A stretch of DNA of 64,000 nt, taken from the NCBI GenBank assembly GCA_905221615.1, contig CAJNDT010000332.1, positions 18,501 to 82,500 on the forward strand, written 5' to 3'. Shown one piece after another: positions 1 to 64,000 of the stretch. The notes below the pieces were generated by a model, which had not been told where the DNA came from, ran no database searches, and worked only from the letters and a program-made list of their open reading frames with translations. Positions within the stretch are counted from its first letter, which is position 1, and every line of letters starts with the position of its first letter. Source of the stretch: Symbiodinium sp. CCMP2592. Its lineage: Eukaryota > Sar > Dinophyceae > Suessiales > Symbiodiniaceae. The position numbers were made by a program, and so were the translations under genes.

Positions 1-7
1 TGAAGTG

Positions 8-72
8 CTGCAAAAAACAAGGGAACCCACAGGGAACCCACCCCATCTGCTGCAAAAACCAAGGGAACCCAC
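8..72. repeat. Short direct repeat at window edge
   Basis: The string CTGCAAAAA followed by AACAAGGGAACCCA or ACCAAGGGAACCCA occurs twice about 40 nt apart. A third partial AGGGAACCCA lies between them. No gene is associated with it. Confidence 0.6.
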
Positions 73-479
73 TTACACACCCTTTGGGTAGTATAACACT
101 ATTAGAACGGTGGAAGGTCCCAGACATGCCGGAGTCAATCAAACTCAGTTGGCAGCTGAGTATTATACCACCGGCTTTGTCCTAAGGGTGAAATCATTTG
201 CCCGCCACCTCTGGGCTCGTTCAGGTTCCCTCGTCTGTATCCTCACACCCTGCAGCATACAATCTCGAATCAAACTGCGGCGGATCAGTAGAGTCTGCCT
301 GTCCTAGCTTTCTGCAAGCGGACAATTTCGGATCCAGATTTCCCATGCTGCGCGTTGCTCTACGTAAAAGACTACGGCGCTCAGCTTCGACCTTGCAACA
401 GGCTCAACATTTCAGAAGCGAATGAGCATGATATGACGGGCTCACATTCGTGCATTCGGAAAAACCTGCTAGATGTCAA

Positions 480-1225
480 CAAAAAGTTTTGGCTGCCCAC
501 ATGGACTACAGCAAGGCTCACTTACTCATCCTAAACCCTACACCGCAACGCAACCACGTTTTGTGGCCTTCAGAAAAAGAAGGCTGGGATTACGTCAAAG
601 CAAGGCTTCGTCACTGACTAGCCGGAAAGTTTACCAGCTGCTCAGGCAACAGTTTGGGCAATGCTCATACATTCACTGGCTCAGATGGCAGACCTCATTG
701 CCAGATGGCAAACCCCACTCCGCAGAGTCATCGCTTTTAGTGCCGGGCTCAAAGCCCGTAAAACATTCGTGCCCTGCCTCAGACAAGGCTTGCACACTGC
801 TGAACCGCTCACGCTCAACCGAAGACGAAGAAGTTACTAGCTGCCACGCAACAGTTCGGGTCACAGCCAAGCTCTCTCACCCACTGCTTCGGCAGGGCTC
901 GCACCGCTGACCACTCTCAGCGCCGGGCTCAAAGCCGTAAACATTCATTCCCTTGGAAAAGAAAGAGCGAAGCTTGGTCACTGCTCACCCGACACCGAAG
1001 AAGAATTTACGCGCTGCAGGCAGCCGTTCGTCGCAGCAAAGCTCACTCATTCACACTCACTGACTCACGTACTAAAAGCTGGCAGAGCTTAGTCACTGCT
1101 CAACAAATACTCGCTGCTGGGGCAACAGTTCAACACCAGAGAGGCGACAGCGAAGCTCACTGACCGCTGATCACTCTCAGTGCCGGGCTCAACGCGCGTT
1201 AAAACATTTGCGCCATCGTGTGAGA
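480..1225. repeat. Degenerate interspersed repeat block
   Basis: A phrase like AGTGCCGGGCTCAAAGCCCG, followed by GTAAAACATTCG, recurs in diverged form near 740, 920 and 1180. Between the copies come variable stretches with recurrent GAAGAAG, GCAACAGTTCG and AAGCTCACTCA phrases. The spacing is irregular (about 180 and 255 nt), so this is a decayed tandem or nested repeat. I see no convincing protein gene across 1-1690. Confidence 0.5.
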
Positions 1226-1695
1226 AACGACAAGGGTTAATTACTGCGATTCAGAAAGCTGCCGTGCTACTGTTTTGGCCTGGGCAAGTTCAAACATCTA
1301 CATTCGACGGGGCAGCAGACAGAACCATGCCTTGCGAAGTCGTTTTTGCTCTGCTTTCAGGATCTTAGCGACTCTGCGCGCTTCTACCTGCTTTGGACGA
1401 AAGACAATCAAGACATCTTGTAGACACGCAGACAATACCACACCTTTGCATCCTGACGCTCCTGTCGCAGGCGGGCCAGACGGGCGGACAAAGTCTCCTA
1501 GCAACAGGCAGACGAGGAAGGACCATTTATTTACGAAGGACGTTCTACACTCCTGCGGCAACTCCACTCTTTGAGGGGGAGGAACAGGAGGTGCTTCCAC
1601 GTCGGACATCGTTGCAACACATGGGCCAAAAGAACGCTCGAATTACGGAGCCAACTCCGGAAGCTGTTCTCTAGGATGCTTGGAAGGGCCTCCTC

Positions 1696-1738
1696 TGTAT
1701 ATATATATATACATATACATATACAACATATGTATATA
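1696..1738. repeat. TA/CATA microsatellite
   Basis: An alternating TA tract with interspersed CATA units lies directly upstream of the first recognisable peptide block of the decayed gene that follows. Confidence 0.85.
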
Positions 1739-2756
1739 TGACCCAGGTGAAGAACAGCGACCAGCCAGACAAGGTTGCGGTGTACAAGCACTACGCAAGC
1801 CTCGGCCGCTGCGACAAGCACAAGAAAGAGTTGTTGTCGTTGTGGAAGAACGACAAGACTTGCAAGTGGAACGGGAGTTGGTCCAAAAGGGTGACTTTCA
1901 CCGAGAAGGAAGAAGCCGAAGGTCGCACAGGTTTTGGCACCAGGATCCCAGGATGCATTTGGGGCATCTGCATTTGGCTTCTGCCTTTTGTTGGTGTTTC
2001 GTTCTGGTCTTTGGAGCATCTAAGGTTCCAAGTTGCCAGCCTGGGAGATGCCGGCAGATTCGAAAAAGTTCCAGGCAGTGGAGACAAGCCTTGTGGCCCA
2101 GGACGGAATGGCAGATGATGAGAAGGACGACAAGGATCCCACCCAAATGGCTTTTGCCAAGGCCAAGCTCAAGGTGTTCAACTTGGCCAAGATCGCCGTG
2201 ACGTTTTGGCAAGATCACCACCGACAAGACCTGGAGTGATTGAGTCTGTTGAAGCCAATCGGCAGACTGGCAAGGCCTCAGGCGACCAGCTCTCCAGTGT
2301 TCTGGATGCTGTGGGAAGAGCAGGAGGAACCAACGAGGCTGGATCCTCCTCGCAGGGGACCGAGCAGGTAAAGACCCTCCAAGAGTATCTTTCTTGCGTT
2401 TGACAGATATGCATGCATGCTTTTTTGTATATATATATATATATACACATGTTTTTTCTATATCGGTCTCAGGTTCCGTGGATCGGGACCTCAGCAAGCT
2501 CTCGGCTATTGCTGCTCGCCTCCGGCATCGTTCGGATCCAGCCCTCACCAGCAAGGCCGGGCAGCTGAAGAAGTAACATGCCGAGCAGATGGCTTACCTC
2601 GACGATGCCACAATCTTCGTGGGAGCTGCCGAGGAAGCCTCCGAGAAGGAGATCGGCGAGGAGCAGATGGAGGTCTTGCAGGGCCACTTGGAAAAGATGG
2701 GCGAGCTGGCTGTGGCAGTGAAGGACAAGTTGAGAAGGAATACGGCACTCTTGTAG
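1738..2756 (+). pseudogene. Decayed 5' half of a multicopy dinoflagellate protein family
   Basis: Several peptide blocks on this strand read like conserved protein but sit in different frames. One is a lysine-rich block around 1738-1930 with HKKELLSLWKNDKTCKW and EKEEAEGRTGFGTR. One is FAKAKLKVFNLAKIAVTFW near 2150-2210. Others are SVDRDLSKLSAIAARLRHR near 2470-2530 and MAYLDDATIFVGAAEEASEK near 2590-2650. A (TA)n tract flanked by TGCATGCATGC interrupts the blocks at 2408-2450, either as an intron or an insertion. From memory, such blocks occur together in many hypothetical proteins of Symbiodiniaceae. The function is unknown. With the next feature it may form one relic gene of about 3 kb. 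Frame changes argue against a working gene unless unusual introns are present. Confidence 0.4.
2408..2452. repeat. GCATGCATGC plus (TA)n tract
   Basis: A palindromic TGCATGCATGC is followed by a T-run and an 18-nt alternating TA tract. It interrupts the protein-like reading of the flanking gene relic. Related TGCATGCATGC strings occur at about 2930, 3403 and 3700. Confidence 0.7.
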
Positions 2757-3107
2757 CTAGGTTCCCTGAGCTATAGGATCGTATGATAGGATGCATGCAG
2801 AGCAACAGCCTCGCATGGTCCCGAGGATATCTTCGATCGCTACAGCAGCTTTGATCAACCATGGCAGCTTCGCTCGCTCTGCAGTCAAAAAAGGCCTGCG
2901 TGCTCCAGGGTTTGTGGTCCGAGTGCAGTGCATGCATGCATGCTGCAAGATCTCAATATCTCACACACCTCAGGCGCTTTTTCAAGTTTCGAACATGCCA
3001 TGCTTTAAGCTAGCATGAGGGTCATCGTCGGGCCATGTTTCACAAGAGAGAGAAGGAATTCCGATCTGCAGGTCTTCCCCCAAGAAAGCGGCTGAAGGCT
3101 AACATCG

Positions 3108-4769
3108 GTGATTTTTTTGGCGAACCAGATCTCGGGACAGAGGGCTCAGGACATTTTCGAGGATGCAGATGCAGCTGGCCTTGCTGAGGCCAAGGATCTT
3201 TGCAAGGGCCTGGACTGCGATTATGCAGTCAAGCTGGGCCGGAACCCGAATGCAGCTCGGGACTTGTCTAGGAGGCTTTTGAAGCGATGTTCATGGCCTC
3301 CTGTATACTTCGCTTCTATTCCGGTACTGGATTTGAAGAAGCAGATCGAAACAACAGTCGACCTTCCCTTTTTGCTACCCCATGAGCTTATTCGTTGCAT
3401 GGGCATGCATGCATGCAAAAAGGATTTGCTGCAACGATCCGGCATGTGCGAGGCCAGTTTGGCCCATCTCCTGAAGATGGAGCAAGAGTTTGATGCACGT
3501 GGCGCCTTAGGAGTTGGCCTCTGGATCGACGGCAGTCCTTATTCGTACGACCGATTGTTGAGCCTCGAGTTTGTGGTTCTCAACTTTCCAGGGAGACCAA
3601 CAAAGGCTTCAGGCTTCCGCACCGTCATTCCCAAGCATTTTTGCATCAAGTTTCGAACTTTCGATTGCATTCTGGGAGTGGTGGCATGGAGCATGCAACA
3701 AGCATGCATGGGAATCACACCCAGAAGAAGGCATGATGGCCCAGAGTGGTCGAAGAATGGCTCTGATGCAGCTAGTAGCAGCTGGGGCGAGATGGGGTGG
3801 TTCCTCCATAGGCCCTAGGCCTGCGAGCCTTCTTACTGGAAGTCAGAGGAGACTGGGCAATGCGAAAAAATATTTTTGCTTTTCCCGGCTGGAAAGAAAA
3901 CACTGGGATTTGTCACGTTTGCCGGTGCAGCAGCGCAGCATGGAGACCATGGACCAATTTGATGCTGAGGCTGAGTGGAAAGTTCAGCCTCCCTTGCAGC
4001 ACTGGGAGCTGATGGACAGGATCATGCTCAGAGGCATGCACATCAGCCAGGTGTTTGGTTGCCCTGGCCTGACTGCAAAGCAGATATTATTTGATTGGCT
4101 CCACAATTTCGACCAAGGCATCACCGCAGACTTTTTAGGAAATTCTTTTATTACATGATCTCAGAAGAGGGGTACCTGCCAGGTACCAGCAAGCCTGAAA
4201 GGGTAAAGAGCTGTCCAAAAAGCTCCAGCAGTACTACAGCCCACATGGCGACATGAGCACAGACAGTCGGCTCGGAACACTGACTGAAACGATGATCCGC
4301 AAGACGACTACTAGCTCGCCGAAACTGCGAGCCAAGGCTGCAGAAGCCAAGGCACTGGTGCCCTTTGTGCTGCAGTTGTGCCAGGAGGCATTCCCTCCTG
4401 GCACAAGCAGTGAGAAAGAATCTTGCATCAGAGAAGCTGCCGTGAGATTGCAGGATTGTTATGCCATGCTGCAAAATGACAGGTACAACCAGGATGCCCT
4501 TGTGGCATCTTGCACACAGTTAAAGGTGAAAGTTGCGGGATCCGGAAAGATGCTTGTGGAAGATTAAGCCGAAACACCATGGTGCCCTCGAGGTCTGCAT
4601 GCAGCAAGGAAGCCCCAGCCATACCTGGACTTACAGAGATGAGGACATGGGCGGATACCTTGCAAGCCTGGCTCGATTGAAGGGTGGTTCGCGCAATCCC
4701 AGATCTGTTGCCTTCTCTGTGCTGCAGAGGTGGAGGGCCAAAGGCCTGCCACATCTTAATCCTGGCTGA
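3108..4769 (+). pseudogene. Decayed 3' half of the same multicopy family
   Basis: The opening reading frame (3108-3660) gives a collinear block with ISGQRAQDIFEDADAAGL, LLPHELIRCMG and GVGLWIDGSPYSYDR. It then continues in other frames. One frame around 3950-4155 has WKVQPPLQHWELMDRI and ends in DQGITADFLGNSF. Another, 4253-4567, has TLTETMIRKTTTSSPKLRAK. Another, 4533-4769, has LWKIKPKHHGAL and HTWTYRDEDMGGYLA. I recall these phrases in this order from many hypothetical proteins of dinoflagellates. At least three frame changes and a GCATGCATGC insertion inside the CMGMHACKK stretch make an intact gene unlikely. The biochemical role is unknown; a transposon-linked origin is possible. Confidence 0.45.
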
Positions 4770-4982
4770 TGTCGCAATCGCAGCTCGCGAGATCAAAAAG
4801 GATTCGTCTTGCATGCACTTAAGCTTGGCAGCTAGGAGGCTCTTCAGCCTCCTCTCGGAGGTTAGAACCCATATACCTCCTGCACGGGCTCAGGTCGTGC
4901 CAAATGTACATAGTTTTTTCTGCCAGGGAAGCCTCCTCCAGGCCCAACCTCCTGCACCTACACATGTTTTTTTCTGCAAGGG

Positions 4983-5060
4983 TCTATATTTGTATTTGTA
5001 TATATATATATATGTGTATAGATATACACACATGCACTATATGTATAACGATAGATATTA
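4983..5060. repeat. AT-rich microsatellite
   Basis: TATTTGTATTTG is followed by alternating TA and imperfect TATATGTGTA units. The next 150 nt (to about 5200) are AT-rich with repeated AAGGTTT/AAGGTCT phrases, and I see no gene there. Confidence 0.75.
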
Positions 5061-5550
5061 ATATCATAGACCTTAGAATAAGGTTTGTTAAAACACCTTC
5101 AGTAAGGTATATGTGTAGATTCCTTAATTAACGCTTTCGACCCTATTTTAAGGTCTCGTAAAATCCTTTAAATTAAACAGAGTCTATTGGAAGCTTTGGG
5201 TACGTGGCCTTGCGTTGACAACCAGCTCACAGCCCTCGAAGTTTCAGGCCTGTTCTCCTCGCTGCCCATCTCCACACCTCGCAGCTAACCGAGCTCCGCA
5301 TAAACTCCAGCTCCGCCGACTGGAGCAATCCCAAGCCGTCGCCGGCCGACATGCAGACCGTTATGTCAGCGTGGCCTTCCTGGCCAACAGAACAGGACCT
5401 GCCCAAACGGGTCTTTGCCCACCTGGCCCAAAGCATCCCCTGACGGAGCAGGACCAATCCGATTATGCATTGGGACTATGATCTGATGTCCCCAATAGCA
5501 GGGTCAGCCTTTCCGCCTTAATCTCATGCAAGCCTTTGCCGACCTCCTGA

Positions 5551-6206
5551 AGCGCAGGCTTCGACGAGGCCAAGCGCCTTTGGCCCAAAGGCATTGCTGT
5601 AGGCAAGCTCAGCCTTGTCAAAGCCGACAACCGAGACCCTCGCCTTGTTCTAGACAGCACAATCTGCCAGGTCAATCCACTTTGCCGGATACCTGAAGCC
5701 GTATCCATGCCTGCTGTGCGAGCAGCCTTTATGCCATCCGACCCAGCCAGTATTGACTTCAAGGCAGCGCACAAGCCGGTCAAGGTACACAGATCCGAGC
5801 AAGGCCTTCTGCTTTTTATGTTTGAGAAGATTTTGTACAGGTACGTCGTCTGTCACTTCGGCACAAAATTTTCAGCCTATTGGTGGCAGCGCGTTGGTGG
5901 CCTTATTACACGCATTGCCCACCATGCCTTAGCCTTTGCCCCGCGCAAAGCCTGGCTGTATGTTGACGGCCTTCTCACTTCCTCCTCATAGCCACCCTGG
6001 CTGGCCTTGCGGCGTCAATCAGCTGGAAAAAGGCCTCGGTCGGCGACAGCCTCATTTGGTGCGGCTGGCACTTCAAATTCCGCGATCAGATTCGCAGCCT
6101 GATTGCCAAAAAGAAGGTGCCCAGGAAAGACCTTGAAGCCTATATGCACATCAGCCGCGTTCTGAGGCCCCACGTCGCGCCCTTGTACATTGTCCTTATT
6201 ATAACA
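5551..6206 (+). pseudogene. Reverse transcriptase remnant (retroelement)
   Basis: An open stretch 5551-5991 reads like a retroelement reverse transcriptase. It has KLSLVKADNRDPRLVLDSTI at the fingers, SIDFKAAHK at the position of motif A, FGTKFSAYWWQRVGGLITR at motif B, and LYVDGLL at motif C (5956-5973). In motif C the second catalytic Asp of the usual YxDD is Gly. A stop codon follows at 5989. Reading resumes in the -1 frame with ISWKKASVGDSLIWCGWHF, a thumb-like segment typical of such enzymes, and runs to about 6206. The altered YxDD, the internal stop and the frameshift make this a dead copy. The RNase H relic downstream probably belongs to the same element. The RT family could be DIRS- or Ty3-like; I cannot decide. 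Confidence 0.6.
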
Positions 6207-6530
6207 GCCCCCCAGGCTCCAACGTGTCCATAGCGCTTCGCATGTGGCCAGCCTCCCTTCACAGCCTGGATTCCAGAGCCGTCGTGAGCAGACTCGTCAT
6301 GCGAGTCAATTTGCCTATAAGCCGCGTTATCGAGATCGGCAACAAAGCTGTTTGTTGCAACAAGGCCGACCTCCCGCCTGAGCCAAAGTCAAAGCCTACC
6401 TGGATTCGCCTATCGGGCCCGATGTTCCCGGAAATCCGGCTCACCAACGCGGCCCAAGACAGCCTCCGTTGGCTGTTCCCCAGGATAGAATCCATCCCCG
6501 CAACCAGCCTCTCCCTCCGCCTTTAATGCC

Positions 6531-6990
6531 ATGCCTGGCTCGAGCGGATGCCATGGCAGAGGGGTCGACGGTGGGATTGGGGGTTGGATCACCGCCAAGC
6601 ACAGTATGGCCTGGTTCGCCGAAAGCTGGTCCATGGAAGAGATACGGCAGACATGGCCTTTCCAACCCAAGGACGGACAGAAGTACATCGCCTGCTTTGA
6701 AGCCCTTGCTCAGCTTGCCTTGGCCATGGCGGCCAGAGAACGTCACGCCTTCTCGCACTTCGCGGTCTGCCTTCCAGCCCAGAGTGACAACACGCCTTCT
6801 AAAGCAGGCATCAACAAACTTTTTACCACTGGTTGGCCGCTTTCGCAGTTTCTGCAGCTGATAGCCTCATGGCCCTCCAGCCACGGAATTGAACTCCAGG
6901 TCTCGCACGTGGCGGGAGCCCGCAACCAATGGGCCGACGATCTGAGCAGAGGCCGCCTTCAAGCAGAAACAGGAGCGAGTACGCATCTCA
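6531..6990 (+). pseudogene. RNase H-like domain remnant of the same retroelement
   Basis: This frame carries GVDGGIGGWITAKHSMAWF and ends with GIELQVSHVAGARNQWADDLSRG. That is the usual end of a retroelement RNase H domain, where a HxxGxxNxxAD-like string contains the last catalytic Asp. It lies about 330 nt downstream of the reverse transcriptase remnant on the same strand, the expected RT to RNase H order. The intervening 6207-6530 segment has stops in all relevant frames. I read it as part of one decayed element and not as a host gene. Confidence 0.5.
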
Positions 6991-7224
6991 CTCTCCCGCC
7001 TCGCCGATGCAGCCTCGGAAGCCACTTGGTCCAGTGCCGATGGGACCTCCAAGTCGCCCCTCCTGCCCAGCGCCGCCTGCCTTTCCGTCAGACAGCCATC
7101 GCAAAAGCGTAAAAAGGAGATTGCCTCCAAGCGTGCAGCCTTCTGAGCAGCAGGTCCAATCCACCGCCCGCGGCAGGGGAGATCCTTTGCTGCGCATTAC
7201 TACCGGTTGGATCTGTCCCTGAAG

Positions 7225-7351
7225 GGGGGTTTTACTTGCCCATGTAGCTGCCTTAAGCGGCATGGGCCCCCGGTCTAGCCGCATTGATTTACAGATCCAA
7301 CACGGTATAAAGAGAACTGAATTGCTAGAGCAGTGCGAGCCTACCTTAAAC
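7225..7351 (+). repeat. Direct repeat, upstream copy (TATA-containing)
   Basis: A stretch of about 126 bp from GGTTTTACTTGCCCATG to CCTACCTTAAAC is repeated at 8078-8203 with about 90% identity. It contains an inverted pair GCCCATG/CATGGGC that can form a hairpin, and the string CACGGTATAAAGAGAACTGA, which looks like a TATA box. It lies just downstream of the RT/RNase H relic, so it may be a terminal or internal repeat of that element. The 725 nt between the copies hold no convincing gene. Confidence 0.75.
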
Positions 7352-8077
7352 GTTTCCTGTTTTTGTTCAGGTATGTTTTAGGTGGCAGACCTGAACGTGC
7401 AGGGCAGCAGACTGGCTAAGTGCAGATAGTAGCTAGGCTAAACGGCTGAGGCCTGAGGCAGGCCCAAGTGTTGACTTGTGCAACTTTAGGCTAGAGCTGA
7501 GGTCGGCTTTGCGACGACGAGCTGGGGCGCCCAGAGGTGCTGATGACGGGGTCGAGGCAAGACCTGAAAGGCAGCAGGATCTTCCAGTGACGCAGGTGCC
7601 TGCGTGAACACTGTTTTTAGGCCAAAGTCGGCTGTGGGCATGCAGTCGACTTTGCGGCTCGGCTGAAAGGTAGTCGAAGCCGTACCTGGTGTGGGCGGGC
7701 GGGCTTTTCCAGAGATCTGCAGTGCTAGAGCCAGGCTGCGTGGATACCGAGGCTTCACCATGTGCAGAGATTCACGCAACATCAGCGACGTCCTCGTCAG
7801 CCATAGGTGCCGGAGACCCCTTGGCTTCCCCGTCCCGAACCCGCCACGCCCAGGTGCTCGTCTTCGCCGTCGTCACCGCAGTGATTCGGGGTCTCGGGAG
7901 CTTGCAGAGTTTCACGCCGACCTTGGAACTGCCTCAGTTCACAACAGATTCGCGTTCACACGCCTTACCGCTTCCTGGCCTTGCCAATTAGTACTCCGCA
8001 GTAGTAAACCTCGGAGTTCATAGCCTCAATTAAATCAAGCATACTTGGTTCACTCAACTTCTCAGAAAGTCTACTCC

Positions 8078-8203
8078 GGGGAGGTTTTTACTTGCCCATG
8101 CAGCTGCCTTAAGCGGCATGGGCGTCTAGCCGCCTTGATTTACAGATCCAACACGGTATAAAAGAGAACTGAAGTGCTAGAGCAGTGCGAGCCTACCTTA
8201 AAC
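8078..8203 (+). repeat. Direct repeat, downstream copy (TATA-containing)
   Basis: This is the second copy of the 7225-7351 repeat. It differs by a few substitutions and small indels: ATGCAG for ATGTAG, a shortened GGGCGTC, and TATAAAAG for TATAAAG. The hairpin arms and TATA-like box are kept. Confidence 0.75.
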
Positions 8204-8425
8204 AACGAAGGCTTACCCTGGCCACTATTCAGAATGTCTTCCGCAAGCTTTCCCCGGCGGATGTCCACGTGGGGCATCCAGCCTAGAGAAAAACAATATT
8301 CTCGCGGGTCTACCTTCTCGTACGCAGGCTATGCCCCTGGCGCAGCGCCTTGAACTGCAGCGGCTGCTTCGTGTCTCGGGTCCTTCGTTAACAGTGACAC
8401 TTGCAAGCAAAATTTGCCCTAGGTC

Positions 8426-8439
8426 CGCTCTTCCGATCT
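8426..8439. other. Perfect match to Illumina adapter 3' end
   Basis: The 14 nt CGCTCTTCCGATCT equal the 3' end of the standard Illumina sequencing adapter. A natural occurrence is possible, but the match suggests residual adapter at an assembly junction. Continuity of the window across about 8,440 should therefore be treated with caution. Confidence 0.6.
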
Positions 8440-8723
8440 GATTCCATGGAAAACAAGGCGCCCAAGGGGCTGCTCAGTTAGCCGAACGAACATACATCCT
8501 CGTGAGGCTTGCTCGGTGCGGAAGTGTAAGCACAAAAACAACATCTGCGGGATTTCCGGGCGTCATCTTCTGGCCGCAGCAGGTCTGGTTCGCTTGCTGT
8601 TCATTTTCTGCTCTTGCGAACTTCTGCAGGCGGTTTGGGAAAGACGAAGGGGTTCCTCGCGTGTTGTTCTGTTGTGCGGTGATTCAGTTGAGCGGTTCCG
8701 TGAGTTCCGTTCGGGAGCGAGCA

Positions 8724-8950
8724 GGTGTGGTTGGTTAGTTTGTACGTCAGTCAATGAGTGGGCGAGTTCGTTAGTTGGTTACTTAGTAAATTAGTTGGGT
8801 TGTTGGTTAGTTAGTTAGTCAGTTCAGTTATCTTTTTTAGTAAATGAGTTGTTTGTGGTTAGTTACGGTTAGTTCGTTAGAGTGTTAGTCAGTCAGTTAG
8901 TTAGTCAATCAGTCAGTTAGTTAGTTAGTAAGTTAGTTCGTTAGTTCATG
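8724..8950. repeat. Degenerate GTTA/GTCA simple repeat
   Basis: About 220 nt of imperfect TTAGTTAG, CAGTCAGT and AGTTCGTTAG units. No coding potential is seen. Confidence 0.85.
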
Positions 8951-10486
8951 CTTACCAAAAGAAGCAAAGCCTGTACGTGAGCCGTGAGCCAGATGTTGTT
9001 TGACTAATTGTTTTTCTCTCCGTTTTTGTAACCGAGCTGTTTGATTTACTTGCATGCTGTATTTTGCACAGTTTTTTTGGTCATTCCTTTGCTTGGCTGC
9101 GCTGTGCTCTGCTGTGCGCTACAGCATGGCGAGACCACAATTGCTGCATCACGAGGGCCCAACAAATAGATTGCGTGATTTACAAACATCCATTCGTTGA
9201 AATGAGCATAGCTCGACTTAAGCAGGTTGACGTCACAATATGCTTTTTCCAATGCACATTCTCTTCCGTGCCGACAAGTTCATACCAACTTATCAAAGTG
9301 CATCCTGCCGTCCGAGTGAGCTCCGCAGTGGGCCGAGATGCACGCAGATTTCGAGCCTCACGCATGTGGAAATTTCAGCATTTGATGGGCATGCATCCGG
9401 CGTAACGTGTATTGTAACGTGTTGCAACGTTCGATGGCATGCTCATCGCCACACTGTCTGGGTTCTTGGCGCTGCTATTGCCGGGAGTCCAAACCTCGGC
9501 TGCTCCACTGAATGCCCAAGGCCACGACGCCTTGACGTTGTAGGGCCCGCCGATGCTCGTTAGCATTCCCGCAAGGCCTTCATCCGACAAAGTGGAGGGT
9601 GTTGCTTGAAGGGCCCAGCTGAGAGATGCTCAGTCACTCACTTCGGCAGTACATTTGAATGGATCGGTTTTTCTTGGTCTTTGCAGGCGGTGGTGTTTCC
9701 AAGCCGACGCACGGAAACCAGATTCCCAAGCTGAGCCTCGTCGGTCCGACAAAGCGATGGTGTGTCAAAGGTGCGTGTGAATTTCGTTCGTTGGACATTC
9801 AATCTCATTGATGAACCTTCCATCATCGAAGGTTGCTTTTATGTGAAAGTAAAGATCGTTTTTCCTGAAAGCAATTGGCGAGTTTGTCCCAACATTGTCA
9901 AGTGCAAATAGTATTGCGGACTTCAGGAAGCCGCATGCATTTACATCAGCCATTGTGTGGAGTTGTCTGTGGTTCACCATGTGGAGGCAATGTGTTTAGA
10001 TCTCAGTATTTTTTGTTCATGCTTGCATGAGACAGACAAATGCGCCGTCCCAGCAGCGGCTTGTGCGTTGTGGTGTCCGGCCTCCCTCATTCTAAGGATA
10101 TGGTCGTTCTGGCATACCGAGGCACTTGCCACTTTCCTGCATGACGATGGCATGTCCTTGAGCTTTCCGGCATTGCTTGGATTCACGTTTTTGGATTTCA
10201 TGCCAACAATACAAACCTTCCTTGAAGGGCAGTGGAGCTTCTTGAAATGTGCACAGGTGCCAGACGTGGTGCGCTTGGCCCAAGCCACCTGGAGGCACTT
10301 CGCGACTCAGTTGCAAGCGACAGCTTAGCATGGCTTTTGGCAATCCGCTAGGCATCTGGACTTCCCAGCAATTTGTTTTAATGTCCTTGCATTACGAACA
10401 AAGCCGGGTATTGTGGCATCAGGTCAGCCATCAGATAGTTGGTTGCGATATCCGCCGGCCCCGCTGCTGCTTCACCACCGCCATTG

Positions 10487-10592
10487 CCAAGGCCACCGCC
10501 ACCCCCACCACCGCCACCCCCACCACCGCCACCACCACCACCACCACCACCACCACCAGCGCCAGCGCCAGCGCCAGCACCAGCACCATGCT
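10487..10592. repeat. CCACCACC / GCCAGC microsatellite
   Basis: An imperfect CCACCGCCACC tract turns into (CCA)n and then (GCCAGC)n. It produces artificial polyproline or polyglycine frames on the two strands and is not read as coding. Confidence 0.9.
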
Positions 10593-13500
10593 TCAGCTCA
10601 TCTGTCACTCTGGTCTTTGTTTGTTTTTCTGTTCGAGTTGTTTGCTCAGGCTCCGGACTACCAGCTTCGATTGCTGAATGAGCGAAGTTTCAAGGACGTT
10701 TTACCCAGCCGCAAACATCCGTTGTAGCTTCGCATAGTCAGCTCCTTTGGATTCAAGCAGGTACAACGATTCAGCTGCAAGTAGCTAGGATGTGGCCGTT
10801 GCCACCGGCCACAGTCATAAGTTGGAGATGAGTCTCTAGGCCTCTAGGTTAGAATGCTACTCTGCGGCGAAATCGTGGGATCGCGCAGTTCCCATGCTGG
10901 GCATGCCAAGTGTGTGCAGGCATTAGTAGCCGATTTCACAGCATAAGTCTCGAGACATCCTTCGCTGAAGCACAGCTTGCCACCAACCAAAGCTTGAACT
11001 GCGATACATCCTGCAGGCCCAGCTGCCAGTCAGCGTTTGGGAGCAACTTGAGAATAGACTCACATCCAGTCACATCTAGAGCCTGCGACAGAGCATTCCA
11101 GGCACAAAGTTGGACGTTGCAAGACGTGTGCATGTGCCGCCGTCTAGCTTTCAAATGGATGCGAAAACGATACAGCTGTGAAATCAGCGCTGTCAGTAGG
11201 ATTTGAGGCTTGCATCACTTGCATTCTGCGGGATTCTTGCAGTGACACTCTGATTCTGACTGCGGGAGTCACATATTTCGATTCATGCAACTACTACGTC
11301 ATAATCAGGAGTACCTGCCTGCGGGAGAGCGTGACGTGAGTCCGGACTCCTTCTTCACACTCAGTGCCTTCACGGATTGGCTGAGTTTCTTGCGATGCCA
11401 TTGGTATGCTTTTTTAAGAAGTCGCCTTTCACAGAGTCGTGATCTGTGCCCACAAAGTGGAAGTTCTAGCTTGCGGTTTTTTGGGAGCAACCTCCTAAGT
11501 AGTCAACAGTATTGAAGGTTCTCACTTGCTCTTAATGGTTGCAGCAATGCGAGTTGAGGATTGAGTCTGCTCGCCTCTTCCGGCGGCATTTGGATTGACT
11601 CGACGCTGTTGTTGAGACCTTGACTCGGATTATTCGCAGACAGACAAGCACCACTGCACTGTTGGATAGCGGCCTGATGTACAGCAGCCGGGTATCCCTT
11701 TCGAGACTCTTCGCATACATTCCTTATGACAGTGCGCAGGGTTGCTCGTTTGGAGGGTTTTGCAAACGCCTTGGTGATGGAATCTCTGCATGGAGACCTT
11801 TAGCCTCTGGAGGACGGATTACCAAATTCATCGAAGTCTATGGAAGCCTGAACGTTGGCTCAGGACTGCACCGGTGGAGTCACTCCTGAACCAAACTGCT
11901 CGTCTAAGTGGTCTTCACTTGGAGGTTGCCCAGAGAGTCTTGGAAACTTGCCGTGCTAATGTTGTGTCGCGTTAGCGTGTGCCATGCTCCAGCGCTGTAG
12001 CATACTTCGTCGCGGTCCGTTTTGTGCTAATCGGCTCAGTCCAGATGTTGCAGGCTGCTCTTTTTGAAAGCTACTTCCTTGCCGCAAGGCCTGAGGACGG
12101 ACTTTACCATGTCCGCCGAATAAAAGCGTGTGCCGCTTGCAAGACCATCTTTCAAGTACGATCAACGCATAGAATTTCTGAGTCAGGCCTGTTGAGCAAC
12201 GTAGTTCGAGTCGGAGCGACCGTGTTGCCCAATGCAGGAGGACATCGTGCAGAGGTGGCGAGACGAGATGTGGCGCATCGGCACAATGCCAGAGCTCCAT
12301 GCCATGCACGAAGCATTGAACGTTTTGTATTTTTTCGGGCGGATATTACCATGGCAACCTTAACCCACCATGGGAATGGCGGGACGCAGGATAGGCAAGT
12401 CGTTTTGGTGCAGCGAACACTCCGCCAAGAGCTCGAAGCAGGGACCTCCAGCATTTTGTCGAGCAGAAGCCAGTGCATCTCGAAGTTGCAATGGCCAAGC
12501 AGTGTGCCGAGGAAAGACTACGACGTGCATCTGACTCAACTAAAGACTCGTGGCATCGAGCCGCTGAACGGACACATGTCTGAATGCGACTGGCGAGACC
12601 GATCCACTGTCCACGAAGTCGCCCACTGGGTCTTGCATCGGGCCGTGGCTGCTGTAAACTTCTTTGCTTCTAGGCGAGAAATTTGCAAAGCACGAGTTGT
12701 AGGTACCATCGTTTTCGTGCGCCAGTTCTGGGGCAAGCTGGTTGGAATCTTCAAGTATAGTGGTGCATGCAGTAGACATCAAGGTTGGATACACGAGTTT
12801 CTATCTTCACCCATGCGGCCAGCACTATTGGATGTGGTATTATCGTGTTTGCGTCGCGCAGCTTGGCACAACTGGAGTCCCCGAGTTGGGCAAGGCTGAG
12901 GCTGTCGAGGTAAAAAGCGCGCTCGACTCGAGGTTCAATTCGGTTGTGGTGAGCGCTGACGGGAGCGACATCACTCAGCTCGCTGCTCCGCTGGGCATCT
13001 CGGCTTAGGTTGTGCGTTGTGCTCTCTGGGAGTGTTTGAGGCTGTTCGCATCTGACAAGACCCCCACTCCCCTCACTTCTCACTTGACCTTGCATGGATA
13101 CTGCTGTACTCGGTAGGAGATTCTGCAGCCCCTCCGTCGAAAAGCATGTTCTGTGCACGAACTCTCGCTCTGAGGGATCCATATGTCTGACTCCACCCGG
13201 ACGCTGAACAGAATCGCAATTTCTTTCGGATGGGACACAGCGCAAATTGCACCTCAGTGGCATGGGCCCGTTAGGAGTTTACAGGAGCAGCTGTAATGCG
13301 GAGACGTGGCCGAGCAGAGACCTTGGGCAACTCGCACACGTCATTCATTCTCCGAACAAAGGAGACCTGAATAGCCATATGGCCATATGGCCGTCATCGC
13401 AGCTAACCACGGCATCGGCATTGCCTTCACCTCCCAGGTTCGTTTCCTCATTACCCGGAGCAGCGAGGACTTCCAGTTCGCGCCCATCCGCGGTATCAAA

Positions 13501-15506
13501 CTCCGCCCCGTGGCAGCTTTGGGAAAGCGAACCTTTGAGGCTTTTTTGGTCTTTTCCCAGAGAACAATGACTACGTCATTTCATGCAGCCTGCTGAGCTG
13601 AAGACTGCTTGTTGAGCTGACATGCAGCGGATCGAACAGAACGAGTATCGCTTTTGCAAGTTTTTTTTTTGAGTTTTCTGCCACGCAATCAGTGTGCACG
13701 CAACGTTTGCTGTTTGTCGCTTGTGCTGTAGTTACCAGCTATCAGACGAGGTCACGTGTCGGGAAGAGTTGTTCGGAACTGTAAAACAGCACAGCAGGGT
13801 TGGGGAGCAGACGTCGCATGGTTCGAGGTCTCGCGGCCTTGGGGTGTGACCTGGGGAACTGTCCTTAACTCCGCCGTTGCTGTCGGGTTCGTGAAGCTGG
13901 ATCTGCGCTGCTGCATGAGAGTTATGAGGTGTGTAGTCTCGTGCCGAATTGTACCGTCTCGTCTCGGCGACCCATAAACAAGACCAGCAACTCAATATCC
14001 TCAGAAGTGGCTCGTTTTCGGGCAGACCTGTGTCAAGACGGCTGGAAAGCTTGAGCAGGTCTGCACAGAAGCAGTTCAACGGCACGTTGCGCTTTCAGCA
14101 TTGCCAAGCCAACACCCCTCCCGTGTCACGTTGTCTCTGGACCGAAGATTTGTTTGTGCGGTGTTCGGGGGGAGATGTCTGTTACTTTGCCTCTGCGGGG
14201 TGTGCCTGTGCTCAGCGACGGTTGTTGGCTTGTTTTCTTGATCCTTTGTCGATGCGAGACACCGACGCAGAGTCCATGGTACGTTCTGCATTGCAGACGG
14301 CACATGCTCGTGCAGGTTGGCAGATCATGCGACAACCGCACAACCGCGTGTCTCTAGCGATCGTCCGCCGTCTTCACATTCGGTGTTGTCACACGCATCC
14401 ATGGTCCACGTCCTCCCATCGATAGGTTGCATCATTCAAGGAAAACAACCAGGAGCCTGTGGCTGTGTGTCACGAGCCTTAAAGACCCAATCCTGCAGAG
14501 GTTCCAAGGAGAGGAACTTGCTCACGGAGCTTTCTTACTGTGAGACGGGCAGCATCATCTGCCAGGTCCCTACGACAGTCGGCAAGGCATGGCAAGGCTT
14601 GTCGCCTGGTCGTTCCGTACCGTAGGCAGGTTTTCCGGTCGTAGTCCAAGACGAGTCCGTTTGTTCAGAGTCGTCGGTCGCTGCGGCCACGGGCAGAGCA
14701 GAGCCGCTCGTCTGAGGCAGGCTTCAAGCACTCGTTGGCGACCAGTTCTTCGAAGAGAGGGCGAGTCCCTCATTGGAGACTGCGGAGCTGTGATCTGAAA
14801 AGGTGTCAAGCTTTCATGCCTCTTGCCATGCGACATGGAGCTCTAGGTCAGGTGTCTCGCAGTCGAAGTCGGCTGCAAGTCAATTGAGTCGGTGTGGCGT
14901 TTCTCATACGTTCCATCTTTCAGTGTTGAAGCCTCCTCAAAGACCGAAGGCTAGACTTGATGGACTGGTTTCGCAGCTTTGATGCCGTCACAGCACACTT
15001 TTGCAGATTTTCTCGCCGTGCAGTTTGAAAATAGTCCCGGAGATGTGCTGGTTTGGTAGTTAGCTAGCTGGCTGATTCACAACATAATGAATTACCTTAA
15101 TCGAATAAGTCCACCCCGCTACAAGTAGCAGAATGACGGGGAAACAAGGGCTTCGCTAGGGAGTCTGGGAGGGAGAGATCACTGGTCACTGTGGTTTGTC
15201 TTTCGGTTCAGAGTGTGTGTGCTTAGATCGTTTCGGATTCATAACAAGTCTTCATGCGTTTGTGGAATCTCCAGTCGAAAGCGCAGTGCACAAGGCTCGT
15301 GCGTTGTGCAGAAGGCTCAGATACACACAAGAACATTCAGAAACACGTCGGTTCACAGCGCTTCCAACTTGGCCCTAGGCCCTAGGTGAGATGGATGGAC
15401 AATAGCCTGAATCGCCATTGTATGATTGCCCAAGCCTTATAGCCAAGAATAGCCAAGACACGGTAGCGGAATGCATCAAGCAAGTCAGGATGGAGTCTTC
15501 ACGAGT

Positions 15507-15546
15507 GCTGCTTGTTGTTGTTGTTGCTGCGGCTGCTGCTGCAAAG
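15507..15546. repeat. TTG/CTG trinucleotide tract
   Basis: A short run of TTG units followed by CTG/CGG/CTG units. Confidence 0.8.
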
Positions 15547-16073
15547 GTAATGAGCTTCGGAAAGTCTTTTGTGCACTAGTGCGAACCGCCACTCCTTGTC
15601 CGATCTGCATTCACAGATCACCAGTACTTGGATGCCATGGCATTGCAGATGGCGTCAGAAGAAGAGGCAGCGAGGGCTGCTGAGAGCTTCACTTGCTGCC
15701 TTGGCTGTACTGGTCTTGTGCTTTGGCTATCTTCGTTATGACAGAGGTGCAGCGCGTCCGCAGGGTAGGTGCAAAGGATCTCAGCCTTCACCAAACCACG
15801 TTCCTGGGTTGATGTCGCATTTGCTTTCTGCTGATTCCTTTTTTTGCTCACTTTCGACAGGGTGGCCAGTGCTGGGCTCCACGTGGCTTGCGCCCCTCAT
15901 TATTGTAGTTTCCTTTCGCTCGCATGTTCTCTTCTCTTGTGTTTGTGCGTCAATGCATCGAAGGGCTTGATGTATGAATGAAGGCATGTTAAGCATGGAT
16001 TGCGACTGCCACTACCACTGCTGCTGCTGCTCTTGGTGGTGACACTTTGCTGTATCTGTTTTGTACTGTGCCT

Positions 16074-16077
<4 letters not shown>

Positions 16078-16110
<33 letters not shown>
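16078..16110. repeat. (TG)n microsatellite at retroelement left border
   Basis: About 15 TG units end exactly where the left 706-bp direct repeat begins. The right repeat also begins in a shorter TG run. The tract may be an insertion target or part of the element end. Confidence 0.85.
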
Positions 16111-16111
<1 letters not shown>

Positions 16112-16144
16112 CAACCCTGTATCCAAGGGCCTTCTCCTCACGCT

Positions 16145-16156
16145 CTGCAGCCATTT
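16145..16156 (+). promoter_or_regulatory. SL-like motif inside left repeat
   Basis: CTGCAGCCATTT, followed by CCTATTTACG, resembles the motif found before the internal ORFs with T in place of the second C. Its duplicate lies at 30962-30973. Confidence 0.4.
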
Positions 16157-16410
16157 CCTATTTACGATGTACATATAACTGAACTTGAGGGCAGATTACA
16201 CAGCAGGGGCTTCAGTGCAGATTACACAGCAGGGGCACCAGGGGTGTGTGGCTTGGCCTGGTGCAACGAAGCTCCAGTCACACACCAGGATATGGTCGGG
16301 GGACGCCTTGACCACGTACCTGCACTTTGCTTGTGACGCAGTACATGGACTTACGCTGTGTATTGGTTATTCTTCGTATTCCGTATTGCTGCTGTTAACG
16401 GGTATGGCCC

Positions 16411-16543
16411 GGGGCTAAGCCGAGAACCCCAACCAGTCGTTCTCCTGCAGCTATGGTATCACTTCAGAAACAGTCAGTGCTTGAGTTCATGTCGTCTGGT
16501 ATGTGCTGGTTTCTGGATGGCCTGGGGCTAAGCCGAGAACCCC
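16411..16543 (+). repeat. Duplicated GGGGCTAAGCCGAGAACCCC element
   Basis: The 20-nt string occurs at 16411-16430 and 16524-16543 (and in the right repeat at 31228-31247 and 31341-31360). Its ends GGGG and CCCC are complementary, and an inner GGC-TAA-GCC can pair, so it could be a small conserved RNA hairpin. Both copies follow TGGCC(C/T). Confidence 0.6.
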
Positions 16544-17113
16544 GTCTAGCGCGTACACTTTCAAGCATTGCTCAGTGCCAGTGTCCACCTCTTCAGTCCT
16601 TGCCGTGTCCTTCGGTGCGTTGGGGTTCAGGCTGGCGTTGTGGTTTAGTTAGGCAGGTTGAGGTGTGAGCCACAGACTTTCTGCACTTCATCTTTGCAGT
16701 TGCTGTCCATGAAGCTACCTGTCCGAAGTCTCTGATGTGTGGTCGCTTGAGACCTGGACATCAGGTGGTCCGTCGCATACCGAAACCTTCCTTAGCATTC
16801 AGTGTGTAGTCCTCCGGGACGGTGGTGTATGCCTCGGTGCTGCACTCAGATCCTCCAAGTTCGGAGGCGCCAAATTCAGTGTCAGCGCTCAGACCAGTTC
16901 AATGGAGAGAACAGTGAAGCCACATGGCCTACCCGCCTCTCATGGCACCCACAAATTCGGCTTCATGCCTACCAACACGCGATTGCAGCTCAAGCGGCTT
17001 CAAGCACTCATACCCAAGGAATCAGGCAGGATGCGTTTTGACCGTAATGTTCTAGCGACTTTTCCCTGTAGTAGTTGTTGTTGTAGGCTGTGCATTGCTT
17101 GTTTGCATTCGCC

Positions 17114-18409
17114 ATGCCTCCTCGTCCCCGTCCATCCTGTGCACCTGGACTCTGGCCGACCGCACCCTCTAGATCACGATCTCGGCGACGCCCGAGGTCT
17201 GCGTCTTCATCGTCCTCTACTTCTTCTTCCTCGTCAACGCCGGCGGCACCTACGACCCGGACTGCCGCACCTCAACGTTCCACGTTGACTGGCCGAATCG
17301 CTGCCCCGTTACAGCCTCCACGACCTATTGATATGGCAGCTCCGAGCACTCTCCCTGATCTTTCTCCTCTTCCTCCGAGCCCGTTTTGGCCTGGTTTACC
17401 TCCCGCTGGCTCCCCGCCGTCTTCCTCCAACAACGACCAGTCCGTGCCTGCTGCTTATGCCTCCGCCTCGCCGCCGGACCCGTCTTCTACCCCTACGGCA
17501 TCTTCGACTTCGCCACCTACAGCATCTTCGACTTCACCAGCTCCTTTCAGCTCTGCTTGCACGCTGGCCACCTTACGCCAGTGTTTGGCCGCGGCAGGCC
17601 AGCTTGATGCCTACCTGCAATCCGATTACTCTACCCGACTGGGCTCCCTCAAGGCGGTACACTGGGATCGAGTATATACTGCATTGCTGCAATACAGGTC
17701 CTACTTCAAAGCGCTCCCTCATCGTCGACAATGTCAACAGGAGTTGCTCTTGGACGGACGCAAATTTGACGTGCCTTTTACTTTAGCCGATCCGTTTCTT
17801 ACAGTGATGCATCTGCTGGTACATGCGGGATACCATCCTCACAGTGTTCAGTTCAAGTTCACACACGTCGAGGCTCCCCAACATCAACCAGACAAAGCTG
17901 GCCGACCCATGCTCATGGTGTCGCTCCCCTTCCCCGCAGCAGCTGTACGGGTTAGCGGGGCACCTGCAGTCGCCTATTTTGGCCATAACACGGACCTTCA
18001 GGCCGCCTTTGGCATCCTGAAAGAAGGATGCATTCGCCCCAGCAACTATGACCCCGTTGACACTTCTTGGCTGCCGAGTCCTGCCTTTTACTCTCGCGCT
18101 TCCGTCCACAGTCTCAGCGGAGCCCTACGGGCTGCAGCCAAGTTTGGGGGATGGGGTTCTCCCCGTCCGATTTGTGTATATGGCCGAATCCCTATTTGCT
18201 ATCTCGACATAGCCAATGCTGCGCCTACCGACACACCGTCTTCAGTGCTTCCCAACACTCCCGCGGCCTATCACCTGAAGAGCGACAGCGGAGGCACCGT
18301 CCCCGAAAACGCGGCGAACTACTTCGTCTCCATCCTCCACGGCAACGACAACCGTTGGGGTGTGCACTCCACGCTCGCGCAACCAGAAGGCATCGCCGTG
18401 TTCATGTGA
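17114..18409 (+). CDS. Retroelement ORF1: Pro/Ser-rich protein with possible ADP-ribosyltransferase-like C-terminus
   Basis: 431 aa if the start is the ATG at 17114 (an in-frame ATG at 17090 adds 8 residues). Residues 1-150 are low-complexity and rich in Pro, Ser, Thr and Arg, with RSRSRRRPRS near the start. Residues about 150-285 look globular. From about 285, YFGHNTDLQAAFGILKEG, then FYSRASVHS and ALRAAAKFGG, recall the spacing of ADP-ribosyltransferase folds (a His or equivalent at the start, a Tyr-containing middle strand, then a helix). I see this only by eye, and no catalytic Glu is certain, so it is a weak inference. It is the first ORF after the left repeat, 81 nt before the next SL-like motif. 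I find no clear SL-like motif before it. Confidence 0.6.
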   Translation: MPPRPRPSCAPGLWPTAPSRSRSRRRPRSASSSSSTSSSSSTPAAPTTRTAAPQRSTLTGRIAAPLQPPRPIDMAAPSTLPDLSPLPPSPFWPGLPPAGSPPSSSNNDQSVPAAYASASPPDPSSTPTASSTSPPTASSTSPAPFSSACTLATLRQCLAAAGQLDAYLQSDYSTRLGSLKAVHWDRVYTALLQYRSYFKALPHRRQCQQELLLDGRKFDVPFTLADPFLTVMHLLVHAGYHPHSVQFKFTHVEAPQHQPDKAGRPMLMVSLPFPAAAVRVSGAPAVAYFGHNTDLQAAFGILKEGCIRPSNYDPVDTSWLPSPAFYSRASVHSLSGALRAAAKFGGWGSPRPICVYGRIPICYLDIANAAPTDTPSSVLPNTPAAYHLKSDSGGTVPENAANYFVSILHGNDNRWGVHSTLAQPEGIAVFM

Positions 18410-18489
18410 GAGGACCCACAAAAGGTGTGCGTGATTTGCGTTATGGCATGGCTGGTCTCTTTGTTGCTGCCGCCTTATTCTTCTTCATC

Positions 18490-18503
18490 CCGCAGCCGTT
18501 TTG
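18490..18503 (+). promoter_or_regulatory. SL-like motif before ORF2
   Basis: CCGCAGCCGTTTTG, followed by CTGAACTAAG, lies 81 nt after the ORF1 stop and 44 nt before the ORF2 ATG. It matches the DinoSL core CCGTAGCCATTTTG at 12 of 14 positions. Confidence 0.55.
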
Positions 18504-18533
18504 CTGAACTAAGTGTGACCTTGCTAGCACATC

Positions 18534-19481
18534 ATGGCCTCCTCCGCCTTCACTCCTGAGTATTTGCAGTTGTTCTTGGTGTTTTTCGAGTCGTTGTCCG
18601 ACCACCAACTGCTCCAAGTACGTGATGTATTACTACGAGCCCATCAGAATCGATCGACGTTGACTCCTATGACACCGGTGGCTACGACAACTACTCCACC
18701 ACCTCCGGATGCTCCCCCACCTGCCACGGCGCTGCTCACCTCCAGTGACCCAGGCCCTTATTCCTCTTCTGGACCTCCAGTACTTCCAGACAGCAGTGGT
18801 AGAACAGCGGCGATGCCTACGACTCCCATGGGACCACCAGTACTTCCAGACAACAGTGGTAGAGCAGCTGTGATGCCTGCAACTCCCATGGGACCACCAC
18901 CGATTCCGTCTCATTTGGATCCTTCTCATTTGGATCCTTCCCAGCGCCAGACCCTACCACGGCTTCGCAGACGGGACCGCGACTATCCCCGAGATGAAGA
19001 CCGTTCTCGCCCTGCAGACCGCGATCGGGATCGTCATCGCCGGCGACGTCGTTCAGTATCGTCACCTCCTGCTGACCCACTACCTGCCGGCCCTTCTTCT
19101 CCTCCGATGCCATCTACTTCGGGGTATTCTGATGCCAACCAGATCGGCCACACAGCTCCACCCCCCGCCGTCTCCAAGCATTCTGGACGCGCTCTTGCAC
19201 CTAAGATCGATGCTGACGGTTCTGTCATTTACGTGCCGGTCAAAGCCCGACCACAAGTTCCACCTCCGCGGACCACAACGTCGACAACTGGCCGATCCCG
19301 CAGTCGGCGTCGCCGCCGCGATCGTGCTGACCGAGACCGTGACGATCGTGAGGATCCTGACCGCTCTCGAGGTGCGCGTGATGTCCCCCATCGCGATCGA
19401 GACCGCGATCGACACCGTCGGGATGTGAGCGGCGACCAGCAGCGGCCACCCTTGACTCTCTACTCCGTCGCTCGGGCCTGA
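18534..19481 (+). CDS. Retroelement ORF2: RD/RS-rich basic protein
   Basis: 315 aa. The N-terminus (about 1-40) is helical-looking with TPEYLQLFLVFFESLSDHQL and resembles the N-termini of several smaller ORFs here. Residues 45-130 are Pro/Ser/Thr-rich and include a 19-residue tandem repeat (GPPVLPDxSGRxAxMPxTPM twice, about 82-120). The rest is dominated by Arg-Asp, Arg-Arg and Arg-Ser runs (for example RSRSRRRRRDRADRDRDD). Such tracts bind RNA or mediate condensate or spliceosome contacts in known RS/RD proteins. A nucleic-acid-binding or Gag-like role is an inference. ORF3 follows after 103 nt. Confidence 0.65.
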   Translation: MASSAFTPEYLQLFLVFFESLSDHQLLQVRDVLLRAHQNRSTLTPMTPVATTTTPPPPDAPPPATALLTSSDPGPYSSSGPPVLPDSSGRTAAMPTTPMGPPVLPDNSGRAAVMPATPMGPPPIPSHLDPSHLDPSQRQTLPRLRRRDRDYPRDEDRSRPADRDRDRHRRRRRSVSSPPADPLPAGPSSPPMPSTSGYSDANQIGHTAPPPAVSKHSGRALAPKIDADGSVIYVPVKARPQVPPPRTTTSTTGRSRSRRRRRDRADRDRDDREDPDRSRGARDVPHRDRDRDRHRRDVSGDQQRPPLTLYSVARA

Positions 19482-19531
19482 ACAAAACATGTGCCCCCGC
19501 GGCCTCTGCGCCTCCTTGTTTCTTGGTTGTT

Positions 19532-19543
19532 CCGCAGCCATTT
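19532..19543 (+). promoter_or_regulatory. SL-like motif before ORF3
   Basis: CCGCAGCCATTT lies 51 nt after the ORF2 stop and 53 nt before the chosen ORF3 ATG. It differs from the DinoSL core at one position (C for T). Confidence 0.55.
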
Positions 19544-19584
19544 CCTACATCATTCCACAGTCTTGCGCTTCCCTGACACCACAC

Positions 19585-20196
19585 ATGTCTTTCCGACGCT
19601 CTGCTTCCTTTTCATCTTCTGCCTCTTCTTCCTGCTCGACATTGTCGTCATCCACTTCGGCAACTGTTCGGGAGTACTTGGACGTATTAACTGATCCTTT
19701 CATTCTCTTCCGGGTGTTCTTACTATTCTTGGAACTTCGTCTACGCACAGCTCTCGTCCCTCCGGACTCGATGATGGACACTGCCTCTGCCCGTCCACCT
19801 GCTCCGGACTCCACTTTGAGGTGCCTCTTTCCTATTGCTGAACTACATGGCCAGGCCCTTGCGTTCCGGACGGAACGCGACTATCACCTTCACTATGCCC
19901 TCGCCGAGATCACATTTCATCCCCGTGCCGTTGCTTCTTTGATGGTGACCTGCTCGCGAACATATTACGCAGTACGAGCCCTTCTTCGTGATCGTGGACT
20001 TCAATACGCCTTCTACGTGGAACGCACCCCCGATCTTCCACGCTCACATTCTTCTCGACCGCGCTTGTCCATTTTCCATCCGTTTTGTCCACAACAAGTC
20101 CGTGGCATGGCGTTACACCGTGGACTTCAACATTGGGTCTTCATTCCCTCCAGCTACCAGGAGTTACCTCTGATCCGGCTCGGACGTTTCTCATGA
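19585..20196 (+). CDS. Retroelement ORF3: small protein of the element's paralogous family
   Basis: 203 aa from the ATG at 19585. An in-frame upstream ATG at 19489 precedes the SL-like motif and is therefore not preferred. A Ser-rich start (FRRSASFSSSASSSCS) is followed by a hydrophobic helix, TDPFILFRVFLLFLELRL. Around residue 99, DYHLHYALAEITFHPRAVASL aligns loosely with the YHGLF region of ORF5 and ORF6, about the same distance after the N-terminal helix. No known domain is recognised. It is possibly a diverged copy of the family repeated in ORF5, 6, 8, 11 and 12. Confidence 0.6.
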   Translation: MSFRRSASFSSSASSSCSTLSSSTSATVREYLDVLTDPFILFRVFLLFLELRLRTALVPPDSMMDTASARPPAPDSTLRCLFPIAELHGQALAFRTERDYHLHYALAEITFHPRAVASLMVTCSRTYYAVRALLRDRGLQYAFYVERTPDLPRSHSSRPRLSIFHPFCPQQVRGMALHRGLQHWVFIPSSYQELPLIRLGRFS

Positions 20197-20263
20197 CGCG
20201 CACTCAGGATCTGGACAAAGAGGACTATTTGCTACCGCAGCAGTTCCTAAGCGAGCTCATTCC

Positions 20264-20287
20264 CCGCAGCCGTTTCTATTTTGGCTC
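20264..20287 (+). promoter_or_regulatory. SL-like motif before ORF4 (extended)
   Basis: CCGCAGCCGTTT is followed at once by CTATTTTGGCTC. The latter half restates the ATTTTGGCTC part of DinoSL. This gives an almost complete SL with a short insertion or a tandem of two partial SLs. The ORF4 ATG lies 69 nt downstream. Confidence 0.6.
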
Positions 20288-20332
20288 CTTTCGCCTGCTT
20301 CCTCACGCCTCCTCCCATTCTTCCTCCTCCTG

Positions 20333-21817
20333 ATGCCTCCACACCGTTCTCGCACTCCACCTTCCCGGCACCATCGTCTACATGGACGTGATGAACCTTC
20401 TCGACATGATCCCTATTCGTCCCAGCGGAACATGACGACGCAACCTCCCAGGTCCGGGTCCTTCCGGGACAATCGCGCATACAGCCGGACGTCTCCTCCG
20501 CGGTCCCGACGACATCGCAGCCGCACTCCGGTGTCCCACACGCCGGAACATCACCGCCACCGCAACCGTGGCCCTTCGATTGGACAACATCGACATCGAG
20601 ATCCTGACGCTGATTCTCCCCCACGACGCCGACTACACTATTCTTCACCACGGCCATCGTCTCGACGACATCCTCTTCCTTCCGCCTCTGATCGACGGGC
20701 ACCACACTCGGACAGCCGGGTGCACTTCACTCCTCCACCTCATGACGATCCATCCCACTATTCCTCCTCCGGTGCACCTCCAGCTCGACGTGAACCTCGC
20801 CGTGACCGTCGTGATCCTCCTTCCGCTCGGGATCATCGCCTACTTCAAGAACGCTACGAAGACATCTATTCGCTCGGCGCCAACTGGGAAACCACCGACC
20901 TCTTCCTTGATGCGAACCCAGACCGCGGTTTCCCTCTACCGCGCAATGTCGTAGACACTGCCTTTACCCGGCGTCTCGGCATCGCCGAAATGCCTATTCA
21001 TCTCGTCCCTATTGTGTCGCTTACCCCAAATGCTGGACAAGCATGGATCGTCCGCCTGCTGGCGGCTGGCCGCCCTCTGGTGATTGAAATTTTCAGGACG
21101 CGGCAGGAAGCGCTTTTGGCGTCATTCATTATTCGGACGCTCCGCAAATCCTCGGACCAATACGACATCTCTGATGTCCTTAAACAACTACATGACAATC
21201 ACACAGTCGCTACTGAAGGCCCACGCGACCTTACCGTATGGGCGTATCGCGCTCAGCTCTTGCAACACGTGGCAGACAAGGTTGCTGCGACGATTAATGA
21301 TCTACTACCCCACGGAGAAGGTGCAGCTGGAGGACGACCTGGACTTCTGGAACAAATTCAACGGTTGCAGCAGGACAACGACCAGCTCAGGATGCTTGCC
21401 GCTGGCACGGGCGCCGAGACCCTACCTCATCCACTTGCAGAACCGAACCCTCCACCAGATGCCGCCACCAGACTCCGGGACTCCTTTTCCAAGTTCGAAC
21501 GACTCGATCGCCGCGCTGTCCTTGCGTCCAACTCCCCCAAATCCGCTTCTACCACCGATGTGAAGAAATGGCTCGACGGTCTCATCAAGCTCCATCGCGA
21601 ATCCTACACACCGAAGCTCACCGAGTTGCAGGGCATCTTGAAAGAGGCCACCGCGGGCGTCTTGCCACCCTTGGACAAAACCCTTGTAGATTGGGGACTG
21701 ACCGTCAGTTTGGCTTCCAAGTTGTCTGAAGTTAACCAGCAAAAGCTCTTAGCGATGACGGCGGTCCTCTCCGCCTTCCAGCCAGCCGTGGTTCCTGCTA
21801 CTGCTCCCAGCACATGA
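20333..21817 (+). CDS. Retroelement ORF4: Arg/His/Ser-rich N-terminus with helical C-terminal region
   Basis: 494 aa. Residues 1-170 are a low-complexity basic region rich in Arg, His, Ser and Pro (RSRTPPSRHHRLHGRD and similar). Residues 180-320 look globular, with a repeated NAGQAWIVRLLAAGRPLVIEIF-like hydrophobic core. A coiled-coil-like segment, LLEQIQRLQQDNDQLRMLAAG, lies near 340-360. A charged helical tail follows to the end. The combination (basic RNA-binding-like arm, folded domain, coiled coil) would suit a Gag-like or ribonucleoprotein scaffold, but there is no zinc knuckle and I recognise no family. Confidence 0.65.
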   Translation: MPPHRSRTPPSRHHRLHGRDEPSRHDPYSSQRNMTTQPPRSGSFRDNRAYSRTSPPRSRRHRSRTPVSHTPEHHRHRNRGPSIGQHRHRDPDADSPPRRRLHYSSPRPSSRRHPLPSASDRRAPHSDSRVHFTPPPHDDPSHYSSSGAPPARREPRRDRRDPPSARDHRLLQERYEDIYSLGANWETTDLFLDANPDRGFPLPRNVVDTAFTRRLGIAEMPIHLVPIVSLTPNAGQAWIVRLLAAGRPLVIEIFRTRQEALLASFIIRTLRKSSDQYDISDVLKQLHDNHTVATEGPRDLTVWAYRAQLLQHVADKVAATINDLLPHGEGAAGGRPGLLEQIQRLQQDNDQLRMLAAGTGAETLPHPLAEPNPPPDAATRLRDSFSKFERLDRRAVLASNSPKSASTTDVKKWLDGLIKLHRESYTPKLTELQGILKEATAGVLPPLDKTLVDWGLTVSLASKLSEVNQQKLLAMTAVLSAFQPAVVPATAPST

Positions 21818-21951
21818 ACGTGATCGTCCTCGCTGTCCTTCAGCTGGCACTTCGCATCAACTGCTACCATCGCGGGGGTGGCCGCAGTCGAACGGAAACA
21901 GTCTGCAGCGTTGCTTGCCTGCCTGGACGTTGAGTCATATGTTTACGATTT

Positions 21952-21963
21952 CCGCAGCCGTTT
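21952..21963 (+). promoter_or_regulatory. SL-like motif before ORF5
   Basis: CCGCAGCCGTTT, followed by CCTTAAGG, lies 135 nt after the ORF4 stop and 37 nt before the ORF5 ATG. Confidence 0.55.
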
Positions 21964-21988
21964 CCTTAAGGGTTTTGCTATTAATACC

Positions 21989-22591
21989 ATGCCGCTCCAG
22001 CTTTCCACACTTCCTTGCGGATTTTTGCATCAGCTCCTGGACTACCACCAGAACTTGTTCGCGTACGCCGTGGCCGCGACCCACCCTCCTATTGATAGCA
22101 GTCCAGGCAATTCTATTCGGCAGACCACGCGACATCCCGATGACATCATGATCCGTGACCGTCTTGCGGAGCTCATTGACCGTCACAATAACCTCTTCTA
22201 CGGGTTCTTCCGCGTTGGGGACAACTATTATCACGGCCTATTTGTTCTTACCTTCGACATCGGCGTCATTTCGGCACTTTCGGCTACCAACCGCCATCTG
22301 AATGATGCACTCGCCATCTACCTTCTCGCTCGCTCCATGACCACAGTCGCCCTCCTACCCGCGGATCGTTCTGAACCCCCTGATCTTCTTCGTCGGCGTC
22401 TTCCACTTGGGTCAGAGTTCTCCAGCATTGTGCGGTTCTCCTCTTTGACATACCGCCTGGGCATTCCCTCCTATTTGACTGAGTTCGATTGCACGGAGGT
22501 CCCCCGCAGTCGTCTATTCCGATTACGACTCCATGCCTTCGGCACCGCCTTGCAGAGCAGACATCTTCAGGACACCTCCTGGAGCGGATGA
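21989..22591 (+). CDS. Retroelement ORF5: paralogous family member (YHGLF type)
   Basis: 200 aa from the ATG at 21989. A longer frame from 21878 starts before the SL-like motif and is not preferred. Residues about 65-125 (RHNNLFYGFFRVGDNYYHGLF onward) align by eye with ORF6: DNYYHGLF versus DNSYHGLF, then NRHLND versus NRNMNY. A second matching block, LPLGSEFSSIVRFSSLTYRL, aligns with LPIGTTYADVVRFSDAVLTL of ORF6. The two are therefore diverged tandem duplicates. No catalytic motif or membrane segment is evident and the function is unknown. The conserved YHGLF core suggests a folded domain and not low-complexity sequence. Confidence 0.65.
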   Translation: MPLQLSTLPCGFLHQLLDYHQNLFAYAVAATHPPIDSSPGNSIRQTTRHPDDIMIRDRLAELIDRHNNLFYGFFRVGDNYYHGLFVLTFDIGVISALSATNRHLNDALAIYLLARSMTTVALLPADRSEPPDLLRRRLPLGSEFSSIVRFSSLTYRLGIPSYLTEFDCTEVPRSRLFRLRLHAFGTALQSRHLQDTSWSG

Positions 22592-22669
22592 TCGTGGGAT
22601 ATAAAGACTCCTCACTGTCCCTTTCATCACTGACTTCATTCCCTCTGAGTTATTTTCCGTGTTCTCTGC

Positions 22670-22681
22670 CCGCAGCCGTTT
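22670..22681 (+). promoter_or_regulatory. SL-like motif before ORF6
   Basis: CCGCAGCCGTTT, followed by CAGCTAATTGGCTTA, lies 79 nt after the ORF5 stop and 53 nt before the ORF6 ATG. Confidence 0.55.
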
Positions 22682-22722
22682 CAGCTAATTGGCTTACCCT
22701 TCATCCACTTGCTCGTCACACC

Positions 22723-23487
22723 ATGGCGAACTTGGCACCGGAGGCACTGGTGGACCTTCCTACTACCTCTGAATACCGCGAATGGGTCGCAGCTGCTCGA
22801 GAATCTCGCAGAGATCGCACTACACCGACCTCCTCGACCAACTATGTCTCATTATCCTCTGGGGAGAACCCTACGATTCCCATCTTCACCGACGTCCCGG
22901 TCAATTTTTGGCTTTCTCCTTTCATTGTGATGAGAGGCTGGTTGGTTCCGTTCTCCTCGACCTCACCGCGACCGCACATCCACCAGATTATGCACGAGGT
23001 GATGACGGAGGCCTGTAACATGTACTATGAGGTCGTCCAGATCGCGGATAATTCTTACCATGGATTGTTCGAGATTATACTCGACTTGTATCTCACTACG
23101 CAGCTCCTCCGGGTTAACCGCAATATGAACTATGAAGTCATTCACTTCTTGCACGGGCGCAACATTACCCACTTCATTACTCGGGACGTTCATCAGCCTC
23201 GACCCGCTCAACTACTACCAGGTGAACCTACTCCCCGTATGCGCGGACCGTTTCTGCCTCCACGCATCCTACCCATTGGCACCACCTACGCTGACGTGGT
23301 CCGGTTTTCAGATGCGGTTCTGACATTGATGATCCCTCATGAAATTCACACCTGGGAGGCTCTTGAGTTGTTGCAAACACAGCTACGGTGTCTACGCGCC
23401 CGCTCCTACCTATTGCTTGGACAATGTCTTCATTACCACCGCCGCGTGTTCTTCACCGCAGCTTCCGCCAACGATGTGGATCCATGA
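22723..23487 (+). CDS. Retroelement ORF6: paralogous family member (YHGLF type)
   Basis: 254 aa from the ATG at 22723, the first ATG after the SL-like motif. The upstream in-frame extension to 22489 overlaps ORF5 and is rejected. Residues 95-160 contain CNMYYEVVQIADNSYHGLF and VNRNMNYEVIHFLHGRN. These match ORF5 in order and spacing, and the later IGTTYADVVRFSD block matches too. The N-terminal 60 residues are polar and probably flexible. No known domain. The tail FFTAASANDVDP is unique to this copy. Confidence 0.65.
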   Translation: MANLAPEALVDLPTTSEYREWVAAARESRRDRTTPTSSTNYVSLSSGENPTIPIFTDVPVNFWLSPFIVMRGWLVPFSSTSPRPHIHQIMHEVMTEACNMYYEVVQIADNSYHGLFEIILDLYLTTQLLRVNRNMNYEVIHFLHGRNITHFITRDVHQPRPAQLLPGEPTPRMRGPFLPPRILPIGTTYADVVRFSDAVLTLMIPHEIHTWEALELLQTQLRCLRARSYLLLGQCLHYHRRVFFTAASANDVDP

Positions 23488-23602
23488 CGCCGTGCTCCGC
23501 ATCCTGGTCCTCATACACTCTTTTTGACTGCCCGCACGAAAAAGATCCTACGCTCGATGCCCCATTCTTTTCATGTGCAATCCTTTCTCTGATTTATGGA
23601 TC

Positions 23603-23615
23603 CCGCAGCCGTTTT
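23603..23615 (+). promoter_or_regulatory. SL-like motif before ORF7
   Basis: CCGCAGCCGTTTT, followed by CCCATTGGGTTA, lies 116 nt after the ORF6 stop and 60 nt before the ORF7 ATG. Confidence 0.55.
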
Positions 23616-23662
23616 CCCATTGGGTTATAACACGGCCGCGTCCCTTTTTCACGCCGACCTCT

Positions 23663-24073
23663 ATGAAACGATCAGCCGCTGTCGCAGGACTACCTACTCC
23701 ACCTAACCTAATACGTCTGCGTGTTCTGATTCCAGCCTGGTTCCTTTGCTGTGACCTACCCGATGACGGTGGACATGCAGAGTGGTTCGACTTTCATGTG
23801 TGGAGCGACATGCTCATTGATCATGTGAAACAACGACTCTCGCAACTGCTTCATCAACGCCATGGTCGGTACTTGCACCCATCACACTTTCAGTTACTCC
23901 AGGGCGACCGGCACCTCTCCTACATGAGGAGCACCACTGCGATTGCCACCGTCAAGGACGCTGAAATCCTCCGAGAAGAACCCGCTTGTGGCAGTCTACT
24001 TGAAGCCCGCCGAACGACCTGGCAACCGGCCATTGAACTACCTCCTGGTACCACACCGACTTGGAGACCTTGA
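23663..24073 (+). CDS. Retroelement ORF7: possible ubiquitin-like (beta-grasp) protein
   Basis: 136 aa from the ATG at 23663. From about residue 15, LIRLRVLIPAWF, WFDFHVWSDMLIDHVKQRLSQLL, FQLLQGDRHLSYMRSTTAIATVKDAEIL follow the order of a ubiquitin fold. That order is strand one, strand two, then a helix with DxxxxxVKxxL spacing, a strand resembling the xxLIFAGKxL segment of ubiquitin, and a closing TVKDAEIL like the TLSDYNI turn. No C-terminal Gly-Gly is present at that place, so a conjugation role is not supported. A protein-interaction role is an inference. It is the smallest ORF of the element and shows no similarity to the YHGLF family. Confidence 0.55.
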   Translation: MKRSAAVAGLPTPPNLIRLRVLIPAWFLCCDLPDDGGHAEWFDFHVWSDMLIDHVKQRLSQLLHQRHGRYLHPSHFQLLQGDRHLSYMRSTTAIATVKDAEILREEPACGSLLEARRTTWQPAIELPPGTTPTWRP

Positions 24074-24133
24074 CGGCAAAACAGCTCGCTGCCGCCCTTT
24101 GTGATGTGTTTCTTGTTCTCCTTTCAATACATG

Positions 24134-24145
24134 CCGCAGCCGTTT
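24134..24145 (+). promoter_or_regulatory. SL-like motif before ORF8
   Basis: CCGCAGCCGTTT lies 61 nt after the ORF7 stop and 23 nt before the ORF8 ATG, the shortest leader in the array. Confidence 0.55.
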
Positions 24146-24156
24146 CGATCATCATT

Positions 24157-24651
24157 ATGAGTGTTCCCTTCCCCATTGCCTCGCTCGCACAAATCACCTC
24201 GTACCTGCAGTACATCGATGTGATCTTGGAGTTACACGACGATGCTGACGACTCCCCAGAATCGCATGACAACTTGCCTTTGTGGGTGACCAGGTCGTGC
24301 GCTCTGATTACCAACTCCATGCGAAGGGCCCGGCTTCAATGCGGCACACCGAGATTGATTCGACACGGATACCATGAAGCAGTCTTTCGCGTCTCCCTAC
24401 AACATGTGAGTTTATTCATTTGTCAGACAACAGCAGCTGTTTGTTCGGAATGGTGCCACGTTCTACGTGATTGTCTCGATGCCACTGAACATTTGCAATT
24501 ACACCTCACCCGCATCCCACAAGCTGCTCTACGACAAGGTGCTCCTTGCAAACTCTTCTACTGGGACGACGAGGAAGGCGTGGAAACATCTATTTCGATA
24601 CTACGAGCTGCCCTACCAGTTCGTCGCGTACGTTTTCAGCCTCTTTCTTGA
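24157..24651 (+). CDS. Retroelement ORF8: paralogous family member
   Basis: 164 aa from the ATG at 24157. An in-frame ATG at 24061 lies upstream of the SL-like motif and overlaps the end of ORF7. An N-terminal helix, SLAQITSYLQYIDVILELHDD, is followed near residue 70 by GYHEAVFRVSLQHVSLFICQ, which matches the position of YYHGLF in ORF5, then EWCHVLRDCLDATEHLQL, similar in spacing to the following helix. It appears to be a shortened member of the ORF5/ORF6 family. It is Cys-richer than its relatives (six Cys). No known function. Confidence 0.55.
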   Translation: MSVPFPIASLAQITSYLQYIDVILELHDDADDSPESHDNLPLWVTRSCALITNSMRRARLQCGTPRLIRHGYHEAVFRVSLQHVSLFICQTTAAVCSEWCHVLRDCLDATEHLQLHLTRIPQAALRQGAPCKLFYWDDEEGVETSISILRAALPVRRVRFQPLS

Positions 24652-24732
24652 TTCACTCCATACCGCCCTGCCTTCGGAAAACCGTCCGACCTTGCTATCC
24701 TTTGTTGCGCTTGCTTGCCCCTTCCCTTTGGT

Positions 24733-24742
24733 CCGCAGCCGT
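24733..24742 (+). promoter_or_regulatory. SL-like motif before the RT ORF
   Basis: CCGCAGCCGT, followed by ATATATTCGGG, lies 82 nt after the ORF8 stop and 28 nt before the ATG of the reverse transcriptase ORF. Confidence 0.5.
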
Positions 24743-24760
24743 ATATATTCGGGACGCTTC

Positions 24761-27700
24761 ATGCCCCCTCCCCCACCTACGCCCATGGTCCATGAACGGC
24801 GTCGGTCTCGCACTCCACGTCGACACCATTCTGTACGTGCTGAATGCCCTCCTCATGCACGAGTACGAGGCAACAGACAGGCTCAGACCAGACAAGCTCG
24901 ACTCATTGATTTTCTACATCAGGGCCCACTTCACCCACTGTATCGCCGTTTTGCCAATGGCCAGTCGGTGTACCCGCTTTCTTTCGATTCCACCGATGCT
25001 TTACTACTCGTCAACGAGGTCATTCGTCAATTGACAGAAGGTTCTTCATTGTCACCAGCACAATTTTCTGCACTACGAGATGATGACGTTGCCCACCACC
25101 TACGACATGAACTCTTCCCTTCTTCATCATCCTCTACCTCTTCAACATCCCGGCCAGTCATGGGTTTTAATCATCTGAGGAGATCACAGACATCTGACAG
25201 TCTACTACTCCGAGCAACCCCGACTTCATCTTTGCGGCGCTCTATGACCAGGACATCCACAACTCCGTCTACATCTTCAACCTTATGGATTCCACCACCC
25301 CCTCTCGATGCCATGTTCTCTCACCGTCCAGATCCCACACACAGGCCGTCTCCACCTCGGGTACATTATACCTGTCCTTCCTCATGTGACAGGTCCCAGC
25401 CACCTCGGACTCCCACATCTTCCTCTACAGGTCTAACTTCCTCGACCAGGACGTCCCTTACCACACCAACCGGCTGGGCTAAAGACTCGGACCTCAAGAT
25501 TGACGGATTGACATCGGCACTACGACCAACTTTGCCTTCGATCTCCGACTCGCGCATCAATGAGTGGTTGGTCAGCAGATACGCACTGACACGCGTTCAG
25601 GTTGCTCACACCTTACAAACCTCCGCTCTCCGACTCCTCTTCTGCCTGGAGATCTTCAGCTTTGACCACCTTTTCGCAGAAGATTTGGGAGACGACGAGG
25701 ACGACGTTCCACAATTATCTCCGCGAACCCCAGCACGTCACCGCCTACCACCTCATCTACACCGACTTCTTACATCCTTCCTAGACTTTTACATTGCGGC
25801 ATTGCCGATTATACGACAAGTTCTTCCACATCATGTCTTTGGACGTCTCTCTTGGGTACGTGCTCTGTGGTTCCTACAACTTCATCGTCTACGGTTCGCC
25901 ACTACTACCAACCATCGCGGTCTCCAGGATCTATTCTTCAATTTGGACGTACAGCCGTACACTCTGCGACATCATTTACAGTCCAGCGTCGTCTACATCA
26001 AAGTCTCCCACAAACACCCCGGATGGTACATCGGCTCCACCATCCACACGATCATTGACCGGGAAGTTAGCCGCCGCTCCAAATACAATCAACTTTGTTC
26101 TGGCACTCAAGCGTTCTTCGAGCCTGCCTTACGCATTTGGCACGCTGCCGGTACCTACGACCATCACCTACCTATTACTTTACAGCACCGACCTACTGAA
26201 GAACAAGTCCGCGCCTTGGAACAATCTCTAATTGCCACATATCATCCACACTTGAATGCCCCCTTCGTCTACACGTTCCTACGGAAACTGGGAGTACAGC
26301 TGGAAGCACCCATGGTCACCACCTTCTTGGAGGGTGGCAACGGTGCTCGTCTCCTACGTGCTCATCATCGCTACACACACTACCGGGATCTACCGGAACT
26401 CCTTGGCACTCGCTCCCTCATCGAACAACGGGAGACCCTGGCCACAATTATACAATATGTCGGCAGCAATGGCGTCCTCAAGTTTTTCTCACAACGAGTT
26501 CTACGTCGGAATGGCACTCCGATAGCCTACCTGTACTTACTCGTACGCTTCCTTGTCTTCGTGGATGAGCCACATCAAACACGTGCCCTACAAGCTTTAC
26601 GCTTAGCCCTTCGCTACAAAGGAGGAGAGATCCCACCTCGTCATCGATTACTTCCTCTTCCTCAATTGGCTCATGACTTTTTACGACAAGCTCAACATTG
26701 GTTGGACAGCTACATACTTCATCACCGAGAATGGTTCCCACCTTACCATCTACCACGATACACCATCACCGAGAAGAAGGCCCCTACGCTTGGTCAAACC
26801 TTATTCAATCACCACGCATGGCTACGATTGTGGGACCCAGAGAAACCCTTCTTGTGCTGTTGTCGACAACTACCAGGACAACGCACACCCTCGGACCACG
26901 TCGCAGCCCCAGCCGATGTCGTTCTGAACGAATCCATCTTTCGGGAAAACATGAGCGACGGCCGATGGTTGACCAAATCCCAATTTCGCAGGTGTACAGT
27001 GGCCCCTTTGAACCGATGGTTCAAGTTGTGGCGACAACCCGACCAATCCTTACTTCGCTGGCAAGTCTTTGTTTCACACCAATGGCAACTCCACAGCCAC
27101 ACTCTACGGATGCGTCCTGACGGCAGACAGTTACGCGAACTCAAGAATTTACGGGAAAGCTCGGAGCACATCGTGATCTCCCCTATTGATCATGGACCGC
27201 ACTTGGCTTATGCATTTTGTCCTCGACAATACTTCGACATCTTGACCAAGACTTTCTTGGATCCTGCAGTCTTCTGGCGACGAGACACCAACCCGATGCA
27301 GCTATCGGAACACATACAACGAGCTATAAAACGACATGTTCCCCCACGTTATCACTGGGCCCTGGCACCCAAAGCAGCTTTGCCGTATGCCTACGTGCTC
27401 CCCAAGCCCTCCAAACAATTCCTGAAGGGGCGCCCGATTGTCAGCTATTCCAACACGTGGTGTGCCACGCTCGCGAAATTTCTTTCTACCGCGGTCCTAC
27501 AGATGCTACAGACTGTTGTTCCACCTCAGTTCGTGTCTCCTACCGTCCACTCCATCATCCAGACGTTCATCCATGCCTTCCGCAACAACCCGGTCACCGT
27601 GGAACTTCAGCTACTTCAACAAGATCTTTCTGGTTTCTTCACTTCGGTTCCACATGATCGCATTTACCACTCGATCTCGTCGTTGACAGACATGTTCGCT

Positions 27701-28585
27701 CGCCACCAACAGATTCCTTTGGACTCCGACATACAGATCACGATGCGGGACCGCAATTCACTTGGTCGCCTATTTCGAGGCCGATATCGAAAAGCCGGTT
27801 CACATTACAAACCTCTATGCCTTCGCGACTTACCTTCATTGGTTATGTTCTTGCTACGACACTCCTTTTTCACAGTTGGCACGGAGATTTTGGTACAACA
27901 TCGCGGGGCCTCTATGGGCTCACCCATGGCCCCCTCAATGTGCGGAGCGACTGCAGCCCTGTGGGAAGCCACATTCCACCAACTCATCCGCGACCAGATG
28001 CTGACCTCTCGTTATTTCTGTTCTTCACGCTATGTGGACAATCGGTGCCTCCTTCGGATTTGGGACGGGGAGCTGGAATCCCTGGACGATCACCAACGGC
28101 ACCACTCCCACCGAGGCCACGATCCTTTTTCGTCATCCTCTACGTCCCCGTATGGTTGGTTCCAAGAAGTATATTTACATCCACATTTCTATGGCCTTCC
28201 ATTGGAATTGGAACATGTTCCGGGACAAGAACTACTGGGCACCGTCGTGGACACCGCACAACGTACCATTCGACTCGTCCTTCCACGGAACAGTATTTCA
28301 TTGCGCTCCCCGTGCTCAGTCTCTTCGACACGCAGGAACACTCAGGGACTGACCACACGGATTTATCTCATTTGCCGATTATCCTGGCCCAAAGCCGTCA
28401 TTGCTCCTCAAGTTCGTGAACTTGTTCATCTATATCGTGAACGAGGTTTCTCTGAACGCTCACTGGAAGACGCCTCCCGGTCCGTACTCCGTCGTTTTGG
28501 ACTACGTTGGCGACAGGTCAGTGAACCCCCGGAAAACTTGCTCGCATGCGTGTATCGAACTGGCACCCTTCAGTCCGTTTGTTGA
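24761..28585 (+). CDS. GIY-YIG endonuclease-reverse transcriptase (Penelope-like)
   Basis: 1274 aa from the ATG at 24761. An upstream in-frame extension to 24467 crosses the SL-like motif and is not preferred. Residues 1-330 are basic and then Ser/Thr/Pro-rich. A GIY-YIG nuclease domain follows at about 410-500: VVYIKVS at 410-416, GWYIGST at 421-427, and LEQSLIATYHPHLN carrying the expected Glu and Asn. A CCC...H cluster near 700 may bind zinc. The reverse transcriptase spans about 860-1190: KGRPIVSYSNTW, motif A QQDLSGFF with Asp955, motif B GASMGSPMAPS at 1049-1059, and motif C YVDN with Asp1093 and Asn1094, where YxDD is usual. Family knowledge: such enzymes nick DNA and copy RNA at the nick. 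The N-terminal nuclease order matches permuted Penelope-like elements. Activity with Asn at the second motif C position is uncertain. Confidence 0.85.
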   Translation: MPPPPPTPMVHERRRSRTPRRHHSVRAECPPHARVRGNRQAQTRQARLIDFLHQGPLHPLYRRFANGQSVYPLSFDSTDALLLVNEVIRQLTEGSSLSPAQFSALRDDDVAHHLRHELFPSSSSSTSSTSRPVMGFNHLRRSQTSDSLLLRATPTSSLRRSMTRTSTTPSTSSTLWIPPPPLDAMFSHRPDPTHRPSPPRVHYTCPSSCDRSQPPRTPTSSSTGLTSSTRTSLTTPTGWAKDSDLKIDGLTSALRPTLPSISDSRINEWLVSRYALTRVQVAHTLQTSALRLLFCLEIFSFDHLFAEDLGDDEDDVPQLSPRTPARHRLPPHLHRLLTSFLDFYIAALPIIRQVLPHHVFGRLSWVRALWFLQLHRLRFATTTNHRGLQDLFFNLDVQPYTLRHHLQSSVVYIKVSHKHPGWYIGSTIHTIIDREVSRRSKYNQLCSGTQAFFEPALRIWHAAGTYDHHLPITLQHRPTEEQVRALEQSLIATYHPHLNAPFVYTFLRKLGVQLEAPMVTTFLEGGNGARLLRAHHRYTHYRDLPELLGTRSLIEQRETLATIIQYVGSNGVLKFFSQRVLRRNGTPIAYLYLLVRFLVFVDEPHQTRALQALRLALRYKGGEIPPRHRLLPLPQLAHDFLRQAQHWLDSYILHHREWFPPYHLPRYTITEKKAPTLGQTLFNHHAWLRLWDPEKPFLCCCRQLPGQRTPSDHVAAPADVVLNESIFRENMSDGRWLTKSQFRRCTVAPLNRWFKLWRQPDQSLLRWQVFVSHQWQLHSHTLRMRPDGRQLRELKNLRESSEHIVISPIDHGPHLAYAFCPRQYFDILTKTFLDPAVFWRRDTNPMQLSEHIQRAIKRHVPPRYHWALAPKAALPYAYVLPKPSKQFLKGRPIVSYSNTWCATLAKFLSTAVLQMLQTVVPPQFVSPTVHSIIQTFIHAFRNNPVTVELQLLQQDLSGFFTSVPHDRIYHSISSLTDMFARHQQIPLDSDIQITMRDRNSLGRLFRGRYRKAGSHYKPLCLRDLPSLVMFLLRHSFFTVGTEILVQHRGASMGSPMAPSMCGATAALWEATFHQLIRDQMLTSRYFCSSRYVDNRCLLRIWDGELESLDDHQRHHSHRGHDPFSSSSTSPYGWFQEVYLHPHFYGLPLELEHVPGQELLGTVVDTAQRTIRLVLPRNSISLRSPCSVSSTRRNTQGLTTRIYLICRLSWPKAVIAPQVRELVHLYRERGFSERSLEDASRSVLRRFGLRWRQVSEPPENLLACVYRTGTLQSVC

Positions 28586-28590
28586 TTTAT

Positions 28591-28611
28591 TCGCAGGCAT
28601 TTTAGGTCAAG
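28591..28611 (+). promoter_or_regulatory. Near-complete DinoSL-like sequence before ORF10
   Basis: TCGCAGGCATTTT plus AGGTCAAG matches the 21-nt DinoSL core (CCGTAGCCATTTT, GGCTCAAG) at 16 of 21 positions without gaps. It starts 6 nt after the RT stop and 42 nt before the next ATG. This is the best full-length resemblance in the array. Confidence 0.65.
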
Positions 28612-28632
28612 TTACCACCAGAGCCCTTCATC

Positions 28633-29487
28633 ATGGCCGGTTCTTCACCCGATTCCTATCTCTTGGACGACGTCACCTGGACACCAGACCCGGACATGGA
28701 CTCAGACCTGGACGCCTCCTCCGCCCATGATGCTGGTCTACCTCCCGCCGGTTCAGATGTTGATGGGGACCACACACCTCATCCCACCCTTCCTCTTTCT
28801 CCCTCTCCTCTCCCCAGAATACCCGCCAGAAAACGCCGTCGACGACACCGCCACCACACTACCTCCTCTTCTTCCACATCATCCCGACCTTCCAAGGCCA
28901 CGTCAACATCATCTTCGACATCTTCATCGTCTTCATCCTCTTCTTTGTGCCCCACTGCGGAGCTACGAACACGGGACCCACCTATTTCCTCGTCCCGTTC
29001 GAAGACACGCTCACGGAAGACACCTTCCGGGACCAGCACTACCACTCCAGCGACAGGAGCTACACCAGCCCAGACCAATTCTCCCTCAGCGACTTTACAC
29101 GCTCCCCCTCGTGTCCGAATTCCTCCCCGAGGAAATGGTTATACATTACATCGAGTACGCCGCAGCAAGTCGGGCACTACACATTCCACCGTATCATTCC
29201 ATGGAGATGCCGCAGAACGTCGCCGACAACAGTGGCTCCGACAATGGCGCCAATGCACTCCTGCCTCCCCGTACTATCAGGACGTGCAGAACTGCATCAG
29301 ACATCGCGCCCGCATTATGTTGGACATCATAGCACATGAACGAGGAGGACCCACTGCGGCTTCGGACAATTCACGGATACGACGCCGCTATCACCTACCA
29401 GAAGACCAACTCATCCCTCTGGCACTCATCTACCGGGATTGCGCTGCTCGCCGACGACGGTCCGTCCGTGAAGTTCTGAGTACCTGA
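28633..29487 (+). CDS. Retroelement ORF10: acidic-then-basic Ser-rich protein
   Basis: 284 aa. The first 40 residues are acidic (TWTPDPDMDSDLDASSAHD). Residues 60-190 are low-complexity Ser/Thr/Arg, with SSSTSSRPSKATSTSSSTSS and RKRRRRHRHH. The C-terminal about 90 residues look folded: RRQQWLRQWRQCTPASPYYQ, IRHRARIMLDIIAHERGG, LPEDQLIPLALIYRD, RRRRSVREVL. No known family. It is the first ORF downstream of the RT. The composition suggests nucleic-acid binding; that is an inference. Confidence 0.6.
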   Translation: MAGSSPDSYLLDDVTWTPDPDMDSDLDASSAHDAGLPPAGSDVDGDHTPHPTLPLSPSPLPRIPARKRRRRHRHHTTSSSSTSSRPSKATSTSSSTSSSSSSSSLCPTAELRTRDPPISSSRSKTRSRKTPSGTSTTTPATGATPAQTNSPSATLHAPPRVRIPPRGNGYTLHRVRRSKSGTTHSTVSFHGDAAERRRQQWLRQWRQCTPASPYYQDVQNCIRHRARIMLDIIAHERGGPTAASDNSRIRRRYHLPEDQLIPLALIYRDCAARRRRSVREVLST

Positions 29488-29546
29488 TCCTACCGAGATC
29501 CTGCTCTGGAAAACATGCCCGATAACTCCGTTTCGTCGTCCCATAC

Positions 29547-29558
29547 CCGCAGCCTTTT
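29547..29558 (+). promoter_or_regulatory. SL-like motif before ORF11
   Basis: CCGCAGCCTTTT, followed by CACCGCAGCTTTTC, lies 60 nt after the ORF10 stop and 63 nt before the ORF11 ATG. The second partial CCGCAGCTTTT makes it look like a tandem pair. Confidence 0.5.
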
Positions 29559-29609
29559 CACCGCAGCTTTTCTGTACAAACACAGTTGGCTTCCCTTCCT
29601 CACCAACGA

Positions 29610-30188
29610 ATGGCTTCCTTCATTGACGTCCTCCCCTTGCTCCTCTCCTATTTCGAGATGCAGACTGTGATACAATTGGATCCCCGTCATTGCCAACGTC
29701 CACACACTGACGACCGCCACACCACTCGTTCCGCCTTCTCCATTTTGACCGCACATCACGGCGATTGTTCCTGGCACCAATATGGCGTTTGGCAACAGTT
29801 CCTCGCCGCCCTTCAAGATCACAAGATGAGCGCCCACAACTTCTTTGGCTTCCACCACGACAACACGGTGTTCACGATCTATCACTATCAGCCCTCGGTC
29901 ATTGTATACTGCAATCAATTGTGTTGGCGGGCCCACGTCCACCTACGTTCCGCATCACGACTTTGCCTACGTGTCCGTATTCGAGACCCTACCCTAGCAC
30001 AGTGGCGACCTACTTCGTCTGGACCCTGGATTACCACATGCTGGTGTTCAGCGCATTGCCTTTCCTTTTCCAAATGGACACCTACGATTTCTCGCCGCCA
30101 TTCACCTCCCCCACCCATCGCCACGGACAATCCTTATTGGCAGCAAGAACAACAACGACATGGTCTTCTTCCTGCTCTGAGACGGTGA
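29610..30188 (+). CDS. Retroelement ORF11: paralogous family member (distant)
   Basis: 192 aa from the ATG at 29610 (in-frame ATG at 29586 also possible). An N-terminal hydrophobic helix, FIDVLPLLLSYFEMQTVIQL, resembles the starts of ORF2, ORF3 and ORF8. Near residue 55, HQYGVWQQFLAALQDH aligns with YQYSMF of ORF12. The last 50 residues are Trp, Ser and Pro-rich and less convincing. A second frame, 29765-30247, is open across the 3' half, so a frameshift near 29,950 cannot be excluded: in that frame FVWTLDYHMLVFSALPFLF looks more natural. Confidence 0.5.
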   Translation: MASFIDVLPLLLSYFEMQTVIQLDPRHCQRPHTDDRHTTRSAFSILTAHHGDCSWHQYGVWQQFLAALQDHKMSAHNFFGFHHDNTVFTIYHYQPSVIVYCNQLCWRAHVHLRSASRLCLRVRIRDPTLAQWRPTSSGPWITTCWCSAHCLSFSKWTPTISRRHSPPPPIATDNPYWQQEQQRHGLLPALRR

Positions 30189-30266
30189 AGCTTTGGAAGA
30201 CACAGACGGCGATTTTTGAGACAAAGACCTTCACTTGCACATCATGACCCTGGTCATTTTGCTCTA

Positions 30267-30278
30267 CCGCAGCCCTTT
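30267..30278 (+). promoter_or_regulatory. SL-like motif before ORF12
   Basis: CCGCAGCCCTTT, followed by CAGCAATATTTGG, lies 79 nt after the ORF11 stop and 71 nt before the ORF12 ATG. Confidence 0.5.
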
Positions 30279-30337
30279 CAGCAATATTTGGTTAGTCCTC
30301 CGCCTCTCCTTTCCTTCCTTTCGTCGCCCGTACACTC

Positions 30338-30928
30338 ATGGCCCCGCACCTATCCGACATTCCCTTGGAATGGTGGCTTGATTACCTGGTGGAGCTCCGA
30401 GTATGGCAAGTTCGTCCGATGACCTCCCCCGATCTCCGGATCCCTAGCACCCTCCTTGACCCGCGCTTTGTGATATCGCAACACCGATTCACCACATCTC
30501 AGAACCGCTACTACCTCGACACCCTCCACGGACTTTGTCAACTCAATCCTTCTTTCCAGCGACTGGATTACTATGACCCGGACATTTGCGGTTACCAGTA
30601 CAGCATGTTCACAACTGCACCATCTCCGAGTGCACTTCACGCACTACTTCTCGCCGACCGTCGACTACATTGCAACATGAGTCAACTGATACTGCGCCAT
30701 CGCTGGCAACTTTGTCTTGGTTTACTTGCACCTAGAGTCTATGCTCGTCATGTTGATCGACGTCACTTTCAAAGACACGAATTGCCAACTCCTCTTCGAG
30801 AAGTTCTACATCGACTTGCCTTGCACCGCTGCCAGATCCTGCAAGTTCACCCGATGGCTCTACCTGCCCTACATGCTCACCGTCTTCGTCTGATTACTTC
30901 ACCCCGCTACGGCGGGGTGTGTGTGTGA
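30338..30928 (+). CDS. Retroelement ORF12: paralogous family member at right border
   Basis: 196 aa. IPLEWWLDYLVELRVW forms an N-terminal helix. YQYSMFTTAPSPSALHALL near residue 85 and ADRRLHCNMSQLILRHRWQL follow in the order seen in ORF5 (YYHGLF, then ATNRHLNDALAIYLLARS). The last codons run through the GC hairpin and into the TG tract of the right repeat, where the stop (TGA, 30926-30928) lies. The true C-terminus may therefore have been replaced at the repeat junction. Unknown function. Confidence 0.6.
   Translation: MAPHLSDIPLEWWLDYLVELRVWQVRPMTSPDLRIPSTLLDPRFVISQHRFTTSQNRYYLDTLHGLCQLNPSFQRLDYYDPDICGYQYSMFTTAPSPSALHALLLADRRLHCNMSQLILRHRWQLCLGLLAPRVYARHVDRRHFQRHELPTPLREVLHRLALHRCQILQVHPMALPALHAHRLRLITSPRYGGVCV
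30900..30919 (+). terminator. GC hairpin with TACG loop at the right repeat border
   Basis: CACCCCGC and GCGGGGTG form a perfect 8-bp stem around TACG. In RNA this is C(UACG)G, a member of the very stable UNCG tetraloops. It abuts the start of the right 706-bp repeat and has no partner at the left repeat. It could mark the 3' end or an RT recognition structure of the element RNA; that is an inference. Confidence 0.5.
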
Positions 30929-31622
30929 CAACCCTGTATCCAAGGGCCTTCTCCTCACGCTCTGCAGCCATTTCCTATTTACGATGTACATATAACTGAA
31001 CTTGAGGGCAGATTACACAGCAGGGGCTTCAGTGCAGATTACACAGCAGGGGCACCAGGGGTGTGTGGCTTGGCCTGGTGCAACGAAGCTCCAGTCACAC
31101 ACCAGGATATGGTCGGGGGACGCCTTGACCACGTACCTGCACTTTGCTTGTGACGCAGTACATGGACTTACGCTGTGTATTGGTTATTCTTCGTATTCCG
31201 TATTGCTGCTGTTAACGGGTATGGCCCGGGGCTAAGCCGAGAACCCCAACCAGTCGTTCTCCTGCAGCTATGGTATCACTTCAGAAACAGTCAGTGCTTG
31301 AGTTCATGTCGTCTGGTATGTGCTGGTTTCTGGATGGCCTGGGGCTAAGCCGAGAACCCCGTCTAGCGCGTACACTTTCAAGCATTGCTCAGTGCCAGTG
31401 TCCACCTCTTCAGTCCTTGCCGTGTCCTTCGGTGCGTTGGGGTTCAGGCTGGCGTTGTGGTTTAGTTAGGCAGGTTGAGGTGTGAGCCACAGACTTTCTG
31501 CACTTCATCTTTGCAGTTGCTGTCCATGAAGCTACCTGTCCGAAGTCTCTGATGTGTGGTCGCTTGAGACCTGGACATCAGGTGGTCCGTCGCATACCGA
31601 AACCTTCCTTAGCATTCAGTGT
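30917..31622 (+). repeat. Right 706-bp direct repeat (pseudo-LTR-like)
   Basis: Second copy of 16100-16805, with every internal landmark at a constant offset of 14,817 nt, including the SL-like CTGCAGCCATTT at 30962. It diverges from the left copy after CATTCAGTGT. Confidence 0.9.
30962..30973 (+). promoter_or_regulatory. SL-like motif inside right repeat
   Basis: CTGCAGCCATTT, identical to the copy at 16145. No ORF of the array follows it. Confidence 0.4.
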
Positions 31623-32187
31623 AGGGGCAGGTGTTCAATCGAAATCCTTGTAGGAGTTGCACATCTGTCGGGTGCATTCTCTGTTTGTGTGAAGCAAAAA
31701 AAAATGTATTTGGTCCCCCCCTTTTGGTCGAGGGGTGATGCCCTCAGCATCAGGCATCGTCCCACACGCCAAGGGGACACTGTTCGAGTATTTGCAGCCA
31801 CAAGGGCATTAGCTGAATGTGCTTTTGCCCTGAGTCTCGCTGCCGGTGCTGTGCGTGTGTGCGTGTTTGGTCGACCACCCCTCCCCCCAATGCCCCGCCT
31901 CTCTGAGCCAGTGTCCCCAGCTTAGTACTTCGGTGAGAGATCATCGAGGGAAGAGCTTTGTTCCTGTGATGTGGGCTGTCTTGCCAAGTGTCCAATTCCA
32001 ACCCAAGCCGCCCGGCTTGGGGGGGCGGGCCCATGGAGGTTCGGGTGGCACATCCCTCCCCTAATCCCCGGCTCGGATCGAGGGGCCCGGAGCGTTGAAC
32101 TCTGCACCGGAGCCCTGATGACGTATGCGGAGGGGCAAAGAAGGCGAGAGGGACCGTTTCCGTAGGCCGGAGAGCACCCCAGGTCGA

Positions 32188-32222
32188 CACTCACTCACTC
32201 ACTCACTCACTCACTCACTCAA
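32188..32222. repeat. (ACTC)n microsatellite
   Basis: About eight perfect ACTC units. Confidence 0.9.
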
Positions 32223-35200
32223 TGTATTTGGTCTGGTCAACTTGAGGTCGAGATCCAGGTCCGACCTTGCCATGTCTTGACAATTTGAGGCCGAAGGTGC
32301 CGTTGTACGGATGTGTCTGGTGATGAGTTGATTTTTTTGCACTGCCGGGTACGAAGTAAAGTCCAAAACCATCCCGTGGAGAGCTACCTTGGGCAAACAC
32401 CACATGTGCAAGTCAGTCCGTTTTCATTGTCGAAACATGGTCAGGCAAAGCCGAAGCTCAATGCGAAGACACTCTTCGTATTGGGAGCCATGAATCTCAT
32501 CGATTCTCGTCAGCATGCCGGTCATTCTTGCGCTTTGTTGCGCAGAACCCCAGACTCGAAAGCCAAAGCCTCTTGACGGGGCAATAACGTCCTAACTGGT
32601 CTTCGGAGGATTGTATCAACGTGAACCTCCTCACTCCGTACGTCGACAAGATGGTCTCGACTTTTTTGGACAAGAGCCCGCAGAGTCCTGAAGTAGCTCA
32701 CACAGCCGCTCGCCAGCAGCTCGCGTGGGACTTGTCTGAGGCCAAACTTTGGCAGGTTTATGGTTTACCAGAGTATTCCCGCATAAGTCTAGGTTGACGA
32801 AACGAACCGAGCGGAGTTGTCTTCAAGCTCTGTGCTTTCGGGGTCTGACGAAGCGCCTTCAAGAAGTGGAGGAGCTTTTGCTCCGAAGTAGCTCAAACCG
32901 AAGCCAGCAAAGGTCGGTTTGCTCATTGGCCTTTACTCGCTCTTGGAGGTGGGCACTTTGCAAGTGGGCTTGGGAACACCACCTCTTGTTGCAGGAAAGG
33001 ATTGAGAGCTCATGGCAGAATTGCTGACTGTTTCGACTGGTCAGGTCATCTGTTCTCCATTCTGGGGAATGTTTGCCGATTTTGCGGGACGGAAGCGAGT
33101 GCCTCGGAGGGGGCGTGCCTCAGGGCCCGGGGGGTCCTCATTCCTATTGTTTGCTTGAAGCACGCAAAGGGCTATAACTTGCCAATAGGAGTCGAGAAAC
33201 AAAGCAAAGAACAAGTTCCGATTGTAGGTGAATCGAGCATGAAATGTCAGAGTGGACGGTTGCAGCAAGTTGGACGCTGGAGCCATACTGGATTGGAGGG
33301 CCATCTGAGGCTACCAGTTCTCAGGTCGTCGGACGCATGAAATTATCCAACATGCCACCCAGCTTCTACTGAAGCAGCGGTGATGTCGAGAATCAGAGTT
33401 CTCCCCCTCCCTCACGTTGCGGTTGACATGACTGCTGAAACATTTGAATTTACACTGTCGCATTCTTTTCAGAATGGGAGTGGATGCAAATTGCAGCGCT
33501 CAAGTTGTCATACCGTATATAGTATATATCGGGTTTGAATGCGAAACCGATTCTTTGGCCCCTTTTCTCATGCTTCGGGGTGAGGGCTTTCTTTTCGAGC
33601 AGGGTTGGTCTTCGTTTTGGGCTTGGCAGTCTATGTTTTAGGGCTTTCGGGTTCTGGGTTTGGGTGCCTTGCTGGGTTCAGGTTTGTCGGTTACCCATAT
33701 TCGGGTCACGAGTTGATACCCTCCATGCTTTTGTGTGGTTTCGGGTTTAGCATTTGCGGCTCCTGGGTTGGATCACTTCCGGGTAGTTTTAGGTTTCCAT
33801 GTTGTCGTTTCTTGATTATGCAGTCCAGACCGTAATCGATCCCTCCACATGTCCTTCCCTTGACACTGGGATGGATAAGCTCTAGCAGACCTTCATGCCA
33901 GATTGCTATGCAGGTTTTCGAAAACGTCCTGCTTCAATATTACTCGCAAGCGCGTTCTTGCAGAGGTCAAGGCCTAGACGGCTTCCACCTACAGATTTGG
34001 CAGAGCAAAAACAAAGGGCGTCATGCTCCAATGGCCGAACTCGGACAGCTTACCAGAGGAAGGGAGCAACGAGGAGACCCCCTAGCTGTGCACATGCGCA
34101 ACACCCTCAAGAGTGTGAGCCGGTGGAAGCATGGAAAGCCGAGTGGGGCGGGGGTGGGGTCGTGCAAGATGGCGGCACCAAAGGCTCCGCGAGCACCCTG
34201 TTGTGCGATATTGGTTGCAAGGAAGGTTCGAACTCGTTTACGTCTTACGGTTGTTCGAGCACCCCACAGGCTTAAGAAAGCACATACATCAGAAGCCTTC
34301 AGAAACGCCAAGCCACGATGAGGCCATGTCTCCTCATCGGCCTTGCCGGTTCGGCAATTGCCCCTATCCTTTTCGGTGCCCTGCCGTGCGCTTCAGAGCC
34401 AGGTTACCTTCAGTCGCAAACCTAGCAAATGTTTGCGCTGACAGCCAGTTTGCGCCATAGCCGTAGCCGCCAAGGCCGCAGGGTGTGCTGTTCTTGTGAC
34501 CGAAACGAGTCCTTGTGCGACTTGTGTGTGCTTCTGTGCCACACTTGGCGTTCAAGATGTGAATTTCCAGAACTTCCGCGACCTCGGGCGTCTGAGGTTT
34601 GGGACAGTCCCTGCCAGTCATCTTCGCTGCCCGTGCGCTCGACGGCTTCTTCTGCGGAAACATGGGCGTGGCTTCGCTTGGTTGGTCAAAGAAAATCCAG
34701 TGAGACATCGTTGAGCAGCCTGCCGTCGCAAGTTGACTTGTTAAGAGTTTGATCGGCCTCAATTCGGGTTCATGAAGCTGATGACCGGACTACTTCAGCC
34801 GGACTTGCAGCATTTTCTTTTAAGCTGGTGTGTGGCAACAAGAGATTTCGCAGCGATGCACCACGTGGGGCTGAGGTCACACGAACGTATTTGGGCGAGA
34901 TAGTCGATGAGACTAATGAGGCCCACGGGAGAGCCGGCTTTGTAAACACGCCGATGCTCGGTTCGGTTTCATGTGGTGCTCAAGGTTGTGAAGGGAGGGA
35001 TTAGACCGGGCATCACCCGCCCGGTCTAAGTTCTAAGCCAGCGCTGGTCCTTCGCAGAGCTACGACCGAAGGCTGCCCGTGCGCCCCTTTGCAAATTTCC
35101 GTATGAGATTTGTGATTTATGAGGTGCCAACACCCCAGCCTCCCAAGCCCGACCGCGAAGGCGCGAGGCTTCAGCTTTCTGGCTCTTTGCTTCTCAGTGG

Positions 35201-38200
35201 GCCTTTTCTTGGGACCCATCTTGGGAGGAGAGCTGCTCGAACCAGAAATCTGGCTTCTGCTTTGCGGGAGCAGCTGCAGTTGAATCTTGTGTGAGATGAT
35301 GTTACAATCCAGACTCGCGACTAGCACCAAGCAAGCTGAAGCAAGATGCCTAATTAAGGTTGGTGTATCCGGCACACTGGGCCCCCAGCATTTTCGGCGA
35401 CACCGTCTTCGACTCCCATCCTTTCTTGCTGCCCAATCTGACGTATGCAGCATGGCTGAGCTGTATACTGGATGCTATAATGCACGAACAGGTTGCATCA
35501 TCACTCGGAGATAGCTGCAGCAGTCATGGCACAAGATTCCCTTCGTGTCTGGAGTAGCGGCTTCTGGTGCATAAGTTTTTTTTGTCTGAGGCCATTTTCG
35601 CAGCAGTATCCTGGCCCCTTATCTGCAGCCAGTAGGATGGCTTGGAAGCTCAGCGGCGCAGCAACAAGTTGTGCGACGAAGCTTGAACAGAAAAGATCCT
35701 CACCTCGAGCCTCGGATTCCCTCAGACTGTCCACACGTCGGACGTTGCGACAGCAAGTCTGAGCAGGAACTGTTTTCCCCACTTAAAAGCTTAGCAGAAC
35801 AGTACCTTTTCGACCTGATCAGGTGCATTGGGGCGACTTTTTTGGAGGAGTGGTCTTCGAAGCAATCCCTGATGGTTCCCTGTATTCCTGTTTCATGCCA
35901 CGCTTCAGCAAGGGACGACAACCCTGAGATCAAAAGGTTATGCGGGAATTCACAAGACTGTTGGGCATTCATGGTGCCACCGACCAGTAGACTAGCAGTT
36001 TTTGCAGCGCTCTGCAGGTTCTCGGCGGTCAAGTAAGCAGACTGTGTGTGGAAGCATAGCAGCATATAGCAGCAGTGCGAAGCCCTCGAGGATGCCACTA
36101 GCCAGGAGAGTGTATAGTCAGTGCAAAATTCAGAAAAGGCAGACAAAGGGCCTTGTCGCGCAGGAGACATTACCCAAAAGCCAGCGCTGCGGCCGTCATC
36201 GAAGCACCGAAGCCTTTCCGCCAGGTTCTAAGACGGCGCAGCATTTTCTCAGCCTGTGCGTTGACATACCTGAGACGTGTTGAGTGTCTGCCGGGGCAGA
36301 CACTTGGGCAGTCGATGGCAGATCATGGCAGGTCGCAAGAGGGAGGGCTCAGGACAACGAAAACACGATCAGGTGGCAGCAAGGCTATGCAAGAAGGGCA
36401 TTGAGCACTGCTCGAACTTCAAGCCAGCAGTGACGAAGTTTAGCGGTGGAGTTCTCTATGAATATTGGATTCCGAGCATGGCCTCGTGGCAACTGGCCGA
36501 GGCTAATGAGGGAAAGAGTGTTTGTCCTTGCACAAAAGCCATGACACTAGAATGCTTTGTCGGATTCTTCCTTCCTCCCGTGCGGAGCTTTTGCGGAATC
36601 TGGACAGATATCCAATGCCTTCTTGAGCACTGACTGGCTCAAACTTTCAAGTTCCATGCTGTCTGCGTTACACCTGCGGCAGTGCTCGGAGGTTAGGGAT
36701 TGACAGTGAGAGCTCCACTGGCCTTTGGGCTAAACCAGCCCGCCGCCGGGAGCTCCGCGATCTGTCTTCGCTAGGGGCGGATATCGATTTTTCCCGCGAA
36801 GGGTCGCGGCGGCTCGCAGGCTGAGGGAGGCTCAAAAAGAAGGTTTGGGTGGGGCAAAGGAAAGGAACCGGAGAGCTTCACGGCTTGACCTGCTCCAAGG
36901 CCTACCCCGTCAATGCGACGGACGCTCTCAGGCACAGATCCCTCAGGCTCTGATCCGCGTGGTCAAGCGGGCAGTCATTGCTTCGGAACCAGGTACTGGA
37001 CACAACTTGGCCTAGAGTCTGTGGGATGCTGTACCAAAGCAATGTTGTCAGCTAGTGGGAATAGGTGCAGTAGCAGAAAGTGCAATCTGACGCAGTGTGA
37101 CGGGCGATTGTGACTGAAACGCTGTCCCGTGATGTTGTGAAGGATTTCGAAATCTCTTGATTTTTGTGTGAAGTCGTGGAATGAATGTTGTTTGGGACAT
37201 GATTGATCTCGACCAAAACCGTGTCGCTAGGGAAGGTGCTGCGGTGAATTAACAGCCCATGCCGGCCTTTTGCAGGTGCGCCTCGTTCATATGTTTGCGA
37301 GGATGCCAATGAACCTGCGAACCCAGGACACGAGTGTGAATTGGGACCACCTCTCATGGCAAGCCGCAGGCTGTGTAAGATTGCGACGTAGATGGGGCGC
37401 TGCGCAACAATTAGCACAGACACGAGAGTTCCATGTTGTTTCACCCGATTCTACGATGGCTTGGGGATTATCAACTCCTGAAGGCTCTTCAAGGCTAGGG
37501 CAGTCATAAGGCCACTTGTACTTGACCTTGGACATGTGAGGAAGTGCTGGCGGCAAGTGCTATCCAATGACAGTAATCCAGAGCCTTGGTTTAGATTAGC
37601 TCACATCCAGATGCACGGTCATGCATAGGAGATTGAACTGGAGCCGTTCGGTTCGCTTGCACCGGACATTGCTTGCTTCCGCATCTACACACTCCAAGAC
37701 TGATTGCAAGGCATTGGTTCACCAGACCCCACAGTCCCGCAGACTGCCCCACCAAGCGCCAAGTGCCCAGGGTCATGATCGCGTACTGTGGCCTGTCGGG
37801 ATGCGTAGCGGCGCAGAATCAGCTGATGATTCTGTTGGTGCCCGGCTCTCAGCATCTTCTGAGGTCGACGACACATGCTCTGAGTGTGCGGACCCAGATC
37901 CCAAAGCCACTCAGGTCATATGACCGCTCAGCTGATGGGTTTGCCTTCGGCCCACAGGAGATTGGGATCATGCAAAACATAGGCCTGCCGGGAAACTTGT
38001 TGACAGTTTGCGGGGCAATTCTGAGCCCACGATCGCCCCTTGTCAAAAAAGTCCGTTCCAATTCTTGCGAGGCGCCGTTGGACTGTTGATGTCTCAGCTG
38101 TTTCTCTACCCGACCCTGACAAAGAAGCTGGGCCTCTTGCCAACACGAAGACGCGTTCACCCATCCCTGTCGAGAGAGTGGAGAGAGGAGCGCAGCGAAA

Positions 38201-41200
38201 GAGATGAGTGAGCCTGGGCCTAAGCTCAAGCCCAGAGCTGTATTAGCTGAGGTGCCATCCCCGCGGCTGTAGCCCCTAGAACACACTGAGCCGCAGTTTG
38301 TGACTGAAAAAACAGACCCGCCGCAGAATGGCAAAGGCCGAGAGAGGCGATGCTTTCAAGCACAAGAAGCACACCTTGAATCAGTGCTTCTCAGGTTTCC
38401 TGAATACCTTCGTGATTGGGTGCGTGTTGTGCAATCTTTCCTATGGCCTGTTCCCAATTTATGGTGCCGCGGATGCAGTAGCCACATTTGCGCAGCTTCA
38501 GTTTGGACTCTGAGGGTCTGTCATGATGCCATCACAGTTCACTGGCTCACTCTTCTCATCCCGAGGTCTCTATGCAGATCCGGCAACTTACGGTGCCATG
38601 CCTTGAAGCTTTTCTCCCCCGGCAGCGACGAGAGTTGAGGCTGTCACTCTTGTTCCCGCTCCTGTAAAAAACGCATAGTCATGGGGCTGACGAACTTGTT
38701 TGCATCGCCCCTGGCTTCGAGATTGTTGCTTTCTGAGCGAAGCTTCCAGCAGTTTGTAGCACCAAGTCTGCATGTGCAGGAGTCTGAGATTCTAAACTGT
38801 CTACAGTTTTCCTTTCGACACTCGCATGGCCGCAGGCTCTTGGAGATTCTTGCCTTTGGGCCTCTGCCAGTTTTTCTACACAGCGGGGACAGGCATGATG
38901 TACCCCACTACCTTCGCATTCATCAACCGCTGCTCGGTCGCAGCGAATGGACTTCTCCCTTGCTCGTAGGCAGCCTGAAGTCGAAAGTGAAGACTCACGG
39001 GCGAGCGTCAAAGACATGCGACCATCGGCGTGGACCCGGCGTGCAATGGTGTCAAATCCGGGTATGTAGCCAGGACGAGTGAAGTTCTGGAGAGAAAGTG
39101 CGACGACTGTGATAACAGCTTTGGCTGGAACTGTGAACGAAGTTAAGGCACCAGTTGACCATGCACTGCCCAAACTGATGTTGAATGTTGAAACCTGGGA
39201 TCGCATGGCATGAATGCATGCACGTCAACTTTCCAGGTTTGAAAACTAAGATCTCTCGGCCTGGGCACCGCAAACTTATCCTCAGGCGCATCGGAGGGCA
39301 TGAGCCGAGGGGCCGTCAACGGCTGGGCAAATTCCACGGGCTCCCTGGCTGCTTGGATCCTCACGTTGCACAGTTCTTTGGACTGCCCAATTCCGAAAGG
39401 AACTTGGAGCCCTACGTCGCTAAGGCCAGTAGTCACCACATGTTCGAACGAACGAAGCACAGGTGCATTGTGTCGTGCAGTCTTTCCACCTGCAGCTGCT
39501 GCTGCTCGGCTTTCAATGCTTCAGGAGAGTCTGGAATGTATAGGTGTCGGTGACCACGTTCTAAATGCGGACTCGGGCAGATGCACATGACTCATATTAT
39601 GCTTATGCTTCAGTCCTGTCTTGAATGCGGGATGCAATGCGGCGAGTTGGACCTCTCATCTGATGGCAACTGCCGCCGAGGCGCTCCTGGGTCAATGTAA
39701 CCGTTGCTTGTCTCGGCTTGAGTGCAGCTGCGGCTGCGAGATGTCTAAGTGGAGAACTTGCGCACTGTCGTGTTTGGGCGGCGGGACTTGAGGACTGGGG
39801 CCGTTTGGCCGCTACATCCCTTTTTATGTTATCACTTTCATTCTGGTCCTGACCCTGGCCCTGGCCTGAGTTACGTCGCAGCATCGCGAATCGCAGCAGC
39901 ACCAAAAGAGGTCCTCCGGTCCTCCTTCCGCTTCTGAGCTTAGGCAGTCTCCTGGACCGGGTTGCGCAAGATCGATCAGAAGAGTGTGCGCACCGTCACT
40001 TCTCAGACCGCTCAGAGCAGCTGCGCGGATGAGGAGGACTGTAGAAGATCGCGGCGCGAGCCGCTCATGGAGAGTTGAAGCTTCAAGACAAAGGCTCGGG
40101 GTCCAAGAATGGTTCTGGCAGTAATCCTAAGAGTGTTAGAGGGGTGGTCCGGGGTGGTGCTCTGGTTCATTACCGATCCTCAGCAGTCCAGCCTGGATTG
40201 AAGCTTTGCTCCAGGCTGGCGTTTCAGGGTCGGCTAGACCCGCGGTTCAATTCAGCGTGACTCCCTCCGATTTTCGCCCAGGTTTTCTGGGTTGACACAG
40301 ATTTCTTGTTTGCTTGCATACCCCTTTCACCTCCCGTCTGCTTGGGATTCGGAGGCTGAGCTGCTAGCAGCTTGCTCCGTTCAAGGGATGTACAGACAGT
40401 TGCAATGTGCGGAAAATGCATCACGATGAAAGGGCCACATCCGACAGTCCAATGAAAGTCGGTTAACATGGTTAGGACCGTGGTCGGCTGATAAGGGAAC
40501 AGGTGTCACCGGGTCATTCGCTGCTGCCGCACCTGCCCTTCCCCAATTTCGGTGCAGCAGTAGCGTGTGCTGTGGTGCCTCTCTTGGCGTGCTCATGATC
40601 GATCAAGTCCTGTGGCTCGAGAAGTGCACGGGAGCTGCGTTCTTGGAGCTCCAGACCCAGGCATCGCTTCAGCATTTTGCTACAAAGTGCTCAGTCACAT
40701 GAAGAGCACAAAGAGCCATGGACTGGAGATGTTTTGCTGTCCTGCCGCTCGCTGAGACTCTTGTGACCGCTTGCTTGATGTAGGTCTGAATCAGATTTCA
40801 GGCGAGCCGCAACCTCCACTAGAGACAATCTGCATAGAAGCTCATGTGTGAGAGAGCAGTTGGTCCAAGGGTCAGCTTCGGCTTCGCAGCAGAAGCTTCG
40901 CACTTACTTGGATGCTGCACTGATGTTTTCTCCGAAGCCGTGCTCAGCATTGCACCTTCAAGCTCACCCTAATCTAAGTAAGGTGCCTTGCGCGGGCCTT
41001 CCCTTCCGTTGCGAGCCTGGCGGTGAGCCCCGGACTCGGAAGCAATGCATGGGTTGGAGGTGGTTGGCGGGAGTGTTTCGGGTTTAGGGTTTTCTTGTTC
41101 GGTTTTGGAGGGGCTGCAGTCCGGGCTTTCCTGTGGCCCTGTTCTGCCTGCAGCGAGTTTGGGCCTTCTTGGCCTCGATCCGGCTTGGGTCCTTGTCATC

Positions 41201-41534
41201 CCTTTCTAGGCACTCATCTTCTGCCTTGGTACGGTACCTGGTAAATGAGACCCCTAGCTAGATACTGACCGAGCCTGTTTGTTGCTGTGTGTGACTCCAT
41301 CTTGTGTTTGGCTGCATTTAGTACTACATGCGAGATGCCACAATACGTGATGCTGCCCGTAAGCCAAGCACCATGCAGTAAATCGCGATACAACACCGTA
41401 TCATTTGATATGCATTCCAGCTAGGGCATGCATGTGCACCTGTATGGTCACGTGCTCTGCCCCCCCCGCCCCCTCCGGCCCTGCATTGTCTATGGTCGAG
41501 GATTTCCCCCCCCCTCCCTGTGGGGTGTGGCCCT

Positions 41535-41770
41535 ATTCTCCCTGTGGGGTGGTTGCGGGGTTTTGGGATTTTGGGTTTAGCTTAAGCTTTTGACTTTTGG
41601 GTTTAGGGTTAAAAGGCATAAGGCTTCGAGTCGACAAGGGCTTAGGGAGGGTTTTCGGTGTAGGTTCGTTAAGGTTGACGGTTTATGTCTTCTTTTAGGC
41701 GTAGAGCCTGGACTTGGGCGAGGTTTAGAATTGGGTGTAGGGTTGATAGTACGGGTTCAGGTTAATCAAA
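41535..41770. repeat. Degenerate TTTAGGG/GGGTTT telomere-like stretch
   Basis: Strings such as TTTTGGGTTTAG, GGGTTTAGGGTT and GTGTAGGGTTG recur irregularly. A similar GGGTTTAGGGTTTT lies at about 41,080, and looser GGGTTTGGG runs at 33.6-33.7 kb. TTTAGGG is the telomere unit reported in dinoflagellates. These are at most old interstitial traces. Confidence 0.35.
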
Positions 41771-41800
41771 ACAGGAGCAACACGCTCCTGCGCTATGTCA

Positions 41801-41936
41801 TACTTGGAGGGTCGGGGGACTTAGTAACTGGTTATTTTAGGGACTTATAAGTACCATAACCCCAATTAGGCTCCCTTTTAGGGTACTTATAAGTCTACTT
41901 ACTACCTACTTACTAAGTTCCCCGACCCTCCAAGTA
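41801..41936. mobile_element. 136-bp palindromic MITE-like element
   Basis: Arms 41801-41827 and 41910-41936 are 27-nt inverted repeats with one mismatch (TACTTGGAGGGTCGGGG...). Inside them ACTTATAAGTACC and GGTACTTATAAGT also pair, so most of the element can fold as one long hairpin. There is no ORF. It looks like a non-autonomous foldback element. Confidence 0.65.
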
Positions 41937-42845
41937 GGGTTTTTGGCTTGCGTACGATGCTGGCCGTGTCGGTGACCCCTGACAGCCCCTCCAGCTGCAG
42001 CTCCACGGCCCCGACCCCGCTCCGCAAACGCCAGCCCCCTCCTCCCCGGCCCTCTACCAGACCAGGGGGGGTCAAAACGAAACATCTGCGCGTGCTTACT
42101 TACCTGCCTGCATGGCTGCTTGCCTGACCCTCTACCTACCATGATTGAGGCACAGGTAGGCAGGAATCGGCAGGAAGGTAGATCGTAGGACGGCAGGAGG
42201 GTCGGAAAGTGGGAGGAATGGAATAAGGTGGGAAGGAAGGAGGGGCAGGGACGTTGGGTCGTTGCAAGCATGCATGTCAGCCACTACAAACGCAACGAAG
42301 TGCAGTGTTTGTCTTGCGCGGTGCTTGTTGCCTGCTTGTTTTGAGCTTCCTCTCAATCTGTCCGACGCGGGCAGGCCTGTGCCGTGCAGGCTGGAGAGAG
42401 GGAAAAGAGCTGAGAGATCAGGTGTGCAAGAGTATGTCTATGGTGACGGGAGTAGGCCCGCATAAACCGAGAGTGCAAGGCTTCAGGCCTCGTTGGTTGT
42501 AGCCTTCGATTCCTGTCTCTCTGCGCGCTTGACCAGGCCAGTTTCGGCTTTCAACTGGCCAGCAATCCTGGACCTCCTCCGGAGCGACGAGGCTGTTGTT
42601 ATGAGATTTTTGGCGACCAGTCTGGCTCTGGGTGGCTTTCGTGAGAGGCGGCGGCGCTGCTCGGTGCGTCCCCTGCACTGCATGGTGAGGTGACTGCGGC
42701 GGTGAAGAGCGGAGAAGGTGGGGGACGTGGACAGTGAGACCCAAACTGAGAGTTGACGGACGTGTTCCCTGTTGAGGCGTGGTCTGTGCATGCTGGTGTC
42801 TTCAGCCGAAATCAGGTTTGGGGCAGATTGGGGCAAGGGAGGGTT

Positions 42846-42850
42846 CCGGG
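42846..42850. other. Left target-site duplication CCGGG
   Basis: CCGGG immediately precedes the left inverted repeat (ACTTACAGAAGG...) and recurs at 63212-63216 after the right one. Confidence 0.6.
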
Positions 42851-43291
42851 ACTTACAGAAGGGCACGCCCCAGTCCACTATGTAACCCGCCGGCACACCA
42901 GCCCGCCAAATATCAACGCAATTTTTTTTTAAAAAAACTATTTTCCAAAATTTTAACCCAAAATTTCCGTAAAAATATTTTCCAAAAATCACCGTTATAC
43001 CGTTAAGCATAAATCCCCGTTACTTCTCCGTCCAAAATCCCAGTAAAATATTTTCACAAATTTTTATCCTAAAACTTTTGTAAAAATATTTTTCCAAAAT
43101 CCACGTAAAACCATATCCCAAAAATCCCAAGCCTAAACCCAAGAAAAAACACCTTCCCCCACAAATTCCCGTTATTCCTCAACCCGTAAACCCAAGCCGT
43201 AAACCCAAGAATAACAATAAGCCTTATAGTTGGGGCAAGGTGCCTCTAATGAAATTTAATATTATATAATAATAATATTAAACTACATTTT
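42851..43291. repeat. Left terminal inverted repeat
   Basis: About 441 bp, matching the reverse complement of 62769-63211 almost perfectly from ACTTACAGAAGGGCACGCCC to TTAAACTACATTTT. The main difference is the length of the T/A homopolymer near 42921. The outer 75 bp are GC-rich and the rest AT-rich, with AAAATATTTT units and CCTAAACCC/CCGTAAACCC units. No gene lies in it. Confidence 0.9.
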
Positions 43292-43795
43292 TTGAACTAT
43301 AATATCTGAACGACTTTCACCACAGGCAAGTCTATGAGTAAACCAGTTAAAATGTTCTTCCCATTTTTCAGGCGTTACCATCAATTTGCAGATTTCGCAT
43401 GTCTTGTGTCCTCTTGCTAATCGTGTTTCCAATTGCTTTTTAAGCATGTCATCAACGAGTTTCTGTTTTTCTTTTTTTGCTTGTTTCTCATCCATTCCTT
43501 CTTCTGCAATCCGCTTATTCAATAGGTGATTTTTAGTTTCTACGTGTCGTTTCCAATTATTCTTTAATACATCCATTTTGCAAAATTCACAATATATTGT
43601 AACAGTTCTCCATTCTTTTACTTTCTCGGGGTTCTTTTCTTTGTATTGTTTAGCTTTTGTATTCACGACGTCTTTATTCTTTTCATAATAATTTCTCGAA
43701 TAGTTAGAACATGTTAAACACTGTGATTTGTAAAATTCTGTAATCTCCTTTTCTCTGTTACACTTTGAACATACCTTTTTCTCAATCTCACTCAT
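43292..43795 (-). CDS. Zinc-finger protein (three Cys/His modules)
   Basis: 170 aa; the reading frame ends at 43283, just inside the inverted repeat. An N-terminal CSKCNREKEITEFYKSQCLTC forms a C2C2 module. The tyrosine/lysine-rich repeat YYEKNKDVVNTKAKQY follows. Then come two C2H2-type modules, YCEFCKMDVLKNNWKRHVETKNH and TCEICKLMVTPEKWEEHFNWFTH (in part). A DNA-binding or HNH-like accessory role is plausible; no HNH catalytic pair is clear. It lies between the inverted repeat and an internal relic of that repeat (43839-43885), so it may have been added to the end of the element. C2H2 modules of this spacing are common in algal giant viruses and Polinton-like viruses. Confidence 0.75.
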
Positions 43796-43838
43796 CCCTA
43801 CTACTAAAGAGGAACTTACCTTTAATACCCTTTCCTAT

Positions 43839-43885
43839 AAGCCGTAAACCAAGAATAACAATATGCCTTATACTGGGGCAAGGTG
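43839..43885 (+). repeat. Internal relic of the inverted repeat
   Basis: AAGCCGTAAACCAAGAATAA and ATGCCTTATACTGGGGCAAGGTG repeat, with a few changes, the inner part of the left inverted repeat (about 43193-43242). Same orientation as the left end. Confidence 0.75.
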
Positions 43886-43994
43886 TGTTGTGCATACATC
43901 GCTACTGATTTGGTGGTGAATGCCTAATAGAATGATGAAAAGCCATCTGTGCAATGCGAGACACTTTAGTTTTGGATGCACAAACCCACATAAT

Positions 43995-44086
43995 GCATGC
44001 AGAAATCCGCATTGATTATGCCCAAACCCGCATATTTATGCCCAAAACCGCATAACGCATGCAGAAATCCGCATTGATTATGCCCA
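43995..44086. repeat. 62-nt period direct repeat
   Basis: GCATGCAGAAATCCGCATTG plus ATTATGCCCA occurs at 43995 and 44057, with related CCCAAACCGCAT phrases between. A CACACGAC-rich tract follows to 44160. Together with the relic repeat this 380-nt stretch between two genes holds no ORF I trust. Confidence 0.8.
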
Positions 44087-44178
44087 GAACAGCACCACAC
44101 AACACACCGACACACGACACGCCGACACACGACCGACACACACCGCTGTGACCACACGCCACTATGATACACAGAAAG

Positions 44179-44817
44179 CTACACTTTCAGCAATTCGTGA
44201 CGCAAATATCCGCGCCCATTGATATAATAATGTTTTTGCCCTAAAACAGTTTTTATATCATCAATACTATAAGAATTTTCACTCCACGAGCTCTTTCTCT
44301 CTTTATCCAATTTATCTTTTTTCTTAAATATTTTGACTTTATCGCCTTTTTCTAATTCGGGATACTTTCGAGTTTTTGTTGCATTCATTGCGATATTAGA
44401 CTTAACTTTGAGTTCGTTTTCGGGCTTTCGTGCTTCTTTGGGCACTATTCCAGTTGCTGAATGAACCATTTTATTATTATATGTAAGCATAATTTCAAAT
44501 ATGTAATCCGTCCATTGAATATTCTCTTTACCTTTCTTTTCGCCGGCTTCAACTCTTTTAAACAACATATCTTTGAACGTGCGTATGAATCTCTCGCTAA
44601 AAGAACTGTGACCCCTTGTTTGATACGTTTCTATTTTCTCTTTATCAAAATATTCTTTTACTACGCTACTGTTTAAACTACCTTCCTCGTCTGAATATAT
44701 TAGCTCGGGGGCTTTACCCAACTTGTTTATTCCTTCCATGATTCCCGCTAATAAATCGGGTGGTTGCTTACTTTTGATAGGAACAACTACAGCGTATTTA
44801 GAAAAGACATCTATCAT
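44179..44817 (-). pseudogene. rve-family integrase, C-terminal part (frameshifted)
   Basis: 212 aa beginning with MIDVFSKYAVVVPIKSK, the signature following the first catalytic Asp region of retroviral-type integrases. Then comes LIYSDEEGSL, giving the second Asp of the DDE triad, then the helix with TYQTRGHSSFSERFIRTFKD, giving the Glu. GDKVKIFKKKDKLDKERKSSWSENSYSI is a chromodomain/SH3-like tail as in Polinton integrases. The N-terminal part including the first catalytic Asp lies in 44820-45095, one base out of frame. Reading on from there needs a -1 shift near 44,842-44,846 (a T5 run on the plus strand). The shift could be an indel that kills the gene, a sequencing error in a homopolymer, or programmed frameshifting. 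The role would be insertion of the element DNA. Confidence 0.85.
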
Positions 44818-44819
44818 AG

Positions 44820-45095
44820 CTAACCCAATCCTAAACTTTGGTTTTTCAAATCGTTGTTTGTAATAAAGAATAAGTCGATTTGGTATTCGTAGTGTGCATG
44901 GGGAGCAATAAACGAATTAAATCCTGACATAGGTTTTTTTCTTTCTATGTTCTTTTCAAACCATGCCTTAACGTCAGCCATTGTAATACTCTTATCCTTC
45001 GCTTTTGCATCTTTAAAAGTTGTGGCTTGTGACCCAAATCCGCTTCTATCAAAATAGATATCGGATATTATCTTATCTTTATTAGAATTACTCAT
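44820..45095 (-). pseudogene. rve-family integrase, N-terminal part (frameshifted)
   Basis: 91 aa. IYFDRSGFGSQATTFKDAKA and ITMADVKAWFEKNIE are typical of the integrase N-terminus in Polinton-like viruses. YEYQIDLFFI supplies the first Asp of the catalytic triad. The frame then runs out after SLGLG. The neighbouring frame at the same place encodes residues leading straight into the C-terminal part, so the two ORFs are one gene of about 310 codons. An intact N-terminus and C-terminus with a single slip suggests recent damage or regulated frameshifting. Confidence 0.8.
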
Positions 45096-45137
45096 AATAA
45101 TAAAGATGAGATTTAAATATTAATATTGTTCTGTTTG

Positions 45138-48047
45138 TTACCTTGCACAACAATTACACATAATGCACATACTGTTGCAATTGTTTATATAATGTGCTTT
45201 CTCATTGTCAAGCCTATTAGCTGTTAAATTGGTAGTGAGCTTGTGGTCAATCCTTTCAACTACAAAGGGTTCGTTACAGTCGGTGCATCTGTTTTTTAAT
45301 TGACCCATGAGCCATTCAACATTTACATAGTCCTCTTCGTTTATTGAACGCCCCGCTTCTATATCTTGTGATTTGTATTGTTTAACCTTTTGGTTAAAAT
45401 ATCGTTCGACTTCATGTTCTTTAATGTCTCGTGCTATTTCATACTTATAGAATTTAACTCTGTTTAAATCCTTACTTCTCGTGAGGGATGTATACAACCA
45501 CTCTTTCGAAACATAATTATACATCCAATCGTAAATTACTATATCGCCATCAATTGAGCAACCTTGCTTACTATGGCATGTGTAACACGAAGCATAAATA
45601 AAGTTCTTTCTCATCAAAGCTAAACTAATATCTTGTTCTGTGTTTGTTTTTGTGTTTTTGAGTGTCAGAATGTTATTATTAATATTGGTTATCTCATACT
45701 TAAAATTAACATTAAATTTCATGTTCTTGAATCTTGTATAAACACGACAAATAACCAAATCGCCAATTACATACTCCTCTTCTATGTTTTTCATCTTCCG
45801 AATATGTTGTGATACTTTCCTACATGTTTCGTTGGTGTATGCTATGTTATTATCAATGAGTTCTATCTCTTCTGTGTATTCAAAATATTTCTCAATAATC
45901 TGTTTATTTGTCATGTCTGTTTTAAAAATGTCATGATGAATATTTGCTAATTTTATCCTGTCCTCTTCATCGGTTAACCTCTTGCATATTTCTAAATAAA
46001 TATACTTCGTAAACATTTGCTTTATACAACTGTCTAAATATGTGTGGTAATCTTGTGTGTTAGTTATATCAACAACGCCTTGTAATTGGTGTTCGTCGCC
46101 CGTGGCTACGATAATTTTGTCTGGGTTCTTTTCTAAAAATGTTTTTACCCTTGCTAAAACTGGAACATTATTAAAATAGATTTCGTCAAAAACTATAACA
46201 TCATACATAGAATAGTCAAAATCTTTCATTTTTTCTTCGCCAACTTGGATAGAAAAGAACGTATTAACTGTTACTGCTTCTACTCCGCATTCTTGATTTA
46301 AATTATTCGTAGGTGTTACAAACAGTATTTTTTTATCTTGTATCCGCTTGGGTATATGCGATTTTCCACTCCCAGCATATAGGGATTTAATTAATACGTG
46401 CTTGTGTTCGAGAACTTTCTCAACCGCTTCTTTGCTATCCCATTCGTCTTTTAACATAATTCTTTCATTAACAACTTCGGGTATTTCTATTGATTGGTTC
46501 TGTTTCATCTCATAATCTCGATGAGGGAAGCCGAATTTATTTAAAACGCCTTTCCAATCGCCGATGTCCTTACCGAACGTCAGTAACTTCATGGCTTTTT
46601 GTAAATCCTTCCTTAATATTGTAAATGCATCTGTTTTAACACTAAAGACGTCTATCTCATTTTCTCGCAGTGTGTTATAATCCTTGTATATTCTGTAATT
46701 ATGGTATTGGAGTAAAAGCTCCTTAATGTAACGATAGCCATTTTTCAAAACGGCGCGGTCTTCAACATTTAGAACGTAATATCGTCCTTTGTTTTTTGTA
46801 TCTTCGTCTGATGCTTCTTCTTCATTATCACTATCATAATCGCTATCATCCTCGCTATTAACTTCTTCTTCTTCTTTCTCGAACTGCTTAATAATATTAA
46901 TCCTACCTCCATACATGTATTGATATAACTGAGCTTCTCGCAAGTCCTTGAATAAAACCGATTTCTGAGCCGTTGTTACTCCCTTCTCTAATAAGCCGAT
47001 ATTCACATTTGCTATTTCTTTTTTTAGTTTGGTGTCTTCTTGGGTATCATCTGAGATACGAGTTTCTACTAATTCCTTAACAATCTTTTTATAATCACAA
47101 TTATATATAAAGGAAGGCTTCTTATAATATTTAATGGTGATATCATCATTCAGAACATTTTTTAGAAACTTTCCGTAACAAAGGCAGAACCGCTTGTTGA
47201 AGAACAGATTAGCCTTACACACTTCCACAGTGTATAAGACTAAATCCTCAATTTCCTCGCCATTGTATTTTATCCATTTGTCAAATTGGTTAAATACTGG
47301 TATTTTTTTCATTTTGGTAAGCGCGTGTGTAAATGCTTTTGTCATATCTATCTCGCATGCATTCTTATGAGAAGGCTCTATAAAATGGTGATATTCTTGA
47401 TTTTCAACTTTGCCCGTCATTTGGTTAAACTTTTCGCGATATTCAATGTGTCGGTATTTGTCTTGAATCTTACCACTTGGCACAATGGTTCGGTATTCGT
47501 CTAATACATCAATGTCGGTATCTGTATAAAAGGATTTATGTAAAGGATTAAACAAAGCCTTATTAAACTTAAACATCGCCTTGTTCATATTGTTGAATGT
47601 TGTCTCGCATTTGACTCTAACACTTCCGTGTATACAAGAAGGCACTAAATTCTGTGTAGCTATTATATAAGTGTTCTTCATAAGTCTTAATTTGATTTGG
47701 CTTATCGTTCCCGCATCATATCTTATTTTAGGTTCATAACCTGATTCCACTATATCGCACAACACGCCGATTAAATCGTTTTTTGAATGAATGAGTTTAT
47801 ATTCCTTGTCACGAAGCTTCTGCGAAGTTTGCGAGGCTTCTGTCGAAGCATCCTTTTGTGGTTTCTTGCCTTCGATTTCTTCTTCTGTGGGTTGATGAAG
47901 TTTAATGATGTCATCAATCTTATCAAAGATTATATATTCACTTGGTTCTTCGGACTTGTTTAAATGAAAATCGATGGGGGCTCTCACCTTCAAATTCATG
48001 TAATCTCTTCCCTTATGTTGTTGTAAGCTGGATAAGTTAAAGTTCAT
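45138..48047 (-). CDS. DNA polymerase-like / SF1 helicase fusion, main part
   Basis: 969 aa. The first 500 residues carry a diverged B-family-like palm: CEIDMTKAFTHAL near 236 (motif A), KEIANVNIGLLEKG near 345 (motif B) and FSVKTDAFTI near 470 (motif C, TDA for the usual DTD). An acidic linker, EEEEVNSEDDSDYDSDNEEE, lies near 400. The C-terminal half is an SF1 helicase: Walker A AGSGKS near 556, VIVFDEIYF near 619, ATGDEHQLQGV near 650, TCHSKQGCSIDGD near 825, and WLYTSLTRSK near 850. The last 50 residues hold a zinc-binding CTDCNEPFVVERIDHK...CIMCNC cluster resembling an HNH-type end. Family knowledge: this would be the replicative enzyme of the element. Its 5' part lies in the overlapping upstream ORF, one base out of frame. 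The assignment of the palm as B-family is by eye. Confidence 0.75.
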   Translation of the reverse strand: MNFNLSSLQQHKGRDYMNLKVRAPIDFHLNKSEEPSEYIIFDKIDDIIKLHQPTEEEIEGKKPQKDASTEASQTSQKLRDKEYKLIHSKNDLIGVLCDIVESGYEPKIRYDAGTISQIKLRLMKNTYIIATQNLVPSCIHGSVRVKCETTFNNMNKAMFKFNKALFNPLHKSFYTDTDIDVLDEYRTIVPSGKIQDKYRHIEYREKFNQMTGKVENQEYHHFIEPSHKNACEIDMTKAFTHALTKMKKIPVFNQFDKWIKYNGEEIEDLVLYTVEVCKANLFFNKRFCLCYGKFLKNVLNDDITIKYYKKPSFIYNCDYKKIVKELVETRISDDTQEDTKLKKEIANVNIGLLEKGVTTAQKSVLFKDLREAQLYQYMYGGRINIIKQFEKEEEEVNSEDDSDYDSDNEEEASDEDTKNKGRYYVLNVEDRAVLKNGYRYIKELLLQYHNYRIYKDYNTLRENEIDVFSVKTDAFTILRKDLQKAMKLLTFGKDIGDWKGVLNKFGFPHRDYEMKQNQSIEIPEVVNERIMLKDEWDSKEAVEKVLEHKHVLIKSLYAGSGKSHIPKRIQDKKILFVTPTNNLNQECGVEAVTVNTFFSIQVGEEKMKDFDYSMYDVIVFDEIYFNNVPVLARVKTFLEKNPDKIIVATGDEHQLQGVVDITNTQDYHTYLDSCIKQMFTKYIYLEICKRLTDEEDRIKLANIHHDIFKTDMTNKQIIEKYFEYTEEIELIDNNIAYTNETCRKVSQHIRKMKNIEEEYVIGDLVICRVYTRFKNMKFNVNFKYEITNINNNILTLKNTKTNTEQDISLALMRKNFIYASCYTCHSKQGCSIDGDIVIYDWMYNYVSKEWLYTSLTRSKDLNRVKFYKYEIARDIKEHEVERYFNQKVKQYKSQDIEAGRSINEEDYVNVEWLMGQLKNRCTDCNEPFVVERIDHKLTTNLTANRLDNEKAHYINNCNSMCIMCNCCAR

Positions 48048-49246
48048 AACGTAAATATGGTTATTCTTAACAAGCCCGTAAAAGGCTCTGATTTTTTATT
48101 GACGTGTTCTGTTTCATAAATGCAATTCCCTATGATGTCAAAGATTCTCACAGGAATAGTAAAATGGTCGAAGACAACCTCCATATCTTCAATCGAAGCG
48201 CCTTTTTTATTAAACTCTTCTTCGTTCATCTTCAATACATCTAATATCTTCTCTCTTGTTAATTGATTCTTTTTTCTCGGACAGTCTTTATAATGTTCTA
48301 CCAATGCATTTACCCAACATTCATTTTCGATATAATCGTTTCTTGCGATAGCCTCTTTGATTGTGGAAGCGTTGGGGTTAAATGCCGTTTCGATATATTC
48401 GTGATACATGCTAACATTCTCGGCATTTTTAAGCTTTTCCTTTTTTTGTTCTCTTTTCCCATCTCCGTCTTCAATCTCTTCTATGCTTAAAATCTTAACG
48501 GCAGATAGGTAGTCTGCCGGATATTTATAATAAAATTCTTGCATTTTAGGGTCAAATGCTAATATTTTCTTTATATGGTCTAATAACTTGTCGTTGTAAT
48601 AATTTTTACCCTTTTTAGATTTTCTGAATTTTCTCTCAACGCGTTCTTGTCCTTCCATCGGTTCTTTTATAACAAAATTGTTAATAACCTCATCGGGGAT
48701 ATCTAACTGTATCGTGTTAGGTAGCTTAGGAGATGCTTGTCTTATTTCGTGATTTACCCACCCGAATATTCTGTCATAATCGTCATAAAACGCAATGTCT
48801 GATTTTTTGGCTTTTTCCTTATTTAACTCTACGTAAAACAAAAAGTCGATTAGATAACGTTTCTCTTTTTGTCTCGCTCTTAAATCTTCTTCATCACCGA
48901 CATTTCTCATAAACTTCGGCGGTTTCTTCTTCCGCTTGGTCTCTTCTTTTGCACTTGCCATTCTTTTATTCAGTGGTTCGTTCTCCTTCCATTTGTCAAT
49001 ATTTTCCTTGTATTGTGTTAATGCTTTTTGGTATTCTGCGGGCTTTGGTGACAAAAGCCCTTTAATTAATTTTTGTGCTGTTGTGTTTTGGGTAATCTTG
49101 CGTTCTTCGAAGAGTCTAATAACTTCATTAACTTTTTTCTGTTTGGTTTTGTTTAGTTTTTGTGTTTCTTCGTTTAATGTTTTGGTGTAATTTTTCGCAT
49201 CAATGCGTAAATTACGTAAGTGATTTTTTATAATCTTGCTCGTCAT
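48044..49246 (-). pseudogene. N-terminal part of the polymerase-helicase (frameshifted)
   Basis: 400 aa, overlapping the main ORF by 4 nt. It is Lys/Glu-rich and helical at first. From about 310, NECWVNALVEHYKDCPRKK, LTREKILDVLKM and GASIEDMEVVFDHFTIPVRI form a domain that I recall at the N-terminus of large replication proteins of algal viruses. At the end, the -1 frame carries FYGLVKNNHIYV and leads directly into the start of the 969-aa ORF. One coding sequence of about 1370 codons has therefore been split. The slip can sit in the T6 run at 48092-48097 or in the T4 run at 48080-48083 (plus-strand view). It shares the -1 direction with the integrase break. Confidence 0.75.
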
Positions 49247-49359
49247 ACTATAGCCTATATATTAATTTATATGCTCTACTTCCCTTTAAGCACCTTTGGG
49301 TAGGGTTCTTTCTTGTCCGGAGCCGTTATAAAGCAACTTAATATAATTACTACACTATA

Positions 49360-49494
49360 TTAAGTAGCTTTGTTTTTTGGGCATCCTATTACCCTCTGTT
49401 GTTGGAAGGCTTGACATCTCAATGTGTTGTGATGTTTCTGTAGCTTGGTTTTCTGAATAAGTTTTGAACAATATTCGCACTCAACACGACACAT
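49360..49494 (-). CDS. Mini zinc-finger protein
   Basis: 44 aa, too short for usual gene finders. VECEYCSKLIQKTKLQKHHN followed by TLRCQAF gives a C-x2-C...H-x4-C module, the same style as the larger zinc-finger proteins of this element. Its ATG overlaps the stop of the preceding small ORF by one base (TAATG), which suggests coupled translation. Unknown function; possibly regulatory. Confidence 0.5.
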   Translation of the reverse strand: MCRVECEYCSKLIQKTKLQKHHNTLRCQAFQQQRVIGCPKNKAT

Positions 49495-49658
49495 TATATT
49501 TTCGCGGTAGTATTTTTAAAATATTCTGGGTCAGATGGTTTATTATTATATGTCCCGTCGGCATTTCTTCGCCATGGGGCACTCTTCCTTTGCTTGACTT
49601 TTTCTTCGTGTGTTTCTTCTGTGCTTGTTTCTTCTACGATTTCTGGCTCGGGGGTCAT
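49494..49658 (-). CDS. Small acidic/basic protein
   Basis: 54 aa: EPEIVEETSTEETHEEKVKQ, then RKSAPWRRNADGTYNNKPSD. It fills what would otherwise be a 470-nt gap between two genes, and its end overlaps the mini zinc-finger start (TAATG). No known family. Confidence comes mainly from the fit in the operon-like packing. Confidence 0.4.
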   Translation of the reverse strand: MTPEPEIVEETSTEETHEEKVKQRKSAPWRRNADGTYNNKPSDPEYFKNTTAKI

Positions 49659-49723
49659 TACGGCTTAAGTAGTAACGTGGTAAGCCTTTAAGTGTATTTC
49701 ATTTTTTTACTCTTTAAATGCTT

Positions 49724-50503
49724 TTATGAGCTTACAGATTGGACTGATGCCCTTGAGCTTCTCCTGCTTCGAATATACTCTATGGTTTCTTGCGAACGTC
49801 TTGAACTTATCACGCTTTGGGGTGGGGTTGCTTCATCAACATATTCGATAGTTCTGTCGGAACTTTCAACTGTTTCGGGTTGCGACGAATTAATGTATTC
49901 GCTTAATGCTTCTTCTTCAACAGGCAACAATACGCTTCTGTTTGAACTTCTACGCGAACTCGATGATGCCGAAGAAGGTTCATAAGACTTTTTAACATTC
50001 ATAGGCAAACTATTTTCGCTTTCTTCCGTTTGTTGTTTTTCTACAGATTGTTCATTCTCTTCTTCTTCTTGTTCGATTTGTTGCCTTCGGTTTTGCATTT
50101 CTTCTCTTTCTTCCTTAAATTCATCATCCGCAAACACACCGTCGTAAATTCTTTGCATTATTGATTTCTTTTGCGTTCTTTCTCTTTCGTCTTCTTGTTG
50201 GTTTTCAGTTATGTTTTCGCTTTCTGCTTCTTCTTCTATTCGTTTCTTAATTTCTTGTTCTGGGGTTCTTATGCTTTCGCTTTCTGTTTCGTCGAATGTA
50301 TCTGTTTGCGTTCCTTTCTCTGGGTTATTATTATTTAACATTATCGTTTTTCTATCGTATTTCCCTAAATCAAAATCATCAAAATCGACATCATCTAATA
50401 ATATCCCTTGTTGTGTTCTTCTTTGACGTTCTGGCAATATTTTTAATCTGTGTGTTCTCGCTTCCCTTTCAATTTCTTCAAATGTCGGGCGTAATCTTAA
50501 CAT
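49724..50503 (-). CDS. Acidic low-complexity virion-type protein
   Basis: 259 aa. It starts MLRLRPTFEEIEREART; the LRPT(F/Y)(E/D)E string is shared with the next gene upstream (residues about 10-17 there), as is a following VDF. Residues 90-170 are Glu/Gln-rich and coiled-coil-like. The C-terminal 90 residues are Ser/Arg-rich with a repeated ETIEYIRSRRSSR-like phrase. I recognise no family. Position among capsid genes suggests a minor virion or core protein. Confidence 0.65.
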   Translation of the reverse strand: MLRLRPTFEEIEREARTHRLKILPERQRRTQQGILLDDVDFDDFDLGKYDRKTIMLNNNNPEKGTQTDTFDETESESIRTPEQEIKKRIEEEAESENITENQQEDERERTQKKSIMQRIYDGVFADDEFKEEREEMQNRRQQIEQEEEENEQSVEKQQTEESENSLPMNVKKSYEPSSASSSSRRSSNRSVLLPVEEEALSEYINSSQPETVESSDRTIEYVDEATPPQSVISSRRSQETIEYIRSRRSSRASVQSVSS

Positions 50504-50523
50504 ATATATTATTACTTAATATT

Positions 50524-51570
50524 TTATACTGGTAAAAATGATTTTGCTATTGCTGTTGCTCCTGCTTTTGCTAATGTTTCTACTCCTGCCTTTGCCCCAC
50601 TTATAGCAATATCTTTTATCGTATCCATTCCACTCGACGACGAAGCACTACCGCCACCTTTACCTTTGCCTTTTTTCATTTCTCGCCATTCTACCATTCT
50701 CTTTTGTAATAATTGGTCGTTGACTTGGTCAGTCCATCTGCCCGTTTGTATTAATCTATCTATATAATTTATCAAATAATCTTTTCTTGTTTGATTTCTT
50801 CCTTTCCCATTTACTTTAAGTTTTGCTATTTCTTCCTCTTGTTCTGGCGTTAATTCTATGCCTCTCAAGAATAACTGAAATCTGATGTCTTCTTCTTGAA
50901 CGCTTTTGTCTTGCCACTTTGTTATTTTTGTTGAGTAATCTATAGTTTCTTTATGTTTTCTCGCTTGGGCTGGTGCTTTTGTTGTTTCGTCATCATCGGC
51001 TGGAATTAATTCTGGGTCATCGTCAAATTCTTCTTCTTCCTCCTCTCCTTCTTCTATATCTTCTCCTTCTTCTTTTTCTTCGTCATCCATAACACCAACG
51101 GGTAAAGATTGCCTATGTGCTTCATCTAAATCAGTCGATGCTCTCGCGCCCGATTGTCTGAGTCTCTCTTCTTGCATTTGTGTATATCTTTGCAATTCCA
51201 TAGATAACGCGTCCATTTGTTCATTGGTTAATTCTCTTACTGACGGCGCTGTATCAAATGACATTGGGGTCGATGTTCCGCTCGCACGTGCATTTAACAT
51301 TCCTACCGACGTCCCCGTTGCTATTGCCGTTTGTCTCAATTGTGTTTGACGTTGTTCTTGTTTTAACTTGTCTTCTTCTTGTTTCTTCAGTCCCAAAAAA
51401 TCAACATTATCAAATTGACTTCCGAACTGATTGTTACGAAACATTGTAGCTCTTCTGTCAATTATTTTCTCTATTGGTGGTCTGTTAGGGTCGCCTTGGC
51501 TTTCAATCATACCCACCAATTCATCGTAGGTCGGACGTAATTTTAACTCGGATTTTAATGTTTCAATCAT
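50524..51570 (-). CDS. LRPT-motif protein with amphipathic C-terminus
   Basis: 348 aa. SELKLRPTYDELVGMIESQG at the start is followed by Gln/Glu-rich helices and a strongly acidic stretch (EEGEDIEEGEEEEEEFDDD, about 155-180). A conserved-looking block follows: QEEDIRFQLFLRGIELTPEQ, NGKGRNQTRKDYLINYIDRL, RWTDQVNDQLLQKRMVEW. The tail is Gly/Ser-rich, then MDTIKDIAISGAKAGVETLAKAGATAIAKSF, a small-residue amphipathic helix that might associate with membrane. I recall comparable C-termini in proteins coded near virophage and Polinton-like virus capsid genes. Function unknown. Confidence 0.65.
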   Translation of the reverse strand: MIETLKSELKLRPTYDELVGMIESQGDPNRPPIEKIIDRRATMFRNNQFGSQFDNVDFLGLKKQEEDKLKQEQRQTQLRQTAIATGTSVGMLNARASGTSTPMSFDTAPSVRELTNEQMDALSMELQRYTQMQEERLRQSGARASTDLDEAHRQSLPVGVMDDEEKEEGEDIEEGEEEEEEFDDDPELIPADDDETTKAPAQARKHKETIDYSTKITKWQDKSVQEEDIRFQLFLRGIELTPEQEEEIAKLKVNGKGRNQTRKDYLINYIDRLIQTGRWTDQVNDQLLQKRMVEWREMKKGKGKGGGSASSSSGMDTIKDIAISGAKAGVETLAKAGATAIAKSFLPV

Positions 51571-51590
51571 TATTATATTTAAAGTTAGAT

Positions 51591-51911
51591 TTAAATTATT
51601 TCTTTCATTATAGTTTTTAATTCGTTTTGACGTTTCTCAAGTTCCTCCTTTGTTCTTACTGGCATCATCGGACGCTCTAACTGTCTGTTAATATCATCTA
51701 ACTGACCTTGATAAAGTGATTGTTTTTGATGTTTCACCCAATCATTCCGTAACGCAACATTCTTAGCTCTGTTTTCGGCTTCTTCTATTCTTAATTTCAT
51801 ATCTTCTAAATATTTCTTTCTACTTGCTACTCCGAATGTATCTTCAATATCATACGTCTGTTCAACCATAGGCATACGCCGAAACTCTGGTTTGCTCTTA
51901 TACATACTCAT
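51591..51911 (-). CDS. Small coiled-coil protein
   Basis: 106 aa. EDTFGVASRKKYLEDMKLRI and following residues are heptad-like and strongly charged. It starts directly beside a 14-bp AT-only hairpin (51911-51946). Unknown; probably co-expressed with the flanking minus-strand virion genes. Confidence 0.55.
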   Translation of the reverse strand: MSMYKSKPEFRRMPMVEQTYDIEDTFGVASRKKYLEDMKLRIEEAENRAKNVALRNDWVKHQKQSLYQGQLDDINRQLERPMMPVRTKEELEKRQNELKTIMKEII

Positions 51912-51946
51912 TATTAATAATATTAGATTAAAAATATTATTAATAA
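51911..51946. promoter_or_regulatory. AT-only hairpin upstream of a minus-strand gene
   Basis: TTATTAATAATATT and AATATTATTAATAA form a perfect 14-bp stem with an 8-nt loop. It begins at the first base of the 106-aa ORF start and fills the space to the next gene. Confidence 0.6.
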
Positions 51947-51951
51947 TTATT

Positions 51952-52272
51952 TCATATTTGACATTTTTTATTTGACTTTATGACCTCAACTGCTTCTTCA
52001 GGGAAATCAATAACATATTTGTCAATCTCATTCAGCATCATTTCAACAATATCATCGTCGAGGAATTCGTTTTCAGTGTTTCTTAAATGTTCCTTGAGTT
52101 CGTTTAAAGGTAGTAGTTGTTTTGGAACATGCTGTTCAGATTTCACACACGCCTCCAAAATACCTACTTGTTTTATAAGTTCATCATGAACATCAAGTCC
52201 CTTTTCTCGAATTAAATGAAATCCGTAATTGAAAATCAAACTGCCTTTTTCTACATTAGTTAATGTTTTCAT
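51952..52272 (-). CDS. Small helical protein of unknown function
   Basis: 106 aa, acidic and helical: EKGSLIFNYGFHLIREKGLD, LNELKEHLRNTENEFLDDDI, DKYVIDFPEEAVEVIKSNKK. No motif recognised. Lies 24 nt from the zinc-finger protein upstream. Confidence 0.55.
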   Translation of the reverse strand: MKTLTNVEKGSLIFNYGFHLIREKGLDVHDELIKQVGILEACVKSEQHVPKQLLPLNELKEHLRNTENEFLDDDIVEMMLNEIDKYVIDFPEEAVEVIKSNKKCQI

Positions 52273-52296
52273 ATGTTATAATGTAGGAATTACCCT

Positions 52297-52905
52297 TTAA
52301 AACATACTCGTTTTAAACCTTGCTATTTTCTCGGCTTTCTCTTGTTGCTTCAGTTTTTTCATTTCGTTATAGGATTGTTGTAATAACTCGGTTGCCGTTA
52401 ATTGGCGTTCCGGTGGTTTCATTATAACGGGTTGTTTTGGTGTTGCTTTGGTTTTCACTTCAATTTCTTCGCTATGTTGTATTATTTCGTTCTGCTTGTT
52501 TTGATATTTGCTTTTCATTTCTTCCTCTATTTCCTTTCTTAGTTGTTCTTTTAGTTTAGACCCATATGAATTTTGTTGTTTATTAACAGGTAAAGTTTCC
52601 GAAGGCTGACCTTTACAATTTCTCGGATGCGAATGTTTTAGACTCTTGGGTAACATTTTTTTGTTACAGTCGGGACACTCAACCATCTCTACGACCTTTA
52701 CTGTTCTGGGTAATTTCTTCGCCGTTGCTTTCGGTTTCGGTTTCTCTTCCGCGTGTTCTTGCTTTGCTTCTTCGTGCTTTGCTTCCTCTTGTTGAATTTC
52801 TGGTGTTGGTTGGGGTTCGGTAGCTTCTTCAATAATATTCTCTACCACCTTTTCGTTCGCTTCTTCATTTTGACTTTCTTGAACTTCGTTATTAATGGTT
52901 TCCAT
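52297..52905 (-). CDS. Zinc-finger protein with charged arms
   Basis: 202 aa. The N-terminal 65 residues are Glu/Gln/Lys-rich. A single zinc module follows: VECPDCNKKMLPKSLKHSHP with RNC, a C-x2-C...H-x4-C type seen in proteins of Polinton-like viruses. The C-terminus (KLKEQLRKEIEEEMKSKYQN and LLQQSYNEMKKLKQQEKAEK) is coiled-coil-like. It sits next to the penton-like gene, so a virion-assembly or DNA-binding role is possible. Confidence 0.7.
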   Translation of the reverse strand: METINNEVQESQNEEANEKVVENIIEEATEPQPTPEIQQEEAKHEEAKQEHAEEKPKPKATAKKLPRTVKVVEMVECPDCNKKMLPKSLKHSHPRNCKGQPSETLPVNKQQNSYGSKLKEQLRKEIEEEMKSKYQNKQNEIIQHSEEIEVKTKATPKQPVIMKPPERQLTATELLQQSYNEMKKLKQQEKAEKIARFKTSMF

Positions 52906-52935
52906 ATATTCTATATAGAAAATTTATATGTTATT

Positions 52936-53772
52936 TTAACCTCTTAAAAATGTAAGCGTGAATGATATGTCTATCCCATTCAAATTTACAACTTGGTTAA
53001 GATTGTTGGTTAATCGAAAATTTAATCTTCTCAAGTATTTGTTAGAGACATCAATGTAATCAAAATTGCTTAATTCATTATCATTTATTATTCCTAAATA
53101 GGGGACTGTTACATTAATCTTTTTAATGATACTTGAATTACCCGCTACTGTTAATTGGTTAAAGTTGCTAATTTCATTACATTGTAAATATAAACTCTTA
53201 AAGGGAACCAAATCGATAAAATTAGTAATGTAAGGAACAAGATTAGTATAAGCGTCGGGCGCAGGTGTTGTATTACCCATTACACGATTAATTGAATTTA
53301 GATTATTAACATCAACATCGTCTAAAAACGAACCAACGAACGGCGCAACTTCGCCATCTGTTAAGACAACGAATATAACCTCAGAATAATTAACGGCAAT
53401 TCTAATTTTGTTAGTTGTTGCATTATACCTTACTGTGTATGTATTGGGTCTATCAACTGTATCAAAATAATTATTTAATTGTGTTTCTAATTCGGTTGTT
53501 AATTCGGATGCGGTATAATTACCTTCGGGGATTGGTATTTTACGATAAACCGCACCGGACGGAATAGCAGGTGGTAATACTTGATGTCTGAAATATAAAT
53601 TATTGTTTGTGTTGTTTATTGAATACCACGAATGCGGAATACTCACCTCGTGTATCTGACATAACATATTATCTTCGAGTTGGACAGTTTCGGGTAAGTC
53701 TATCGTAAAATCGGATGAAGTGCCATTGACTTTATAACTACTATCAATATATACCTTTTTAAACTTAAGCAT
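52936..53772 (-). CDS. Minor capsid (penton-like) protein
   Basis: 278 aa. VYIDSSYKVNGTSSDFTIDL, LEDNMLCQIHEVSIPHSWYS and NLYFRHQV open the protein, a signature shared by putative penton proteins of Polinton-like viruses and virophages. The remainder is beta-rich (YTVRYNATTNKIRIAVNYSE, LVPFKSLYLQCNEIS, LNGIDISFTLTFLRG), as expected for a single jelly roll. No signal peptide. It is divergent to the lipase-like gene, with two hairpins between them. The usual family length is about 250-350 aa, so the gene looks complete. Confidence 0.75.
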   Translation of the reverse strand: MLKFKKVYIDSSYKVNGTSSDFTIDLPETVQLEDNMLCQIHEVSIPHSWYSINNTNNNLYFRHQVLPPAIPSGAVYRKIPIPEGNYTASELTTELETQLNNYFDTVDRPNTYTVRYNATTNKIRIAVNYSEVIFVVLTDGEVAPFVGSFLDDVDVNNLNSINRVMGNTTPAPDAYTNLVPYITNFIDLVPFKSLYLQCNEISNFNQLTVAGNSSIIKKINVTVPYLGIINDNELSNFDYIDVSNKYLRRLNFRLTNNLNQVVNLNGIDISFTLTFLRG

Positions 53773-53815
53773 TATTAAATAATTGATAAAATAATTTTAT
53801 AAGTTTATTATATCG

Positions 53816-53840
53816 AAAACTTCTTATTGCATAAGAAGTT
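53816..53840. promoter_or_regulatory. Hairpin in divergent promoter region (1)
   Basis: AACTTCTTAT, loop TGC, ATAAGAAGTT: a perfect 10-bp stem (11 with the flanking A-T), in the 110-nt region between the divergent penton-like and lipase-like genes. Confidence 0.6.
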
Positions 53841-53848
53841 TAAATATT

Positions 53849-53877
53849 AATATAAATTATCTATGATAATTTATATT
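53849..53877. promoter_or_regulatory. Hairpin in divergent promoter region (2)
   Basis: AATATAAATTAT, loop CTATG, ATAATTTATATT: about 12 bp, ending 5 nt before the ATG of the lipase-like gene. Confidence 0.6.
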
Positions 53878-53882
53878 TCATC

Positions 53883-54524
53883 ATGCACAAACATAAAAGA
53901 AAAAATGAAGGTATATTATACGAAGCACCTAAAACAAGAAATAAACTTAACGACGAAGTTAGGGAAGAATTGGCAGGAACCGAAACCTATTTAACCGATA
54001 CCCAAGGTTTAAGATTGGCATACGAAAGTCCAAACAGGATTTATAGAAATGGTAGTCAGTTATACATAGCAGGAACAAAAGACCCTATCGATTTTTACGA
54101 TGATTTAAAATTACCTTTTTATCAAACAAGAAACACGAAGAGATATAAAGATGTTGATAAGTTTATTAAAGACGATACTATTGAAATCGACGGTAAAAAA
54201 CATTACGGTATTACTGATATAATAAGCCATAGCTTAGGTTCGGCTGTAGGACAACAAATTAATAATGATTATGGTAATATTTTTAGAAGTCGCAGTTACG
54301 GTTCGCCTTTTGTTTCAGGACAACGCCCAGAAGATACGGGGACAAACTTGAGAATACGAAAGTCTGGCGACCCAGTTAGTGCTTTTGATAAAGGCAGTAT
54401 AACATTAAATAGAGGAACATTAGACCCTTTACAAAATCATTCTTATCAAGATATAGGTAATGTTCATAATAAAGCAGGCAATCTACCAATAACACAAGAA
54501 GAATTTATGGAACAGTTTGATTAA
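53883..54524 (+). CDS. Lipase-like alpha/beta hydrolase (class 3 type)
   Basis: 213 aa. SQLYIAGTKDPIDFYDDLKL resembles the early strand of class 3 lipases, where IAGT(K)D precedes the core. RYKDVDKFIKD, a variable loop and ITDIISHSLGSAVGQQIN then provide the nucleophile elbow (S-H-S-L-G, Ser in the centre). FRSRSYGSPFVSGQ matches the strand after the elbow, which in family members leads to the catalytic Asp; a catalytic His could be in NHSYQDIGNVH. Lipase-like genes occur in some Polinton-like viruses. A role in membrane breaching on entry or release is an inference. No signal peptide is seen. Confidence 0.7.
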   Translation: MHKHKRKNEGILYEAPKTRNKLNDEVREELAGTETYLTDTQGLRLAYESPNRIYRNGSQLYIAGTKDPIDFYDDLKLPFYQTRNTKRYKDVDKFIKDDTIEIDGKKHYGITDIISHSLGSAVGQQINNDYGNIFRSRSYGSPFVSGQRPEDTGTNLRIRKSGDPVSAFDKGSITLNRGTLDPLQNHSYQDIGNVHNKAGNLPITQEEFMEQFD

Positions 54525-54548
54525 AATCTTTTCTAAATAATATTAATA

Positions 54549-54740
54549 ATGTATTCTTACAAAACAACATCATATGAGAAGGTAGAGAAGCCAAAACAAG
54601 ATAAACAATTTAAACAAAACAGTTACGAGGAAATACGAAAAATCGTAGAAGACGGCGGAGAGATGAAACTGAAAGAGACCATTAAGACAAAGAAAGACAA
54701 TAAAACCGAAAATAAAATTAAGTTTAATTTATTTGATTAA
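54549..54740 (+). CDS. Small basic protein
   Basis: 63 aa, Lys/Glu-rich (KVEKPKQDKQFKQNSYEEIR, ETIKTKKDNKTENKIKFNLF). It lies between the lipase-like and capsid genes on the same strand. No family recognised. Composition could be that of a DNA-binding virion protein. Confidence 0.5.
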   Translation: MYSYKTTSYEKVEKPKQDKQFKQNSYEEIRKIVEDGGEMKLKETIKTKKDNKTENKIKFNLFD

Positions 54741-54784
54741 ATTTATTATAAAAATATTAATAATCTAAACATAAATATATAAGT

Positions 54785-56221
54785 ATGGAAACATTCGCAC
54801 CAGAAGATATTCTCGTTGATAACTTGAGTTTTAAATTAAATAAAGGAGCAAGTTATATAACAGATAGAAGAAGTGTCACATTCTGGCCTTCGGGTTCAAA
54901 TATCTATAAACCTTCAAGTGGTAACCGTGTATTAAAATTTACTTTAAATGGTGAAGATAATAGCTGGTTAGACCCTCAAAGTGTAAGAATATTTTTCACA
55001 CTAAATAATAAAGATGGAACAAATTTTAGAAAACTACGACCCTTATCATCTCCATATTCCTTTTTCAGAAGAATGAGAATTATTGCAGGTAGTCAGGTTG
55101 TTGAAGATTTTGACAGTTATAATCGCGTTCATCATATGTTTTCTAAATTGATGTCATCAGGAGCAAGACGAGATGAGGCTAATGAAGGTTTCGGTTATAG
55201 ATACGATGATGAACTTTTAACATTAGTAAGCAAGGGAGGAACGGCATTAACTTATGAAGTTAATAGCGCCAATTGTTTAGGTTTTTACAATGAAATGACC
55301 GTCGGATTTAAACCGCTTTGTGGCTTGTTCTCACAATTCAAATACTTACCTTTAAAATACATGGGGAATTTAACTATTGAATTAGAACTCGTGACGAATG
55401 CTATTGATTGTATCATTGACCCTAATAATTACGACGAAAGCGACACAGGTATAGCGGAAGACATTAGAAATCGTTTTACCGTTGCTGTTGCTGGTGATGT
55501 AGGTAAGGCTACAAATACATCTATTGATTGGGAAATTTCAATTGCTCGTGTGGTTTGTGATGTTTGCACCCTTGATAATAATTTAAATAATGAATACGTC
55601 AAGCATCTTTTGGAAGGTAAAGGGTTACCCATTACTTATACAACTTATATTACTCAATCTCAATCTGTAAAAGGTTTGGATAGTATCAGTGTCAACGTTA
55701 TTCGTTCAGTGTCTAAACTTGTTGCATCATTTGTAACTTTTTACAAATCAGGAGACCCGAGTTTTGGTTATGAATATGCCGACAAGGAATTTTGTCGGTT
55801 CTATCATCCTCATCAAGCACACAACCCATTAGACGAAGGTATTTATGACATCAACAAAGATTTAGAGTTCCAAATTCAAGTAGGTTCTAAATTGTATCCC
55901 GAATACCCTTGTAATTCTATTACTCAATGTTTTTATCATTTACGCAAAGCATTAAACCTACCATTATTTCATCAACACAGTATGAATATCAATTTTAAGC
56001 AATACCGCGACAGGCAATTCGTTTTCGCCTTTGATTTTCAAAAGGTAAGTGACAGCAAATACACAGGTCTTAATCTACGTGCCGGTCAAATGATGCGATT
56101 AATTGTGAAGCCGGCTGGTGCATCAATTCCAACTAATGAAATGCCGGATAATATTTATATCACGATGCTTTCAGAACAGATATTAGAAATAAAAGACCTT
56201 GGTCTCAAAGTATTCGATTAA
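54785..56221 (+). CDS. Major capsid protein (double jelly-roll type)
   Basis: 478 aa, within the usual range of Polinton-like virus capsid proteins. Opening APEDILVDNLSFKLNKGASY and RRSVTFWPSGSNIYKPSSGN are typical. PYSFFRRMRIIAGSQVVEDF, YNRVHHMFSKLMSSG, FYNEMTVGFKPLCGLFSQFK and YLPLKYMGNLTIELELVTNA follow in the order expected of the first jelly roll. LYPEYPCNSITQCFYHLRKA, FAFDFQKVSDSKYTGLNLRA and YITMLSEQILEI are typical of the second. No membrane segment. It is intact, with an AT-rich 45-nt leader. Neighbours are the lipase-like and fibre genes. Role: builds the pseudo-hexameric shell. Confidence 0.85.
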   Translation: METFAPEDILVDNLSFKLNKGASYITDRRSVTFWPSGSNIYKPSSGNRVLKFTLNGEDNSWLDPQSVRIFFTLNNKDGTNFRKLRPLSSPYSFFRRMRIIAGSQVVEDFDSYNRVHHMFSKLMSSGARRDEANEGFGYRYDDELLTLVSKGGTALTYEVNSANCLGFYNEMTVGFKPLCGLFSQFKYLPLKYMGNLTIELELVTNAIDCIIDPNNYDESDTGIAEDIRNRFTVAVAGDVGKATNTSIDWEISIARVVCDVCTLDNNLNNEYVKHLLEGKGLPITYTTYITQSQSVKGLDSISVNVIRSVSKLVASFVTFYKSGDPSFGYEYADKEFCRFYHPHQAHNPLDEGIYDINKDLEFQIQVGSKLYPEYPCNSITQCFYHLRKALNLPLFHQHSMNINFKQYRDRQFVFAFDFQKVSDSKYTGLNLRAGQMMRLIVKPAGASIPTNEMPDNIYITMLSEQILEIKDLGLKVFD

Positions 56222-56237
56222 ATTTAATATAACATTC

Positions 56238-56264
56238 TAATAATAATTTATCTAATTATTATTA
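56238..56264. promoter_or_regulatory. AT-only hairpin before the fibre gene
   Basis: TAATAATAATT, loop TATCT, AATTATTATTA: a perfect 11-bp stem ending 3 nt before the fibre ATG. Confidence 0.6.
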
Positions 56265-56266
56265 TA

Positions 56267-58519
56267 ATGGTATTGACATTGAATAATACAAATACTTTAA
56301 CAGCAAATGAAATTATTGTAAATGGCACTAATCTTTCAGACTTATATGCGACAAAAGCAGAAATAGGAAACAACGCCCAAATAACAACAAATACGGACGA
56401 TATAGCAGTTTTAAACACAAAACAATTACAAAATTTTAATAATATTAATGCTGTTAATACTAATTTAACGAACAATTATCAAACTAACACTCAGTTAAGT
56501 AGCAATTTTTATAATAAAACGGAGATAGATACAACACTTACCAATTATTATACATCGGCACAAATAGATACAAATTTATCTACTAATTATCAAAACAATA
56601 CATTATTAGCTGCCAATTTTTATAATAAGAGTGAAGTAGATACATTAATAGCAGGTGCGGGCGGCGGTGGTGGCTATACTGATACAGAGATTGATAATTT
56701 ATTAGCTTTAAGAGTTCCAGTTAGCGATTTTACTGATAGATTTAAAACAAATCCTATTATTGATTGTAGTGCCCCTACTGTTATTCACAGTGGATTAACA
56801 TTAAACAACGAGACAATAAATATATCGCCGACTACAGGATTATTATTTTCTAATCAATTCGGCGGAGGAGATAAAATAGTATCAGTATTTAAAAACGCTA
56901 CAAATTATATAACATTACAAGGAAATAAAATTATATCAAACGCTACAAGCGATGACAGTGTTGTAGATTTACAGTTAAATCCGTCAGGAAATGTTAATAT
57001 AACTAATGATTTAACTGTTTCTAACTTAACAGTGGATGGAATCAGTTTAACAAATAATATTAATATTGGTGGTATTATTGAATTAACTGATGCTAATACA
57101 AGTATTGAAAGATATACTAACGTTACAAAATCAAATGTATCAATGGATTTAAGAACAGACCAGCAAGCAACGAGAATAATGTTAGGAACTTCAACAGATG
57201 CGGACACTAATACATTTATTGAATGTAATAGTTCAACAGGAGGAACAACATTATTCAAACCAACTTATTTTAAAGATACAGTAAATTATGAAAATGACAC
57301 TGCTAATATTTCTAATGCTTCAGGACTAACATTATACAAAGATACGACAGACGCCAGTAATGTCGTCACCATAAAGAATTCTCAGGGATATCTAAGATTT
57401 AATTCATTTAATATTAATGCATACAACACGAGTAACGACAGTTCTTCATTGCTTTTATTGAATACAGCAAACGGCAATGGGGTTTATTGTTTAAGCTTAG
57501 GAATTGGTGCAATTCAAGGTGCAAATAAATTAAATGTAAGCGGTGGTAATAGTAATTTTGGCGGAACAGCATCATTTCAAAACACATCAACGTTTAACAG
57601 CGACATTAATGTTAATAATTCAGGAAGAATATTTCAAAGAGCAGACGCAAATAGTTCATTAAATGTAATATCAACCAACGAAACATTACAAAGTAATAGA
57701 GCAGATGACCCGACTACAGGAACAATAGCATTACAACTAAACGACGCTAACGGAATTACAATTAATAGAGCAGTTACAAATAATTTAACTTTTAATAGTA
57801 TTGGTAATATTGTTGGTGAAGCAGATGTTATTAGTTGGGGGCGCTTTATGTTTCAAAACAGTAGTGAATTAAAAGAAGTATTGGATACACAATATAAATT
57901 GTATATTAGAAATAGTGATGCTTTAGGAGATATTAATTTAACTGTTGGGTTAGAAGCATCAACGCCAGAAATCCAATTAACGGACGGAAAAGTTACTTTA
58001 TTAGGCAATTTAGAAATAACACATACCGATGTTGCAGGTTCGCAACGAGTTTTAATAAATAACCCAGACACAGACGGATTTATTAGATTAAGTAATAATA
58101 ATTTATCAACATTAGACGCAACAAATAGCGGTGTTGATGTTTATGGCGACCTTTCCTATACAGGGTCATTAGTTCCTTCATCGGATAAAAGATTAAAGAA
58201 AGACATAAAAGAACTAAATAGCAAAAAAGCGGTAGAATTAGTAAAATATATTAAGCCTAAAACATATCATTTTATTGATGACAGACTACAGGGTAAATCG
58301 TGCGTAGGATTTATTGCTAACGATTTCATGGAAACGAAGAAGATGCCCGATGAATGGCAGAATGTAGTAAAAGAAGGAACAGATGGTTATTTAAAATTTG
58401 ATTATACAACAACTACACCTATTTTATGGAGTGCCTTACAAAATGCTTTAAATAGAATAGATAAGTTAGAAAAGGAAGTAAATAAATTGAAAGGCAAGGG
58501 AAAAAGCGAGAGTGATTAA
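56267..58519 (+). CDS. Fibre protein with S74-type intramolecular chaperone
   Basis: 750 aa. Residues 60-130 hold repeated segments: FYNKTEIDTTLTNYYTSAQI, then NYQNNTLLAANFYNKSEVDT. These are typical of trimeric fibre shafts. Residues 130-630 are Asn/Thr-rich beta-repeat-like sequence with a GAGGGGG hinge near 128. The end, SSDKRLKKDIKELNSKKAVE, LVKYIKPKTYHF, KSCVGFIANDF and a final coiled coil (RIDKLEKEVNKLKG), is the peptidase S74 / endosialidase chaperone domain of phage and viral fibres. That domain trimerises the fibre and usually cleaves itself off at the Ser of SSDKR. Likely a receptor-binding spike. Convergent with the GIY-YIG gene. Confidence 0.8.
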   Translation: MVLTLNNTNTLTANEIIVNGTNLSDLYATKAEIGNNAQITTNTDDIAVLNTKQLQNFNNINAVNTNLTNNYQTNTQLSSNFYNKTEIDTTLTNYYTSAQIDTNLSTNYQNNTLLAANFYNKSEVDTLIAGAGGGGGYTDTEIDNLLALRVPVSDFTDRFKTNPIIDCSAPTVIHSGLTLNNETINISPTTGLLFSNQFGGGDKIVSVFKNATNYITLQGNKIISNATSDDSVVDLQLNPSGNVNITNDLTVSNLTVDGISLTNNINIGGIIELTDANTSIERYTNVTKSNVSMDLRTDQQATRIMLGTSTDADTNTFIECNSSTGGTTLFKPTYFKDTVNYENDTANISNASGLTLYKDTTDASNVVTIKNSQGYLRFNSFNINAYNTSNDSSSLLLLNTANGNGVYCLSLGIGAIQGANKLNVSGGNSNFGGTASFQNTSTFNSDINVNNSGRIFQRADANSSLNVISTNETLQSNRADDPTTGTIALQLNDANGITINRAVTNNLTFNSIGNIVGEADVISWGRFMFQNSSELKEVLDTQYKLYIRNSDALGDINLTVGLEASTPEIQLTDGKVTLLGNLEITHTDVAGSQRVLINNPDTDGFIRLSNNNLSTLDATNSGVDVYGDLSYTGSLVPSSDKRLKKDIKELNSKKAVELVKYIKPKTYHFIDDRLQGKSCVGFIANDFMETKKMPDEWQNVVKEGTDGYLKFDYTTTTPILWSALQNALNRIDKLEKEVNKLKGKGKSESD

Positions 58520-58547
58520 TAATATTAATGAATATTAATATTATTAA
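58516..58547. terminator. Bidirectional AT-only hairpin between convergent genes
   Basis: TTAATAATATTAAT, loop GAAT, ATTAATATTATTAA: a 14-bp perfect stem covering the stop codons of the fibre gene (plus) and the GIY-YIG gene (minus). Confidence 0.65.
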
Positions 58548-59125
58548 GTTTGCTTCTTTTGAGAATAGTATCTCTCTTTCATCTTTTGTTTTAAATAATC
58601 TTTATTTTGCGCAAAATATTCTCGTCCTCTTTTGTTCCATTCCTCTTTATTTTCTTCATAACCTTCTTTGCTTTTGCGATTACAATGCTCTTTGTTTTCT
58701 AAATACCACTGATGTTTTTTCTCTTTAACCCGTTCAGCATTATCTTTTACCCACTGTTTTTTGTAGTCTGCTTTTTCTTGTTTGTTTATATAGGGACGAC
58801 TTTCATTTAGGGTTGCATTCAATGTCTCTATGTATTCTCTCTCCTTCTTTTTTTCATCTAACGCATTCTCACAGTTTAATGTTTCAATTAGAATCATATC
58901 CCAATTGTCCCACCCTCCGTTGTCGGTAATAAAACGGTATAAATATTTATCATTCGTTCTTCCATTATACATTTTGCCATTTGAATTATAATGACTTGTT
59001 TTATGAGCATTTTTGCGGTTTTTGAAGTTAGTGGTGTGTCCAACATAACAGTCTTTGATAGATAAGTCTTTACAAACGATTTTGTAAAAGTGTGTCTGGC
59101 TATAATCAACTGGTTTTATGGGCAT
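58544..59125 (-). CDS. GIY-YIG endonuclease
   Basis: 193 aa. HFYKIVCKDLSIKDCYVGHT gives the two-strand GIY-YIG core (FYK and YVG). FKNRKNAHKTSHYNSNG contains the Arg and His expected in the following helix. WDNWDMILIETLNCENALDE supplies the Glu region (KKEREYIETLNATLNES) with the conserved Asn. The C-terminal 80 residues are Tyr/Lys-rich repeats (YKKQWVKDNAERVKEKKHQW, YEENKEEWNKRGREYFAQN), usual for algal-virus homologues. Role: nicking or cutting DNA, perhaps in recombination or as a homing-type nuclease. Confidence 0.8.
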   Translation of the reverse strand: MPIKPVDYSQTHFYKIVCKDLSIKDCYVGHTTNFKNRKNAHKTSHYNSNGKMYNGRTNDKYLYRFITDNGGWDNWDMILIETLNCENALDEKKKEREYIETLNATLNESRPYINKQEKADYKKQWVKDNAERVKEKKHQWYLENKEHCNRKSKEGYEENKEEWNKRGREYFAQNKDYLKQKMKERYYSQKKQT

Positions 59126-59159
59126 TATGTCCTATTAAGTATTACAAAGTTTCATTTCT

Positions 59160-59966
59160 TTAAATGTCTTCATCATCTATAACCAATTTAGCATCAAATC
59201 TTTTATAAAACATATCATTAACATTAGGTTTCATTAAATTGATAAATAAAAAACTATATGGTTCTTCTGTTGCGATATTATAAAGTTCTAACAATAATTT
59301 CTTTGCTTCTGCCAGATTTTTAGCATCGGCTACGGTTGATTTTTTGATTAAGACGGCGCTTAATTCTTCAACCATTGTCTCTATTTCTTTGTAATTCCTT
59401 AATCTGAAGAAGAATAACTGACGACTATTAACGCGAATAATTGGAGACAACGCGTTAAATTTTTGCGTGCTTGTTATTATGTTGATACTGTTATGTCTAC
59501 CTCTCACATATAACTGATTTAATAACGGACTGTTGCGTGAAAAACTCTTTGAATCAGCAAAGTCGTCTACTATAACAAGTATCGAATGTAATTTATTGTG
59601 GTTATTCTTTTTTTGATATTCTATAATTTTATGTTGTTTGTTTATAACTTCTTCTAATTCCGAAGGGTTGTATTCGTCAAAGAAAACTTTTTCCTTCTCT
59701 AAATCTACCTTCAATTCGTTTTGAATGTATCTTTTAACAGGGAGCCAATTAGCGTCAACGCTAATTGAGGGCGACCACACATATATTCTCGCGAAGACGT
59801 CCTTATAAATGTCTAATATCATTGACTGTAATAAAATACCTTTACCGCTTCCAGAAGGGCCAGTTATTATTTGACTAAAAGGCAATCTCGGGGCTACTTC
59901 GTATTTAGATTGTTTGAACTCGTATTCTTTGACATTGATAGGTTTAACTATTGGAATGTTTGACAT
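59160..59966 (-). CDS. FtsK/HerA-type genome-packaging ATPase
   Basis: 268 aa, the usual size. LPFSQIITGPSGSGKGILLQ is Walker A (about residues 28-47). HSILVIVDDFADSKSFSRNS is Walker B with the DD pair (about 122-140). RGRHNSINIITSTQKFNALS carries the sensor-like TSTQ and the arginine-rich run before it, as in poxvirus A32-like packaging ATPases. Intact. Role: pumps element DNA into the capsid. It is divergent to the small ORF at 60005. Confidence 0.85.
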   Translation of the reverse strand: MSNIPIVKPINVKEYEFKQSKYEVAPRLPFSQIITGPSGSGKGILLQSMILDIYKDVFARIYVWSPSISVDANWLPVKRYIQNELKVDLEKEKVFFDEYNPSELEEVINKQHKIIEYQKKNNHNKLHSILVIVDDFADSKSFSRNSPLLNQLYVRGRHNSINIITSTQKFNALSPIIRVNSRQLFFFRLRNYKEIETMVEELSAVLIKKSTVADAKNLAEAKKLLLELYNIATEEPYSFLFINLMKPNVNDMFYKRFDAKLVIDDEDI

Positions 59967-60004
59967 TATTCATAATACATAGAATATTTTATAAATTATT
60001 ATAT

Positions 60005-60160
60005 ATGCGTGATTATGAAAGCTATATAGAGACTATAAATGAAATAGAGAAATTAGATGAAATAATAAAAATTCCAAGATACAGAATGTGTTGTCGTAGT
60101 TTGTTAGAGTTCTTGAAAGCCGTTTGTTATTATCTTAAGAATATTAAAAAATCTAAATGA
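60005..60160 (+). CDS. Small protein of unknown function
   Basis: 51 aa from the ATG at 60005; an earlier in-frame ATG (59951) overlaps the ATPase start and is rejected. MRDYESYIETINEIEKLDEI, then PRYRMCCRSLLEFLKAVCYY. Two short helices and a Cys pair. No family recognised. Confidence 0.45.
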   Translation: MRDYESYIETINEIEKLDEIIKIPRYRMCCRSLLEFLKAVCYYLKNIKKSK

Positions 60161-60165
60161 TATAA

Positions 60166-60552
60166 ATGTCGGAAACAACAGGAGAGAGTAACGACAAAGG
60201 ATTTCGCATAAATACAAGTGGTATTTCTTGTATTCCTTGCCGTTGTAAGAGGCAGTTTTATCATAAAGAAACAAAAACAATAAAGGAAGAGAACAAAGTA
60301 ACAACAAATACAATAGTTGATAAACGAAATACTAAATTCGGCGGTAACGGTCGTCATGCATCACCAGATGATATTTTTAAACCAGATTCTGATTTACAAA
60401 CAGGAAGCGTTGAAATATGTAATACAGGATGGGGTGAAACACGAATAACACCCGAAGAATTAGAAGAGCGTGTAGAGAAAATTGAAACGGATATTAATTT
60501 AATGAAAAAAGATATTGAAGTCATAAATAAGATAAAAATTAAGTCGGATTAA
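60166..60552 (+). CDS. Small Cys-containing protein of unknown function
   Basis: 128 aa, 5 nt after the previous ORF. GISCIPCRCKRQFYHKETKT may bind a metal. The C-terminal 40 residues, ITPEELEERVEKIETDINLM and KKDIEVINKIKIK, are heptad-like. Just downstream lies the putative structured RNA. Confidence 0.5.
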   Translation: MSETTGESNDKGFRINTSGISCIPCRCKRQFYHKETKTIKEENKVTTNTIVDKRNTKFGGNGRHASPDDIFKPDSDLQTGSVEICNTGWGETRITPEELEERVEKIETDINLMKKDIEVINKIKIKSD

Positions 60553-60599
60553 AGATTTGTTTATATTATATATCTACACAAGAAAACACGTGAGCGTTT

Positions 60600-60835
60600 T
60601 CGGTATTAGTTTTAAAGAAATGAATGTCTTTAAAACTGACAGGGCATAATCGCCAGCTTTTGGAAGAAGGAGAAGAAAACCCCGATGCAGTAGCCCCACT
60701 GTTTCACGTTGGACGGACACATGAAAGGGGAAAGTAGTGTGACGCTCATCAGAGCCTCGTGAGCTTTACAGTGCTCGCGTCACGTTCAATAGCATCTCAT
60801 AAGCAGTTGCTTAATTCGTTTGTTCCCCTTTTGTA
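60600..60835 (+). ncRNA. Candidate structured RNA of the viral element
   Basis: This 325-nt gene-free interval is GC-richer than its surroundings. Visible stems: AGTTTTAAAG (60608-60617) with CTTTAAAACT (60628-60637), 10 bp extendable to 12; AAAGGGGAA (60724-60732) with TTCCCCTTT (60823-60831), closing a 90-nt domain; and, inside that domain, GTGACGC (60739-60745) with GCGTCAC (60777-60783). The nested geometry, base composition and absence of ORFs suggest a conserved RNA fold. Strand is assumed plus because neighbours are plus. I recognise no known RNA family, and it is not a tRNA. Confidence 0.5.
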
Positions 60836-60847
60836 TCCCTATGGATT

Positions 60848-60876
60848 TTAATAATAATAAATGTTATTATTATTAA
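60848..60876. promoter_or_regulatory. AT-only hairpin before the Cys-rich ORF
   Basis: TTAATAATAATAA, loop ATG, TTATTATTATTAA: a 13-bp perfect stem, one base before the ATG at 60878. Confidence 0.6.
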
Positions 60877-60877
60877 T

Positions 60878-61111
60878 ATGAATAATATAGTAGAATTTAA
60901 ATTAACAAACGAACCAAACGAAGGTTACAATCAAGACATCGGATTTTGTAAATATTGTAGTTGTTATGTTCCCAAATCTTATTTTATAGGTTGTTATGGC
61001 AAAATATGCAAAACGTGCGTTAAATGTCGTGAAAAACATTTAACATATATGTTATATGGGAAAACTTCTAAACATTTACCAGAACAAAATCTCAATAGCG
61101 AAAGTCGCTGA
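60878..61111 (+). CDS. Small Cys-rich (zinc ribbon-like) protein
   Basis: 77 aa. GFCKYCSCYVPKSYFIGCYG with KICKTCVKCREKH has a C-x2-C...C-x2-C-x2-C pattern consistent with a zinc-binding fold. Overlaps the next ORF by 56 nt. Possible regulatory DNA-binding role; unproved. Confidence 0.6.
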   Translation: MNNIVEFKLTNEPNEGYNQDIGFCKYCSCYVPKSYFIGCYGKICKTCVKCREKHLTYMLYGKTSKHLPEQNLNSESR

Positions 61112-61358
61112 AAAATGCGATTATTATGTTACGGGTATTGATTTAGATTGTTGGACGAGTTTAGGATGGGAACAAAGATTATTAAAATATGAACCCGAAA
61201 CATTTAAATTTATTTGGGCACAGGTTGATTTAAGAAAACCAGAGAATGAAACGCAGATTAAGAAAATAATTGAACACTTGAAACCGAAGGGGTGGTGTAT
61301 TCAACACGTAAAAGAACCTTTGAGTGATGCCGATATTGAGGAGATTATACGCATTTAA
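61056..61358 (+). CDS. Small protein of unknown function
   Basis: 100 aa, overlapping the end of the Cys-rich ORF in another frame. GIDLDCWTSLGWEQRLLKYE, FKFIWAQVDLRKPENETQIK and EHLKPKGWCIQHVKEPLSDA look like a folded domain with conserved-type Trp residues. No family recognised. Confidence 0.55.
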   Translation: MGKLLNIYQNKISIAKVAEKCDYYVTGIDLDCWTSLGWEQRLLKYEPETFKFIWAQVDLRKPENETQIKKIIEHLKPKGWCIQHVKEPLSDADIEEIIRI

Positions 61359-61382
61359 AGGGTAGAATACGTAATAACGTAT

Positions 61383-61640
61383 ATGACCGAGGGTAAGGTG
61401 AGCACGGACATGATTTATAACACTATTGTAGAAAACCATAATATGACTCAATTAAAAATTAACGAGATTTTAGGAATTGTTCAACAATTGGTTAAGGATA
61501 AGGATAAGAAACCAATCACTTATGAAAAGAGCACAACAACACCAGTTGATAAAGGCGATAAAAGCGATTGGAGTAAGAAAAGAAAAACTTATATGGAAAG
61601 ACTGAATAAGGGCGAAATTAAAGTCCCAAAAGAAGACTAA
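61383..61640 (+). CDS. Small charged protein, with open frame beyond its stop
   Basis: 85 aa: VSTDMIYNTIVENHNMTQLK and INEILGIVQQLVKDKDKKPI, then Lys-rich. After the TAA at 61638-61640 the same frame stays open for 25 codons (LQYYDIEFNKEQEKYQFKAI and on) to a TGA at about 61718. That extension reads like genuine protein, so the TAA may be a recent mutation or a readthrough site. Confidence 0.55.
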   Translation: MTEGKVSTDMIYNTIVENHNMTQLKINEILGIVQQLVKDKDKKPITYEKSTTTPVDKGDKSDWSKKRKTYMERLNKGEIKVPKED

Positions 61641-61725
61641 TTACAATATTATGATATTGAATTTAACAAAGAACAAGAGAAATATCAATTTAAAGCAATT
61701 GCTAAAAGCGAGGAATGAGATGTGA

Positions 61726-61750
61726 TTTAATATTATTTGATAATATTAAA
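61726..61750. terminator. AT-only hairpin between convergent genes
   Basis: TTTAATATTAT, loop TTG, ATAATATTAAA: an 11-bp perfect stem between the plus-strand ORF above and the minus-strand ORF below. Confidence 0.6.
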
Positions 61751-61755
61751 ACTCA

Positions 61756-62154
61756 TCAAGGATAAATATGATATGAAAAGTTATTTAATTTGTAAATGGC
61801 GATTGTTTCTTCGAGTTCGCCGAGGGCTGTTTTGAATACAAGCCAATTATCTTTATCTTCGTTTTCGATAGGTATATATGTCCTTAAATACCATTCGGTG
61901 TAATGCGAAACTCCGTTTAATATATCTTTTATTACCTTACCTCGTATATCTTTACAAATTTCATCATTTACGACATATTTAAATATTATTTTACACGAGT
62001 GGTCTCTATACAGTTCAGAGTTATCAACTGTAAATATACATTCACCTAATGAAAATTTAGGATGCACGTGTATAGGTTTAGGATTTTTTACTTTAGCAGA
62101 AGGATTTATTAAAGGCTGTGTGTTTGTTTGTTGGGTTGATGTTGAACTTCCCAT
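61756..62154 (-). CDS. Unknown protein with possible N-myristoylation start
   Basis: 132 aa when started at 62154 (MGSSTSTQQ); a further in-frame ATG at 62211 would add 19 less protein-like residues across a small direct repeat. Gly at position 2 and Ser at 6 fit the eukaryotic N-myristoylation consensus, which would anchor the product to membrane. The rest looks folded: PKFSLGECIFTVDNSELYRD, CKIIFKYVVNDEICKDIRGK, WYLRTYIPIENEDKDNWLVF. No family recognised. Confidence 0.55.
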   Translation of the reverse strand: MGSSTSTQQTNTQPLINPSAKVKNPKPIHVHPKFSLGECIFTVDNSELYRDHSCKIIFKYVVNDEICKDIRGKVIKDILNGVSHYTEWYLRTYIPIENEDKDNWLVFKTALGELEETIAIYKLNNFSYHIYP

Positions 62155-62187
62155 GATTAACGGTGTAACATAACATACCTTTAAACG

Positions 62188-62237
62188 TGTATTTATCATG
62201 GTTTGGATCACGGCGTATATTTATCATGGTTTAGATG
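62188..62237. repeat. Short direct repeat before a minus-strand gene
   Basis: TATTTATCATGGTTT(G/A)GAT occurs twice, about 25 nt apart. In the minus orientation it would be in the leader of the 132-aa ORF. Confidence 0.6.
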
Positions 62238-62289
62238 GCGAAAGAACTTGGCACAAAATGGCTTAAAGGTATGAGACCATATTATATTA

Positions 62290-62754
62290 GTGATGAATTA
62301 CTCTGATTTAAAAACTTATACCAGAACTCAGGCTAAGTATATTAGAAAGATATTTGAACAAAGGACGAGCCAAGACGAATATAAAAGCAAAATAACAGAG
62401 CTTTGGGAATTAAGAAACACTTATGAAGACATGTTTGACGAAGAAGATTTAAATAATATTCGCGACGATATACAAAGCTTGGAAAACAACATATCGAACG
62501 CCGAAAACTTAATCAAAAAATATTCTTGTATGATTGAACACATTGAAATACTTTGTCATTGCTACGGTGGTTCAGGAGAAACCGAATATTTAAAACGAAA
62601 GCCAGAAGGAGCCAACACATGGGTAGATATGACACTGAAAGATTTTGAAAACCGATATGGTCGTAATCTTGAAAATTTAGGCGAAACAGATGAGTCCGAA
62701 ATGGAAAGCACCACAAGCACGAAAAGAAAACAGAAGAAGAAGGGAAGACAATAG
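62290..62754 (+). CDS. Coiled-coil protein of unknown function next to the right end
   Basis: 154 aa. Helical and charged, with DIQSLENNISNAENLIKKYS near 60-80. Then HIEILCHCYGGSGETEYLKR and WVDMTLKDFENRYGRNLENL, and a basic tail KRKQKKKGRQ. It ends 15 nt before the right inverted repeat. No family recognised. Confidence 0.6.
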   Translation: MMNYSDLKTYTRTQAKYIRKIFEQRTSQDEYKSKITELWELRNTYEDMFDEEDLNNIRDDIQSLENNISNAENLIKKYSCMIEHIEILCHCYGGSGETEYLKRKPEGANTWVDMTLKDFENRYGRNLENLGETDESEMESTTSTKRKQKKKGRQ

Positions 62755-62768
62755 GAAGATAACTTCAT

Positions 62769-63211
62769 AAAATGTAGTTTAATATTATTATTATATAATA
62801 TTAAATTTCATTAGAGGCACCTTGCCCCAACTATAAGGCTTATTGTTATTCTTGGGTTTACGGCTTGGGTTTACGGGTTGAGGAATAACGGGAATTTGTG
62901 GGGGAAGGTGTTTTTTCTTGGGTTTAGGCTTGGGATTTTTGGGATATGGTTTTACGTGGATTTTGGGAAAATATTTTTACAAAAATTTTAGGATAAAAAT
63001 TTGTGAAAATATTTTACTGGGATTTTGGACGGAGAAGTAACGGGGATTTATGCTTAACGGTATAACGGTGATTTTTGGAAAATATTTTTACGGAAATTTT
63101 GGGTTAAAATTTTGGAAAATAGTTTTTTTAAAAAAAAAAATTGCGTTGATATTTGGCGGGCTGGTGTGCCGGCGGGTTACATAGTGGACTGGGGCGTGCC
63201 CTTCTGTAAGT
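62769..63211. repeat. Right terminal inverted repeat
   Basis: Reverse complement of the left repeat (42851-43291). It ends in CTTCTGTAAGT next to the CCGGG duplication. It contains two CTTGGGTTTACGG units and one CTTGGGTTTAGG unit. Confidence 0.9.
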
Positions 63212-63216
63212 CCGGG
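63212..63216. other. Right target-site duplication CCGGG
   Basis: Matches 42846-42850. Five to six base duplications are usual for rve-type integrases. Confidence 0.6.
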
Positions 63217-64000
63217 GCGGGTTCTGGGCGGGGCCTGCTCGTTGTTTCGTCGAATACAGGGCCCCATATTCCCGTAGAATCCTAACAAAGAGGAACCACG
63301 GTGTATTCAGTGTACTCCTCCTGAACATTGATTTAGTATGACTTCAAAACGGTGCCGAAAATGCTGCCAGGCCAGGTAGTTCGCACTTGTTGCTGCTCCG
63401 CCAGTCCGCAAGACTTCTTAAAACAAGAAACGTCCAGTAGGTCAGAACTATTGTATTGGGGCAGATTGGGGCAGGGTTTTGGGAATGGACGGCTTCGGGC
63501 TGGCGGGCTGCTGGCCTCACATTCCGGCGTTCTGGGCCATGGGCCAGTTCCAGCAGCCAGGTTCGGAACCGATTTTGGCAGAATACTGCAGGACTGGTTT
63601 CGGGGCAACGGATCGGTTTGCGGGGAGGTTCTGAGGTGGGTTCCGGGTGGTGCATACATCCGAAAATGCACATCGATAAGCCGCTCAAACCCAAATTCAT
63701 TTCCCGAGGCCTGCTAATTCGGCGCTTAATTGAGCTCTCGACGCTCCCGACCAAGCCCAAATACATTTTCCAAGGCTTGCTAAACGCATTAGTCCCTAGT
63801 TTCAACAAATTTGGTGTTCAACCTGGTGTTCAATGCCGGGGATGCAGTCATCATCAACTGCTCGAATACAGTTGCCGGAGCTCCGATCAAACCCAAACGC
63901 GTTTGCCAAGGCCTGCCAAACGCATTCGGCCTAGTAAGCCTAGTTGCGCTTAAACTGCTGTTCATTGCCATCCCCACAGCCGAACATGCTTCAACTTGTC
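63217..64000. other. Host sequence right of the viral element
   Basis: GC-richer DNA with no supportable gene. A string ATTGGGGCAGATTGGGGCA near 63,456 also occurs, as TTGGGGCAGATTGGGGCAAG, at about 42,820 just left of the element, so both flanks contain copies of a common host repeat. Confidence 0.5.
63688..63942. repeat. Three diverged copies of a host repeat
   Basis: AAACCCAAATTCATTTCCCGAG, AAGCCCAAATACATTTTCC and AAACCCAAACGCGTTTGCC are each followed by (A)AGGC(C/T)TGC(T/C)AA and a CTAG end. Starts lie near 63,690, 63,755 and 63,890. Confidence 0.6.

Follow-up and report, generated by a model that had tools for sequence, protein, structure and literature searches.

A multi-gene Penelope-like retroelement in Symbiodinium with a spliced-leader-like motif before eleven of its twelve open reading frames

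The stretch of DNA analysed, referred to here as the window, comprises 64 kb of the genome of Symbiodinium sp. CCMP2592 (GCA_905221615.1; CAJNDT010000332.1, positions 18,501–82,500, forward strand). This coral-symbiont dinoflagellate carries here a retrotransposon of 14.8 kb, bounded by two 706-bp direct repeats, or pseudo-LTRs, on the plus strand (16100–16805 and 30917–31622 in window coordinates). The repeats are identical at 706 of 706 bases and are spaced 14,817 bp start-to-start, with an interior of 14,111 bp. The interior holds 12 open reading frames (ORFs), all on the same strand, as the original prediction had stated. At the 5′ junction, a (GT)n microsatellite (16079–16110, no strand assigned) runs into the (GT)5 that opens the upstream repeat, and the repeat comparison places the start of the element inside this microsatellite; this is the single insertion looked at.

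All ORFs are in the plus orientation. ORF1 (17114–18409, 431 aa) has a serine/arginine-rich N-terminus, ORF2 (18534–19481, 315 aa) is RS-rich and ORF4 (20333–21817, 494 aa) combines an RS-rich N-terminus with a domain common to a distant relative, P0011. ORF5 (21989–22591, 200 aa) and ORF6 (22723–23487, 254 aa) are paralogues. ORF7 (23663–24073, 136 aa) and ORF8 (24157–24651, 164 aa) precede the largest frame, ORF9 (24761–28585, 1274 aa), which encodes the reverse transcriptase (RT) and is followed by the basic, serine-rich ORF10 (28633–29487, 284 aa). ORF3 (19585–20196, 203 aa), ORF11 (29610–30188, 192 aa) and ORF12 (30338–30928, 196 aa) come from the ORF call, and the repeat comparison shows that ORF12 ends within the downstream repeat, the first 12 bases of which include its stop codon. 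Off-frame ATG-initiated ORFs of up to 201 aa also occur in the interior, and thus the length of the short ORFs alone is no evidence. A Pfam search of the ORFs other than the RT ORF gave no match above chance level. Judging from composition alone, the RS-rich ORFs 1, 2, 4 and 10 may serve as RNA-binding partners.

ORF9 contains, in order, a GIY-YIG domain (about 25982–26260), a CxC..H motif (26855–26899) and a telomerase-like RT (about 27137–28270) with the sequence RYVDNR at 28028–28045. The GIY-YIG residues Y423, G425, R434 and N499 are kept in 28 of the 28 aligned rows holding the domain and E487 in 27 of them; we take these five to be the catalytic residues. The Pfam GIY-YIG profile reached E = 0.061 at best, in one of 31 family members, and the cysteines C699 and C701 of the CxC motif are each present in 30 of 31 rows. 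Common ancestry of the RT with telomerase RT, a GIY-YIG endonuclease within the RT ORF and identical direct pseudo-LTRs, which are a feature of Penelope-like elements (PLEs) resulting from (partial) tandem insertion (PMC8969392; this and the other papers given by PMC number are cited from excerpts), are all found here. The GIY-YIG domain lies ahead of the RT with the CxC motif in between, as in PLEs with an N-terminal endonuclease. The proposed retroelement with a GIY-YIG domain and a Penelope-like RT is thus supported by domain and residue comparisons, and by its sequence this is a multi-gene PLE of the N-terminal-endonuclease type.

Two other classes fit less well. The canonical PLE with a C-terminal endonuclease carries GIY-YIG behind the RT, not ahead of it as here, and a hammerhead ribozyme in the pseudo-LTR, which was not found (no Rfam match at E ≤ 5 in 16050–17150; nothing in the window reached the gathering score). 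Nor does the element look like an LTR retrotransposon: Pfam searches with E limits of 1 or 10 gave no match to gag, protease, RNase H or integrase in any of the 12 ORFs.

Eleven of the 12 ORFs are preceded by a motif of the type CCGCAG-CC[G/A]TTT[C/T], always on the plus strand. The exact sequence CCGCAGCC occurs 10 times in the window versus 1.78 expected, a count reached in 0 of 100 shuffles, and all 10 copies are on the plus strand, each upstream of an element ORF. Exact search and the weight matrix place the motif before ORF2 (18490–18503), ORF3 (19532–19545), ORF5 (21952–21965), ORF6 (22670–22683), ORF7 (23603–23616), ORF8 (24134–24147), ORF9 (24733–24746), ORF11 (29547–29560) and ORF12 (30267–30280). 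Before ORF4 the motif is followed by ATTTTGGCTC (together 20264–20290; weight matrix and leader comparison), and the eleventh site, before ORF10 (28591–28611; same methods), is the variant TCGCAGGC. The motif lies downstream of the preceding stop in 11 of 11 cases, by 5–134 nt, which bears out the placement originally described; the claimed distance of 23–71 nt to the ATG holds if measured from the start of the motif, and from its AG end the distance is 17–65 nt. In 11 of 11 cases the first ATG downstream of the motif opens the ORF (136–1274 aa). For comparison, the first ATG within 75 nt opens a frame of at least 130 aa at 2877 of 13,494 interior positions (21%), and the best score among 2000 random sets of 11 positions was 8. 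The CAG is invariant, the sequence upstream is pyrimidine-rich and the TTT is near-constant (T at 11, 10 and 11 of the 11 sites); the stretch ahead of the motif was not significantly depleted in AG (p = 0.11).

The 11 sites were used to build a 14-nt weight matrix, and in a scan of the whole window with it they took ranks 1–10 and 13. Ranks 11 and 12 belong to one weaker copy in each repeat (CTGCAGCCATTTCC at 16145–16158, plus strand, and a second copy at 30962), both missing from the earlier list of sites. Rank 13, the site at 28591, has nearly the same score as two unrelated sites, one at 7438 on the minus strand and one at 4124 on the plus strand. ORF1 has no motif directly upstream, the nearest being the repeat copy 969 nt away.

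The motif is similar to the spliced leader of dinoflagellates, CCGTAGCCATTTTGGCTCAAG. The top leader match in the window is the motif site 28591 (16/21), and the site 20264 is joint second (15/21) with the unrelated place 3630 (also 15/21). The ATTTTGGCTC that follows the ORF4 motif is an exact 10-nt stretch of the leader, 6 nt out of the motif register. For the 8 nt that would complete the leader in a fixed register, no significant similarity was seen (p = 0.13 for the sum and 0.04 for the best site), and the gapped test was weaker when the first 5 nt were omitted (25 and 69 of 3000). Taken together, the weight matrix, the leader matches and the gapped comparison support the predicted leader-like character of the motif.

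Among the gene models on Symbiodinium sp. CCMP2592 contigs, five represent further copies. One copy on another contig retains ORF5-6-8-9-10 in order, so that part of the ORF series recurs outside this insertion. Copies differ chiefly in the third positions of codons in ORF1 (copies P0003–P0005), ORF2 (copy P0004) and ORFs 8, 9 and 10, which shows protein-level constraint on these five ORFs; ORF7, with 2 changes, offers too few for the test. In the distant relative P0011 (35% RT identity), a homologue of ORF4 precedes the RT. The annotators' gene models P0001, P0002 and P0004 fuse pieces of successive ORFs, presumably via introns, and repeatedly depart from the conserved frame. These models look mis-predicted because their pooled identity, by ORF, is 65–93% out of frame versus 91–97% in frame, although P0004, a close copy, keeps 93% identity over one long out-of-frame stretch.

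The near-universal leader-like motif suggests that the element uses the host leader-splicing machinery to express many genes per insertion. We consider it probable (about 0.6) that the motifs are leader-derived trans-splice acceptors, one per gene, in a multi-gene PLE. Transcription would start within or upstream of the pseudo-LTR, and the host spliced leader would be added at the CCGCAG-CC junction of each motif, giving one separate mRNA per ORF. The motif itself would stem from retroposed leader sequence, the AG of which is itself a leader acceptor. ORF9 would reverse transcribe the unspliced full-length RNA after GIY-YIG cleavage, here at the (GT)n tract. On the other side stand the lack of a direct motif at ORF1, the score of 28591, the 6-nt shift of the leader core at 20264, the equally good leader match at the unrelated place 3630, the weakening of the gapped test and the p values for AG depletion and fixed register given above. 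The polycistronic part also has against it the title of Beauchemin 2012 (cited in PMC11453091), by which tandem-array transcripts of dinoflagellates are not polycistronic.

The same title speaks for motifs acting as internal promoters or initiators, with each gene transcribed alone; leader addition could still occur, and the element would not be polycistronic. The TTT(G) of retroposed leader relicts has been proposed as a promoter (PMC6050394), and the near-constant TTT agrees with this. The invariant CAG and the pyrimidine-rich upstream sequence suit a 3′ splice site instead, and the motif's AG lies so close to the ATG that a promoter there would leave little space for transcription to start behind it, although this is a weak inference; we regard the promoter explanation as unlikely. 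Acceptor signals look identical for cis- and trans-splicing, and every CAG might be joined to a single donor located in the 5′ leader or in upstream ORFs, as in retroviruses, with no spliced leader involved. The ORF-linking gene models would fit such cis-splicing, but, the single P0004 stretch excepted, they appear mis-predicted, and the exon side of the motif is leader-like, which cis acceptors do not need. This makes cis-splicing improbable.

Pseudo-LTRs of Penelope elements can carry unrelated DNA in trans, and a host gene between them has been reported in a rotifer (PMC3846280). Host genes unrelated to the RT might have been captured likewise; however, the RT lies inside the repeats, the partial ORF series recurs on another contig, ORF4 accompanies even a distantly related RT and the other ORFs lack Pfam matches above chance, so that capture seems very improbable. 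A compositional pattern of a C+T-rich strand, to which the long off-frame ORFs might point, is disfavoured by the shuffles and the constraint test; with the first-ATG rule at 11 of 11 and the third-position excess, chance has scarcely any likelihood.

The earlier statement that one or two ORFs are the norm for PLEs, and that an element of the present kind was not known to have been described, was too strong: Terminons, giant multi-ORF Athena PLEs of bdelloid rotifers, reach up to 40 kb (PMC6431247, PMC5408684). Multi-ORF PLEs are thus already known, and the dinoflagellate element is a variant with leader-like motifs. Both have a PLE-type RT, many accessory ORFs and large size. Terminon RTs, however, are of the endonuclease-deficient Athena type with GIY-YIG-like enzymes as accessories, and Terminons are telomere-attached and bear hammerhead ribozymes, whereas here GIY-YIG is in the RT ORF and a leader-like motif stands at 11 ORFs. 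The GIY-YIG domain of ORF9 speaks against assignment to Terminons, and no Pfam match to the Terminon enzymes DEDDy, GDSL and Rep was found in the 12 ORFs. Naiad/Chlamys elements (reportedly described by Craig et al. in 2021) are said to be PLEs with an N-terminal GIY-YIG, a CxC linker, pseudo-LTRs, no hammerhead ribozyme and a microsatellite insertion bias. If so, they share with this element the GIY-YIG upstream of the RT, the linker, the pseudo-LTRs, the hammerhead not found and, as far as one insertion shows, a microsatellite at the junction; they differ from it in having reportedly one ORF instead of 12, in the leader-like motifs and in the dinoflagellate host, and may also differ in RT motif C, which reads YVDN here.

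Other parasites and genes are tied to spliced leaders. The transcript of Cer1, a Gypsy/Ty3 element of C. elegans, receives the host leader (PMC3315495), a tie predicted here from sequence; Cer1 is an LTR element and not a PLE, and a single SL1 site serves its one spliced mRNA instead of each gene having its own acceptor. DinoSL-tagged retrogenes of dinoflagellates likewise have a leader relict upstream of the coding sequence (PMC6050394, PMC12014239), but they are single host genes, in contrast to a series within one mobile element, where the relict is constant but altered, with CAG in place of TAG. The RNA virus dinoRNAV, a parasite of the same hosts (Symbiodiniaceae), has DinoSL at the 5′ end of its assembled genome, with molecular mimicry mentioned by the authors (PMC10235124); its leader is reported at that one end, in contrast to the leader-like motifs ahead of the ORFs of this retroelement. 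A search of open-licence papers turned up, among the entries listed, no multi-ORF, leader-spliced PLE from a dinoflagellate.

As a rule, only one protein is made from a eukaryotic mRNA, and for this reason retroelements seldom carry more than a handful of genes. At somewhat below even odds, we tentatively propose an operon-like, dozen-gene lineage of dinoflagellate retroelements in which per-gene acceptors from the host leader turn one RNA into many leader-bearing mRNAs, and which may have grown by capturing leader-tagged mRNAs or by spreading one relict before every gene. If true, the use of leader trans-splicing would show how the limit on gene number can be lifted, would provide a natural test of polycistronic RNA processing in dinoflagellates and would give a present function to leader relicts, which are commonly regarded as retroposition fossils. 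Also of interest is the YVDN at the active site of the RT, which is invariant in the family: it forms RT motif C in 31 of 31 aligned members.

The Penelope-like element is bounded by two direct repeats, or pseudo-LTRs (16100–16805 and 30917–31622), identical at 706 of 706 bases. As the original prediction held, 12 ORFs lie between them on the + strand, covering 88% of the 14,111 bp interior. The longest off-frame ORFs in the interior reach 201 aa, so length alone lends no support to ORFs 5, 7, 8, 11 and 12 and barely supports ORF3 (203 aa). Leave-one-out codon usage, compared across the three sense frames, favours the true frame in 11 of 12 ORFs by small margins, with ORF5 the sole exception. 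By hhalign, ORF5 and ORF6 are paralogous to each other (probability 96.6%, E 5.5e-10). Arg/Ser-rich, SR-protein-like low-complexity sequence is present in ORF1, ORF2, ORF4 and ORF10 (17114–19481, 20333–20800 and 28633–29200), and ORF2 contains a 60-nt tandem repeat (18771–18890, 88% identical) that keeps the frame. The pseudo-LTR features the 27-nt repeat ATGGCCYGGGGCTAAGCCGAGAACCCC at 16404–16430 and 16517–16543 (96% alike). Another repeat in it, 26 nt long, occurs at 16184/16210 (92%). The RT active-site motif (28028–28045) is RYVDNR, not YxDD, and is invariant in 31 of 31 aligned family members.

A short motif precedes ORFs 2 to 12 (starts at 18490, 19532, 20264, 21952, 22670, 23603, 24134, 24733, 28591, 29547 and 30267), which agrees with the predicted 11 of 12 ORFs, and the motif proved longer than claimed. 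The exact form CCGCAGCC precedes ORFs 2–9, 11 and 12 and occurs 10 times in the 64-kb window against 1.78 expected, a count reached in none of 100 shuffles; ORF10 is preceded by the variant TCGCAGGC. Over the 11 sites the full motif reads CCGCAG and CC, then G or A (9 of 11), TTT (T in 11, 10 and 11 of 11) and C or T (10 of 11). At all 11 sites the first ATG downstream opens the ORF; the same rule holds at 21% of interior positions, and the best of 2000 random 11-site sets scored 8. The 25 nt upstream of the motif CAG are pyrimidine-rich, with no significant AG depletion (p 0.11). A weaker motif copy lies 45 nt inside each repeat (16145 and 30962). Through the upstream copy, ORF1 may follow the scheme as well, its mRNA then having a long leader; the downstream one may contribute to ending the last mRNA.

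The host spliced leader is DCCGUAGCCAUUUUGGCUCAAG (PMC6050394). The element motif equals leader positions 1–12, save for a T to C change, which creates CAG, and a variable ninth base. The site at 28591 matches the leader at 16/21, a score not equalled anywhere else in the window. The site at 20264 holds ATTTTGGCTC exactly, and the 21-mer 6 nt into it matches at 15/21; the only other 15/21 place, 3630, is unrelated. When the leader tail was aligned with gaps to the 34 nt that follow the 11 motifs, the score was 123 vs 98.7 (sd 6.4) for shuffles (1/3000; 6/3000 with permuted queries); leaving off the first 5 nt gave 25/3000 and 69/3000, respectively. The fixed-register test of the tail at these sites did not reach significance (p 0.13 for the sum; p 0.04 for the best site). 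Dinoflagellate retrogene transcripts carry the relict CCATTTTGGCTCAAG, read here as AG of CCGTAG serving as the acceptor; the source itself discusses TG as a non-canonical acceptor (PMC12014239). Leader-derived acceptors are the best reading of the motifs from sequence, with a probability of about 0.6. A polycistronic RNA would be a further step, distinct from leader addition. Tandem motif-like repeats were noted at 20235–20277, where CCGCAGCAGTTCC lies 29 nt upstream of the ORF4 motif, as well as at 29547–29575, where CCGCAGCTTTTC immediately follows the ORF11 motif; repeated retroposition is reported to leave tandem leader relicts (PMC6050394).

Among known systems, Cer1 receives SL1 on one mRNA (PMC3315495), a dinoflagellate RNA virus carries a 5′ leader (PMC10235124) and Terminons are a precedent for many ORFs in one Penelope-like element (PMC5408684, PMC6431247). 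Terminons take away the supposed novelty of a multi-ORF element. The open-licence literature searched yielded no earlier case of a Penelope-like element with many leader acceptors.

Searches with the RT (ORF9) and ORF1 recovered Symbiodinium sp. CCMP2592 gene models P0001 and P0002, and P0003–P0005, respectively, on five different contigs, none identical to the window copy. There are at least five further copies, a floor because only the best ~7990 candidates were scored per search. In-frame identity is 93–97% for the RT, which points to this strain or a close one as the probable host, and 82–99% over the longest in-frame stretches of ORF1. P0001 runs through ORF5, ORF6, ORF8, ORF9 and ORF10 in that sequence, with a short out-of-frame ORF7 stretch in between, and P0004 joins ORF1 and ORF2. 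These strings indicate that the series is not private to this locus, the copies among the five models being partial. The ORF1 copies are named B'ETA in public records, apparently a mis-transferred name.

Coding constraint was assessed where the gene models leave the true frame, as they often do. For each amino acid difference there, the one base change in the window codon that accounts for it was identified and assigned to a codon position of the true ORF; expected numbers were computed from the codons, each transition counting double. Matches below 45% identity, minus-strand matches and 35 differences needing more than one change were left out. Changes at positions 1, 2 and 3 numbered 24.5, 20.5 and 129 vs 47.0, 48.4 and 78.6 expected (nominal p 1.5e-13, the changes not being independent). 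Constraint among copies is supported by the third-position excess in ORF1 (24.5/33, expected 15.1), ORF2 (13.5/15, 7.2), ORF8 (8/9, 4.2), ORF9 (50.5/64, 28.6) and ORF10 (31.5/51, 22.5). ORF7 has two changes, one at position 3. For ORF5 and ORF6 the models give in-frame matches only, with identities of 97% across 171 residues and 92% across 145, and the five models cover no part of ORF3, 4, 11 or 12.

A distant relative, P0011 (1,018,356-base contig), starts with an ORF4 homologue (38% identity across 98 residues, E 1e-17), the ORF4 C-terminus being matched by a second, weaker piece, and runs on into an RT that is 35% identical. This one gene model suggests that ORF4 and this RT have long stayed together. 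A search for the remaining ORFs among gene models of the relatives found none, a weak test since most of these models contain the RT alone. The accessory genes are read as part of the element family.

An AT-rich 20.4-kb element lies elsewhere in the window (42846–63216), with near-perfect terminal inverted repeats of 375 nt and 92 nt. It encodes an SF1 helicase (Viral_helicase1, E 1.5e-5), an A32-like ATPase (E 1.1e-9) and a free-standing GIY-YIG (E 8.3e-7); some ORFs with no Pfam match above the cut-off are taken for putative capsid proteins. It looks like an integrated polinton-like virus.
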